DNA of 64,000 nucleotides from Schizophyllum amplum (lineage: Eukaryota > Basidiomycota > Agaricomycetes > Agaricales > Schizophyllaceae), in NCBI GenBank assembly GCA_007026445.1, contig VDMD01000061.1:1-64000 (forward strand). The letters run 5' to 3'. Position numbers and translations under genes: made by a program. This document shows, piece by piece, positions 1 to 64,000 of the stretch. The stretch's first letter is position 1; every line of letters starts with the position of its first letter. The notes under the pieces are model-generated. The model ran no database searches and was not told the origin of the DNA. It was given only the letters and a program-made list of their open reading frames with translations.

Positions 1-942
1 GTGAGTGTGCCACATATTTGGGAGGCCGACTTCGATTGACGCTTCTTGTGCCGCAATCATAATGGCGAATTTTTGCATGGTTATTGAGATTCTTCGGTGA
101 GTGCTTGTCTATTTATCGCGGGATCCTGGGGCCTGCGGGGTCCGGCTGCCCAGCTGCCGCTTTGCTTGCACGTTCAAGGGGACCTCTGCTTAGGGCATTC
201 CCACCGATTCTGGCCCCCTGGTAGCCGGTCGTGTGGATGGCCGCTTAGTTCTAGCTGAGGGAGGGCATGGTAACGGGCTGCACATCCTTCTTCCAGGGGT
301 TGGATGGGGTCGGCACCAACCGGATTCAGCCTACAGCACCCTTCATAAGATGAGTACCTTGCCTCTTCCAGTCCTTCATTCAGACGCTAACGGGTCGATA
401 TCAGCGCATTTTTGCGACGCCTTCGGGCGCCCGCATTTAGCCGATGCGGGTTGGCCTCTTGCATCAGACCATATTCCTCTGCACCGCGAAGTCGGCGGGT
501 CCTTGACGTCGGCTTCGCGGTGCCATCTAGATACAGCATATGAGTGATCTTATTCGCCCTTCTTTTCTAATGGACTCTGTTTGCAGATGTAGAGCCTCGA
601 GCTCGCTGATTGCTGGAAGACTAGTACGCATCCTTATTGTGCCGTATATTCTTGTCATGACAATACTTATTATACCTGGCCCCCGTCTGACGGCACACTG
701 GTGCAGGGTCATTATAGAGTTTTATGTAACCCTTGTCATCCAGAGAAAGATTGGGTATAAGTCTGACGGATGACCGTTTATCGCACTCCGAACGACATTC
801 AAGCTGAGGACTACAGAGAACGAGAAGTCATCAGGTATTAAACATTCTCGTATGCGGACCTGATGCGGGCTACAGACGACTTGACTTCGAAAAATGTCGT
901 GTAAATCGCCAGCGCGAAACGGCCGAACATGCCATCCACATC
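1..942. other. No supported gene
   Basis: Short open frames occur on both strands, but none has a convincing start, splice pattern or recognisable protein composition. I see nothing to annotate here. An untranslated or intergenic region upstream of a gene outside the window remains possible. Confidence 0.5.
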
Positions 943-1718
943 TCAAGCGGTTGCCTCTGCATCCTTTGCGCCCGCCACCGGCGTGGCGGGGGCACCGGCT
1001 GCAGGGAAGCCTCCAAAGCCGTTGTTGCCCATACTGCCCATACCTGGGTATCCGCCTGTGCCCATGCCTGAGTAGCCGCCCATGCCCATGCCAGTGAAAC
1101 CAAACCCGCCTGCATCCCCAGCACCCATACCGCTAGGCATGGCGAATCCGCTCGGCATCGCTCCACCAGACATCTCGTTGGGCATAGCGAGCCCGCCGGG
1201 CATGTTGAACCCGGTAGGCGTGCCGGAGTCGCGAGCCATGACGGCTCCACCGGACATGTCGAGCCCGCCAGGCGTCGCAAGGCCGCTGGGCATGTTGAAC
1301 CCGGCGCCGCCCATGTATCCACCGGATATCCCGGACATGAACCCGCTCGACGGTGTCGCGCCCTGCCTGCAAAAGAACAAGCCCGGATCAGAACCGTCCA
1401 ACGACCGCAGAAGAGTGTTCGGCTGGCTTACATGAGGTTCCCACCGGCCGGCATCGCCATCCCAGAGAGCTGCGGCATCCCAGAGAACTCCGGAACAGAG
1501 GCTTCCTCGAAGGGCATAGGAGCGGCCACGGAGGGGTCCGAGCTGCCGAAGCTGCTCGTCAGCATGAAGACGCCACGGTGTCCGAGCAAAAGCCAGATTG
1601 TAGAGTGGTAGAGGACATGCAGAAGGAACAGGGGGTATACGCAGCCAAATATGACTAACCTAGGAGCGGGCAGCGCCGCGGCAACTGCTACCAGGGCAAG
1701 GAAAACAAGATACTGCAT
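943..1718 (-). CDS. Met/Gly-rich membrane protein, unknown function
   Basis: Two exons join cleanly. Exon 1 runs from 1718 to 1432. The intron (1431-1367, 65 bp) starts GTAAG and ends TTTTGCAG. Exon 2 runs from 1366 to the TGA at 943, giving 236 residues. The N-terminal part is hydrophobic, with two likely membrane segments (about residues 1-20 and 24-45). The C-terminal 150 residues are low complexity, with repeats such as GFNMPSGLA, MPGGLAMP and GMGTGGYPGMGSM. The frame stays open upstream to about 1796 without an ATG, so the true start may lie in an earlier exon and add about 26 residues. I do not recognise the family. Repeated Met-Gly tracts could bind metal or self-associate, but that is speculation. 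Confidence 0.55.
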
Positions 1719-2377
1719 GACACTGATAATCAGATGTTGAATGAGACGTTGGTCTGAGAGCTTTGAGAAGAGCTGGCCGAGGTGCCACGGCAGCAAGAGA
1801 TGGTACAGAACAGTCCGAGTCGCCCTTCGATTTTATAGCGACCGCGAACTTCGTCTGTGAGTCCCCCGTACCGAATCGCTTCCGTGGTCGTTGGTTCTGG
1901 TCGACGGAAGTGGAGTCTGTCCCGCTCCATGAGAATCATTGTACATTTTGTAAGTTCAGAAGCCGGTCATGGCGTCCGCTAAAGTCACAAGAAAAGCTCA
2001 CAGAACGACGCGAGATAGAGCTAGACGATGCACCGGCGGCCGTGACAGCAGCGTTTGCCAAAGCGCGGGTGTATGACCTTGATGTCTCTGCCAGCCTATA
2101 GGTTCCCGTCAACAAATAAGCCCAAAATTTCGAGTAGGAGGCACCTACAAAAACTTCTAGCAGGTGGTATGCATCGTTTAAAGGCCTGAAAGCTGCTCCA
2201 CCCGGGCCCACCCCCACGTCTTGCGAAGCGAATCTTCTCGCTTGAGGGATGGGAATGTAAAGGCAGTATGCCACCACTGCATTGTTGTACATACGCGTAT
2301 ACATGTCGAAGCGATTGGAAGACCTTCGAAATATTGCATTCTATGATCTTCGGCCCTCGTTCTGGTCTGATGCAAGC
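1719..2377. other. Intergenic, no supported gene
   Basis: This is the promoter side of the Met/Gly-rich gene and the 3' flank of the next gene, both on the minus strand. An open frame beginning with an ATG at 1939 could be a 5' exon of the upstream gene, but I could not find a phase-compatible splice. Confidence 0.4.
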
Positions 2378-3793
2378 TCACGCCGTGAACTTGAACTCGC
2401 TGCGTTGACGCGGTCCGTAACCACCCTGCATCGCGCTGCAGTCAGTGTCTCCATCCTCGCGTAACCGAACAGCTACACACCTTGACATACACATTCTCGA
2501 CCCATTGCATATTCGCAATCGAATCGTCCTTGCTTACCCACGCCTGCGGCGTCCGACCCTTCAGATGATCTACAAACGCCTCTAGCTGGTATCTGAATGT
2601 CGTCCACCAGTCCTCTCCCTTCGCATCGACTCCGCAGTCTCTGAACGTGTAGGCCTTCTCCGTCCGCGCCGCCTTCCCCTTCGGCCGTACGTATATGTTG
2701 TGGTACACGCTCGGAAAGATGAAGTTGGTGAGCTCGAGCTCGCCCTCCATGCACTTGATGATGGCGCGGATGTTCGGCGGCCGGGGGATAACACCACAGT
2801 AGAAGCCACGCGAGAGGTTTACATTGAGGGAGGCGGTGATGTCGTTGGGGAATGAGAGCGCGGCAGTTACGCGCTGGTCGATCTTCGCGTCGACAGGGAA
2901 GAATGGAGGCTCGTGTGAGGCCGCGAGGACGGCGGTTGGTTCTGCACCGATGAGGAAGCGCATGATGCTTATAGGGTAGCAGCCGGGGTCCATCATGGCG
3001 CCGCCGCCGAGTTTGAACGAGTAGCTGCAGAGCGATGGTAAGAAAGGGGCTATGGCTTGATAGCAGGTCACGTACCGTATGTCGCCTTCGCGTATGAAGC
3101 CACCAGGGAGCTGAAAGGTCACCTCCATCGAGGTGACGGCGCCGAGCTCACCACTTTCAATGATGGCCTTGGCGCGCTGAGCAGCTGGGTGGAATCTATC
3201 GCTGAATTAGGGCTGAAGTGTACGATCGAGATGTGCGACGCACCGATAGTGGACGGCCTCAAGCAGCACAAGGCCCTTCTCCTCCGCGAGTTCGAACATT
3301 TGACGAACTTCATCCGGCGAGTCCGCCATAGGCTTCTCGCATAGGACATGCTTGCCCGCCGCGAGGGCCTTCATTGTCCACTCGTAGTGCAGCATGTTGG
3401 GGAGGGGATTGTAAATCACGTCAATCTCTGGGTCCTTCAGCATCTCTGGGCGAAATGCGGATGGTTCGTCAGTGTCTCATCTTCATATGGTAAGGCTACC
3501 ACGCACCATCATAAGTGTCGTAGACGCGCTCGACGCCGTATGACTTGGCGAATTCCTCCCCACGCTTACGATCGCGAGCAGCGATACCCTTCAAGACGAC
3601 CTCCGGATGGGTTTTTGCTGGTGTCACCAGCGCCAGGGGCGCAATCATCGCTGCACCGAGGATACCAAAGCGGATGGGCGACGGTGCTTTTGGCACTTCA
3701 GTTGGGTACAGACTCTGTGGAGCGTTAGCAACTCGCCAAATGACGCGAATTCCGACTACTCACATTGTAGACGCGGTTGATTATGTCCAGCAT
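2378..3793 (-). CDS. Gfo/Idh/MocA oxidoreductase, dihydrodiol dehydrogenase-like, copy 1
   Basis: Predicted NAD(P)-dependent oxidoreductase of the dimeric dihydrodiol dehydrogenase type; substrate unknown. Six exons: 3793-3764, 3714-3507, 3445-3244, 3195-3076, 3024-2481 and 2425-2378, giving 383 residues with no frame break. The Rossmann glycine motif GILGAA is at residues 27-32 and the Glu-Lys-Pro motif with the family's catalytic lysine is at 116-118. The C-terminal half is the usual alpha/beta sheet domain. Exon lengths and phases match the copy at 17024 almost exactly (30, 208, 202, 120, 544 against 547, 48), so the two are recent paralogues. This copy is inverted relative to the others. 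The cluster-wide GC-rich element was not seen upstream, so co-regulation with the metabolic locus is not indicated. Confidence 0.88.
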
Positions 3794-5032
3794 GGCGTCG
3801 ACGAGAAGAACAGGAGATATGAGGCTCAGTGTCGACTCCCAAGGCCTTTATCGTCGCAGGCATCCATGCTTATCCATCGTCTTCTGTAATCCAGCGGTAA
3901 TCCTGCGTATATAGTACATCATAGCTGCGCGTCGGACGCCGATCGCGTCTGGAACGGCAGAGCGCTCGTGGCGATCCTCTTCGCACTTCCGTAAGCCATC
4001 GACATATTCCGGGTCATGGTGCAGTCCACAACTGAACATTGCGGAGTGATGTTGGCCAGGCCAAGAACAAAGGAAGCCGACTGTGTGTTTCTGCTTGTTC
4101 ACCGCGTGTGACCCCATCACGTGGAAGTCAAACTTGGAGGCCAACTCCCTTTTTATGTACTTACCACTAGCTTGCCACTAGCGTCTCAGAGAAAGGCAGT
4201 CAGTACACTCGCAAAAACACGGAATAAACGTAAGGATCGTATGAACATTCGGATCGAAATACCCACCAGAGCCTAGTATTTGGGTCGCCAATCCAGGGTT
4301 TTCCGAATCCCAGGCCGACTTGGCTTCGCCGTACTACTACATCTCTCTGCGCCTGAGAGCATGGGTACTCCCGATCCACATCTCGTTGTCAATGACGCGG
4401 AGCAGCGAAAACGGTCTTTGGCAAGCTCACATGTTCACCTCTAAGTCCGCTTTCGAGGGGAATAACGGTCTCTTTCTGCGGCAAGTGGTCACATTCGAAG
4501 CGGGGACTGTCTCAACAGCTAACACCCTATGCATAGGACACGACATCCCTCTTAGCTCTGTACTCGTGTGAACCAGACGATTTAAACGATCGCACACAGC
4601 CTTCACTGAAGGCGGGTATACCTTCAATACTTCCAGCCAGCTTATGCTAAAGCACGGTCAGTAGAGGCATGTGTTGAAGAGGGGTTCATTGCTCACGCTC
4701 GTTCCCTTCTTTAGTGGCAACCAAGATCTTGGCCGCGCACGGATGAGCTGTTGACAAGGTGAGACGTCATTGTCCAACTTGAGCCGCCGGCCGCTAAGAA
4801 GGCGCTACAGTTGCACCGAGAGCGGGATCTAGTACCGTGACGACCGCCTACAATCGCGTCCGTTAATCCCGACGACTGTTAAGGCTCGCGAACGAATGTG
4901 GGTACGCTTTGTTGGCGTGCGCTACGATCACATTGGAAGAAGCGGCCGTTTCTGAACGCCCAACCTAAGGTCCTCAAAGATCTCTCCCCGAAGCATAAAC
5001 TTCCTTCTCATCCGTTCTCTTCTCGTGGTATC
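3794..5032. other. Intergenic, divergent promoter region
   Basis: About 1.2 kb between copy 1 of the oxidoreductase (minus) and the terpene cyclase gene (plus). I find no convincing gene. The only striking signal is the GC-rich element at 4784-4795. Confidence 0.5.
4784..4795 (+). promoter_or_regulatory. Cluster GC-rich element, exact 12-mer
   Basis: Exact CCGCCGGCCGCT, 238 bp upstream of the terpene cyclase ATG. The same 12-mer lies upstream of P450-1, the ABC transporter, ABM2/SDR2 and ABM3. It is likely a site for a cluster transcription factor (inference). Confidence 0.6.
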
Positions 5033-6575
5033 ATGTGCTCAACAAACATTGACGCGCTCATTTTCGACCTCGGTGACGTCCTCTTTACTGGAACGCGCCT
5101 ACGACGACCGAAGTTCCACCCAAGACCCTTCACGCCATTCTGCAGACGCCTACCTGGTTCGATTACGAACGAGGCCGCCTAACAGAGGACGAGGCCTACG
5201 AAGCGGTCGCCTCCAAGTTCGACCTTGGTGCCCAGGACGTCGCCGTCGCCTTCCAGGGCGCGCGAGATAGCCTCTCCAGTCGCCCCTTCATGGTCGACCT
5301 CATCCGAGACCTGAAGCGCGACGGAGGAAGGTGTTTGCCATGTCCAACATCTCTGCACCAGACTGGTCCGTCCTCCGCACCAAGTCCGCCGACTGGGACA
5401 TCTTCGATGCCGTGTACACGTCGGCGGAGGCGGGCGAGCGCAAGCCCGACCTTAGCTTCTTCCGGCACGTCATCGCGCAGACCGGCGTCGACCCGACACA
5501 CACCAGCATTCGTCGACGACAAGTTCGACAACGTGCTAGCTGCGCGGTCATTCGGGATGAAGGGCGTCGTATACGACGAGTTTTCGAACGTTCAGCGCAC
5601 GCTTCGTAATATCTGCGGCAACCCCGTCGCGCGAGGGTTCGCTTTCATGCACGAGCACGCAGGGCGCCACGTCTCCTTTACTTCGACCGGGCACGTCATC
5701 CAAGAAAATTTTGCGCAGCTGCTGATCCTCGAGGCGCTCGGAGACCCCGCGCTCGTGGACTACACTAAGTACGATGGTCCGTTCAACTTCTTCCGGGGAG
5801 GGGGACAGTTCACCACGCGTAATTTCCCTTTCGACGCGGACACTAGCTCCATCGGACTTACCATCGCGGAGGGCATAACCGAGGAGACGAAGCACCGGGT
5901 GATGGACGAGATGCTGCGCCTGCGCAACACGGACGGCATCCTACAAGTCTACTTCGACCCTTCACGACCGCGTGTAGATCCCATCGTCTGCGTGAACGCG
6001 CTATGCTTCTTCTACTTCAACGGCCGCGGGGACGAGCTCTCGGAGACGCTCGACTGGGTCGAGGCGGTTCTACGCCATCGCGCATACCTGCATGGGACCC
6101 GCTATTACGAGCCCGCCGAGGCATTTCTCTAGTGAGTTGATCCTTCGGTCGCCTGACTCTTGCTTACACTTTGCGCAGCTTCCTCTGCCGCTTGCTCGCC
6201 ATATCCGAGAGGGCGCGGGCCGCTTGGGTGCATTGCTGCGGGAGCGCTGTCGCGAGCGCGTCAACATGCCCGGGGATGCTCTGGCTCTAGCGATGCGTGT
6301 AATCAGCTGTCGAGCACTGGTGTCGATGCCACTGCAGATATGCAGCGGCTCTTGGAGATGCAACAGGTTGACGGTGGCTGGAACAAGGATGGTTCTACAA
6401 ATACGGCTCAAACGGGGTCTTATAGCCAACAGAGGTGAGTTTAACCTGATCCGCTGCCTTATATCAAGTCTAATACTTTCCAGGATTCACAACTGCACTG
6501 GCCATTAATGCAATCCGCGCGTGGAAGGTGGATGTCGGGTTCAAGAGTCGCACGCCTTCCCCGTCTAGCGAATGA
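5033..6575 (+). pseudogene. AstC-like HAD-type class II terpene cyclase, frameshifted
   Basis: The coding pieces match the fungal HAD-type sesquiterpene cyclase family (AstC type, drimane formation from farnesyl diphosphate). HAD motifs are visible: FDLGDVLF at the N-terminus, then ERKPD, then FVDDKFDN. The second half has the class II cyclase acid motif DADTS (in FPFDADTSSIG) and a C-terminal QW-like repeat, QQVDGGW. Introns lie at 6132-6178 and 6435-6483. The frame shifts near 5088, 5330, 5508, 6210, 6320 and 6430; each gap is one or two bases and no intron fits. The long cyclase core (about 5512-6131) is open. Neighbouring genes read through without such breaks, so decay is likelier than general sequencing error, but homopolymer errors are not excluded. 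The promoter carries the cluster element. Confidence 0.78.
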
Positions 6576-7546
6576 TAATTCGAGAGTTTCTACATATCTG
6601 CATACAGTACATTGATGTCTGTCATGAGCGAGGCCGAGGCGAAGTTTTAAGTATTCAGTATTCATCTAAGCGCCAACAGCCGCGCCACGGCGCCTGGGCG
6701 GCGCACAGGCGCCCAATCAGCCTGGAAAGATTCACTGCGACCGGCCCGACACTCGGAAGGGCCTTGTCCGTTCTTTGTATACTAGCAGAGACCCGTGTTT
6801 ACGGCCGCTGTCTTCAAAGACATGTACTGAAATCCTCTTATTTCTTTGGTTATGCGTGGTAAGTCACTTCTGGAGAGGCATGGTCTTAGTGTGGCCACAC
6901 CCGTGGCGCGCGTTAGCAAGGGTCGCCTGCGACGCGGACTGCGAAGGGGACTGTAAGGCAAGACCGGCAGATGGCATCCGCTTGCTGCACTGTCACGCCT
7001 CGAAAGGTAGGACCCGGGCATACTGCGATGGTCGTGCCGACTCCCGACTCGCCATGTCCCAGTTCAAGTGTCCGGACGGTTGAAGTTGATGTCACACCCA
7101 TGTCACACGCTTTCGTCTCAGAAAGGCAATTTTTGGGAAGCGAGGCGTAGAGGGCCAGGGGCAAAGGCATTCGTGGAGGACTGTGGTAAGTAGCAAAGTC
7201 ATGGTCAGGTGAGATAGCGCCAAAGAGAAATGGAAAGAGAATGGAGAGCGGCGGAGATGGTGGTCAGGGTCCGAGAGCGAGGGGGAAGCGCCAGGAAAGG
7301 CAATTTTTGAATCTGTCAAAGCGCGGCAGCTCGGCAAAAAGGGCCTCCTTGCTTATAGAAGGGATATCTCTCTTTCTTTCTCCCATCACCCTTCTTGCCG
7401 AAACGATCGTGTTCTCGCGACCTCGGAGAGTCTGCTTGGCAGTGATTACTCTTCAAGCCGCTGCCACTTCTGCTTGATCTCCTCGCGTCTGTATTCTCAA
7501 CGTTGTCCTTGACATTATTTGTCGCTTCAAGTCCCAAGCCATCGAC
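6576..7546. other. Intergenic
   Basis: No supported gene. It contains the SRA gene promoter, a GC-rich imperfect palindrome near 6690-6715, and two copies of GGCAATTTTTG (about 7126 and 7298). Confidence 0.45.
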
Positions 7547-9572
7547 ATGCCCCACAATGGCAAGAGATATGGAGACATCCCAGGGATCCCGCCTGGAACG
7601 ATATTCACCGACAGAAAGGCACTGAAGGAGTCGGGAGTGCACGCTGTCGTGCGACAAGGCATCCACGCCGAGAAGCTTGCCAGCGGTGCGTACTCTGTGC
7701 TTGTGTACGTACCCTTTTCATTGTCTTTCACATTCGTCTCCCCCTTCTTCCCCTCATCGGCATCTCGGAGGGCACAGGACGTGCTTTTGCAGAGAAATGC
7801 GACCGACGATCATCTCATCTTCCTTGCCTTCGTCTTGCGATCGAGTAAAGTACGATGAGGATACGCTTACTAATGTCATCTGCAGGAACGGCGGGTATCA
7901 CGACGACGACCAAGGCGAAACTATGTACGTCTACCTGCCCCATCACTCATTCCCTTCGACTTTCTTCCTTTTGTTCTGCCTGGTGGCTTCTGTGAGCTCA
8001 GCTGGCGAGAGATCGGTTCTTCACCATTCAAGGTTCAGCCTTCCATGACTCATACTGACTTCGCGCGCGAAGTGTGTACATAGGACATGGTGCGTCTCCT
8101 AACTAATTATCTCGATCTGTCGCTGATCATTCCTATCTTTTATGTCTTATGCATATCGTCAACGTCAATGACTCCTTGTCGCGTCCCCTGCACATCATGT
8201 CGTCCTTGATTCCCTTCAAACAATCCTTCGCGACCTCATATATTGGACGTCTCGAATCATGATCATCACGCGAATCACCACTACAAAAACCTGCTGCTGT
8301 ATAGGCGGTCTCGACAGCAAGACCGGCAAGCAAGTGAACGACCAGATCTGGACATACCAGAACAAGTCATTGCAGGTGAGCACAATCTCTTCATGCCGGA
8401 GATAATCACTCATGCCCTATATCAGACTTCATACACGACACGCAAACCTGTACGTGTCATCCGAGGGCATCAACTCAATTCGCCATACGCGCCAGAGTTC
8501 GGGTGAGCATTCAAGGTTCTGCATCCTTCGTCAATATGGCTCTCTAACCTCTTCGATGTGTAGGTTCCGATATGATGGGCTTTATCGTGTAATGAATGTG
8601 AGTTTGCTTGTAGTGTCGTTCATGATGTATCGCTAATCCCTATATCAAGGTATACTCTCGTCGTCGCGATGGCATGCCGCGCGAGTGCGTGGCGGTGCTA
8701 GAGGTACGTCTCGGATAAGTGCATTTGTGAGCAGTCGCCTGATACATCATCAGCGCATCACGGGTCAGCCACCTTTGCCACCTCCTCGCAACATCGCGGG
8801 GCCCTCCCAAGCATCGGAGGTCGCTCGACCGGAGGAAGTCGGACTTTTGAGACCTGTGGAGGCGACAGTCGCTCCGCATGTGGAAGGCGGTGTCGCCTCG
8901 CGTGTGGAAGGCAGAGTCAGCAGGCCTGCAGAAGGCAGAGCCGCCAGGCCCGCGGAGGGCGCAGTCACTGCTAGGTCCACGCCCGCGCGACCCGGATGCG
9001 GACAAGGGCAGGGAGGACGTGACCACAGACCCGGCTTCAGCAATGTTATCGACATCTCGAGCGAAGAGGAAGAGGAAAGCGTCGCCCGCCCGACTCGCAT
9101 GGACGCCGCTCGTACGCCTGGCTCGAATGCCAATCGCACGCCTGGCTCGAATGCTGCTCGCCCGCCTGCTACGGATGCCGCTCGCCCGCCTGCTACGGAT
9201 GCCTCTCGTACGCTTGGCTGGTCCGGCTCGCACGCCATGCCTATCGAGATCTCAGACTCCGAGGAGGACGAGGACGGTGTGTCCGCAGGCCCCTCGTCGA
9301 GTGCTGTAGCTCAGTTACACAGCTCTGCTGGGCTACAGCTTTCAATGAAAGCTCAGCCTCAGCCCGTCATGGTTGGGCAACATATGACTGCTAGTACAAC
9401 CAATCCGACCCACATCGGCGTCAAACGCGGTCGCACAGCGAGGCGAAGCCACCCTGCGAAACGCGCGTGCCTTGTTGGCGCTGACGACAGGGCCCGTCAG
9501 GCATTGTCTCGCAAGCACGCGACGGGAGATATGCCGTACGTGCAGGCGACCCGACCTCCTGGCTCTCGCTGA
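7547..9572 (+). CDS. SRA-YDG domain protein (modified-cytosine reader type)
   Basis: Eight exons (7547-7704, 7886-7924, 8073-8089, 8305-8375, 8426-8502, 8564-8597, 8650-8703, 8754-9572) give 422 residues. Residues 1-150 form an SRA-YDG domain: YGDIPGIPPGTIF, GIHA, YIGHGG, GKQVNDQIW, RKPVRVIRG and FRYDGLYRV all sit in family order. SRA domains bind methylated or hemimethylated DNA in the nucleus. The rest is a disordered tail rich in Arg, Pro, Ala and acidic runs (DISSEEEEE, EISDSEEDED) that resemble SUMO-interacting or chromatin-binding stretches. No RING, PHD or SET domain is visible, so it is a stand-alone reader. A downstream open frame to 9843 looks protein-like but I found no phase-compatible splice; the 3' end could differ. 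Confidence 0.85.
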
Positions 9573-11035
9573 CGCGTTAGGCAGACCTCCCTGGCCAGCG
9601 ACATCGGCTGAACCTACAGCAATGCCGGCGGACGACCGCGCTCTGCGGCGCTCCCAGAGCGTCGGGAGCGTCAGCAGTGCGGGGCAGCAGACGTCTGTCG
9701 CAGACAAGGACCGTCGCGGGCGTGTGATGGACAAGGGCAATCGCGAGCGCGTCAATAGGTCGCGGAGTAGGAAAGGCCGGTTGGATGAGAACGACGAGAT
9801 CGACGTGCGTTCAAGGGACGTGTTGGCTGGCGGTCGTCGGTAAACGGGTATCATGCGGACTCCAGAGCACGGGCGGGAAGGTAGAATGTGAGGTGTGTGT
9901 ATGCATAGGGTATATGCGTGGGTTATCTTTGTTACCTTGCTTGCAAGGTCTCTTGCAGGGTCTTAATGCACTTTCCCACCATGTACAGTACATATGTACA
10001 AACAATGACGTCAGTATGCTCTTATGTGGTTGCCTTGCCCAAGCCTTGCCAGGCCTTGCCTGTTGGCTGGGTCTTACCACTCGCTTTGCCAGTCTTTCGG
10101 TATTGAGGTTCGACTGCGCCATTCATACCCACGCTGCACATTCGACCTCGCTTCCTGCCCAGTTCTTCGCTCGCTATGGAATATGGAGTGGATCTCATGA
10201 TCAGCTGCGACCGCAGTGCCGATAGTCTTCATGACCCTTGCTGTAAACGAAATGCATTGATCTTTGCAGTCCTTCCTCTTTAGTTCTACGCTTCCTTGTC
10301 CAGTATTGCTCGATTCGTACTGGTGACCCCTCGATCCCAACTCGAAAAGCAAGAAATCGACCCCTTTCCCTCTTTTGCAACGCCGCCACCGTCGATGGTC
10401 ATTGTTCTTCCGTGCTCCGGCCAGGCATTTACCAAGGCAAGACCATATATGGCGGCAAACTCCCCAACACTCACGGACGTTACAATTAGATATCCTCGTA
10501 AGTACGTGAGTCTGTTATTTATCGGATCCCGTCGCATAACTGCATTTTGGAGCAGACAACCGGGGACGCCTGACCAGCGTCACTGGACTCAAGCGGGGTT
10601 CGGATTTCCGCGGAAACCTGGTCCATCGGTGTGATCTTTGACGTTGCCGAGTCATCGGTATAGTGAACGAGATGCCCGGTCGATATAGAGGACGATCAGC
10701 GGCGTAGAAAGGTCCGGAACACCCCTCCCCCCGGGGCTCTGCATCTCGCAATTCAGTTACGTCCTCGTCTGTCCTATGGACCAGCGGGGTCTAACCTTTG
10801 CACCCTATATTCCCCGCAGCATAAGCTTCCAAACAACTTGACCGGCGGGGCCTACAGGAGCGCGGGCTTGTCGTGGCAGGGTCGGGCGCGATCTATGCAT
10901 CTCCTCCGAGCCACAGGAAGCATCAGGAAGCATTCCCGTGATTGCACTGCAGCTTACACCCCGTTGTGAGTTGTGCCCTTGCCTTGTTCTCCCGTCACTG
11001 ACTCGCTCTCTCGCGCAGAGTTTTTCACGCTGTGA
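9573..11035. other. Intergenic
   Basis: It begins with a protein-like Arg/Ser-rich open frame ending at 9843 that may be an alternative 3' exon of the SRA gene. Beyond that I see no gene. Confidence 0.4.
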
Positions 11036-11530
11036 ATGTCCTCACATCCGCTGGCTCAGCCTGGCCGCTGCGGTATTTGGCTCTACTTGTTGTGCTTGCA
11101 GACCAGTGTTGCCACCAGCGATGATACAACTCTTCCCGCGGGTGACGCGTTCTCGAACGCGTACACGATCACGACGCCCGGCATTTTCTTGAACATCGAC
11201 TGCTCGAACGTGTTGATGTACGTGATCCCACGCCCGGCTGTATGGATGGCTCTGCCAGCTACGACACTGTGCAGGCGGACAAATCCAGCTCGGCTACCTC
11301 TGCCGCTGTCACCTTCGTCTCTGCGTCCACGCGGCTGTGTTGACCTCAGCTGCCGCTACCCCCGTTGCCGCCTCGTCCGCCGCTGAAATATCAGCTGCAG
11401 AGACTTCTGCTGCCGCATGCGACCTCCGGCGCGGCGCCGTCGTCCGCCGCCGTCATCGTCGCCGAGCGACGCTGAGGACCACGAGCGCTGACGCGACTAT
11501 CTCTGCACCGATGACTTCTGTTTTGTGACA
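11036..11530 (+). pseudogene. Possible relic of a Ser/Ala-rich secreted protein
   Basis: Starting at the ATG at 11036, one frame gives a hydrophobic start and the segment LPAGDAFSNAYTITTPG. A second frame continues with a Ser/Ala/Thr-rich stretch (about 11230-11340) and a third with further Ser/Ala-rich sequence (about 11340-11410). This is the composition expected of a secreted cell-wall protein, but no single frame or clean splicing joins the pieces. I call it a probable relic, with low confidence and no family assignment. Confidence 0.3.
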
Positions 11531-12964
11531 GTTCGCCCCCGATGCTAGCAGTTTGACCGTGATAAGTATTGACGTGGACAACCGTCGAAGGGGCGACCAA
11601 GAGCGCCGGAAGATGCGGGAGACGGGGCGCGAGACGGGACGAAGTGCGAGCACGACGCGTGACAGGATCGATATGAGTATACACTGTGGACTGGACAATG
11701 ACATGGTCTTAGTAGCCTCGCATTGCCATGTAGCCGTAGATATAGGTAGAGAATCTAGAGATCAGTAATCAATCGAAGCAGCCAAGTTTATGCAGAAGAC
11801 CCGACTGACACTGGACAGGAGGCCGTAACAATCAATATCAGCATCGTCAGCATCGGGCTTACACAAATGGGAGTCTGGGAAAAGTTGAGTGTGCGTCGCA
11901 AGCAAGGTGTCTGCCGGCGAAGACGGCGCTTCTCTAGTTTTACTGACCAGCGTATACTGTACGATATGAGGGTGCGTGGTATGATTTCTCAGATATTTAC
12001 TAAGTACCTATGCTGTATGCTGTAGGAAATGCTGTCGTGTATCACAGTACTGTATATGCTAGTGAGGCCTTTCCATCCAGGACTATCCTACTTCCTTGCT
12101 ATTTCCTCACTGGTTCGAGGCTGCTCGGAGATGGCATCCACAGACTTCCGGATGTCCAGCCTCCGGCCCTCCGCTGACCTGCGTGACGAACGGTGGTCGA
12201 TCCGCTCGCCATCGAATTGCCGTCGACAGACAGATGAGTCTGAAAGTGCCCTGTTCCGCACATGGTGGTACTTGCGGGCGTATGAAAAGGAGTTTGCCAA
12301 GCACAGTGACGACATTGTCGCGCGTTTGTATGGTATAGCACTGAGCAAGTAAGTAACAAGGTCAGCTTCAGGAGAATGTAAAGACTCTGCTTCAGTCAAG
12401 GGGACAGATGGTGGCAAGAAGCTTGAAGGTGGTGAGAAGTCGAAGTTCAAGTTCGGGACCGAGGTGCGGATCAACAGGCCCGAGACAAAGGATCGTCAAC
12501 AAACGTTTCTCTCCTCCATCCTTCATCTTTGTCAACTGGGGACTATGTCCCGCCGAATGTACAAGCTATTCCTTATTCGGGACATATCGTCTGGCCTTCG
12601 TATGCCTTGCATTATCCGTGCATAACTTTTGGAGACCACTCTGGAGGAACCGAGTTGAATGGGATCGCCATCCTCTCTACTCGTGAAGAAGGTTGTTCCT
12701 GAAGAGAAGGATGAATTGAACATGTCGAGGTCCGTCAATAGCCGCCTCGCTGTGTGTTTTGCGTCATATCGTCCCTTGGCATAGGTTTAACGGGTCACTT
12801 GCCCTCCCAAGCGCGTTTGCATCAAGCGCGCGCGACCTCGTGAGCGCCTCGTCATGAGGATGCATCGGCTTTCACACGACAAACTCCGGACCGCGGCCCC
12901 CACACCTTCCCCAGCATAAAAGCCCGGGTCGAAGACCCCGCATCCCCACCCCCGCGCGTACACG
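11531..12964. other. Intergenic with possible coding relics
   Basis: Around 12395-12520 a frame rich in Lys and Gly (KGTDGGKKLEGGEKSKF) opens after a good acceptor. Around 12538-12711 another frame (VPPNVQAIPYSGHIVWPSYA) looks protein-like. I could not build a gene from them and do not recognise them. The end of the interval is the GH2 promoter. Confidence 0.35.
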
Positions 12965-15119
12965 ATGCTCCCTCTGTACTTCCTTGCGTTGGCGGCTGCG
13001 GCGCGCGCTGCATTGCTCAAGAACGGCGGCCTCACGGACGATCGACCATCGTACGACAGTCCGGAGGACGCGACGTACGCTCTCGTCGAGCCCAAGCTCA
13101 AGACGCCCTGGACGGACGATGTCGCAGCAGATCCGGACAATGTATGGCCACAGTACCCGCGCCCATTGCTCAGACGCGACGACTGGATATCTCTCAATGG
13201 TGTATGGGAGTTTCAGTTTGCCGCTACCAACTCGTCCGACGAGGTGGCGAACCCACCAGTGAACACTACGCTGGCGCAGCGCATCTTGGTCCCGTACTGT
13301 ATCGAGTACGTCGTCTTTTCCTCACTGCTTACTCGCACTGACGCAATACATCAGGAGTGGCCTTTCAGGCATTGCCCTCCAGTCCGAGACGTACGCTAGC
13401 TGGTATCGCACGTCCTTCGAGGTCCCCCAATCCTTCGACCAGAATGTCACTTTGCATTTTGGTGCGGTCGACTACGAGACCACCATCTTCGTTAACGGCG
13501 TCAACGTTGGGTCCCATACCGGCGGCTACGACAAGTTCTTCTTCGATGTTACGTCCAATATCGTGAAGGGCGGTTCCAACGAGCTCATCGTCTACGTGTA
13601 CGACCCCACGGATGCCATCAGCAATCGCCCCATGGGCAAACAACGCGTTGTCCCCTCACACATATTCTACGTGGTAAGTATCGCGTCTCGTCCCGTGACC
13701 GCGTCGCTCACGCAGTTCGGCAGCCCTGCAGCGGAATCTGGCAGACGGTGTCCATTGAGGCTGTACCCAGCACTGAGTACATCACGAACATCGACCTTCG
13801 CGCCGCCGCCGATGGCTCCGTGAATGCTACAATCTCAACCTCGAACAACGGCTCCTCCACCCCCGTCGAAATCACCTTCATCGACCCCATCGACGGCTCG
13901 CAGACCTTCTTCTCCACCAGCGGCACCGCCAACACGCCGTTCTCCTTCAAGGTCGACCCCGCTCCCGCGACGTGGAGCCCCGAGAGTCCGACGCTGTACA
14001 ACGTGACCGTCGCCGTCGGCGACGACGTCGCGCAGACATACACCGGCTTCCGCACTGTTGAGCGTGCGACCGTCGCCGGTGTCCCGCGCTTCGTGCTCAA
14101 CGGCAATCCCGTCTTCCAGTTCGGCCCGCTCGACCAGGGCTACTGGCCTGACGGCCTGCACTCGCCGCCGTCGTACGAGGCGATGGTGTTCGACCTGCAA
14201 TACCTGAAAAACCTCGGGATGAACTTTGTGCGCAAGCACATCAAGGTCGAGCCCGACCTGTTCTACGCGGCGGCGGACAGCATGGGCATGATTGTGATGC
14301 AGGACATGCCGGCGATGAACAACGTGGACGTGTCGACGATCACGGACGAGGAGCAGGCCGAGTTCGAGCGCGAGCTGGACATCATTGTGCAGAAGCATAC
14401 CAGCTTCCCCAGTATTCTCTCCTTCGTCATCTACAACGGTATGCTGTCTTCCTGCTTCTCCTCGAGCGTGCGCTGATTCCATCGCAGAGGGCTGGGGCCA
14501 AATCAAAAGCACGCCCGAGATTCACCTTACGGACCGCGTACGGGAGCTCGTCGCCGGGCACCAGCTGATCAACTCGATGTCGGGATGGAACGATTTTGCG
14601 TACCAGGTGTTCAACATCTCTGTCGGCGACTACCAGGACAACCACCACTACAGCAGCCCGCAGTGCGGCACGCCTTTCGTCTCTGCGGCCTCCGTGCCGT
14701 ACGATGGCCTGCGCATTGGCTTCCAGGGCGAGTTTGGCGGTAAGCAAATCACTTGATTCACTTGCACCACTTGACTGACTCGTATATGATCAGGCGTCGG
14801 CCACAACGTCTCTATCGAGCACCTGTGGAACGACCAGGAGGCGATCCGCGCGATCAACGAGACGTACGAGGTCGACAAGACGCTCGAGGCGTGGAATTAC
14901 CGCGCGCTGCGCGTGATCGAGGAGCTGCGTGAGCAGACGGAGCTGTTCGACTGCAACGGCGGCGTCTACACGCAGACGACGGACGTGGAGGGCGAGGTGA
15001 ACGGGTTTCTGACGTACGACCGTGCGGTGAGCCGCGTGGATGAGGCGGAGTGGAAGGCGGCGATCGCGGCGCTGTACGAGACGTTTGCGGCGAAGGTGTC
15101 GGGGACGCAGTACTTGTGA
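12965..15119 (+). CDS. Secreted glycoside hydrolase family 2 enzyme
   Basis: Five exons (12965-13305, 13355-13673, 13724-14438, 14488-14739, 14794-15119) give 650 residues without frame breaks. A signal peptide (MLPLYFLALAAAARA) directs secretion. The GH2 layout is clear: an N-terminal sugar-binding jelly-roll (WISLNGVWEF, SGLSGIAL, SWYRTSF, FVNGVNVGSHTGGY), an Ig-like domain, and a TIM barrel. The acid/base Glu is about residue 459 in YNEGWG, and the nucleophile Glu is about 540 in GFQGEFGG. Probable beta-galactosidase/glucuronidase/mannosidase-type activity on plant or fungal glycans; the substrate cannot be read from sequence. A decayed copy of its 3' end lies at 18708-18960. Confidence 0.9.
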
Positions 15120-15411
15120 TTGGCTTTGACATGGAAACTTGGTGCGTACTTCGCACGAAGTCCTCGTACATACTTTACGACTTGTAGGCACAAGCAGCAA
15201 AAAACTATACTGTACAGTACGCTGGGAGAGCAGGGATCGTACTCCACGAAACTTCGATTCAGAGCTCCGTCACGCAGCTGGCGATGTTCATGCTCAGATC
15301 CAGATTCCAGCCTGGCCAGGGGACGTGATTTCTGACACACGTTGCTCATGAGACGATAAGTAGAATCGACCGCTCTCAGTCTGTCTGTGTTTTCTACGAA
15401 GGAAAAGAGTA

Positions 15412-16246
15412 CACAGCTGGCCATCAACTCACGCGCAGCGCATGAGAAAGGCTTGCGAGTAAATCAAGGGCTGCTCGCGGTTTACTCGCAAGTAGACTTC
15501 GGTTTGCTCACAATAAAGTCATCAGATGGACCATCAATTCCTTCTGTTGATGCGTCTTTGATGGGTCTGGACCTCACCGAAAGAGGTAATCTTATAATAT
15601 GAGTCACCGTAGGACCGTCACCGTTTTGCCGTACCGTGCGCGTGCCATTTTCTGCCTCCCTAGGCCGTAGACAGGAGACAACAACGATTTATTATGCTAC
15701 GTATACTGTGGTAGGATGTACGACTAAGAGCGGGGGACAAAGGGCTAGCGCGCGACCGGAAGAGCACGCGCCGGGAACGAGGTTGCGTCCACCACCGGTT
15801 ACGCTCCGACGACGGCGCGCGCTTTGCGCGACGCTGTTCCTCCATGCATATTAGCGGCTGTCTGTAGTGAACAGGTTAGTATGTACTTTATAAGGGTACT
15901 ATGCAACCTGCTACACACCTGGGCCAACGGCTCAACCAGAGACGGGGTCTGGACGGGGTGCAACAGTGAGGAGAACATGGCAGGAAGCAAGGCGCGCTGG
16001 ACTTCACGAAACGACGAAGTTCCTCGATCGTCGTATGCGCCACCATGCGGTCCCATTTGCAAGCAACCCACGCCAGTCCCGTTGCTCGCGAGAAACTCGC
16101 AAGTCGCCCGCGATTTACTCGTGAGTAAAATGATGACTTTTTTGTGATCTGCACGCAATCTGACTGCGCGCAAACCGCGAGCTGCGCACGATTTACTCGT
16201 GAGTATTTCAGCTTGCAAGTAAATCACGAGTTAGTTTCTGGCAGTG
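15412..16246. mobile_element. Candidate TA-flanked MITE-like element A
   Basis: The interval starts CACAGCTGG and ends CTGGCAGTG, so the ends are short imperfect inverted repeats, and both sides are flanked by TA. Inside, near both ends, TTACTCGC/GCGAGTAA-type words recur in both orientations, and GATTTACTCGTGAGTA occurs twice (about 16111 and 16190). No transposase frame is visible. TA flanks with CAC termini would fit a Tc1/mariner-like nonautonomous element; this is an inference from one copy. Confidence 0.45.
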
Positions 16247-17023
16247 TAGTGAGCCGCACGGGCACAGGAGCCGTCACGAAACCAAGGGAGGCCTATCATC
16301 TGGGAAGGCCGGACCGGTTTTCCGACAATATGGCGTCCTGATGCTAAGCGCTCAGCCAGGGCCTTACGAACAGCCCAACAACAATCTGGCAGACTAGGAT
16401 GCAGTCAGCATCGTCGAACGCAGCCCAGAACGCATAATCGGTGTCGACCTGGCGTGCATCGTCCTCGAAAATGTCACGCGTTATGGCTTTGTGACGGCCT
16501 GCGACCCTCGCATGCTCGGAACTCGCAGTTCCGAGCACCCGAGTAGACACTCACAGTGAAGAACCGTCGGCTTGCTCCGAACCTACAATTCCGCCCACCA
16601 ACGAGGACATTTGAAGTATTATATGACGCTCTTGATATCGATGCCGTTGAAGGTGCCAGACGCGCGGCTGCTCTGGTATACGAGCTAGTTGTCGTCGGTT
16701 TTTCGACGGTGGCACCGTTGCGAAGAGGGGACGCCCAATGCCCACTGTACGCCCCCGAACGCAAGATCACGAGCTTGAGTATGTAGCGTGATGTGATTAT
16801 AGCGATTACCGCCATTGTTCCTTGTTTGGACAGAACACATTTCTCCAATACGTCTCGGTGTCGTGACTCTCGGACAAACGCCGTGCAGATTGGCGTTCGC
16901 GACTCTGCGCGTTCACGGGTAGGCCTAACCGCTATGACCAAGACACATGATGTATGGCGGAATTCAGTAGCTTATTAAACAGAGGGCGCGGACCTTTTCT
17001 GTCTCTCACACCTCGCCCTCATC
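16247..17023. other. Intergenic
   Basis: Open frames here lack codon structure and recognisable motifs. This is the promoter region of oxidoreductase copy 2. Confidence 0.45.
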
Positions 17024-18444
17024 ATGTTAGACACCGTCCGCCGCATCTACAAGGTGCGCAGCGTTACTTGCCATACCACTCCATGGTATCCCTGACGGAT
17101 CGCAGAGCTTGTACCCAACAGAAGTGCCCAAGGCGCCTGCGCCCATTCGCTTTGGGATTCTCGGTGCCGCAGCGATCGCGCCCCTTGCGCTCGTGATACC
17201 CGCCAAGTCCCATCCAGAGGTCGTGCTAAAGGGAGTTGCTGCACGGAACCGTGCGCGCGCAGAAAAGTTCGCAAAGACCCACGGCATCGAGCGCGTCTAC
17301 GATACCTATGACGGTGCGTGGGACCTCCTTGGGTGTCAAGTCGCCGCTGACCGCCCCTCAGAGTTGCTTCAGGACCCGGAGATCGACGCAGTGTACAACC
17401 CCCTGCCGAATGGACTCCACTACGAGTGGACGATGAAGGCACTCGCGGCAGGCAAGCATGTTCTATGCGAGAAGCCCATGGCGAACACGGCAGAGGAGGT
17501 GCGCGAGATGTTTGCGCTCGCGGAGGAAAAGAACTTGGTACTGCTGGAGGCCTTCCACTATCGGTGCGTGCCACCGTCTCATTCGCATCAGCACGTATCG
17601 ACCCATCGACAGCTTCCACCCCTCCTCCCAGCGTGCCAAAGCCATACTGGACAGCGGCGAGCTCGGCGCGATCAAGTCCACCGAAGTCTTCTTCACGATG
17701 CCTTCAGGTTTCGTTCCCAAGAACGACATCCGGTGCGCTACTTCCGGCGCCACCTCTATCCTTTCCACACGCTAATCTCACCCCTCGCCAGCTACGTCTG
17801 GTCCCTCGGTGGCGGCGTGCTCATGGACCCAGGCTCCTATGCAATCAACATCGCCCGCTACCTCACTGGCGCCGACCCCACCACTGTCCTTGCCGCGTCC
17901 CACGAGCCCCCGCCCTTCCCCACTGACGGTCCAGTCGACCAGCGCACCACCGCCTCCCTCGCCTTCCCCCACGACGCCACCGCGCTCTTTCACCTCGACT
18001 TTGCTCGCCCGCTCCGCTGGGGCCTGATCCCGCACATGCCAGAATTCCGCGCGCTTGTCAAGTGTGATGAAGGCGAGGTCGAGCTGACGAACTTTGTGTT
18101 CCCGAGCATGTACCACAACATATATGTGCGGCCGAAGGGGAAGGCGGCGCGCACGGAGAAGGCGTACACGTTCAGTGCCTCGGGCGTGGACTCGGCGCCA
18201 GGGGAGGACTGGTGGATGACGTACAGGTATCAGCTGGAGGCGTTTGTGCACAAGTTGAAGGGGCGCCCACCGCAGACGTGGGTTAGCAAGGAAGACTCGA
18301 TTGCGAACATGCAGTGGATAGAGAATGTGTATGAAAAGGTGCGTGCGAGTGTTGGCTCCTTTGGTGGGGACCAATGCTGAGAGAGGCGTCATGCAGGGCG
18401 GATATGGCGCGCGGCCGCGCAGCGAGTTCAAGCTCTCGGCATGA
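17024..18444 (+). CDS. Gfo/Idh/MocA oxidoreductase, dihydrodiol dehydrogenase-like, copy 2
   Basis: Six exons: 17024-17053, 17106-17313, 17362-17563, 17613-17732, 17792-18338 and 18397-18444. They give 384 residues, one more than copy 1, with identical intron positions and phases. It keeps GIL-GAA near residue 27, NPLPNG, the CEKPMA catalytic-lysine motif and the conserved C-terminal region ending in SEFK plus three residues. Function as for copy 1: NAD(P)-dependent reduction or oxidation of an unknown sugar-like or dihydrodiol substrate. It stands between the GH2 gene and a relic of that gene's 3' end, which suggests an ancestral GH2-oxidoreductase pair that was duplicated. Confidence 0.9.
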
Positions 18445-18707
18445 GTGGGACTCTTGATATGGTCTGTCGGGACTCAAGTACTCAACAGGAGGGCCCGAAT
18501 CCCTTGGACTGGCGAATTTTCATATGGAATACACTTTTTATATGCAGTGGAACCAGCATTCATACGTACGTATGCACAACGACAAGCTTGGGTGTTGCAG
18601 GTCAAGCACGTCTAGGTGGAGGCAAAGACTGGCTAGTGGCTTCACTATCCCGGAAGCCTCATCGTCGTGAAGCGTCGGGCGGTGGCTCAGCCTATGTGTT
18701 CCTGGAT
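18445..18707. other. Short intergenic stretch
   Basis: Between oxidoreductase copy 2 and the GH2 relic. No gene seen. Confidence 0.5.
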
Positions 18708-18960
18708 CCATCGAAGAGCTAGTACGCGAGCAGACGGAGACGTTTCGCTACAACGGCGGCGTGTACACGCAGACGACGGACTAAGGTAAAAATGAATTTT
18801 GAACGTACGACCGCCGCCCGATGAGCAGTCTGAATAGCGACGTTGGACGAGACGTTCGCGGCGAAGGTGTTGGGGACGCAATGAGAAGGAATCCTTGGTG
18901 CGTACTTCGCGTGCAGCTTTCACACGTCTTGACGACTTGTAGGCACAAGCAACTAGATAT
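18708..18960 (+). pseudogene. Relic of the GH2 3' end
   Basis: This stretch is clearly similar to 14915-15200, the last exon and 3' flank of the GH2 gene. Shared landmarks, in order, are GAGCAGACGGAG, AACGGCGGCGT, ACACGCAGACGACGGAC, GCGGCGAAGGTG, GGTGCGTACTTCGC and ACGACTTGTAGGCACAAGCA. The copy has internal deletions and premature stops and cannot encode the enzyme. Similarity runs past the stop codon into 3' flanking DNA, so it arose by genomic duplication rather than retroposition. Confidence 0.8.
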
Positions 18961-19002
18961 ATTGTACGATATCACCAACACCAGGTATCACTCCACGCGA
19001 GC

Positions 19003-20051
19003 TCACGCGAGCCCAGCCTTCTGAGTAGCTCCCGCGCTCAGACCCTCGGCGATCTCCATCGTCTCCTTCCAGATTCTCTCCTCCAAAGCACGACCAGCCG
19101 GGGTCTCCGCATACGGTACCAATCTGGCTCAACATGATCAGCCTCCTCATCTTTCAGAACTTCAACGAAGACTCACGGCTCAACATTCATGTCCCCCAAC
19201 TGCTTCCCATGGCTCTCCTTCCCCGCTGCAGCGGCCCCATACACTATGCACCGCGCGCCCTCCTCCGCCGAGCGCGCGCGCAGCGCGAGCATCGGCTTGA
19301 TGATGAGGAACGTAAGCCAGGACGGCGCGCCATCGGCTAAACCCGTCTTGAGCTGCCCCGGGCAGACGGCGTTGACGACGACACGCGTGCTATCGACATG
19401 GGCGGCGAGCGCGTGCCAGAAGGCGAGCACGAGATACTTGCTGTCTCCGTAACGCGTCGTCCAGTCGAAACTCGCGCGATCATTGAAGTGCGCGGCGACA
19501 GGCTGGGACGCAGACACGGGGTGCTTCGCGAACGTGTTCCTTAACGCCATGCGCGAGCCGACGAGGGTGAGGTGGGTGGGGCCCGCTGCGGAGGTGCGCT
19601 GGAGAACGGGGAGCAGAAGGACGGCAAGGAGCGCGTTGGAGAGGAAGTTGACTTGGTACGACATCTCGTTCTTGGTCTCGGGCGCGAGCTCAAAGTCGAA
19701 GGCGTTGATGCCGGCGTTGAGGACGGCGATGTGGAGCTGGGGGACCTCGCGGTCGACGCGGTTGGCGAATGCGAGGACAGAGGCGTGCGAGGAGAGGTCG
19801 AGGGGCATGACCTGGATGGTGGGCGGCGTCGGGCGCTTAGCCACTGAGGGGTCCGCGAGCAGCTGGCGCTTCGCGTCCTCACCTTTCGCGGGGGTGCGAA
19901 CGGCGAGAATGAGGTGGGCAAGGCCGCGTTGGAGGAGCGTGCGCGCGATGGCGAGTCCGAGGCCGGCATTACCTCCTGTCACAATGGCGGTCTTGCCAGA
20001 GATGTCAAGCGACGCAGGGAGCTCGGGAACGGGGGGCTGGCCGAAAGGCAT
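19003..20051 (-). CDS. Short-chain dehydrogenase, retinol-dehydrogenase/WWOX-like
   Basis: Two exons (20051-19177 and 19123-19003) with a 53 bp intron give 331 residues. The cofactor motif TGGNAGLG is at 25-32, NAG follows in VLNAGIN, and the catalytic Tyr-Lys is in YGDSK near residue 200. The extra-long C-terminal part and WTTRYGDSKYLVL are typical of fungal NAD(P)-dependent SDRs annotated as retinol dehydrogenase-like. The acceptor was chosen because only CCAG|ATTGG restores the usual C-terminus (YAETPAGRALEERIW). The cluster GC-rich element was not seen upstream, so a link to the metabolic locus is not supported. Confidence 0.88.
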
Positions 20052-21180
20052 GCTGTCTGGCGTAGAGGGTGACTTCCTGGAGGTGGGGAGTTTCCTTGAC
20101 GTGGGCGTCTTCGGACGGGCACCCTTTTATCATGGTCGCTGACTGAGCCTCTAGACTTTCCGACGTTCTTGCCACCGCGAGTTTGAGGTTAGATTGATAG
20201 GTCTCCGTGAGAACTGCAGGCCTGCAAAAGGATGTTGCTTACAGATATTCAGAGGAGGCCGTCATGTTTATGACGCTTTTGATGCCGTGTTCCGAACTCG
20301 TGTCCTGAAGGAGGCACGCAGAACAAGAGAACAACAGCGCCTGCGCTGAGTGTTGGGTCATAAGCATCGTGGCGAGGTCCTTGTTGACATAGATTTGCGG
20401 CAAGACCGCGCGCCGACGATCATAGTATGCAGCCGTCTTCCAGATCACCGGCAGAGACGACTGCGTTGCCGCTGCTTGCAGGGATCCAGCAAGTTGAGAA
20501 GTGCATGGTCGAAGCGCTATAGATGGACTGCAGTGTAGTTGCAGAAGCCCATCGGCTTTAGCCATAAAGGAAAGGGAGAGGTATGGGACTGACCTGTCAC
20601 ATTGATCCAGTGCCACCCGTCAGACTCAGAGTCACTCAGTCTTCAAAGCTGCTTCAAAGTCACATCGAGATTCGAACCCAATTCCGCGTGAGGTTGCAAC
20701 GTTGCCGTTCTCCGGGCAAGTTGGTCATTACTGCCGACTCCCGACTCTGCCGACTCCCGAGAGGCCCCTTTGATGGCACCGATCAATGACAGTTGGACCC
20801 ACAATGATGAGTTTGCGTTTGTATGCGACGCAAGCTCGCGTAAACAGCGCTTGTCCACTCCAAGTTCTCCCTTTTGCTTTGAACTCTGCACTTCTATACC
20901 GCAACAAGCCAATGTAAAGCTAAGCCAAGTTCTCCCCAATGTTTGAAATCGATGGAACTCTTCTCCGGACCAGGGGTATGTCTCCGTTTAACCGCTTGTC
21001 GTGGATAACCCTAGCGCTGATTATGTAAGTTCGCCAGGTTGTGCGACGGCGACGGACGCTGCCAACCCGCGTCCACGGATATATCGGCATAACCGACGTG
21101 ATCCAGAACTCATGATGTATTTTGTGGCATACATGAGGATGGGAGCGAGCTTGCATTGCCAGACTTCTGAGTACCTCATC
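20052..21180. other. Intergenic
   Basis: A minus-strand open frame at 20239-20616 is protein-like in places but has no recognisable motif or neighbouring exon. It is not annotated as a gene. Confidence 0.4.
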
Positions 21181-22615
21181 ATGTCGAACACCGTCAGCCG
21201 CGTTTACAAGGTGCGCAGCGCTGGTTGTCGTACTCCTCGACTGTGTCTTCGACGAATCTCGCAGGGCTTTTACCCAACGGAAGTGCCCAAGGCGCGCGCC
21301 CCCGTTCGCTTTGGGATCCATGGCGCCGCGGCGATTGTGCCCCTCGCGCTCGCGAACCCAGCCAAAACGCATCCCGAGGTTGTGAGCGCTGAAGCAGAAG
21401 GGCGTCGCCGCGCGCGACCGTGCGCGTGCGGAGAAGTTTGCAAAGACCCATGTCATCGAGCGCGTCTATGCTACTTATGACGGTGCGTGGGACCTCCTTG
21501 GGTGTCAACTCGCCGCTGACCTCCCCTCAGAGATGCTCAAGAACCCCGGGATCGATGCCATCCACAAACCTTTGCCGAATGGACTGCACAACGAGTAGGC
21601 CACGAAGGCGCTCGCGGCAGGCAAGCACGTTCTGTGCGAGAAGCCCTTGACAAACACGGCGGAGGAGGTACGCGAGATGTTCGCGTTCGCCGAGGAGAAG
21701 AACCTGGTTCTCTCAGAGGCCTTCACCATCGGTGCGTACTCCCGCATCGATGTCCACATCCGCTACTTCAACCCTCGCGACAGATTCCACCTATCCATTC
21801 AGCGCGCCAAAGCTATCCTGGAGAGCGGCGAACTCGGCGCGGGCCAGTCCACCGACGTCGACTTCACGCTACCCTCCGGCATGATCCTCAAGAATGACAT
21901 CCGGTGCGCCATCTCCTCTCCCTACAAAATTATTCTCCACCCACTGACGACTCCCACCCAGCTTTGTCTGATCCCTCGGTAGCGGCGCGCTCATGGACAT
22001 GGGCTGCTACGCCTTGAACGCCACCCGCTACCTCACCGGCGCCGACCCCACCGCCGTCCTCGCCGCCTCGCATGGGCCCCCGCCCTTCCCCACCGACGGC
22101 CCCGTCGACGAGCGCACCACCGTCAACCTCGCATTTCCCTACGACACCACGGGGTTAATCCACCTTGACTACGCCGGCGCCCTGCACTGAGGCTTCATCC
22201 CGCGGATGATCGACATCCGCGCGGTCGTGAAGCGCGAAAAGGGCGAGCTCGAGCTGACGAACTTTACGTTCTCGAGCGTGTATCACAACATACACGTGCG
22301 GCCGAAGGGGAAGGCGGCGCGTACGGACTCCGGAGAGGCGTACACGTTCGCGGCCTTGGGGGTGGAGGCGAAGGGGGAGGATAGGTGGCTGACGTATGTG
22401 TATCAGCTGGAGGCATTTGTGGACAAGTTGAAGGGGCGCACGCCGCAGACATGGGTGAGCAAGGAGGACTCGATCACGAATATGCAGTGGATCGAGAATG
22501 TGTATGAGAAGGTGTGTTTGGTCGTTGGCTCCTTGGTGGATGCGACGCTGATAGAGGCGTCTTACAGGGCGGATACGGCGCGCGGCCGCGCAGTGAGTTC
22601 AAGCTCCCGGCGTGA
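21181..22615 (+). pseudogene. Gfo/Idh/MocA oxidoreductase copy 3, decayed
   Basis: All six exons of the paralogues can be traced (21181-21210, 21265-21482, 21531-21731, 21784-21903, 21962-22511, 22568-22615) with splice sites kept. Exon 2 carries a net 10-nt insertion around 21380-21400, and exon 3 a 1-nt loss near 21725. Three codons that are Trp in copy 2 have become stops: TAG at 21596-21598, TGA at 21969-21971 and TGA at 22188-22190, each a G-to-A change on the coding strand. The gene cannot make a full enzyme. Conserved splice sites and most of the protein sequence indicate fairly recent loss. Confidence 0.88.
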
Positions 22616-22728
22616 ATGGCTTGTCCGAGTCGGGACTTAGCACGAAGGCCGGAAGACCTTGGACGGTGCAAAATATATGATTCTCACGTCTCTGTCGCTC
22701 TTTTCTCACATCCTCTCCCTTCTCCACA

Positions 22729-22762
22729 CTCCCTCTTCACATTCGCTCCCTCTTCACATTCG
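22729..22762. repeat. 17-bp perfect tandem duplication
   Basis: CTCCCTCTTCACATTCG occurs twice back to back in a pyrimidine-rich stretch. Confidence 0.9.
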
Positions 22763-22916
22763 CACCGTTTCCACGTTCATATATCCTGCCGCGCGTATCG
22801 TAAATTATGATATGTTGCATTCTGCGCCACTAGCTTATCGCGGATGACCAGAACTCGATGACATTGAAATAATTGTCAAATTCACTCGACTGGGCGCGTG
22901 AGCGCGTCACGAGTTT

Positions 22917-22965
22917 TCGCTCGGGCAGTACCCGGGCAAAATTCAGCGCTCACAAAGATCGACTA
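22917..22965 (+). repeat. GCCCGGGCA dispersed repeat, copy 1
   Basis: Contains CGGGCAGTACCCGGGCAAAA followed by TTCAGCGCTC. The same palindrome-centred module recurs at 25176-25240 (inverted) and 25770-25875. Confidence 0.55.
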
Positions 22966-23350
22966 CAGTTAGTGACACTCGGGGCTGCGTAGGATTCGCA
23001 CAATCCGTTAGAGGTATACGATGCCTCCTCCTCCAGCTCGAGTCGGAGAGCCGTGAGCGCGGTCGCGGTCGTCGACGGATAGCGATTTATGTCGACAATC
23101 AACCTATAGGATCAATGGGTAGATCAGTAAGTAGTAGCTGGTTATGCAATGTAATAGCCTTGCCGAGGTCTCTGACGACGAGGAGAGTTGGTTGCATTGA
23201 GGGGGGCCATGTGCGCTCGATAATCATGTGACCGTGGACAACAGACGCGCTCTTGTTCTCTCCTGCCACGATGACGTCCGCGAAGAACTTGCTGTCATAC
23301 GCTTATTCGACCGACCCGCCCCGCGTATAAGAGGGCGGGCGGCGAGCGGA

Positions 23351-24476
23351 ATGGCCATGGATTTTTCTCCCAAACACAGCCGCTTCCTGCGCAAGCTTGG
23401 CGCGCTCCTCGACACCCAGCTCTCGCCGCTCCCCAAGAAGCAGCAGGCGGCGTTCGACAAGCAGCTCAGGGCGAAGGTTGCACTCCTCAGGACGGTCAGC
23501 AAGGGGGCTGGAGTAATACGCATTGCCGCCCATAAGACCAAGGCCGCGCCTGCGCCTGCTACGATCGTACCAGCGCCTAACGATATCCAGTCCCGTCTTG
23601 AACACATCATCGACCGCGGCGCACCCACTCGGACGATGGAGGAAGCCTGGGACATTGTGTTCAGTCCGCCGCCGCTGGACAAGACCCGCCGCGAGCTCGA
23701 GGATCGCTCCCTCGCTCTCCTCTTCCGATCGGTGGAAGACAAGGACACGGCAGACTGGGAGGCGTGCGTACCACACAGAGCAGCTTTGCACGCCTTGTCC
23801 TTCCAAGATCGCCAGGACGTGCATGGGGACGACATAGGGCGTCTCGTGCTGCTGAATAATGTGCGTAGCCCATGCTCGCGTCTTGATCACAGCGCTCAAG
23901 CATCGCCATCCTTCAGCGCATACTCGCGAGGCAGGGCGCCCTCAACGTCAACTCATTCAACTCTCGTCTCTACATCACAATCGACAACATCGAGTTCGGC
24001 ATGCGCTGGTCCGCTATCGGTAATACGAAAGGCGGCCGCTCCATCGAGAAAGAGAAGTTCTGCCACAGCGCGTACCTCTCACAGCACCGCAGCCTCGACT
24101 TGGCCAACATCGCCAACGACCCCGCGTTTGCGAAGTGGAAGAAGAACGTGATGCAGCCCATTGTTGCGGGCAGATACAAGCTCGTCAACGTTTTCCGCGC
24201 TGTAAGCCACTGCTCACCCTTTTACTCTCGCTCGCGCTCACAGGCCTCCAGTTTGGTCTCTTGGTCCTCATTGACCCCTTCTGGGACGCGCGCACCCTTA
24301 ACAGCAACTGCCGCACCAAAGAATTCCCTGCCCTCCTCGCAGAGATCCGAGAGCATTCCCGCGGCATCCGCTCACAGAACGATGCAACAATCATCAAGTT
24401 CTTGGCCGTCGTTGACGAAGACATTTCGGTCCGCGTCAACAAGCTCTTGGATCTCGAGCGTGAGCTGTTCGGTTGA
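23351..24476 (+). CDS. Hypothetical protein, 347 residues
   Basis: Three exons (23351-23860, 23893-24201, 24252-24476) join in phase and give 347 residues. I do not recognise the family. There is no signal peptide or membrane segment. The N-terminal half is Ala/Lys-rich with basic patches (FSPKHSRFLRKLG, LPKKQQAAFDKQLRAK). The middle contains a well-structured stretch (SFNSRLYITIDNIEFGMRW, then KFCHSAYLSQHRSLD), and the C-terminus is an acidic helix (SVRVNKLLDLERELFG). An ATG at 23351 follows a TATA-like GTATAAG sequence about 20 bp upstream, which supports this start. The first intron is short (32 bp); a longer alternative is possible. Confidence 0.65.
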
Positions 24477-25175
24477 GGGGGGAGGAGGTAGTAGAGCCAT
24501 AACATAAGCTTGCGGCAAGACCGCGGAGTGCTCGCTAGGAAAGGCGTGTTGCACAACGCGCGTGAGCCTGGCGTGAGCAGCCTGTGCGCACTGTGCCACA
24601 CCGCAAGCAGTGCGTGAAGTGGGTTGGAAGTGGGCATGCGTGAGGCGCGCGCAGCCGCCAGCGGCTGCGACGTGACCGCGGATGCCGCGGAAGGCAACGG
24701 CGCCGCGATTGACGTCATCCATTCAGCCCTGTGCCCTGGTGCGCTGCTCGCCGCGCCTCCCGAGTTTGCGGTGTTCATAGTCTGTTCAAAAAAGAGGTGC
24801 CACTCTATAACCTTGTATAATGATGGATGTATGCTCTCAGTACACGCTGCTCTTTCAAATAAGCGAAAAGACCCAGAAATGGATACGCAGGAGCGCATTT
24901 TATTTTGGGGGAGGCGGGCTGAAAACTGCAGCTAAAGTCATGAAACTTCGCATGCGTGTTCAGAAAGCTCGACAGATCATCTTCTGTCTTTGCAGTATGT
25001 AGGAAGTCCCAAAGACAGAGGCGCTGTGCGCCGTACCGATTTCCCTTGTACCGGAAAAACATTCCCTGCGAGGGGATCCCCTTTCCAGATCACGTGATAG
25101 CACATTTTGCTCACGCCCTCCCCTTGCCTCGTTCCTCGGCAGGTCGGGCGCGAGCAATCACACAACAGATACTTA

Positions 25176-25240
25176 CCGTGTACCAGTCCCGAGAGACAAC
25201 AAGTTTTGCCCGGGCACTGCCTGGGCAAAAAGTTTATTGA
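25176..25240 (-). repeat. GCCCGGGCA dispersed repeat, copy 2
   Basis: Read on the minus strand it contains TTTTTGCCCAGGCAGTGCCC and then GGGCAAAA, followed by CGGGACTGGTACACGGTAAG. It is inverted relative to the copy at 25770. Confidence 0.6.
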
Positions 25241-25769
25241 GCCGTGCCGTAGTTGCACGCGACCTGCAGTTGTTTGCTCGAGCTTTGTGACAAAAGGAAG
25301 ATTGACATCGGGCTTTTGTTGTCCGCGATAACAGGAGACCTATAGTTTAGCCATAGACAGACGCTGCATGAGCCCCAGAACTCTATGAGGCGAACAAAGG
25401 CCAGAACCAGATCTACCGCCCCTTCACCCGAACAGTGGTTTCGCACTTTCACCTTCAGGGTTCACCTCAACTTCGCCGTCGCCCCCTTCGCGGCATCGGC
25501 AAACCCGGCAACCGTCACCGCTGCCCACACCCGCGGCGAGAGCTCTTTTATCGCAATGCACCGTTTCGCTGCACTGTATAACGTTCTTCAGGCCAACTTT
25601 CTAGCATAGGCGACGTCAAAGTGCTCGAACTGAGACCGGACGCCGTGTTCGAGGAGGCCTTCACGATTACCTCTGCCTGCCACTCTTCATGTCGCAGTGC
25701 CTCAAATTCAAAGCTAGAGCAAACACTCGCGGTTCGCGGCGGCGTGCTGATCGGACTAGTCTAAGTGTG

Positions 25770-25875
25770 TCACTTTTTTGCCCAGGCAATGCCCGGGCAA
25801 AAACTCTGCGCTCGTATCACTGCAAGTCAGGGTTCATATTTACTAGCGGGACTGGTAGACGGTATATATCTGGTA
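25770..25875 (+). repeat. GCCCGGGCA dispersed repeat, copy 3
   Basis: Contains TTTTTGCCCAGGCAATGCCC and then GGGCAAAA, followed about 50 bp later by CGGGACTGGTAGACGGTATA, which matches the flank of copy 2. Copies 2 and 3 could be the ends of one element of about 700 bp, or independent insertions. Confidence 0.6.
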
Positions 25876-26023
25876 CAAGGGAAGGAAGGGCCGCCTTGCC
25901 ATCGCTGCCCGCCGTATATATGTGAAGAGACTGCTACGAGAGAGGAGGACAGTACGCAGGAGAAGGGTGAAATACTATCAATATGTGGTCAACAAATCAT
26001 GATCCACCGAAAAGCCAGATCTA

Positions 26024-29000
26024 TCAGTCCACCAAAAACTCAGATGTCTCCGCAAACTTCTCCAATACGGTCTTCATCTCCGCGGCTAGACCTTGGACGT
26101 ACAATTCGCTGAAGAGGTCCTTGCGATAGTTGATCTCGCCCGTCACCTTCTCGCTCCCAGCCGTGCGGCCGAAATATATCTCCATGTCGAGCTGCACCGC
26201 ATGCATGTTGACCTCCATCCGCTCCATCTGGACGCCTGCAGCCTCGCAGGACGAAGCGTCGTGAATAACATAGCCCATAGCGATGCGCATCGGCACGTTC
26301 CCCGGCGCCAGCGCGCCGCGCGCCCACAGCGCCTCCATGATCGTCGCCATATGCGCATCGGTGTGGGCGAAGCCCTCGACTGACAGCGTCCGCGTCTGCT
26401 CCAGCACCTCCCGGAACGTCTGTCCTGGCGCGACGTGGATGCGGTACATCAGCGCCGTCGCGAAGAATCCCTGCAGCGGTGCGATCTCCGAGCGCTGGCG
26501 GTTGGCGGTCGCCCCACCGAGCACGGCGTCGGCTATGCCTGTGCGGCGGAAGTGGACGACGCGCAGGGCCGCCATGAGCGCCATGGTGAACGTCACGCGC
26601 ATGGCTGTACACGCTGCGTCGATGCGCGCCACGAGCGACTCGGACAGCGCGATGGGCACGCAGGCGCCAGCTGTAGACCGCGCCGAATGATTCGCGTCGG
26701 GGAGTTCAGCGTCGACAAAGGCTGCAGCAGAAGATCCCTGCAGCTGCGCTGCCCAGTAGTCCAATTGCGGCGCAATGAGCGCAGCGAACGACTCGCTCTG
26801 CTCCCAGCGGGCAAAGTCGGCACATGATACCGGGAGCGCAGGAAGCACAGGGGCGCGACTGCCACAGAGAGCGCCGTAGTATTCGCAGAGCTCCTTGATG
26901 ATGACGTCCTCCGAGAATCCATCGGTAATGATATGGTCGAGGGATAGCAAAAGCACGTACTCCTGGGGCCCTAGACGGAAGAGGGTGGGACGGAAAGGCG
27001 GCTCGCCCGCGATGTCGAACGGTTTGCTCGCATGGCCGCGCAGACGCGCCGCCAGAGGCGTCCCCTTCATCCCCAGCACATCGACCTTCTCCAGAGTGGG
27101 AAGCCAGTCAAGCACGCACGCGCGAAGGTCGTCATCGGCTTCGATGAAGACAGTCCTGAGTATGTCCTGTCGACGCGCCATATCCTGTACAGCACGCTCG
27201 AGCAGGTCTTCATCCAGCGGCCCCCTGAGCCTCAGCCAGAATGGGCAGTGGCTGACGATATCGCCCGGCGAGCTACTCGCAGAGTACTGCCACCGGGAGC
27301 CCGCGGAAAGCGGGTATTCGGACCCATTGGCGTTGGGGAGCATGCGTACCACCTCGGCGATGGACTTGACGGAGGTACATGTCGACTTCTCGAGCAAGCT
27401 GGCGAGGTGACGCGGCGTGGCTCCCTGGAAGATATCCTGCATGGTGATAACCGCACCGAATTCCTTGTCGAGGCGCCACTTGACCTGCATGGCGAGCAGC
27501 GAGTGGCCGCCCACATCGAAGAAGTCATCCTCTGCGCGGACCTGCTTGACTCCGAGAATCTCGCTGAAGATAGCGCAGATACGGCCCTCAGCGCCGTTGC
27601 GCTCCAGTAATCTGCCATCAGGTGTTGTCGTAGCCGCGTCGTTGTCTCCCGGCTCGGTATCCCGCTGGAGCGCCATGCCTTCGAGAGCCCGTCGGTCAAG
27701 CTTCCCATTGTTGTTGAGTGGAAGTGTATCCTGGATATATACCGCGTGCGGGACCATATATGCAGGAACCGCTGCCTTCAGCGCGCGCGCGAAAGTGTGC
27801 GGATCGAGTACGGCGTTGCTGTTGTGTGATGGGACCACGAACGCAGCGAGATATGGCGACCGGCCGTCGACGGGCTTCACATATGCGACTGCAGCATCCT
27901 TCGCAAGGCCGCTGCTCACTATCACGGCTTCGACCTCCGCTAGTTCGAGACGCTGCCCACGTATCTTGACCTGCCCCGCCTGTAGACGTCTCTCGAATTG
28001 CATGTCACCGCTGGGCAGCCACCTCACGAGGTCACCCTGGTATACACGCATCAGATGAGAAAAGGTGGCACCTAATAGAGCACGCACCGTTCGATAGAAC
28101 ATGGATGGTGGCTGATCAAGGCCTGGCACTGACATACGGACGAACGCTGCGGCGGTCTCCGCTGGTCGGTTCAAGTATCCCGCAGCGAGACCGCGCCCGC
28201 CGATGTATAACTCCCCAGGTATTCCGGGTGGCGCCAGCCGCGACTGTTTGTCAAGCACGACACACTGCGTATACTCGAGCGGCCGCCCGATAGGCACAGG
28301 GCCCCGCTCTAGCATACGATGGACAGAATATGCAATTCTGTCAAGCTCGTCAGTTGAAGGTATCTCGAATCGATGGCAGATAGCTTACGCCATGATGCAG
28401 GTCTCAGTAGGACCGTATCCATTGATCAACTCGCCCGTCGGATTGACAGTTCTAAAACGGCGGCACTGCGTGAAATCCAATGCCTCTCCACCGACAACGA
28501 CCAGGCGTAAATCCGCAAAGAGATTTGGCGCGACCGACAACACCTGGCGAAAAAGCGACGTTGCGATTGCGGTGGCGTTGACCCGGCGGAGGCGAAACAG
28601 TTTGGCGAGATTCTTTGGGTCGAGGACCTCGAACGAGGAGAAGCAGACGAGGGCCGCGCCCATAGTGAGGGTACAGCATGTGTCCAGCAGACATCCGTCC
28701 CACGCGAGGTTGAGGATTTGTGCGACGCGCATGTCGGGCGTGATGAGTCCCACGGCGCGATCGTATATCAGGGACAAGACGGCAAACACCGTCATGCGCA
28801 CGCCCTTGGGGCGCCCAGTGCTGCCACTGGTGTACATAACGTACGCCAGCTCGCTCGGCGCCGAGCGCCACAGCGTCTTGCTGCTGCCTGTCCAATCCGC
28901 CATACGACGCTCGTTTTTCGACAAGAAGTTCGAGACGTCCAACCTGCGCACGGCGCCTGCGGGTATATCTGGGGAGTCGGCGCATGTGATGAGAAGCGCG

Positions 29001-30008
29001 GCGCCAGAGTCTTCGACGAGTGCTTCGAGGCGCGATGTCGGCAAGCGCACGTCAAGGGGGACATATGCGTTTCCGTACTTGATTATGGCGTACAGGACGA
29101 TGATGGCGATAGGAGACGACGGGATGCAGGTGGCGATGAATCCTGTGTCTGCGCCGCCAGCAAGGATTTCGGCTATCTCATCGGCCAGCATATCAGTCAA
29201 CGCGTCGAATTCGGCGTAGTTGTAGGCTGTCTCGCCGTCCGTAAGTGCAACGTTCGTAGGATACGCTGATGCCGCGCGGGCGAACGCGTCGCGGAAAGTT
29301 CTGACCTCGTGCGACGGAGGAGGCGGGGGTGCGAGAGATATGCCGGCCTTGTGCAATCTTGACAGTGCGCTAGGAAAGCTGAAGTCGGAGATTACGGTGG
29401 CTGGAGATCCGGCGACAATCGTGAGCGCGTCGAGGACATTGCTGGCGATGTTGTAGATGTTCGCGGGGGAATAGAGGGTCGCGTCGCCGGCAAAGGTGCA
29501 GTGGACGCCGTTAGACGATACAGCCAAGGGGAAGCCACTTGTGGCACATCAGTAACTCTGTCTGCAAGAGGGACATTATCACGCACTGGACGTCCTCGCG
29601 TGACGAACATTTAGCGCTGTACAGAACTGTTTTCATGTCGGATAGTCGATCTTGCGTGTCGACGGTGCGGGCCTTGGTGAATGCATGCTGTACAGCTGCG
29701 ATGGCTTCTCCTGCCGTCATGTCCTCATCGACACGAAGGGATATGTATTGCATGCGACCCTCGTTGTCCACGAATGCTATGAGCAGCAATGAAGCTCTTG
29801 CTCAGAACGCATGGAAGGATAACTCACCTACAGCCGCATCCTCAATGCCAGTCGCCAGCACATGGACCGCAAGAAGCGCAGCGAGAAGAAGAACATCGTG
29901 GGTTTGAGAATGCTGGAGGATGGCCCCAGGAATCCGAAATTCGTGAACGCTCTTGGTTACGCCGTTGGCGTGAAGGAGATCCGAAGGAAACGCAAGTGCA
30001 ACTGCCAT
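26024..30008 (-). CDS. NRPS-like enzyme, A-T-C architecture
   Basis: Five exons (30008-29828, 29776-29587, 29537-28389, 28337-28088, 28036-26024) give 1,260 residues with no frame break. Residues 1 to about 190 are an N-terminal region not clearly assigned, possibly a condensation-domain remnant. The adenylation domain follows, with YTSGSTGRPKG (about 359-369), YGPTE (about 498) and the catalytic Lys in NNGKLDRR (about 702). NLAWDGCLLD appears to keep the Asp expected for alpha-amino-acid substrates. The carrier domain has GGHSLL with Ser about 769. The C-terminal condensation domain has DHIITDG (957-963), keeping the catalytic His but replacing the first His with Asp. No reductase or thioesterase is present, so the C domain probably releases the amino acid onto an alcohol or amine acceptor (inference). 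A cluster element lies 79 bp upstream. Confidence 0.9.
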
Positions 30009-30086
30009 GACACTGGGTCGAGTACGGCTTTGCGTAGTCGAACTTCATCATTAATATTGTAGTCGCTGATCTAGAGGTGAGTTTTT

Positions 30087-30097
30087 GCGGCCGGCGG
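30087..30097 (-). promoter_or_regulatory. Cluster GC-rich element (11 of 12)
   Basis: GCGGCCGGCGG, the reverse complement of the first 11 bases of CCGCCGGCCGCT, lies 79 bp upstream of the NRPS-like ATG and points the same way as the gene. Confidence 0.55.
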
Positions 30098-30329
30098 CAA
30101 CTTGCGCATGAAGGGGACAATGGCAAGATGCACTTTGCGCATATTTGGCTTTGCTATCTCCTTTTCGGCATGTCCCTTTATTTGTTCGATTCGACTTCGG
30201 ATACAGAAAGGATTCCTTTGACAAGACTCAAAGCCATCTTCCAAGGAATTCACACCAACACTTGCCATGTGTAACGTTCTGACTACTTTATAATCATTGG
30301 AGCTCTGACGCCTCCTCAAAACTCAAGAC

Positions 30330-31124
30330 TCAGAGTATCCTCCCTGAACAATGACCGATGTATACAACCTCCATGCACGATTCCGCCAGATCATTCACGG
30401 CCTTCTGCGAAGGCTTGGACAGCTCCGACATATGATCCTACAAAGGTAAGCACAGTCAGCTTTGGAGTTCCACGGGCATGGAAGGACAATTGCATCTGTA
30501 CAGCGCCGGACCGAACTCACCTCCACAGATTTCCACCCCGCGACGAAGATGACGCAGTCCTCGTCGTCTATGCCACGCAGCACTACCTCGCCCTGAGTCG
30601 TGCGCTCGTGCGGGTTGGCGAGCATGCCATCGATGGCTTGGGCGGCCTGCGCACGCGCTGCCCGCCCCTTGACCTTGGTGACCGCAAATTCTGGCACCGG
30701 TGTGTCCAGGATGCCTGAAAATGGTTTGATCTGGTCATCGAGGAGACTAGTCACGATGGGCCCTCGGGGTATGCTCGAACCGACGGCCTTCATGAGTCTT
30801 TGATAGCTGCCGTCCTGCATCGACACGTCGCGAGCGCGAAGCGAGGGCCATTCTATGGGTGACGGACAACAGTGAGCCATAGCATACTGTACCATTCGAT
30901 TGAGAGACATACCCAGCGCCCAGTGAACGTAGTTGGGATCTTCGATCTCACGTCCTGCAAATACTCTGACGCTGGAGATCAGCAACCCACTTCCGCGATG
31001 TAGGCGAAAGAACATACAATGCGAGTGCTTCTCCTTCAGCTACACATGCGGCTGCATCCTTGACTTCAGGCAGAGATTGCGCCTCATCGAAACCGACAGA
31101 CGCGAAAAGTTCGAGGATCGGCAT
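30330..31124 (-). CDS. ABM/EthD-like small protein, paralogue 1
   Basis: Four exons (31124-31018, 30971-30913, 30852-30521, 30437-30330) give 201 residues. The protein looks like a duplicated ferredoxin-like (dimeric alpha/beta-barrel) fold: an N-terminal strand MPILELFASV, a conserved LEWPS/LQWDS-type turn after intron 2, a central TPVPEFAVTKVKG strand, and a late strand CVIFVAGWKSVE followed by the helix DHMSELSK. The same pattern and intron positions recur at 52144-52887 and 59549-60310. The fold assignment is from sequence pattern only. Members of this superfamily include cofactor-free monooxygenases and cyclases in biosynthetic clusters; the reaction here is unknown. Two cluster elements lie 100-160 bp upstream. 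Confidence 0.72.
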
Positions 31125-31226
31125 AGTTCAACGATATGATGCAACTGAGGTTTGTGGAAGTCGTGCGACGTTCCTAATTTATGCGAGCACAGCTGAAGCG
31201 CTGTCCAGAAAGGCTGGAAGATGACA

Positions 31227-31236
31227 AGCGGCCGGG
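31227..31236 (-). promoter_or_regulatory. Cluster GC-rich element, partial
   Basis: AGCGGCCGGG matches nine of the last ten positions of the element on the reverse strand, 103 bp upstream of ABM paralogue 1. Confidence 0.35.
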
Positions 31237-31277
31237 AATGCTCAGCGTGTGGCGCCGTTACGGTGCTGCAACGAGCG

Positions 31278-31288
31278 CCGCCGGCCGT
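31278..31288 (+). promoter_or_regulatory. Cluster GC-rich element (10 of 12)
   Basis: CCGCCGGCCGT, 154 bp upstream of the ABM paralogue 1 ATG. Confidence 0.5.
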
Positions 31289-31649
31289 GCGCATTGCTGC
31301 AAGCTTGAGGCCATCATCATCGTGAACTGCTTCATATAGGCTTCATAGATCACGGGTAGAGTATAGTGGAAGGAAGTTGCGTTGAAATGGAGACCTGGAG
31401 GATAGTAGTACGAGGTGATGGTGGGAAGAACAACTTGTGACGAAACTTCAACCGTCACGAAAGCAAAATGCGGAATGGCATTTGCCGAACATGTCTGAAA
31501 TCACGTTTGTTCCGTTGTGTCACACTTCCCACTCTCATCGCACCTTGTTCCTGCGCAGCGAAGCTGCTTCCCCGTTGCTTATGTATGTTAGGTATACAGA
31601 CTAAGGCTGAGTAGCGTTATGTAGCAGTTGCCTCGAACTTCCAACAAGT

Positions 31650-31661
31650 CCGCCGGCCGCT
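31650..31661 (+). promoter_or_regulatory. Cluster GC-rich element, exact 12-mer
   Basis: Exact CCGCCGGCCGCT, 161 bp upstream of the P450-1 ATG. Confidence 0.6.
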
Positions 31662-31821
31662 GTACAGCCGCTTAAACGCCGTCCATGAATGCCGATGCAT
31701 GACAGCCCGACCGCACATACGCTGGCGCAGCTTGAGCTCTTCCAAACAATACATGCATTCCTCTGCTCCTCCTAAAGCCTCGACACTCCGTTCCGTCGCT
31801 TGACTCTTCTCACCGCCTATC

Positions 31822-34023
31822 ATGAGCTCAGACGCGCAGCTACTGACCGCCTCAGTTTTGTTTGCCTGCGCGCTCGCCATGTACGCGAGAAACCGTCAGA
31901 CAACACCGCTTCCTCCAGGGCCCCCGCGCATGCCTCTGCTAGGGAACCTCTTGCAGATGCCGCAGGACAACGCATGGCTGAAGTACATGGAATGGGGGCA
32001 AACGTACGGTACGTCCCACGCGCTCCTGAAATACCTACGTCTTCCGTCAACCCCGTTGTACACAGGCGACGTTGTCTACCTCAAAGCGCTCACTCGTGAG
32101 ATGCTCGTCGTTAACTCTGCCGAGGCCGCATACGAGATCTTGGACAAGAGCGCGGGTCTGACCTCCGATCGGCCACAAAATGTGATGATCAGTTTGTGAG
32201 TCCCATTGTGATCCGTCTATGGAGCTCCAATCTAATTTGGGTCTACGCATTCAGAATTGGCTGGGGCACGAACATCGGGCATCTGCACTATGGCGACGAG
32301 TGGCGTCTCGCGCGCCGCGCATTCCATCAGGAATTTAACCCAGGCGCTGTCCCGTCGCACTACCCAGCCGTCGTGCCGTGCATAAACAAACTGCTCGTGC
32401 AGCTCCTGCGCAAACCCAACAATTTCATGGAACATGTTCGCCAGTAAGCTTCCATTCGCCCGCCTTTGTTCTACTTCTCGTGACGCAGCATAGATGCGTG
32501 AGCGCCATGTCTATCAAGATATGCTACGGCTTCGACGCCGAGTCAAAGAACGGTCAGGACCTGATGGAGGCTACCGAGGGAGCGATCCACTGCCTCGAGG
32601 AAGCTACGCTACCAGGATCCCAGCTGGTCTTCCTATTCCCACCACGTGCGTACCTTCGACTGCTCAAGCTCTATCGACTGATGAAGGAGCAGTGAGGTTT
32701 CTCCCATCCTGGCTCTCGGCAGCCTCCGCAACCTTCAGCAGACTGGCTGCCCGCTCCAACGCGTTCGTCGAAGTCATGCGAGATCTCCCTTTTAGTATCG
32801 TAAAGCAGCAGATTGTGAGTTGTCGTGTCGTCCGCAAGATGTCATCGTCCCAACCATCGTGCAGGCGAATGGAACGGCACCGCCGTCCTGGATGCGAAGT
32901 CTCCTCGACCGAGCCACGAATACGGATGAAGAAGTGCGCTTCAAGGGCGTCGCGTCGCAGTTCTTCGCCGGTAAGTCTTCACATAAGCGCATCTGTGTAA
33001 TCCAACTCAAACCTCGCTTCTAGCTGCCAGCGATACGGTACGCCGCTGGCCCATACCATAATTTTGAACGCCTGGCTGACACTGACGATCCCTAGACGCT
33101 CGCAGGCATGCGGGCGCTCATGCTTCAGCTTGTGCAATATCCGGAAGTACAACGACGCGCGCAAGCCGAAATTGACGCCGTTGTCGGCCCCGAGCGACTG
33201 CCTAACTTCGGCGACCGTCCGTCGCTGCCATATCTCGACGCTGTCATCAAGGAGACCCTTCGCATGCATCCGCCGCTTCCGATTGGTACGTGGGCGGGCT
33301 AGGTGTCTCCAGCTGTCTTGACACGCTGACGGCGGGCGTAGGTTTGCCTCACAGTCCGGTGCAGGATATGATATATAATGGCTACCTCATACCCAAAGGT
33401 ATGCTGGTAGACCTTCTCTTCACGTGCTCCTCCTGGCTTGACTTTTGCATTCAAGGCGTCACAATCCTACCAAACATCTGGTATGAATACTTCATGCACT
33501 GCACTTCAAGTTTTGGCTCACGCTCAGTCGTAGGGCGATGTGCTACGACGAGCAGACTTTCGGAGACCCGAATGTCTTCCGCCCCGAACGCTTCCTCGAG
33601 GACGACCTTCGCAACTGGCACTCGATTGCGTTCGGGTTCGGCAGGCGGTGAGTGTGGCATATCATGCACGCCTGCTATCTCATGTTCGCTGGCTGATATG
33701 CACTCGATCGACAGCGTCTGTGTCGGCCGCTACCTCGCTGAGGCGATCCTCTGGCAGGCCCTGGCGTCCATCCTCGCCACATTCGACATCAAGAAGACAA
33801 CGAAAGACGGGAAGGAGGTCGATGTTCCGGGGACGTACGGCGGAATTCTCGTACTGTGAGTTGTCGCTCCTTGTCCTTCTCAATCGTGGTCCTTCCTCCT
33901 TGGTTCGTGTTTTACTGACTCACTCTGCTTTATTGCAGGCGTGCGGATGATTTCGAGTGCACGATTGTACCCCGGAGCGCCAGTGCGGTGGATCTCATTG
34001 AGGGAGCGCGTACGGAGGATTAA
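31822..34023 (+). CDS. Cytochrome P450 monooxygenase 1
   Basis: Thirteen exons give 503 residues with every junction in phase: 31822-32008, 32066-32195, 32255-32443, 32494-32645, 32693-32814, 32865-32970, 33024-33037, 33096-33285, 33342-33398, 33456-33480, 33534-33647, 33715-33855 and 33939-34023. An N-terminal anchor (LLTASVLFACALAMYA) precedes the Pro-rich PLPPGPPRMPLLGN. The I-helix reads ASDTT, the ExxR motif is KETLRMH, the PERF motif is FRPERF, and the heme loop is FGFGRRVCVGR. It resembles fungal OrdA/CYP64-like P450s common in basidiomycete clusters. It probably hydroxylates a small hydrophobic metabolite at the ER membrane. A 14-nt micro-exon (33024-33037) sits in the I-helix. The exact cluster element lies 161 bp upstream. 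Confidence 0.92.
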
Positions 34024-34598
34024 GTAGATGTCGTCGAAGAACAGGGCAGTTGAAGTAGTGACAATGAAGTGACTAATGATAACACATCGATATCCCACCT
34101 ATCCCTTCTTCCTTTCTATACACGATACACAGTTCGCCTATCGAAGGTACTATACTACGAACATAGAGCCCAGGCGCCGTGCGCCACATATTGTGACCTG
34201 GTTTTGTTCGCCGGCATCACTCTGTCGTTTGTAGGCTTATACAGCTGACCGCTTTTCTGTTCTACATTCCAAGCTTTTGTCTCCCGTACAGCAAACTCAT
34301 CCGAGTGGAGATGGCAACTCTGCACCAGTATGTATCTCATCGCGGACGACGAAGTCCCATGCTAATCTTCATTTCTTCTCACAAAGCTCGAACCGACACT
34401 TGTCTAAACACAACATCAACGTCGCCACACCCACTCAACTCTTGCGAAGGTTGACAGTGGACTAGTATACACGCGGCGGATGAGGTCGTCGCTTTAACAC
34501 TGCACTGGAATAACACTACACGTCGCGAAGTTCAGTATGCATCTACGATCGATAGGCGCTGTGCGCAAGCACAGAATCATTGGTAGCTTCATGTACAC
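34024..34598. other. Convergent 3' intergenic region
   Basis: Lies between the convergent 3' ends of P450-1 and P450-2. No gene seen. Confidence 0.5.
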
Positions 34599-36895
34599 CT
34601 ACTGTCCGCCAATTTTCTTCACCATGAGCGGCACACTGGGCCCAGCATCCTCCTTGCCCTTGACGTACGGACCAACAGTGATACCCAGGCGCCAATCGAT
34701 TTCCTCCGGACACGAGATGAACTCGAATGAGGGGATCAGGATCGACAGGACGAGCTCTGAATAGCAAGTGAGTTAGAATATAGCAAGAACGGCGCTGGAG
34801 AGCATGTACTCACTGATTTCCAAGATCGCAAACTTCATGCCACTGCAAGGTAGAGCTTTCAGTCATGCACAACGATGCAAAATCCAAGTCAACTCACGGG
34901 CACGCACGACCACCACCGAGGAAGGTCATGATGTTCGAGTATATACCTGACGAGAATACACACATCAGCCCCCTCCCGACATGGCACGAAGGGGACTCAC
35001 CAGGCATCTTCACCCCATTCGGCGTGCTCTCATCAATACTCTTCTCCATCCAGCGCTCCGGCTTCAGTTCCGCCGCGTCCGCGCCCCAAATCGTTGTGGA
35101 CCGGTTCGCCGCGCCCATGCCAATGTGGACGGGCGTGCCCTTGGTGATAAGGAGCTCCCGCGTTTCCGCACCCGTCGCGGGGTCGCGAATAGGGAACTGC
35201 AGAGGTACGACGCTGTCCTCGTAGGTCCTGTGAGAGTGTCAGCAAGGGGCGACAGGAGTAGGTGAACATAGCGTACTCCCTCCAAACAAATGTCACGGGC
35301 GCGAACACGCGGAGCGCCTCCCTGCAGATGCCGTCAAGAAGAGGCAGTTTTTCGAGCTCGTAGTAGTCAAGCTCCTCGTCGTCCTCCTTGCCCTACCCTA
35401 GTCAACTAACGTCTGCGACTATGAGGTGGATTTCTTACCGAGCGTGCGGCATTCAACTCCTCGCGAAGCCGTCGCTGAAGATCGGGTCTTTCTGCCATGA
35501 GACAGAGAAGACGCGATAAGGCTCCAGCAGTGGTTTCTTGTCCGCCCAAGACGATGGAGCTACAAGGACGCTCAGTAGTCATATGGAGCGGACAGAAGAG
35601 TAAGACCTCATCGTGGCAATGACCATCTCGTCGTCCATCCTATCCGCATCGTCAATCTCGAAGTTGCGTGCGACTGAGTAGGACAGATCAGTGGACTTAC
35701 GTAGACGGTCATGATTGAAGCTTACTGAGTAGGGACGACAAGTCCTTCCCGCCCGAAACTGTCTTCTCAAGCTCGCTGACGCTCCCTTGCGCGATGAGCT
35801 TCTTCTTGTCCATGAACAATCGCTTGCAGACGGGATGCATTGTGTCGACAGCCCACTTGAACTTGTAGGGGGATCAAATATGTACTACGGCTCTGACACT
35901 GCAAGACGACTCACTCTGCGCGCGGACGGCCAGGGCACATACCTGACAGCAGCTGAGAGAAAGCCCCGAAGCCAAACAGGCTTCATTTTGCGCCATCCAT
36001 TGAGAAACGGAAAAACCAAGAACAAGCGACCACCCATTGGCCTACTTCATTGAGTCACCACTCAAAGAACGAAGGACGAAGGACCCACAGGACAGTCGAC
36101 AGCGCCTCGTGGAACGTATCAAACTCCTTGCTATCCTCTTCGAAGCTATTGAATGAATGTCCCAGGCCACCCTGAGAGATCAGCTCGAGAGCGGTGCGCG
36201 TCAGGAGATCAAGCATGTCGATATTGGTGGCTTCAGCTGGCCCGTTTCTAAGCATGCCAGCAAGCCTGTCCCGAAGTTGATAACCAATCTTGTAAAAGAT
36301 AGGCGAGAGCTTGGAGACAAAAGCGGCGGTGAATATTGGATTGAGCACCCGGCGCAGACGTTTATGAGCGGCGCCTGCAGAAATGTCAATATCAGCATAC
36401 GAAAGGAGGAAGCAGAGACGTGCCATATGCCGTAGCGGTATGTTCACCGTGGTGGATGATACCAAAGAGCCTACGTGCATGATGAGTGACTTATGATGCG
36501 CAGGAGAGCGACGCGACACACCCTCTGAACTCCGTCGATTCTTCGAAGACGCGCTGATCGCGCACCAAGATCGAGTGTAGAGCAAGGGGGTCTGTGATGT
36601 ATAGCGCGTCCTTCTGGAGCTAGGTTGTTCACAATTAGAAGAATGACAGCAGAGTCAGATAGTGACGCACCCCGAAGAATCCTCCGCGCAGACGCGCTAC
36701 ATGACCGTACCGAGCACACATGCTGTAATGGAAACTATGCAGCGATTTTTCGTCATGTAGCTGAGGAAGGTAGCCCATTATCGACGTGTTGTCTGGACCG
36801 GGAAGGTGCTCATAAGGTTTCTTGTGTCTGAGCGCGATCCATAGGACCGTCAGGGAAAAGATGACGAGCGCAGTTGCAAGCGGCGTATCCAGCAT
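34599..36895 (-). CDS. Cytochrome P450 monooxygenase 2
   Basis: Thirteen exons, all in phase, give 561 residues: 36895-36671, 36619-36522, 36470-36424, 36374-36089, 36041-35915, 35861-35726, 35673-35607, 35559-35439, 35392-35277, 35227-35001, 34946-34898, 34842-34814 and 34756-34599. The N-terminus is a membrane anchor (LATALVIFSLTVLWIAL) followed by HLPGPD. Motifs are I-helix GGQETT (Glu in place of the usual Asp), REALRVF (ExxR), LKPERW and heme loop FLGGGRACPG. The third intron uses a GC donor (GCACGT). The type is that of basidiomycete P450s annotated as PAH-inducible/CYP5037-like, but the family was not verified. A cluster element is 135 bp upstream, in the promoter it shares divergently with P450-3. 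Confidence 0.9.
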
Positions 36896-37029
36896 GACCG
36901 CAATAACAGAGCTTCAGGTGGCCGAAAGACGGGCCTATAAGAACGGGCATGACCTTTGTCCAGGAAGCCGAACACGGGTCTATTGCGCATGATGACGGCC
37001 GAAACCAAGAGTACAATGACCGCGATCTG

Positions 37030-37041
37030 CCGCCGGCCGGT
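37030..37041 (+). promoter_or_regulatory. Cluster GC-rich element (11 of 12)
   Basis: CCGCCGGCCGGT, 135 bp upstream of the P450-2 ATG, in the P450-2/P450-3 divergent promoter. Confidence 0.5.
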
Positions 37042-37251
37042 CCGGTTCTGCGGTACATGTAAGCAGATACAAACAAAGGAAACGAAGTTCCCAAGTTCCC
37101 ACGATCTCGTATTCAACCTCTTGCGTTCGACCATGGCCCTGTTCCTCTGGTATTTATCATTAACAACATCGCAGAAGCCGTGTTCCTCTCGGCTTACTTG
37201 ATATAGATTTACGCTTCTCTTCTTTCCAAGTCGTACATGACCGATGTGGCC

Positions 37252-37263
37252 GCGACGGCCGCT
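37252..37263 (+). promoter_or_regulatory. Cluster GC-rich element (10 of 12)
   Basis: GCGACGGCCGCT, 125 bp upstream of the P450-3 ATG. A further GACGGCCGGCC follows at 37273-37283. Confidence 0.45.
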
Positions 37264-37387
37264 ACACGAGCGGACGGCCGGCCAAAGTGCGCCTTTCATC
37301 CGCTGCAACGAGCCTACCTGTCAACATTGCACATACCTCATTTATAACACGAGTGCCAGCTAGACGCCTCTTCGTCCATCTTTTGCC

Positions 37388-39526
37388 ATGTCGACAATCG
37401 TCACAGCGATGCAAGAGCACTGGGTGCTACTCACTGCAGTCGGTCTCCTCGTCTTCGCGTGCCGAAGGCTCTTCACGCCGCCCCCCGAGCTCGCGCATCT
37501 ACCCCGCGTCCCTGTTCTCCCACTGCTCTTGAGCTACTTCACAGGAGAAGTCGAAGATGTGCGTATCAAGCGTTTGCTTCTCCCCTTCGCCGAGCGCGGC
37601 GAGGGCGTGGTGCTGGTCTATGCGCTTGGCCGCTGGATAGTCCATGTACTCGATGATAAGGTGGGTGCTTCAGTTCGTCAATATCTTCAGGTTATACAAG
37701 CGACGTTCAGATCGCGAAGGACATTTCCGCAGACATCGTGACTTGGCCAAAAGAGGAGCCTCCCGGTACGCACTCGTACATTTGACACGGATTATATACT
37801 CACCAAGTTCGAAGATGATCTGTTGTTATGGCGGCTTGTGGGTAAAGTAGACGTCCAAAGCCTTTGAACAAGACTCACATCACTAATTCACGTCGCTCAG
37901 ACTAATGTTATCCTATCCAACGGCATCAATTGGCAGCGCCATTCTCGCGTGGTCAAATCTGCGCTTCAACGGTAAGCATCGCGCCGGTCCATCCCGCCAT
38001 CCGCTAACCCACGTCTCGCAGCAATCTTCCCATCGAAGACTTCGTCAATCTCGCTAATCGCCTTTTCCGTGTCATGGGAGACGGCGGCAAAATGCAATGG
38101 GATGACTTGGCCATGGTCAGTGTCCATGGTTTTCGTCTCTCAATTCCCGTATAGCTGACCCTTCCTGACCAGCGGTTCACGCTGGACGCCGTCGGATCAA
38201 CAACTTTTGGCTGGGACTTCAACAGTATCGAGGACACCAACACGTGCGGTTTCCGGGCTTCATTCCGCACCTTCAATCTGACCGTCCCACAGACCCTTCG
38301 TCAAAGAGTACAGCCATGTCATGGACAGCATAGCCAACCCCCTGTTTGTCCGTGCCCGTTGTGACTACCATTTGCTCATGGAATTTTAGCTATATCGTCT
38401 TCCCTGGACTTGAGAGGCTCATCCCTCGTCGCGACATCATCCGCAGGATTGACGCGCTCATCGCCAAGTTTACCAACATCCTCGATCAGAAAAAAGAAAA
38501 CAAGGGCAACGACATGCTGACCTACATGCTCGAGGAGGTATGTCCTCATCTTCTTCCTCCTTCGACACCTCCCTGACTGCAAGCTCTAGCCCGAAATGAG
38601 TGACGTCGAGTTCCGCGACAATATGGTCGTCTTCTTCATCGCCGGACACGTGAGTTTAAAGGTCGTAACTGTACGCGCTACCTCGCTGAGCCACGCCCCC
38701 CTCTCAGGACACAACCGCCGGCGCCATGTCCAGCCTCGTCTACTTTTTCGCCAAGCACCCAGAGATGCAAGTCCGCGCACGCGCCGAGGTCCTAGCCGCC
38801 ATGGGGACCGACGAGCCGAACCTAGATAACCTGCACGATCTTCCTTTCATCCAGGCCTGCATCCGCGAAGCGCTGCGCATCAACACGCCCATTGTGAGTA
38901 GTGGTGCCCCCAAAGATTCGGATAATCCGCTTATACATGCTGCGCAGGTCTACATGGTCCCCCGCGCAAGCGCACGACCGGCGGAGCTCGTGAGCGCGCT
39001 TGGCAAACGATACGTACTCCCCGCCAACACCTCCGTCATTCTGAACATCTGCGCGATCCATTATAACCCGCGCTATTGGCCAAGGTCTGTTATTCCTTTA
39101 GCACTCCCATCGCCCCCTGATCATCTCCACATTTGCAGCCCCTCATCGTTCAAGCCGGAGCGCTTCATGAACCGCGACGACAAGGAGATCGCTCACGTAG
39201 ATGCTGGCTTGTGGATGTGCGTCGCCTCATTCCATTTGGCTCTGTCTGCCGTCACTGACATGACCGCCAGGCCCTTCGCGCTCGGCCCACGTCAATGCCC
39301 TGCGCGGAATTTTGCGCTCTACGAGATGCGCACGCTCATCTCAATGCTGCTGCGTGAGTGGGAGTGGGAATTGCCGGCAGATTCGCCGCATATGGATGGG
39401 CTGAAGAACGGGTTCTCGCCGTTCGCGCTGAGTCTGCCGAAGAATATGGACGTGGTGTTCCGCAGGGGAAATTTCAGTAGGTCTGACGTGAAGATGGATT
39501 TGCATAGCATAGGACCTGATCAGTGA
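37388..39526 (+). CDS. Cytochrome P450 monooxygenase 3
   Basis: Thirteen exons, all in phase, give 500 residues: 37388-37660, 37711-37765, 37815-37837, 37901-37971, 38022-38115, 38173-38243, 38293-38343, 38390-38537, 38590-38649, 38708-38893, 38948-39084, 39139-39216 and 39271-39526. The N-terminus has an anchor (VLLTAVGLLVFA). Motifs are I-helix AGHDTTAG, REALRIN (ExxR), FKPERF and heme loop FALGPRQCPAR, in which the usual Gly two residues after the Cys is Ala. It resembles CYP3/CYP63-like monooxygenases of basidiomycetes, not verified. It is divergently paired with P450-2, and the intergenic region holds at least two cluster elements. Confidence 0.9.
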
Positions 39527-39555
39527 TAGTCTATGGGTATGCGTAAATACGCAAT

Positions 39556-40778
39556 CTAGATCGCTCTCGTATCGAATGAGGCGTAGATCCCTGAATTTCC
39601 AATGTGTGTTCCTCTGTCGATGAGTTCAAGCTGTAGCGGCAGGCTCCTCGAATCAAACGCTTCACACTCACAAGTAGGGGCCGTCCAACGCGAATTCTTG
39701 TTGCACGCATGCTTGTCCAGGTTCTTTTGAGACCCAAAGAACTTGTGGCACGTGTCGCATACCCAGTCGCACGGCCGCCCGTGCTTCAGGACTTCGTGCC
39801 GAAAGCGATCATGCTGCCTGGAGAAGCTCTCCTCGCACCCCATGGTGCACTCCAACGTCCGCGGCTTCTGCTCATCCTTGCTCTTGCGCTTGCGGGGCGT
39901 CACATTGGGCGCAAGCGCTGGACTCCCGGATGGCGATGTAGACAATGAAGGGGACGAGGAGGACGAGGAAGGCGGAGGCTGAAGCACAGGCGAGTGAATG
40001 GCGGGCGATACGGGTGATACGGGCGTTTGGAGGGTAGGGGAAGCGGTCGAGTCCTTCGGAGGTTGATTCCATGTACCGCTCGCTAGCTCCAAAGGGGATA
40101 AGCCGGCTAGCATGGATAAGATCATGGGATCTGCATACAGATGAGTTATCCAGCAGTGTATTAGCTTGTATTAGTGATGCATGACTGACCAGTGAGCCCC
40201 TGCATCGAGTCCACCGTGGCATTGGCAAGAGGGAAGAAATTCAAATCGTTATACAGTGGCGGGAAGAAGCCCGGATCAACGGGAGAGCATGATTGAAGGT
40301 CCTCGTCCGACGGGCCAGACGTGTAGGTCGCGTTTGGCAGGCCAGAAGGAGTGGACTCCTTCTCGATGAACAATTCTGTATGTCCTGATCAATACCGCCA
40401 CGCACAATGTACACAAAACACACTGTATGACGGATCGTCGACCGAGGAACGCTCGCCTGAGGGTGACCGGTGAGCACAAGAGACAGTTACAAAGATCACA
40501 GGACGTGCGCGCGTACCGTAGCTATTTATGCTGCCCGAAAATTCTGAGCTGATCTCCTGTTGCGGCAGTGTTACAGACACTACGAGCGTGGCTCCCTGGC
40601 TTGTGGACTTGATTTCAAAGTTGATTTGGTACCCAGTTGGTGGCGGAAGAGGCTGAGCATGTGGGATTCCCTGGGGCGACGGTCTGACTGAGAGTGTGAT
40701 GCTTTCGTCAGACGAGGACGAAAGCTGAGCATGCACACATAAGCGCGTAAGCTCTTCAATCGGGAGTTGGATGGACAT
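39556..40778 (-). CDS. C2H2-type zinc-finger transcription factor 1
   Basis: Three exons (40778-40517, 40375-40190, 40130-39556) give 340 residues. A conserved N-terminal domain (IQLPIEELTRLC, SVRPSPQGI, TGYQINFE) is shared with the regulator at 60458-61728. Next come a Ser/Pro-rich linker, a nuclear-localisation-like TPRKRKSK (about 228-235) and two fingers: Cys244, Cys248, His261, His266, then Cys274, Cys277, His290, Cys292. The second finger is thus C2HC. The finger region includes SFSRQHDRFRHE and CDTCHKFF. It is a plausible pathway-specific activator and candidate reader of the GC-rich element (inference). I saw no copy of the element in its own promoter. Confidence 0.82.
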
Positions 40779-42009
40779 GTCTGTGTCGTTATGATAGCTT
40801 GCGGGCACAGAAGACGATGTACACGGCAACTATTGCTGTTATATGGACGCTCGCGTCCGGTTATCGTCGTGCCCAAACCGAAGGACGGCGTCGGAGGAGG
40901 ACAAGCACAACCACCGACTAGCGTTGAGGCTGCCGACGACTCCGTGAGTGTGCAACAACCTTTCGTTGTGCGTTACGTACAGGTTTAATTGTCATGCGCA
41001 GACGCTGCGGTCGACGAGCGGACGAATATATCGGCGCGACAATGCCGCCGAGCGAGTTACAGGCAGGTATGGTAGCGTCATTGGGCACGATATCGCCTTG
41101 CCCGGCACCGACGCGTTCTTGCGACGTACTTCCACCGTCGAGGTGGAGATGAATGCTGGTGGCATCGAGCAGGAAGGCAGCAGGTCTATAAACGTCCACC
41201 GCGGCAATCCTACCACGGGGTGCAGTCTTCATTGAAGGGGTAGCTAATGACGTCTCAAAAGGACACACGCCCGGAATCCGAACGATGCCTTTAATTTCGA
41301 GCTTTAGTTTCGGCATCGCGCGCCTCGTTACAAAATCAAAGAAAGGGTAAGACATACGTGAAAGGATCCATCGTGGGCCTCTACGGGGGGCATAGCGTCG
41401 GACTTCACGAACGATGACGCGGACGGACACTGATTTTGGCTTTCCGTGTCACGGTGACGACTCGGAGTACGGCCGAAATGGCGTGCCGACCAGAACTGGT
41501 GTGCCGACGGCTAGCATCCTTGGTCACTAGCCGGACCAAAGCCGATCGGACGTTGCTAGCTGGAGTCTCCTGTCAACGGCATCGGGGTCACGCCGAGAGG
41601 GAGGCACCTACGTATTGACATATGATACCCCATTGCCTTGCGCGGACGTATGATAGAGACTAGAGCACCTCGATTCTCAAAGTACCCCATCATGACGGTA
41701 AACCAGCTACAGTCAGCCTCTGAGGTCATTGAAGAACTTCGTGTGAAGGAACCTGTGCTCGAAATACGTGTCAGCTCGCAAAGGATCTGAACGATTTCAA
41801 CTCACCATAAGCGGGACCGAAGCTGAAGCGCGTAACGTGGAGTAGAGCATTTTCGCGAACAAACGGTCCGTACTGAGTAAGCACAATTTCACGGTACCAA
41901 GGTATGGAAAGGGCTCCTGGCAGCATATGCAAAGCCAATGATCTTGTTCAGTATTGAATAAACACACCACATTAAGTACCACAGCATGAACCCCACAACC
42001 GAGCGTAGC
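40779..42009. other. Intergenic
   Basis: A 170-codon minus-strand open frame (40918-41430) lacks recognisable motifs and is not annotated. The rest holds no supported feature. Confidence 0.4.
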
Positions 42010-45000
42010 CTACCTCGCGCTCAGAGTCTGCATCTGCACGTACTGGTAGTAATCGCCCTTCAGAGCAACCAGCTCTGCGTGCGTCCCGGTCTCGCTGACG
42101 CGCCCCTCCTTAATAAAGCAGCTGCGCAGATATCAGTGAGGTCGTCCCCTGCATGTAGGATACCAGTGAACGCACATCTTGTCCGCATTCTGAATAGTGG
42201 ACAGTCTGTGCGCGATAGCAATTGTCGTACGTCCTCTCGCGGCTTCGTCGAGGGCGGCCTGCACGATTTTCTCCGAGGTAGAGTCCAGCGCGGACGTGGC
42301 CTCATCCAGAAGCAACACTTTTGGATTCCGGAGCAGCGCGCGAGCGATAGCGATGCGTTCTAATGAGATACGAGGATCAGTATGCGCTACGCGAGGTCAT
42401 AACTGAGATTGCTCACGTTTCTGCCCGCCGGAAAGTTGGCTGCCCTTCCCTCCGACCTCCGTGTCGAATCCACTGCATATTGTGTTAGTAGAAGAATTTG
42501 ACACCTACGTATTACGGCCTACGCACTTCGGCAAACGACCAATGAAGTCAAGGATGTTCGCTTTCCGACACGCCTCGTCTATTTCCTCCTGCGTCACCTC
42601 CGAGTGCGGCTTCGTAGCGCCCAGCAGGATATTGAAGCGTACGGTGCCAGAGTACAGTGTCGGCTCCTGCGAGACGAGCGCCACTTGTTTGCGATACTCG
42701 GTTATGTTGAGCGCGGATATGTGCTGCCCGTCGAACTGGAGAAAATTCAGATGGGCATGGGTGTGAATTGAATATTAGACGCACATATAGAGCACCGTGA
42801 AGCGGGTCGTAGAATCGCTCGATGAGTTGGATACTGTCGAACACATCAATGACGAGAAACACATACAGCCGGCCTGTACTCACGTCGTGGACTTTCCAGA
42901 CCCACTCGCACCGACGAGCGCGACATACGTGCCCGGCTCGATGGTCAAGTCGAATTTACGCAGGACACGAATACCTGGGCGAGTTGGATACCTGCGTAGA
43001 AGGTGAAATTGTGGCATACATGAAAGCCGCCGCTCGCACCTGAAGTACACGTTCTCGAACTTGATCTGCCCCTTGGTCGACGCCCGGTCGATCTTGCGTC
43101 CTTCGATAGATTCCGAATCGATATCTGGCTGGGAGTCGAGAAGCTCTACGACGTCCGCCGCCGACCCTCGAGCGCCAGACATGTCGCTCACGAAGGCGAA
43201 CATGTTCCCGGCTTGAATAGCACCGAGCGTTGTACTCTAGTCTCGCAATCAATATCGTATAAGTCGCCACATGATACGCCCTTACGTACCATTAGAGCCA
43301 CAAAGAAGGCCGACACCGTAATCGTCCTCGCGGCTACCAGCTTCGCGCCATACCAGAAGACCAGAGAGATGATCCAAAAAGACGACGCCTGCGACGCGGC
43401 ATAGACCGCATTATCCCAGACGGAAGCACGGGTGGACCGCTTCAGCGGCTGCTCCAAACTCTTGCTGTATAGGGCCAAACAGTCGTGCTCCCGCGTCAGC
43501 GAAGCGACGGTCCGTATGGCCCCCGCAGCTTCGCAAGCGAGTTGTGCAGATTCCCCGTGAGCCTTCTTATTCTTCTGATCCTTCAGACCGACCACGCGCT
43601 GTTTTAGATGTAAGCCTTCCGCTCCACATAAGCGACGGCGATTGCGATCTTACCAGTGCGATGTATCCGGTGGACACCAAAATCGGCGTGCAAGCTGCGA
43701 GGGGACGCCATGTCAGATATGATAGAGGACGTTGGGCTTTCACGCGTACCCATGCCTACTAGACCAATTCTCCAAGAGTACGCAGTACCAATGGCGATAC
43801 CGCAGACGAGGGTCGACATGCTTTGTATGATCCTGCAAGTCTCCCGTCAATAACCGCTTAGTGCTCATAGCGCGGGCAAGGACTCACACTCCAAGGGTAA
43901 TTCCCGCAAACCCGTTTATCTTCTGCGCGTTCTCACTCAAGCTCGACGTGAGGCTTCCAGCCTGAAAGCGACGATCAGGAAACTTGGCACTCAGAGCAGC
44001 GCAGGTACGCACACTATTCCCCTCTTCATCAAAGAACACCACTGCAAACATGAGTCAGATCGAGCAGCTTCGACATACGTCTCTGCACCCACCATCCTGG
44101 CGAAGTATGGCCTTGAAGCACAGAGTGCGCAGCTTCGCAGTCAGAGCAGCAGCGGTGGAGGTGAAGACGTAGTTCTGAACGCCGGCGGCAGCAGTCGAGG
44201 CGAGCGCAATGATGAAGAACCACAACGCGTTACGGTCGCCCTCCCTGCGCTTCTCGCCCGGATCTTCGGCGGCCAGACCCGTCAGCGCTTGTGCTACAAA
44301 ACAGATCAGAAAAACAGAGATGACTCGCAATGAGACACGCACAAAACACAATACCAAACGCCGGATACACCGCCCCCGAGCACATAGCCGCGAACACGCC
44401 AAACACATAGAACATGGTCTCGTCGCGGTTTATATGCGCCATCCGCTTGAACAACGAGAACGCGCTGTGCTCCTCGACGTCGTCATGCTCAATTCGCGCC
44501 CGGTCCTCCAATATCTCGCTCGCCAGGGATCGCGTCATACTGTTGCGGCGCAGCGAGTAACTGTACCGCCTGCTCAGCCTTTTCTCGAATGCGCTGCTCT
44601 CCGTCACCTCCACGTCGTCATCCTCTTCGTCGTTCACCTCGCGCTCCTCGGCCTGCCGCAGATTCTGCGCCTCGACGAGCCGCGCGTAGGGACCGTCGGC
44701 GTTCTGCAGCAGCTCGGTGTGCGTGCCCTGTTCCAGGACTAGCCCCTCGCCCATGACGAAGATCACGTCCGCGTCCTTGATCGTCGAAAGCCGGTGTGCG
44801 ATTGTAATGGTCGTGCGCCCCGTGGCCGCCTTGTCGAGCGCGTCCTGCACGATGCCTTCGGACTGGGTGTCTAGCGCAGATGTCGCTTCGTCGAGGAGCA
44901 GGATGCGGGGGTCTGCCACGATGGCGCGCGCGATCGCGATCCGCTGCTTTTGTCCGCCTGAGAGCAACATGGCGCGCTCGCCGACCATGGTATCGTAGCC

Positions 45001-47148
45001 TTCCGGAAGCTTCTCAATGAACTCATCCGCGTTCGCGGTGACGCACGCCTCCTTGATCAGCTCGAATTGCTTCTCCGGCGCGGCGTGTTCCCATCGTGTG
45101 TTGATGAGCCCGTGAGCAACGTTTTGCTGCGATGAATAGGTCAGATATATGCGTGGCGGACCGACACCCATGGCTAACACGCACCCTGATGGTCGTCGCG
45201 AAGAGTGTGGGCTCCTGAGAGACGAGTCCAATCTGAGAGCGCAGCCACTTCAGGTTCAAGTCCTTCAGGTTAACGCCGTCGAGCTGCACAACGCCTTCCA
45301 ACGGATCGTAGAACCTCTCGACGAGGGAGATGGCCGTCGATTTGCCAGATCCGGACGCGCCGACGAGAGCGGTCGTCTTTCCGGCCGGAAAGTGCAGGTT
45401 GACGCCCTTGACGACTTGAACATCTGGGCGAGCCTGAAAACGATAAGAACACAAGACACGCGGAGCGTGAGACATTCAAGACTCACCGGGTATGCGAACT
45501 TGATGTCCGTCAGCGTGATATCTCCTTGGACTGTATCCGGCTTGAGTCCGGTCTCGTTATATGCGTCTATGCTCGGGACACGGTCTATGGTAGCATAAAG
45601 CTTGGCCGCCGCGCCTCGAGCTTGACTGATAGCTAGAACAACATTGATCAGGCGCCGTCCCAATGTTTGCATTACGGACGAGCTTACCTTGCATCTCGGG
45701 CGCAAGCAGCGCGATAGAGAAGGCGCCGATGAAAATAGCGAAGAAAACGTTTATGACAACTCCAGGATCCGCTGCAATCGATTCGTCGTCAGTTCAATGG
45801 TATGTATGCAGCGCGTAAGAATTACCGCGACCGTGCAAAATCAGCGTCGTCCCGAAGCTAAAGGCTGTAGATGGTACGTGAGAATCAGTGATAAGCTTTC
45901 CTGCATAGACTTGGACGTACCAAGACCGTAAGAGCTGTAAATGATGAAGAAAAATGCCGAAGAACTCATGCCTTGCACAATGGAATTCTTGAGGTCCTCA
46001 TTGTACGCCAACTCGATGTGACGTCCGTACATGCCGGCCAATGTCTCCTGCGTTCCGAAAGCCTTGGCAGTGCGGACCGTCGATATGACCTCTTCCGCAA
46101 CAGTGCCGGCGTCTGCCGTGTGCTTCGTAGTTCGTCTGCAGAAGATGTGTACGTGAGCGTAAGCTCGCGGACACGACGTCAGCCTACTTACTGCACAAAT
46201 TTAGTCGTGAAGTAGTTCAGTATCCCGCCGAAGAGGCCAAGGCAGGGGATGATGGATGAGAGTGCGAGAGCGAGGCGCCACGACCGGATGAAGGCGAGGA
46301 TGAAACCGACGATGAACGCGCCCATGTATTGGCAAACGAGCGCAACCTTCTCTGATATGCCGCGCTGCACCATATCTGTCGGATGTGAGTGAGAAACATT
46401 CACTGAAACGGTCTCGACTTACGAGTGTCGGTCTGTATACGAGTTGCTATCTCTCCGGCGCCGACGTTGTCGAAGTAGGCTATATCTTGTCGAAGAGTGG
46501 CCTTGAGATATTCCTCCCGCAGACGCTTCGCATTGACCTCCGCCGTGTAAGACCAGCTGAGCATGTAGAAGTAGGTGACCACAAAGATGCCGATCCCTGA
46601 CGTCCATTAGTGACCTCGATCGGATATCTCAAGACGGCAACGCACCGAGATACACAATGTACGACGCGTTTAAGCTCGACGAGTGATAGAACTGCCTCGT
46701 CACTTGAGGAAGACGTTCGCTCGCAGCCGCGTCCCCTGCATCAGCTTGCCCGAGGATCGTTTGAAACACCAAGAAGTCCTGCGCGAGTCTAGAGAAGAGA
46801 AGAGTCATGAGCGGCTATAGAGAAAGCGCGCACTGGTTAGCATGATAATATTATGGGGACAGATGACGAACTTGGCCCGCGCCTGCGGCAACTGCAGCTA
46901 TGCCGCCCGTAACATTCAAGATGCGGTCCGTAGTCGTAGAGAATCTGTGACGGATGAGCAGATTTGTGGGACATGTAGAGGTACTGCACTCACCTAAACA
47001 AAGAGAGGAATGAGACGGAATCGGGTGTATCGGAATCGAATGCGTTTTCGGAGGCTTTTGATTTGACCGGGACGCTGTCGGGTGGCACTTCGTCTACAAC
47101 TGTGCTAGGACCGCTGGATTGCGAGGGACGATGCGACTCCGTTGCCAT
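42010..47148 (-). CDS. ABCB-type full ABC transporter (multidrug-resistance type)
   Basis: A many-exon gene (roughly 20 exons) encoding TMD1-NBD1-TMD2-NBD2. NBD1 has Walker [17 protein letters not shown], signature [14 protein letters not shown] and Walker [16 protein letters not shown]2 has Walker [29 protein letters not shown] and [12 protein letters not shown] with the H-loop AIAHRLSTI. Both ATP sites are complete, so it should be an active exporter, probably at the plasma membrane. The start at 47148 begins [12 protein letters not shown] and is followed by an acidic cytosolic N-terminus; the stop is at 42012-42010. It likely exports the cluster product or gives self-protection (inference). 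An exact cluster element lies 297 bp upstream. Confidence 0.9.
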
Positions 47149-47444
47149 CGTGGTAGCGGCGACGACGGCGACGAGGAGAGAACAGTGGTGGGGGGAGGCA
47201 AGAGACGGGGAAAAGCAAGAAAGTATCCACAGCGGCCCATTGTGGCTTCGCGCTCGGTTCACTGTTCGGGACGGAAGGCGGCACGTCGATGACTCGTAGA
47301 CCGTTACTCCGAGGCGCCCGTGTCCAGTCTGAGCGTGCATGTCAAGCGAAGATCACCACTGTCAACGATCCTCGCGAGTTAGGCGTACTAGCCCACTATC
47401 ACCGTATGTCAAACAGCCCGACTGCCAGAGTCATGTCAGTGTCG

Positions 47445-47456
47445 CCGCCGGCCGCT
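47445..47456 (+). promoter_or_regulatory. Cluster GC-rich element, exact 12-mer
   Basis: Exact CCGCCGGCCGCT, 297 bp upstream of the ABC transporter ATG. Confidence 0.55.
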
Positions 47457-47921
47457 CTCTCGCCCTCGCCAGCAGGCTGATCATAGAGTTGAATATGAGC
47501 AAGCATTACCAAAGAGTATGCTATGGAATAGAGACGCGAGCCCATGGATGTTGATGAGTGCTTGAGCAGTGATCGTTGAGTGAATGGCATTCGAACAAAC
47601 AGCGAGTCAGTCTGAGAGCAGCCGGCCATGCGCAAACGGGTTGCCTGTCATAGCCAGACAGGCCACGGAGTTCAGGTGTTTATCTTCAGTCCCAATCTTG
47701 CATTCGTTGACGGTAGGCAAGCAAAACAACAACCACCACCACCACCACCAGTCGCATCATACGGAGACGTTGCACGTGGGAATCGGGAGACAAGAAAAAC
47801 ATGTTTGGTCCGATCATTGATAATCCGCTTGGACTCCCAAGTCCAAACTCATCAAAACAACCATGTTGCTGCACATTTGGTCGTAGTCACCTTTGCAATC
47901 GTACCAATAGACTAGATAAGT

Positions 47922-47943
47922 GCCGGCGACGGGCGTCGCCGGC
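47922..47943. repeat. Perfect GC-rich inverted repeat
   Basis: GCCGGCGAC and GTCGCCGGC, 9-bp arms around a 4-base loop. It could be a hairpin or a dimeric binding site. Confidence 0.8.
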
Positions 47944-49337
47944 GCACAACCTTGCTTGCGCTCGACCGTAGACGAGTAACATACAAGGCACACTCAAATA
48001 AGACGCTGAACTCGAGAAGGACACGAGCCCATTTCAAGTCCCTCATACTCGGAGACCCCGGGTCTTCCGACATATGTATGTCCTGTGAAGGTACAGAAGA
48101 GATTCATCGTTATACTGATCAATTTTACCACCGCGCGACGCCGCCTGCGGAGCTCCCTCAGAGCCTGTGGCTCATCGCATCAGCCTAACGTCGACGAGCG
48201 GATAAGTTGTCGTGATCTTCACGGCGTCAGAAGTCCTAGATCTGTTCGGGGGCATGCACCGATTCGTCCACGTTGAACGACCTCAACAAAGACTCCAACC
48301 TACTGGTACGCACGGGAAGTGACAGGTATGGCGGGGCGGCGAGCTGCGACGCGACGTCCTTGACTACGGTTGGGCGGTTGAGCGTGCACGATTTTCGAGC
48401 TCGTGAACCTTGAGCGCTCAAAGTTCACTGAGCAGTCGTAGAGTCTACACATACAGATTGAAGAGCACTCACCGTGTACTACACGCTCGTCGCTCGGTGC
48501 ATAACGTCTTGTTAACGCCAGACACGGCAGGAGATGACGAGAGGAGGCGGGATGCTGCGACGTCGCTGGAGCCTCGCTGCTATTGGAGATCTAGATGAGT
48601 CTTCCCGACAGCATGCTCAATTGGCGTCTGACAAGGGATGACCGAGGAGCTGCAGACGTGACAGAATTGTCAAGGCAGGTCCGAGATAGTGGACTAGCTG
48701 CGAGTAGCGGCAGTGCCAGTGTGGCTGAGGCGGGAGTAACACCCAAGTCTTGAAGTGCATATTGATCAGTCGCTGGCGCTGATTATCGTTTAGCTGGGGA
48801 AGGGGAGTGACAAGCATTGCGCACGTACAGCATTGGCAGTGCGCAATCGCTTGGCACAAGTAGGCACATGCGAAATAGAGGTCCTCCAGTGACAAGAGGC
48901 GAATTCGTGGCGCGAAAGCAGCTGAGAGTGGCAGGCTAGTAGCTCGACCAGCGCCGTCGTCAGTGCAGTCAGAGTTCTGATTATCATTGCTATGTCTCTT
49001 TCAGAACGTCGCTAGCGTCGCTAAACGTCGGCGACCGGGATTGACGGCAGGAGAACAATAGCGATGAACGATGTCAGATGATGGCGGGGAGATCTGAGAT
49101 CGTCCAAATGAGGTTGTTTATACTTATGTACTAAATAGAATCCGCGGAAGGGTCAATAAGACCCTTGAAGATAAACCTTGCAAGCAAGGTGATGACCCGC
49201 TTCTTGGCGAGTCTTCGTGAGGCGAGACACGATCATCCCAGCACAAAGAATTGAAATACAAGAGGATGCGCTAGTCATTGTCATCTCAAGTTCCAAAGGC
49301 CTTGCACAACGGACACGCCGCTTAGCTATCCTTCCTT

Positions 49338-51433
49338 CTATGCGACGGTCGAGTTAGGGAAAAGAACAACATCGTCGTCAATTGGGCATGTCGTCGTAGC
49401 ATCGCTGCCCTCCGCAAGCTGGGTCACATAAGCTGCGCCCAACGAGATTAGTTTGCTCACGTACCGTGCCATCCTCAAAATACCTGCTGATAATATTGGT
49501 GATACAACTGGACCTCTCTGCCACGGAGACATGTCCGAACCCATCCTGCCGCACAAGAGCAGCGCTGTGCCCGAGCAAGTCGGCCATGAGCTTCGCGTTG
49601 CCGCACGGTGTCTCCGGGTCGACCTGCACGACGGGGTGATTCAGTATGCCCATCCACTGCACCGAGAGAAAAATGACCTACGGAGTTCCCGATGATAAGT
49701 ATGCGGTTCTTCAGCTTACTATCCCACGGGCCCGTGTAGCGCTCGACCGCACGCGCCGGCCAGGCGAAGCACATGTGGACACCTATATGCCACTGCGGGC
49801 CAAACAGAGGCGACACGTACTTGACCGCCCGGGCAATGGCCTCGAAGCCGCCACGCATCGACATGTTGCCCGCGTCGACGCTATCGCCACATAAGATCGC
49901 GACGTACTCGTACGTGGGAGGACCGATATTACTGTCTGCGTCGGATTGCTTCATGGAGAGTGCGCGGGAGCATGTTGTGTTGGCGGCAATGGCGGTGAGG
50001 TCCTTCCCGTATGCGTGCATCTCCTCAGCGAGCTGGGACCAGAGCAGCGGAGTGGCCATGGCGTTATACAGGTGTTCACGGGCTTGCGCGGAGGTGTAGA
50101 TTCCGCTGAGGTCAGCACCGGACTCGAAAAGGTCGTGAGCGAGCTATGAAGTAGATGAACTCATTCGACCGAGTTGTTTGCGCGCAAAGGGAAGGACACA
50201 CGTCAAGTATGCCACGAAGACGCAGTGCAACGTCAGCAGCTGTGTCGCTGTCGCTCTGAACAAGCTTGCAGCCGTTTTTCCCGGCCATCGCGCAGCCAGT
50301 GGCGAAGCCGCCGAACGTTTCCTCGGAGGATTCGAGGCTGTTCAGATAATACTGGAGGATGAGGTCAATACGACAAGCTAATTTAGACCGTCAGGAGGGC
50401 ACAGAAATCATGCACACCTCCGTGATTGGGCGAGTCGCGTAAAGTAAGGGGTCTACACAGGCGTCAGTAGAGCGAGACAGCGTTCGCGAAATACTGACGC
50501 ATGCATCCGTCAAGGACGACATGACCGACGCGGTCAGGGAACACTGTAACGCGATCAATTACTGGACGAAAAATGACATGGATAGCACTCACTGTTCACG
50601 AAGATGAAGCCAACCATGGAGCCATAGGAAAAGCACCAGCTATTGATATCCTGTACCCCCGGATCCAGGTAGTCTGCCAGCGCGACCATATCGCGCGCCG
50701 CAGCCGCCGACCCCAGATACGCGAGGGTCTTACCACTCTCCGCCTCTGCGCAGCGCTTGCCCAGCCCCCGATACTTCCTTTCCATCTCGGGAACATGGGA
50801 GTAAAACTTGTACAGCTGATCATCATCAGTGAGGTTTCCTTTGATGTCAAGGCCCGTCTCCTCGAGCGTGCCGTTGAAGTACGCTTCCCAGTCTTCGGCG
50901 GTGTGGAAGCAGGACGGCGGCCCGGGCGTGGTGTGCCCGACGCCGCGCGGGTCCCAGGCGACGAAGTCGTAGTGTTCGCCTATGGCCTTGCGGATATGAT
51001 TCGGCCCGTATTGGAGTAAGAACTCAATACCTGAGTAGCCAGGGCCGCCTGAACAAAGCTCTCAGATGCAAAAGACGTCTCGCCACATAAATTTACGTAC
51101 CGGCGTTGATGTACATAGTCCCTCGTCGTTCCTTCGTGGCTGGATAGATCGCCACCGCCAGACTCGCAGTGCCTACCGAATGGTCTGCCCAGTCTAATGG
51201 CACGTCGTAGTATCCGCAGGATATGTTGAGCTCGTCGCCGTGGCTGTACTTCGCATTAAGACCGCTGCATGGGAACCAGTCGATGCCATGGTCATCCTAC
51301 GACCTTGTCAGCCGAAGACTCTCAAGAAGACAGCAGGACTCACTTCGATGACAGAAGAGCGGCGTCGGCCGTCGAGCGCGCTGACTCCTGAGATGAGTAC
51401 GCCCGCTAGCAAAGCTGCCGACTTGCACAACAT
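49338..51433 (-). CDS. Secreted alpha/beta hydrolase, TAP-like peptidase/esterase
   Basis: A multi-exon gene. The N-terminus MLCKSAALLAGVLISGVSA is a signal peptide. The first intron follows VIE (donor GTGAGT) and the protein resumes at DDHGIDWFPCS. Family landmarks are YYDVPLDW, GGPGYSGIEF (oxyanion region), DFVAWDPRGVGHT and the nucleophile elbow CFSYGS, where Cys replaces the usual Gly before Phe-Ser. The C-terminal TAP-like domain supplies Asp (DPETPC) and His (GFGHVS), so a Ser-Asp-His triad is complete. The last intron (donor GTACGT, acceptor GACCCAG) joins to a tail ending DDDVVLFPNSTVA. It may cleave peptides or esters outside the cell; in this context it could hydrolyse an amino-acyl ester (inference). 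Only a weak half-site of the cluster element (CGGCCGCT, 51522) is upstream. Confidence 0.85.
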
Positions 51434-52143
51434 AGTACGAGGTTGAAGACCGAATACTCGAGCTCGGAGACTGGAGAACAAACAAGTCTGGTGACGGTGA
51501 GGGCAGAAGCGAGTACAGATACGGCCGCTTTGCCGCAGAAGTGACGCCAAAGTAGGCAATAAGGCGGACCGACGGTTGTAGCTGATATCTAAGGGAAAAT
51601 ATAGAGCTAGCGATTATATCCCCTTTCATGACCATAATGTGGCCATGGGCGTAAGGTGGCGCTTGTGGGGATTTGAGATTCGGTGGCGAGCGTACAAACA
51701 GAGGACGCGGCTACACAGGTCATGCATTTAACGGTAGGCATAGCTCCTTTGTCTCATTCGCTTTCCCACATATTGCGATGAGCAACCTGATGAGACCGGG
51801 ACATACGTGAAGAGCAGGATGTGGTTCAAGTTCAAGTCGAGCTCGGATGGCACGGGCCGATATTTACCTACGTCTGAATCGCCGGACCCCTCCGAGCATA
51901 ATACGACCAAATAAGCCGACACCCCGACACCATATGGCATGCACATAAGCTTGACTGTCGTCAATATTCCTCATGTCCTCGCTGAACTTCTGCAAGTATT
52001 TGGAGGCATATCTACGTGAACGTCTCACGCGACAGATAGCAATACCTTTGAACCTAAAACAACCCGGTCTGCATTCGCATGATCGCGTTCGACACCCGGG
52101 AAGCCAACAGCAACCTCGGAGGCTCCTGAGCTAAAGCACCTCA
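51434..52143. other. Intergenic
   Basis: Promoter of the hydrolase and 3' flank of ABM paralogue 2. No gene seen. Confidence 0.45.
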
Positions 52144-52887
52144 TTATACAGCGTCGTACGACACTTTCTCGGCGTGTTTGACTTGAAAGTCTACCAATTC
52201 CAACGTCTGCTTCATCACGTCCTTTGCATATTCCGACCCCAAGGCCCTCATGTGCGCCTAGTCTCAGCTTTAGCAACCTCGTCGCCGCAAGCGCACACAA
52301 ATCGTGCACTTACCTCGTGCGACTCCCAGCCCAGGATGAGCACATAGCGTTCATTGTTATCCGCGGCGAGCCCTTGGATCGACCCGATTGCCCCCTCCGT
52401 GACGCGTACGCCCTCTGTGGTCATCCGCAGGATCTGTTCCCACCGCTCTCGATTCTCTGACGCCCTAAGTGTCCCGACGGCGAACTCTTGCACAGGAGCC
52501 TCCAGGACGGCCTGTATCTCGCTCTCGCTCTCGCTGGTTATCTTAACGGTAGTGGGGGCGGAAATGCTTTCGAGGACCCCCAGAAGGTCGGGTGTATAGT
52601 CAATCGATGGCGGTCTGTCCGGCGCCCACTCTATTCGAGGGCGATGGTAACTGTCAGCAACGATCAGTGGACACAAAAGGCTGACACTTGCGCAGGACGT
52701 AGTGTCCGTGCTCCGTTTTTTCTATCTGTTGGCCTATGTATACTCTGTCGTACAACTCAGCGTGGTCAAGAAACAATGGCATGTGAACGTACTTCTGCGG
52801 GCCAGTTGCGCTCTCCACCACTTTCCTGACCGCTTGCGCGCTACCCTCTTGGAACGGAAAGAACGTGTACAGCTGCAGGATGGTCAT
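52144..52887 (-). CDS. ABM/EthD-like small protein, paralogue 2
   Basis: Three exons (52887-52692, 52630-52314, 52257-52144) give 208 residues. It aligns along its length with the proteins at 30330 and 59549: YIGQQIE, then VLQW after the intron, then a VQEFAVGTL strand, VLILGWESHE and a C-terminal helix (AHMRALGSEYAKD). The first intron begins GCAAGT, a GC-AG intron at the same position and phase as in paralogue 3. Paralogue 2 lacks the early intron of the other two. Role as for paralogue 1: probable dimeric alpha/beta-barrel enzyme of unknown reaction. It is divergent from SDR2 and shares a 300 bp promoter holding the exact cluster element. Confidence 0.72.
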
Positions 52888-53029
52888 CGAGGTGATCAAG
52901 GTAGTGCTCGAGCCGACGATGGATGTTGGGCTTGGTTAAATGCCTGATGTGTAAGGTTCGGTATGCATTCACTCATTCCGAGTAACTTACGTTGCTAACG
53001 TGTTTGGTAGACGTCATGATGGCCGACGA

Positions 53030-53041
53030 CCGCCGGCCGCT
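53030..53041 (+). promoter_or_regulatory. Cluster GC-rich element, exact 12-mer
   Basis: Exact CCGCCGGCCGCT nearly centred between the divergent starts of ABM2 (143 bp) and SDR2 (145 bp), so one site could serve both. Confidence 0.6.
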
Positions 53042-53116
53042 ATGGCCTCAGAGAATGAATGAGTCTCTCGCTTCCGGACATAATCTTTCCAGAGCTTTAC
53101 ACAGTCGCTGCCTGCT

Positions 53117-53128
53117 GCGGCCGGCCGC
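53117..53128. promoter_or_regulatory. Palindromic relative of the GC-rich element
   Basis: GCGGCCGGCCGC is a perfect palindrome containing the CGGCCG core, 58 bp upstream of the SDR2 ATG. Confidence 0.4.
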
Positions 53129-53185
53129 GTTCACTCGACTTATATCCCAAAATGTCGTCAACGACGCGACTCGCAATCATCCGTC

Positions 53186-54441
53186 ATGGCTACCTTGAGT
53201 TTTCGTCGTGTCGCGCTGGTCACCGGTGCTGCGCAAGGAATGGGGAAAGCCATCGCTATCCGTCTCGCCCGTGACGGGCTCGATGTTGCAATCAGTGATC
53301 TTCCGGCCAAAAAAGAGGCACTCGACGAGGTAGCGAAGGCCGTTGAAGAGGCCGGCGGTAAGGCGGTTGTCTTCACAGGTGATGTATCCAAGGAGGAGGA
53401 CGTCAAGATCATGGTGGAGGGCACGGCGAGCACCCTCGGAGGATTCAACGTGGCGAGTTTTCATGTACTCGGCAGGATGTCGTAATTTTCTGACGCCTGC
53501 TTAGATGGTGGCCAATGCTGGTATCGGTCCTGCCTGTTCGTTCCTTGAAGGTCTCAAGATTATCGAGCTTTGTGGCTGTTCCAATCTGACGCCTTCCTCA
53601 GAGACTGTCTCCGGCTTCAATCGCACCATGGCAATCAATGGCCTCAGCGTCTTCCTGTGCTTCAAATACGCCGCCAAGAAGATCATTGAGCTCGGGCATG
53701 GCGAGGGGCGGTTAGTTGCCGCGTCGTCACTAGCGGGCAAAATGGGTAAGAATCTTGTACTTCCCGCCTCATTCTTCATCCTCACGGTAGACCGTCAGCA
53801 TATCCTGGCTTCACAGGATACAACGCCAGTAAATTCGCTATGCGCGGCGTTGTTCAGACTGCGGGTACGTTGCTCAGCGCGCTGGGCGTCGCAGGCTCAC
53901 CGACACACCTGTAGCGCTGGAGCTTGGTCCGCACGGTATCACGGCTAACGCGTACGCACCAGGTATGCTTCTCTTGCGTGCTTTCACAATATGTCCTAAT
54001 CTGTGGCGGGGAAGGCACCATCGACACGCCTCTCAGTGAGTTCCTCCCTGACCTCCCCTCGAGCCCATTATGACTGTACCTCAGCGCGATCAGAAGAGGT
54101 GTCTACGCAGATTGACCTTCCTGCGGTATGACGGGCCTGCGCTTCCAGTAAGCACCATCTGAGTCTGCTGCAGATAGCTGCAACACTACCGATGCGGCGC
54201 GTTGGTCTGCCCGGGGACATCGCCGCACTGGTGTCATACCTCGCCAGCGTCGAGTCCGGCTATGTGACCGGTACGTGCCCGAAAGTCAGCGAGAGAGAAC
54301 GTTGCTGACGAGTATCGTCTGTTGCATCCTTCTACATTCTTAGGCCAGACGGTGAGCATTGCGATGTATGAGCACACACGAACGGCGGCTGACTTCGCAT
54401 TTACTTAGATCACGATCGACGGAGGCTGGCGCGTTGACTGA
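53186..54441 (+). CDS. Short-chain dehydrogenase/reductase 2
   Basis: A classical SDR built from several small exons. The cofactor motif TGAAQGMG sits near the N-terminus, VANAGIGPA follows, the catalytic Ser is in VAASSLAGKMG, and Tyr-Lys is in YNASK formed across an intron. The C-terminal region includes GPHGITANAYAPGTIDTPL, PGDIAALVSYLAS, GYVTGQTITIDGG and ends WRVD. It resembles fungal acetoin/diacetyl reductase-like SDRs and likely oxidises or reduces a hydroxyl or ketone on the cluster metabolite with NAD(P)H. The first intron appears to use a GC donor (GCGAGT). It shares a divergent promoter and cluster element with ABM paralogue 2. Confidence 0.85.
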
Positions 54442-54540
54442 ATAGTGTTACAGCAACAGCCTAAGTGAACCCTTATCTTGTGCATACGCGATTTCGACCT
54501 GGACGCGGCTTGTAGTTATGATACACAGAGACACTTACTA

Positions 54541-57005
54541 TCAAAAGCGAAGCCAATCCTCCTCCCTTGGCTGCTTTATCCACGATCTTGCATCTCCAAC
54601 TATAATCCTCGACGTCTCCACATGAAGACCACGTAGCCGAAGGTGCTCTATCCAAACTTTGTAATCGTGAGCGTTTTCTTCTTCCTGGACGTATCCTCGA
54701 CTGTTGTAGAGATTCAGCCTCTCCAGATGAGGAAGTCCGGTATCGACGAGGTTTACGATTTCCGGAAATCGTCCACCGAAGATAAGCAGCTGGAGGGATA
54801 GTGCGCGGAGGCGGGGGGCCTTCCGGATGACGTCTATGAAGGTTGCTGCATCATCTAAGTGATCGATACGTCCGCTGGGCATGTCGTCAACGTCGAGGTG
54901 AGTGAGCGCAGGAAGGCGCTCCAGCAGCTGACCGAATTGCAAAGCGTCGACACTGGGGTCCTTGACGGACAGATGGTGAAGCTCCAGCAGTGGCCCTCGC
55001 GAAGCGATCGCGACCATCGTGTCCAGGTCGCTTTGTGCGGACTCGGAACGAATTGTAAGCCGGTTCAGCCGAGGCGCGCGCAGATAGTGGCCAATCTTGT
55101 ATGCGTCCCGCCTGAGCGCCATCGTGCGTAAGGTGGGCACTTCGACCACGGGCAGCGTCCCTTCCACCTCCACCTTGTACATCTGCGCCACGAAATGCTC
55201 GAGGGCCTTGCAGAGCGGCAATATGGTGACACACTCGCGAATGGAGCCTGGCATGGATGATGTGATCTTGAGATGCGTGAGGCGCGGCCAAGGAGCGAGC
55301 ACGCGCGACGGGGAGAATGGCTCTGTGAACGCGAGGCGGCGAAGCGCGGGAGCGTTGGCGAACCAGCACAATACAGGGAGCTCGGGGAGCCCGTTTCCGC
55401 CATAGGCACGGTAGACGAGTGCCACCCGCTCTAGCATCGACACGTCTAGCGGCTGCGTATATGTCGCGGAGACAGGTACACAGCTGGACGGTGAAAGCAA
55501 GAATTTCTGCAAATGCGAATTTGAAATTCACCGCTCGCAAACATTTGAGAAACGAACGGCCAACTTCCTGAAAGCGTCGCGTCGCAGAAATATTTCCGTC
55601 GAAGCACGCTGCCAAGATGCCCGTTTTCCACTCACTCCGGTCGCCGCCTGGTCGCCGCCCCGCCAAATCTGGTGGCTGGCCCAGGTGGCGCCCCTTCCAC
55701 GCACCGTCTGGGATGACGAAAGGGCGCCGGCATCTGCCGGCACGCGATGATGCCACGTCAGCACCTCAAATGGCGCCACGCTCGCGATTTTCTGACTTGT
55801 GCGTTTCTCTCTCGACCGTCATGTTCACAGCCTGTTCACAGCGGTCTCTGTGGGATGCTGGTGCGTCTGGCCAAGACAGGTGAGCATACTCTCTCGCTCC
55901 CAGGTGCTCGCTCACGCATAGTCTTTTGCAGCTGATATTGACCATCTGCGCGCGTCGAGTGTCGGCCGAGAAGGGTGGACGACGTCCAATGCAGGTATGT
56001 TCTTCGAGTCGCTGACGTCTGTGATCTTGCTCACCTCCCTTCAGGTCTGCCTATTTGCTGGAAATGGCTGGGCGGCATGGACTGGCGAGGGACGGGTGCC
56101 GCGCCGCTAGGCGCTGTCGGAGGACGCGACGCGGAGGATGGGCGGGGCTGGAAGTCAGGCGGTCGGGGATATGCGGTCGGCCGCGTCCACGTCGTGCGCT
56201 GACCAGGTGCTGACCCGCTATGGTCGTAGTTGTACACAGTACACTATGTAGTAGTACTAGTAGTGAATATAATATTCGGTTAATGCTCTATCTTGTGTAT
56301 GCAGCGGAAGAAGCCAGTGGACGGCGAGCAGGCGAATGCTGAGCGCTGAGCGACGGGATGCCGCGCGCCTGCCGGGTGCCCAGGTGACGTCATCACCAAA
56401 TGTTTCTGCGAACCATTTGTCGAAACATTTGCGAACGCGGCGTTCGCAAATGTTTCCAAAGCCTCCCTGCCACGAAGATTTCTACGAAACTCCCCGGACA
56501 TTTTGCAAGCGGCATTTCGCCAAAACTTTTGCTCAACCCGCCCAGCAGTGTACACGATCGCTTAGCACCAGGAGCGCCTTTCGCCATCGCCGGGATTGCG
56601 CAAAGAGCAGACGCCATACTTCAGCCGTACAGTCATCGTCGCCGTCGAGCACCGCGCCATCCTCAACATAATCAAGATCACCCATCTCCAACCCATCTCG
56701 ATACACAGAGATGCGTCTCCGGATCGGCGGAGGTGCTCGCGAAGGGCCTCGATTTCGTCGGCGAGGTAATTGTCGTTACGGTATACCACATGAATCCAGA
56801 GCCTCGGAGTGCTCAGGCATACTTCGCGGAAGTGGTGGGACACCTGGCTTGCAGGCAGGATGATAGAAAGTGGCCGTCCATCGGCCCATTCATCGGGGAG
56901 GGCGTCGATTATGATTTTACTGATGAGTTCGGGCGAAAGGGACTGAATGCCGGTCGCTGCGGACGACAGGGATTGGAGACCAGTTGCAGGCGCTAATTCG
57001 AGCAA
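54541..57005 (-). pseudogene. F-box/LRR-like gene split by an inserted element
   Basis: The 5' part (57005 to about 56551) has an F-box-like start (SLSPELISKIIIDALPDEW, then LPASQVSHHFREVCL). The 3' part (55478-54541) is an LRR-like scaffold of over 300 residues typical of Agaricomycete F-box proteins. A 1,072 bp TA-flanked element (55479-56550) separates them. If the element and one TA are ignored, the frame runs on without a stop across the join (VLSDRV then PVSATYTQPL). A second lesion, a 1-nt loss near 56698 after LCIE, also breaks the frame. The 5' end is uncertain because no ATG was found in frame. It would be an SCF substrate adaptor if intact; here it is probably non-functional. Confidence 0.72.
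55479..56550. mobile_element. TA-flanked nonautonomous element B inside an F-box gene
   Basis: The ends are imperfect inverted repeats: CACAGCTGGACGG at the left and CACTGCTGGGCGG read inward from the right. The element is bounded by TA on both sides, and removing it with one TA restores the host frame, which supports a TA target duplication. Near the right end is a perfect 17-bp inverted repeat (GAAACATTTGCGAACGC, 56422-56456). No transposase-sized frame is present. Termini and TA flanks resemble element A at 15412. Confidence 0.7.
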
Positions 57006-58201
57006 GTCAGCAACGCGCTCGTCTTGTGATTGCTCTGCCTGAACGTTTACACGCCATAAACGCAGCGTGATGGCAGGAGTAAGATCAGTAGACTGGCCGC
57101 GTCCGCCGAAAGCCTACCGGCAATTCCCGAATCGCGTGTCAAGGCTCCGTCACGGACCACGGTCTTCGACTGCCCGCTCATCGACCGGTACTCTCGCCCA
57201 GCTCTCGCGTACGCAGCCCTCTCGGGGGCTGCCTCGGCCCCAGCTGATGCTTGGTTGCCGGTCAAGTCGCAGCTGCTTCTCAACGGTCCCCAACGTCTTC
57301 CTAGTGCACTGCCGGCGACGTACGATCATCCGCAGGTGACTGGCAGTGGGCCGCACAGTGCACGATGCAGGAAGAGTCTAGCTAGAGCATTCCCCGCTTC
57401 GTCGCATGACGCATGACGGTGCTCTTGCCTTCTGTCTTTCCTTCCCATAGTCCTCACAGCACGGTGGACCTAAGGTCCCGCTCTCCTCCTATCGTCTCCC
57501 TAGACAGACTTGCCAACGTTCTGACCAAGGCTGCTCAGCTTGTTGTGGCTCGAACACAATAGAGTGCCTCGTACACAATTCAGTAATCCGACGAGGTGCG
57601 CCCGCATATTTGCCGCATATCATGATCTATTATTTACCATATTCAGAAACATCCAGATTCCGAGGTCATGCTTTCCGCGACGTTGTCGTCGAGGTGATCG
57701 TCGTTGATCGTCGTCGGCCAATGCAGCGCTGATCACTGATGCCGTCGGTGAACGTTTGAACTCCTGGATATGTAAGTATAGGTCATCATTTTGGACCGTC
57801 ATAATCAGGATTCAGCAGTGCTCCCTCCGAATATCAGCCACTTTGTCAATGCATCTTCTACCTCTGAGGGGGGATGGTCGGCTACTCATGCTTGATCAAG
57901 GGTGTACGGCTCGGTAATAGCGATATAACAAGCCTGAATCTCTGCAAATCATCCCGCGTCGCATGGTATGTGTGAAGGTCTACGCGGCTTTTCGAGCCCG
58001 TCGCCGCTCCTACCCGTCCTGATTCGGGAGCATGTCGACGGCTCCCGTTACCTACACGTCCTCGGCGTTGGTCAAAGATCATGCGCACCAGGTTCGCACC
58101 AACCTATTCTGATCCATGAGGACGAGTATAAAAGGACTCCTGCTGACGGTCCATCTTCATCCACTCACCTCACATCCCATCTTCATCCTCCACACTTAAA
58201 C
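57006..58201. other. Intergenic
   Basis: No supported gene. The region upstream of 58202 contains the promoter of the small secreted protein, including GTATAAAAGG (about 58127), a good TATA-box candidate. Confidence 0.5.
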
Positions 58202-58778
58202 ATGCGTTTCTTCGCCTTGACCTCTGTCCTCGCTGCCGCCACCTGCGCCCTCGCTCAGGAGGCCGCTCGCTACGGCGCGGTCTCTATCGACGGCAGCAAC
58301 ACGGTCAGCGCTGGCCAGGTACGTCTGTCTCTCGCTGAGCATCGTTGCAAAGCTGACTATTCCTGTAGACGTTCTCGGTCACGTACAACTCGACTGCGGC
58401 GCGCTACACACCGAAGACGGTGGACTTCCTGCTGCAGGGAACGATGCCCAACGGCGACCGCTCGGCTTACGTCGTGCTGGCTCGCAACGACTTCCCTGCG
58501 GACCAGGACGTCCTTCAGCAGGACCTGACGGTAAGCTCCTATACACGTTTATACGCTCACGCATAGGCTTATACAGCACTTCAGATGCCCGACGTCACCG
58601 CGTCCCTGGGCTCTGACATTACCAACTGGCTGGTGAGTCAATACGCGGCGAGTTTGCCCAATATCTTGATGCTGATGCTGTCTTTCAGCTCATCTCCTAC
58701 ATCACGTACAACTACGACGACTATACCCCGCCCGTCGTCATGTCGGGCGGCACGTCGACTCCCATCAACCTCGCTTAA
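58202..58778 (+). CDS. Small secreted protein, 138 residues
   Basis: Four exons (58202-58318, 58369-58530, 58585-58632, 58689-58778) give 138 residues. A clear signal peptide (MRFFALTSVLAAATCALA) precedes a compact beta-rich domain (TFSVTYNSTAARYTPKTVDF, LLQGTMPNG, AYVVLARNDFP, TYNYDDYTPPVV). No cysteine pairs, catalytic motif or anchor are visible. Similar short secreted proteins of unknown function are common in wood-decay fungi. A TATA-like box lies about 75 bp upstream, and the promoter has a pyrimidine-rich stretch. It lacks the cluster GC-rich element and is probably unrelated to the metabolic locus. Confidence 0.8.
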
Positions 58779-59154
58779 GGGGACAGTGCATGAGCTATAT
58801 GCATTCAGTATCGCGTCGACGATGCGCAAGGGACAATGGGACTTTGATGTGATACTTCATCAGATGTGCTCGCTCGAGTAGGGGACAGGTGTTATGTCGT
58901 TGGTATTTTGTTCGCTTGTCTCTCATATATCATTGGGTATTCAGGCAATAAAAGATGGCAGTCAGTGGAGCTCTTCAAACTGGACCCTGTATGTGCGAAC
59001 TATGTTCGAGGAAAGACCCAGAAAATCGCTGAGGCCAAATTGGCGATATTGTGCCATGTTTGCGGGTATCTATGACACCATTGGGGGACCACAAGCTTCG
59101 AGAAGGCTACTGGTTAGAGAACAATGAGTCGAGTGTGACGAGCCCCTGAGCTGG

Positions 59155-59175
59155 CCGCCGGCCGGTAGCGGCCGG
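59155..59175. promoter_or_regulatory. Two opposed GC-rich elements
   Basis: CCGCCGGCCGGT (59155-59166, 11 of 12) is followed directly by AGCGGCCGG on the opposite strand, an everted pair about 375 bp upstream of ABM paralogue 3. Confidence 0.5.
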
Positions 59176-59453
59176 TCCGACTTGCCGTCGAGCGGCGCGC
59201 GAGCGGCGAAGCACACAAGCAAATACGTGCAATCGACGGCCCCTTGTTCTCAGACTCAGAGTCACTCACGGTGTCCAACCCACTTCCCATACTGAAATGC
59301 AGCATATCTTCCCTCTGCTTGTGATTGTGCAATGTCGCATTCTCCGAGTCATCTCGCATGAGCATCCACGGGGCCCGCATCAACGAGCTTCTCAGTTCTG
59401 GGCTACCTCAGGATATCAGTCCGACGCGGCTTCTCATCGTGACTATAACGTAT

Positions 59454-59465
59454 CCGCCGGCCGCT
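59454..59465 (+). promoter_or_regulatory. Cluster GC-rich element, exact 12-mer
   Basis: Exact CCGCCGGCCGCT, 84 bp upstream of the ABM paralogue 3 ATG. Confidence 0.6.
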
Positions 59466-59548
59466 GCTCATGCAGCAGCTCTGACGGTACTTTACTGGCG
59501 CCTTGATATCCTGGACTTGCGCTGCTGCTCCTTTGACCGCTGCTCACC

Positions 59549-60310
59549 ATGACTACCTCTCTGCTCGAAATTTCCGTAATCGCACCCTTTGAATCAGCAA
59601 AAGCGCTTTGCGCACGGGATGCCTTGAGCGGCGTACGCGGCTTGCAGCGGTGCGTATGCGCTGGTCAGCAAGCTGGTGATTCACACCGCTGACGATCTCC
59701 AGCACGTACATCGGTCAACAAGTGGAAAATCCGTCAGAGGGTTATTGCGTGCTGCGTGAGTTGACATAGGAACTGGTGGTCCAGCGCCTCCTTTGACCCG
59801 TTCTACAGAGTGGGACTCGCTAGGCTCGCGAGACACGTTCCTCCGAAGCGAAGCCTACGAAGCATACATGGCCCACATCACCGTTGAGCGTGGACCATAC
59901 GTGATCTACCTCTCAGCGGTGGACTGCGCGGCATGGGCGACCGTTATCACGGCACCTATCCAAAAGTTCGGCTTTTTCGTCGCGCGTACTACGATAGCGC
60001 GCGAGAAAGCACGCGGGATCATTGCCCACATGCATTCAGGGAGGCAGGAACGTGCGGAGAAGGGTGAGATTACGGGCGAGATGGACGCGGTAGCCGTAGA
60101 CGACGAAGATTTCCATGTCATCATCGACGGATGGGAATCTGTTGAGGTGACCACTCCGCCTATCCCATTCATACTCAGCTGATTGAGCATAAACTTCAGC
60201 AACATCTCGCCCACGCTGCCCGTGGGACGAGGACGCAGACAGTGATGGAAGTGATAGCAGTGATGGATTATTTTTCCTCTGCGCATTCTAGAGATGTTAC
60301 ACGTACCTGA
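59549..60310 (+). CDS. ABM/EthD-like small protein, paralogue 3
   Basis: Four exons (59549-59649, 59703-59755, 59809-60146, 60200-60310) give 200 residues. It matches paralogue 2 closely at YIGQQVE, VLQWDS and the DFHVIIDGWESVE strand, and shares the LRSEAYEAYM helix and APIQKFGF strand positions. The intron after VLQ has the same phase in paralogues 2 and 3. It probably has a dimeric alpha/beta-barrel fold and could be a monooxygenase or cyclase of the cluster; no catalytic residue can be assigned. It is tail-to-tail with zinc-finger regulator 2, whose 3' end lies about 150 bp away. An exact cluster element is 84 bp upstream. Confidence 0.7.
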
Positions 60311-60457
60311 AGTGTGACTCGGAATCGCCTGGTAGACTCGGAAATATATCAACATCACCGCGGCGGGGATTACTGTGTCTTGAGCAGGGGCTGGATGCTT
60401 GATTACCGTGCCGCGAATCTTTCTCTTTGAAGGCGCAACACTGACGATTGACGATTC

Positions 60458-61728
60458 TCAATCTACGACAGTGAGTATCTTCACTTGATCTAGAGTACAC
60501 AGGCGAGGATTGGCGGCAACAGTCCAGCTCGCAACGGCTAGTATGACGAGCGTGTGAAAACAAAAACCGCGTTCTATCGGGAAGACTTAGCTTACAACTG
60601 CCGAAGATGTTAGGAGTTGAGCACATACAGCTAGGAGCGGTCCATCGCGACTTCGTATTGCACAGGTGCTTTTGCAGGTTCTTCCGCGACGAGAAGAATT
60701 TATGGCAAGTATCACATACCCACTCGCAAGACCGCCCGTGCTTCGAGACCTCATGACGAAAGCGGTCATGTTGCCGGGAGAAGTCCTCGTCGCAGCCCAT
60801 CTGGCACTCGAAGATCCGCGGTTTCGATGATGTATCTGTGTGCTTGCGCTTCCGGCCGGTCGGCTGGGCTGCGCTCGCGACACTGTCGGGCGAGGACGTC
60901 GCTGTTGATAGGGGGGACGACGAAGTGGGAGAAGGAGGCGGCTGAGGCATGGGTGATTGAGAGGATGAAGGGGCGGAGAAGTTCGTGGCGGGAGCTTGAG
61001 GTTGCTCCTGCACGGTGGCAGCGAGCCAAGGCTGGTCCAGAGGAAATAAGCCATCCAAGCCTGTTGACGCGTTGACGGGATCTGCATGTCTATAAGCTCT
61101 GAGATCCTCGCGCCGAATACTGTATGAACTGACCTATGGTACTATGCATCGGCGCGAATGCAGTCTGTGGCAGGAAATCGTCGATGAAGCATGGAAAGAG
61201 GTCTGAGCCGACAGAACCACATGGGCCAAACATAACCATATCTAACGCAGTGTTGACGGAGTGATCGACGTGCGTCTCCACGAGATTATTGGGGCCGAGA
61301 ACAGACATTTCGATGCCTATGGATACGAGGTGTGGTCAGCGAAGCCAAATGAAATGGAAAGGAAGACTCACGATCGGGTTGTGTGTTGACATGGGGCTGC
61401 GGCCCGTCTACCATGTTGTAGGAATGAGCATAGCGAGAAGCGCGAGATATATGAACGCACCGTGGCTTGCAACAGTCTTTCCTTGCGACTGTGCCAGCGA
61501 CGAATCCGGCTCGGAAAGTGAGGCGGATACGACAAGCACGGTGCCCTTGTCTGTTGCCTTGGTCTCGAAGTTGATCTGATAGCCAGTACGAGGCGAGGGT
61601 GCATCCGGGTGCGCGATGCCCTGAGGCGACGGTCTGACCGATAGGGTGATGTTGCCATCGGACGTCGAGGAGAGGTGAGCATATACGCATAGACGCGTTA
61701 GCTCTTCGAGCGGGAGTTGGATGGTCAT
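60458..61728 (-). CDS. C2H2-type zinc-finger transcription factor 2
   Basis: Five exons (61728-61461, 61407-61372, 61316-61134, 61081-60596, 60537 to about 60458) give about 350 residues. It is a paralogue of the regulator at 39556: the N-terminal domain (IQLPLEELTRLC, SVRPSPQGIAH, TGYQINFE), the Ser/Pro linker, KRKH-type basic patch and both fingers are conserved (FECQMGCDEDFSRQHDRFRH and VCDTCHKFFSSRKNLQKHLC). The last exon rests on a GTAAGC donor; without that splice the frame would run to 60297 and overlap ABM paralogue 3. It is a candidate pathway regulator; with TF1 it brackets the right half of the locus. No GC-rich element was seen in its promoter. Confidence 0.8.
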
Positions 61729-62165
61729 TGAGACGATGATACCAAGACAGACGGGAGCAGAAATGGGAAAACCAACGCGTGAGCAAAATATGAACACCGC
61801 GGGGAGATATGAGCGCACTGAGAACAGAGCATCTTCGCACTGCCACTGGATCCGGAGGAGAACAAGGTCAAATTCCGTGTAGACGTCGATGCCCCAAAGT
61901 CCGGGACTGCAGTCTTCGTCCGAGATTAACCACTTACATGCATGCCGTCTTTCTCGCGTCAACCAACACGGCCAAGACCGTGCGCTTGATCTAATCTGGG
62001 GATAGCGTGTCTCTTCTAGCTCAACGCTCACTTCACGTGGACGTAAGCGCGCTGCTACAAAGTGAACACGGTCCAGAGTGCAGATGAGTCCTATGCTTCG
62101 AAAGCACCTCGTCGTGCCCTGATTCGCGTGAATTGTCAGACTTGAATTCGGGATTGTGTGCTGCA
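61729..62165. other. Intergenic
   Basis: Promoter of zinc-finger regulator 2; no gene seen. Confidence 0.45.
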
Positions 62166-62166
62166 C

Positions 62167-62440
62167 CTACCAGTAGCTGACCCTTGTATTAAACGCAGGC
62201 ACACTGTTCGAGTGCACGTTCCCGGATAACCGTCCCTTCGATCGAGTGAAGATACATCGGAGGCGCCACGACTCATCGGTGACAATTCGTCCAACAAGCT
62301 GTCCGTGCGGACGATGACTGCGGCCATACACACCCGCATCCTCGAGCACGAGATCTTCCTCGCCATGACATCGGAATAAGCGCCATTCAGATATATGGAT
62401 AATGTCGCTCTGCAAGCGATTGCGCTCGTAACGGAGGTAA
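62167..62440 (-). CDS. Possible exon of an unknown gene
   Basis: An open minus-strand frame of about 90 codons with protein-like composition (ERNRLQSDIIHISEWRLF, then EEDLVLEDAGVYGRS, stop at 62167). It has no ATG, so it would be a 3' exon. No upstream exon was found and the family is not recognised. Confidence 0.28.
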
Positions 62441-63640
62441 GATACTCGGCTGCTTGTGAGGACTGTCGGTTGCCAGATGGTGCAATGTCAAACTATCCGA
62501 CCAGCGAGCAGGCGCAGGGGCAAGACGCCATAAACAGCAGTCAGAGCTATCTTCAGTCTAGAATATATGCGTGACCTGAACAGCTTGTGAGAAGCCTGTG
62601 ACAACGGCCGAAGGTTTTTTTGTATAGTAAAATGAAAACTGACGTACTTATGTCCCGCTCTTCTGCGGACGCCTTTGTGAATGGTATGGCCAATATAGCA
62701 GCACTGGTGTAGGAATGTGCCGAGTCACCGACTTAATCAAGCAGGAGGAATGGACGGGAACACAGCGGGACGGTCCGACATGTATTCAGCGTCTCGCTTG
62801 AGGTGAATGGCATTCGGGTCTTTACCGAGTATAAACTGTCTGTCGTATCCAGAAGCTGTTCAAGGTGACAAGGAGTCGACGGTAGCGATGAGAAACACAC
62901 GGACTAAGGGCAGTCAAAGTTGCCACGATCAAATCACGAGGGCGTACTCTGAGCTCAGCGGCGTTCTGCATGGTTCGACAGAGTCAATGAGCGACAAGAT
63001 CAACGTTCACTCACAGCGGTTCTGGTCCACGGTTGCTGTAGACAGCTCGTTGACCTTGCCTCGACCCAGCCTCGAGGATGCAGCCGCCGAAGGGGAGTCG
63101 CACATGAGTTCGGGCCAGATTCGCGCAGTGGTAGACGTGAACGTATTTGCTTAGCCACTTTGACGGTGCTTCTGAGGCGCACCAAGACCATGGCGCGGGC
63201 GCGATGAGCATGACGCCGACCAGCGTCGACGAATCCCTGTCGATGTGACGCATATCAGTCGCACAGTCGGCGTTCAGCAGTTCTAGGGTATCGAGATTCG
63301 AGGGTTTGCGAGGACGCCGAACAGTATCATCATGCCCAGACACGCGGTTCAGAGACGACGACGCGCGGTGGTCCGACCGCACTCAGATTCGGTGGGCATC
63401 CGTCACTATATGAAGATTGAGTTCAATTGTCCGAGAGCGAGACTTGTAGAGGGCTAGCTGGCGAGTTAACGTGTTAGCGGGCTGCGCAGTGCGAGGAAAG
63501 CGGCGACGTGACGGCAGGAAGAGCAAGGTTGATTGTCAATGGCGCTCGTCACGTTTGCTCCACGTGCGATCGTCCATTGGAAAGAACATTCAACAAATGC
63601 AAGCAAGGATCAACAGCATAAAAGCCAGCTGGCAGTGGTA
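62441..63640. other. No supported gene
   Basis: Open frames on both strands lack motifs and consistent splice sites. Confidence 0.4.
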
Positions 63641-63784
63641 TTCGCCTCTTTCTACTAGCACGCAAGACCTCGCGCAAAATCTTCGAGGATTGCGATGGCT
63701 ATACTCCTGCCCAGATGGCGTCTCAACTTACAGATATTTCGTACCTGAGAGGTTGATACACGGAACTGTACATGTACGCACAGT

Positions 63785-64000
63785 CCATTTATGGCAGTCC
63801 AATATCCCCGATACTCGTCCCTCAGAATCGTCAAGTCCGGCTCCTCAAGATCGTCGAGAACCGGCAGCGCTCGTCTAGTCATGGCGCGCAATTTCACTTA
63901 CCAATGCGACACGTCTATGCTGGTATCGTGCAGCCCCTTCATGTCGAAGGCGCCCGTTGAAGTGCCCAATGCATCCTCAACGCAGTATCCCACGGGACTG
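63785..64000 (-). CDS. Possible partial gene entering from the right edge
   Basis: A minus-strand frame open to the window end (SPVGYCVEDALGTSTG, then KGLHDTSIDVSHW) meets a GTAAGT donor at about 63902. After a short intron, a second open stretch follows (VLDDLEEPDLTILRDEYRGY). It could be an exon pair of a gene that begins outside the window. The family is not recognised. Confidence 0.28.

Follow-up and report, generated by a model that had tools for sequence, protein, structure and literature searches.

Along 64,000 nucleotides of Schizophyllum amplum DNA (the window, part of the 160,741-base contig C268) one GC-rich word of 12 bases recurs upstream of genes that resemble the members of a single terpene pathway. 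The question raised by this locus is whether the word is a site through which these genes are switched on together and, if so, whether the marked set ends with the cluster, the original prediction having described one regulon across 55 kb. Judged from sequence, the element is real, cluster-specific and promoter-restricted, and CCGCCGGCCG(CT) most likely represents a pathway-specific transcription-factor site for a drimane-type sesquiterpene-ester pathway in Schizophyllum amplum. A pathway activator would bind CCGCCGGCCG(CT) and turn the genes of this pathway on together, with the site acting whichever way it faces and in many cases from a divergent promoter that two genes share. The activator would target the ten cluster genes for enzymes and a transporter and at least one unlinked locus, an NRPS paralogue on contig C266; HMG-CoA reductase may be targeted too, in which case the supply of precursor would be tied to the formation of the product. 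It is from the arrangement of the sites that we infer their binding by a protein and the co-expression of the marked genes, and it is in this sense that the latter may be called a regulon.

A recurrent word in pathway-gene promoters

The 12-mer CCGCCGGCCGCT was located on the + strand at all five positions predicted for it (4784, 31650, 47445, 53030 and 59454), and its 10-base core CCGCCGGCCG, which consists of G and C exclusively, occurs nine times in the window (Table 1). With no word chosen beforehand, the two rank first in over-representation among all 12-mers and all 10-mers of the window, respectively, the core being present in nine copies where 0.32 are expected. An order-3 Markov model of the window gives 0.024 exact 12-mers by chance, and the genome rate (16 copies in the approximately 49.5 Mb that remain once both cluster copies are set aside) gives approximately 0.02 per 64 kb, in agreement with the 0.01-0.02 first estimated. 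Among 100 windows simulated at order 3, no 12-mer exceeded 4 copies and no 10-mer exceeded 7, and 0 of the 100 had any 12-mer at five copies or any 10-mer at nine. A motif search across the 19 merged promoter regions of the window (2,500 random seeds, 40 refined, run without a shuffled control) returned shifts or near-versions of the element as its nine best distinct solutions, with the fitted models also assigning weak sites in nearly all 19 regions. The element is over-represented in the cluster beyond chance, as a cluster-specific cis-regulatory element would be, and the observation on which the prediction was built is confirmed and is stronger than first stated.

The gene models, predicted from the DNA sequence, number 36 overlapping the window and were reduced to 23 genes by merging pieces (three for the oxidoreductase, and those of P450-1, P450-2 and SDR2) and by leaving out eight low-scoring or edge models; several start codons were placed by eye or with the NRPS paralogue as a guide. 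On these models every one of the nine core sites falls in the 600 bp that precede a modelled start codon, and promoters defined in this way span 11,323 of the 64,000 bases (binomial p = 1.7e-7). The ten genes so marked, out of 23, are all of pathway type (cyclase, NRPS, three P450s, three ABMs, SDR2 and ABC transporter) and are the same genes that had been named as marked, so that the core is restricted to pathway-gene promoters. The remaining 13 are unmarked and include, inside the marked interval, a TAP-like hydrolase and both C2H2 genes. Absence of the word from the oxidoreductase, GH2, SDR1 and F-box genes was borne out; the SRA gene of that list was not recognised as such, and the model at 23351-24476 thereabouts is unmarked. 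The predicted distance of about 80-300 bp from the ATG describes eight of the nine core sites (80-297 bp) and fails at 59155, which lies 394 bp upstream. Among the close variants, those at 30086-30097 (given as 30087), 37030 and 59155 carry one mismatch and that at 31278 carries two with the core intact, while 37252 is doubtful and was dropped as a core site, its core being broken. A further one-mismatch word at 53347 on the - strand, absent from the earlier list, was also dropped as a core site: its core is broken and it lies within the SDR2 gene.

Table 1. Core sites, related words and cluster genes in the window, in order of position.
Feature	Position	Strand	Remarks
Exact 12-mer	4784..4795	+	249 bp upstream of terpene cyclase ATG
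HAD-like terpene cyclase (AstC-like)	5033..6572	+	Frames broken in this copy; marked
A-T-C single-module NRPS (NRPS1)	26024..30008	-	Start refined by eye from paralogue (gene finder 29636); marked
One-mismatch site CCGCCGGCCGCA	30086..30097	-	Core intact; upstream of NRPS
ABM3	30323..31124	-	ABM-like by similarity to C266 ABM-like protein, no Pfam hit; marked
Core site	31278..31289	+	Two mismatches, both outside core; ABM3/P450-1 divergent promoter
Exact 12-mer	31650..31661	+	ABM3/P450-1 divergent promoter
Cytochrome P450-1	31822..34023	+	Two model pieces merged; marked
Cytochrome P450-2	34494..36895	-	Model pieces merged, start by eye; marked
One-mismatch site CCGCCGGCCGGT	37030..37041	+	Core intact; P450-2/P450-3 divergent promoter
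Weak two-mismatch word	37252..37263	+	One mismatch in core; doubtful; outside the nine counted
Cytochrome P450-3	37388..39546	+	Marked
C2H2a zinc-finger gene	39640..40778	-	C256 copy is public protein P0123; unmarked; candidate regulator
ABC transporter	42010..47148	-	Pfam on N-terminal 648 residues; marked
Exact 12-mer	47445..47456	+	297 bp upstream of ABC transporter
TAP-like alpha/beta hydrolase	49338..51433	-	Within interval; unmarked
ABM2	52144..52887	-	PF03992 just over cut-off; marked
Exact 12-mer	53030..53041	+	ABM2/SDR2 divergent promoter
SDR2	53186..54441	+	Start by eye; marked
One-mismatch site CCGCCGGCCGGT	59155..59166	+	Core intact; upstream of ABM1
Exact 12-mer	59454..59465	+	95 bp upstream of ABM1 ATG
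ABM1	59549..60200	+	PF03992 below cut-off; 58% identical to C266 ABM-like protein (main exon); marked
C2H2b zinc-finger gene	60640..61730	-	96% identical to P0121; unmarked; candidate regulator

The marked genes point to a product class. In the astellolide cluster of Aspergillus oryzae, as described in the available portion of PMC5024094, the HAD-like terpene cyclase AstC acts alongside AstA, an A-T-C NRPS that esterifies a drimane. The S. amplum cluster likewise holds an A-T-C single-module NRPS and a HAD-like terpene cyclase, the latter having one motif of the DxDTT type (DADTS, a variant of DxDTT) and one QW motif (QQVDGGW), both read in P0002, the C256 copy. It differs in that its host is a basidiomycete, in having DADTS where AstC has DxDTT, in its ABM-like genes and in that its product is a predicted one. 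Since a cyclase and an A-T-C NRPS make up the astellolide core, this is a probable drimane sesquiterpene-ester cluster, the likely product by analogy being a drimane ester.

The second cluster copy and the wider genome

The window region is found again, reversed and at approximately 92-97% identity with indels, on contig C256 (192,446 bases), which is read as the other haplotype or an allelic duplicate. All nine core sites are present there, eight seen directly and the ninth (31278) intact in the alignment, and the five exact 12-mers have a similar, mirrored spacing. Since 72% of the intergenic 12-mers that can be aligned match exactly between the two copies in any case, this conservation adds little; the exception is the site at 53030, where the word is intact in a flank that has diverged to 76% identity.

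Genome-wide, the 12-mer is not enriched overall: the 49.65 Mb contain 26 copies of it and 24 of the reversed control word. Of the 26, five lie in the window, five in C256 and 16 elsewhere. The test set earlier, that the word might prove common in the genome, is answered by these figures: it is not, and 10 of its 26 copies sit in the two cluster copies. The variant CCGCCGGCCGGT occurs 18 times against 11 for its reversed control, four of the 18 being in the window (two) and in C256 (two). Looser forms show no enrichment either, at 777 against 974 for words within one mismatch and 243 against 224 for the core; the places of these one-mismatch and core words cover approximately 100 among the matches listed for each, so further dense groups of the core may lie elsewhere in the genome. 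Fifteen of the 16 outside copies were placed on gene models, six being exonic, one intronic and eight intergenic, including two allelic pairs, and the sixteenth (C48, L004) was viewed as sequence. Two of the 16 loci fit the pathway, an NRPS on C266 and HMG-CoA reductase.

On C266 the exact word, the only one within one mismatch in the 10 kb examined there, stands between a paralogous ABM-like gene and a paralogous A-T-C NRPS (NRPS2). At both NRPS genes the word is on the gene strand, 75 bp upstream of the start at C266 and 89 bp upstream in the window, measured start to start with the NRPS starts assigned by eye from the N-termini that the two proteins have in common; with the starts of the gene finder the distances become 362 bp and approximately 450 bp, respectively. 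The promoters of NRPS1 and NRPS2 are approximately 46% identical overall and share GCCGCCGGCCGC, 12 bases long, as their only significant local match (E = 0.005). It is suggested that GCCGCCGGCCGC is a footprint that was kept while the remaining NRPS promoter turned over, this one pair being the case in which diverged promoters appear to have retained the element by selection. The promoter of the ABM-like gene on C266 has no core site, holding a two-mismatch word with a broken core only, and a search with the promoter of the C266 locus found no second allele. The NRPS on C266 probably belongs to the target set of the element, whose reach to this unlinked locus is well supported.

The HMG-CoA reductase gene on C135 is preceded by an exact copy of the word at a distance of 778 bp, and the stretch examined upstream of it contains no further gene modelled with confidence. 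The second copy of this promoter also carries the word; this copy seems to be divided between C110, where the part present is 100% identical, and the beginning of C214, where identity is 93%. PF00368 matches occur in the genome on C110 and C135 only. Given that the association was noticed post hoc and that the distance is long, whether HMG-CoA reductase belongs to the target set is evenly balanced, and the reach of the element to this gene is suggestive. Among isoprenoid-supply genes outside the cluster the word was found at HMG-CoA reductase, while the upstream DNA of three PF00348 matches, taken as farnesyl diphosphate synthase candidates, has no promoter site. Two of these (L039 and L041) are without a word within two mismatches, and the third (L040) has a one-mismatch word inside its apparent coding start and a two-mismatch word in addition; by eye all three look like mitochondrial-type prenyl synthases. 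Other relatives of the cluster genes are also unmarked: the word is absent within two mismatches from the 1.2 kb read at NRPS3 on C223 and at a second terpene cyclase on C256, and within three mismatches from the 1 kb read at an ABM-like gene on C283.

The presence of the word before ten cluster genes and two unlinked genes that fit the pathway makes it probable that it is a joint switch site. The claim of one regulon across 55 kb therefore holds in that the marked genes are all of pathway type and the footprint recurs in the promoter of the paralogous NRPS; its confinement to 55 kb does not hold, given that the unlinked NRPS locus and HMG-CoA reductase carry exact copies.

Possible readers and precedents

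Two paralogous C2H2 genes are the only regulator-like genes noticed in the cluster, and it is a tentative guess that one or both of their proteins, as candidates, read the element. Pfam recognises one finger, below its cut-off, and the second was read by eye; a finger-recognition code applied to the helices did not clearly predict the element and was given no weight. A protein search gave seven matches, of which four are full-length, all from Schizophyllum, and three, from other mushrooms, reach 20-22% coverage. The best relatives of the C2H2 proteins and of the cyclase in S. commune and S. fasciatum sit on contigs of unequal size and so may or may not be linked in these species. An alternative that would leave the cis-element as real and replace the C2H2 part only is a reader encoded outside the cluster, either a Zn2Cys6 dimer or another regulator, and this is nearly an even prospect. 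In its favour, the word contains CCG/CGG triplets, which fit the Zn2Cys6 dimer class of sites, the genome has Zn2Cys6 genes at other places (24 matches), and neither C2H2 gene itself carries the element. Against this stands the C2H2 pair that does sit in the cluster. A Zn2Cys6 gene within the cluster was considered and rejected, 0 of the 24 matches lying on C268 or C256 in a six-frame exon search that could miss a split domain.

Cluster-specific promoter words of fungal secondary-metabolite clusters are used by motif-based cluster finders (CASSIS); the reach of the present word beyond its own cluster is what is notable here. As with such words, one short word recurs in the promoters of a cluster and delimits it without functional annotation; unlike them, the S. 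amplum word also stands at unlinked genes likely to belong to the pathway, and its host is a mushroom. To our knowledge, promoter words that mark a whole pathway have rarely been described for mushroom clusters, and a literature search judged on titles and abstract openings found none for Schizophyllum or for this cluster type. Nothing on such a promoter word appears in the available portions of PMC7725599 and PMC9603100, and in that of the astellolide paper (PMC5024094) transcription factor and promoter are each mentioned 0 times.

By analogy, Tri6 of Fusarium graminearum offers the nearest precedent for a C2H2 protein that is encoded within a cluster and has a connection to isoprenoid genes beyond it. 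Its C2H2 gene lies inside a sesquiterpene cluster, and isoprenoid-pathway genes outside that cluster were reported to be under differential regulation by Tri6 and to share a word, YNAGGCC, that is enriched among their promoters (PMC3182926, available portion). The S. amplum cluster resembles this in containing a C2H2 gene, as far as the two fingers described above can be taken as such. It differs in that the element contains neither YNAGGCC nor GTGA repeats, the words given in the same portion of that paper, and in that the S. amplum proteins are candidate readers of a DNA word. The widest reading would join all of this, with one 10-12 bp word as a trans-acting regulon of the 55-kb terpene cluster, the unlinked NRPS and HMG-CoA reductase, read by a Schizophyllum-restricted C2H2 pair and forming a convergent basidiomycete counterpart of Tri6 control over isoprenoid supply; taken as a whole this is doubtful. 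If the word is a switch, it would yield a list of pathway members that includes the unlinked NRPS, would give a reporter for finding the inducing condition, and would make it possible to test directly whether, as reported for Fusarium, one regulator in a mushroom links a terpene pathway to the supply of its precursor.

Readings other than a specific DNA-binding site

Given that the core is pure G+C and is found in promoters only, it is conceivable that the word is a general promoter feature of GC-/CpG-rich, nucleosome-poor DNA and no specific site. This is very improbable for two reasons: first, the reversed 10-mer has 0 copies in the window and the next unrelated GC-only 10-mers reach 4 at most; second, the promoters of the 13 other genes in the window are without the word.

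A slightly poorer case can be made for an RNA element in 5' leaders, acting on splicing, upstream reading or stability and not as a DNA-binding site. At the two NRPS genes and ABM1 the word lies less than 100 bp from the start codon and so may be transcribed. Nevertheless, eight of the nine core copies are on the + strand although the marked genes run both ways, and at the ABC transporter, which has its promoter to itself, the word is reversed relative to the gene and to its arrangement at the cyclase, NRPS and ABM1, which is not the behaviour of a stranded RNA signal.

Least probable of all is coincidence, or copies carried along by gene duplication: some cluster genes are indeed paralogues (the ABMs and P450s) and the NRPS1 and NRPS2 sites probably derive from one ancestor, but none of the simulated windows matches the counts, a functionless word is unlikely to be the sole survivor between two NRPS promoters, and the flanks of the window sites, compared by eye, are unlike one another.

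Terpene cyclase copies

The terpene cyclase of the window (5033-6572) matches its counterpart on C256, the second contig carrying this region, in a piecewise manner only, with differing frames and with stops present, and its public protein is flagged partial. Either the allele is inactive in this copy or the assembly is in error here. A second, paralogous terpene cyclase is also present in the genome (table), and on C256 no promoter element within 2 mismatches was found for it.

Features in the window, its contig (C268) and other contigs of the same genome
Feature	Position	Detail
Stretch missing from C256	window 9934-11929	11-mer ACCTTGCTTGC at or near both ends (9934, 11898)
Stretch missing from C256	window 47907-49193	11-mer ACCTTGCTTGC at or near both ends (47949, 49180)
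Insertion relative to C256	C268:75351-85503 (L019-L020)	outside window; flanked by two identical 311-bp direct repeats
Array, units ~129 bp	C268:86706-88459 (L020)	within predicted gene of 712 aa
Second HAD-like terpene cyclase, paralogous	C256:142794-144315 (L017); C216:2971-4510	cluster-upstream; ~79% DNA identity
Variant copy of the 12-mer, CCGCCGGCCGGT	C112:1751128-1751139	weak matches to adenylation domains (C112:1740-1749 kb) lie ~1.9 kb away
Exact 12-mers, allelic pair	C282:1839; C288:287560 (L034, L035)	420-429 bp upstream of 345-aa gene

Element copies and assembly redundancy

Copies of the element elsewhere in the genome include a variant and an allelic pair of exact 12-mers; for the gene downstream of the latter, a Pfam search returned no matches. 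Given that C234:1-1900 (L037) is 99.5% identical to part of C256 and is redundant assembly, copy counts in this genome are to be read with caution.

Possible mobile sequences

The two stretches of the window that are missing from C256 look as if they were copies of one mobile element, and the insertion beyond the window, with its direct repeats, is like a young LTR element.
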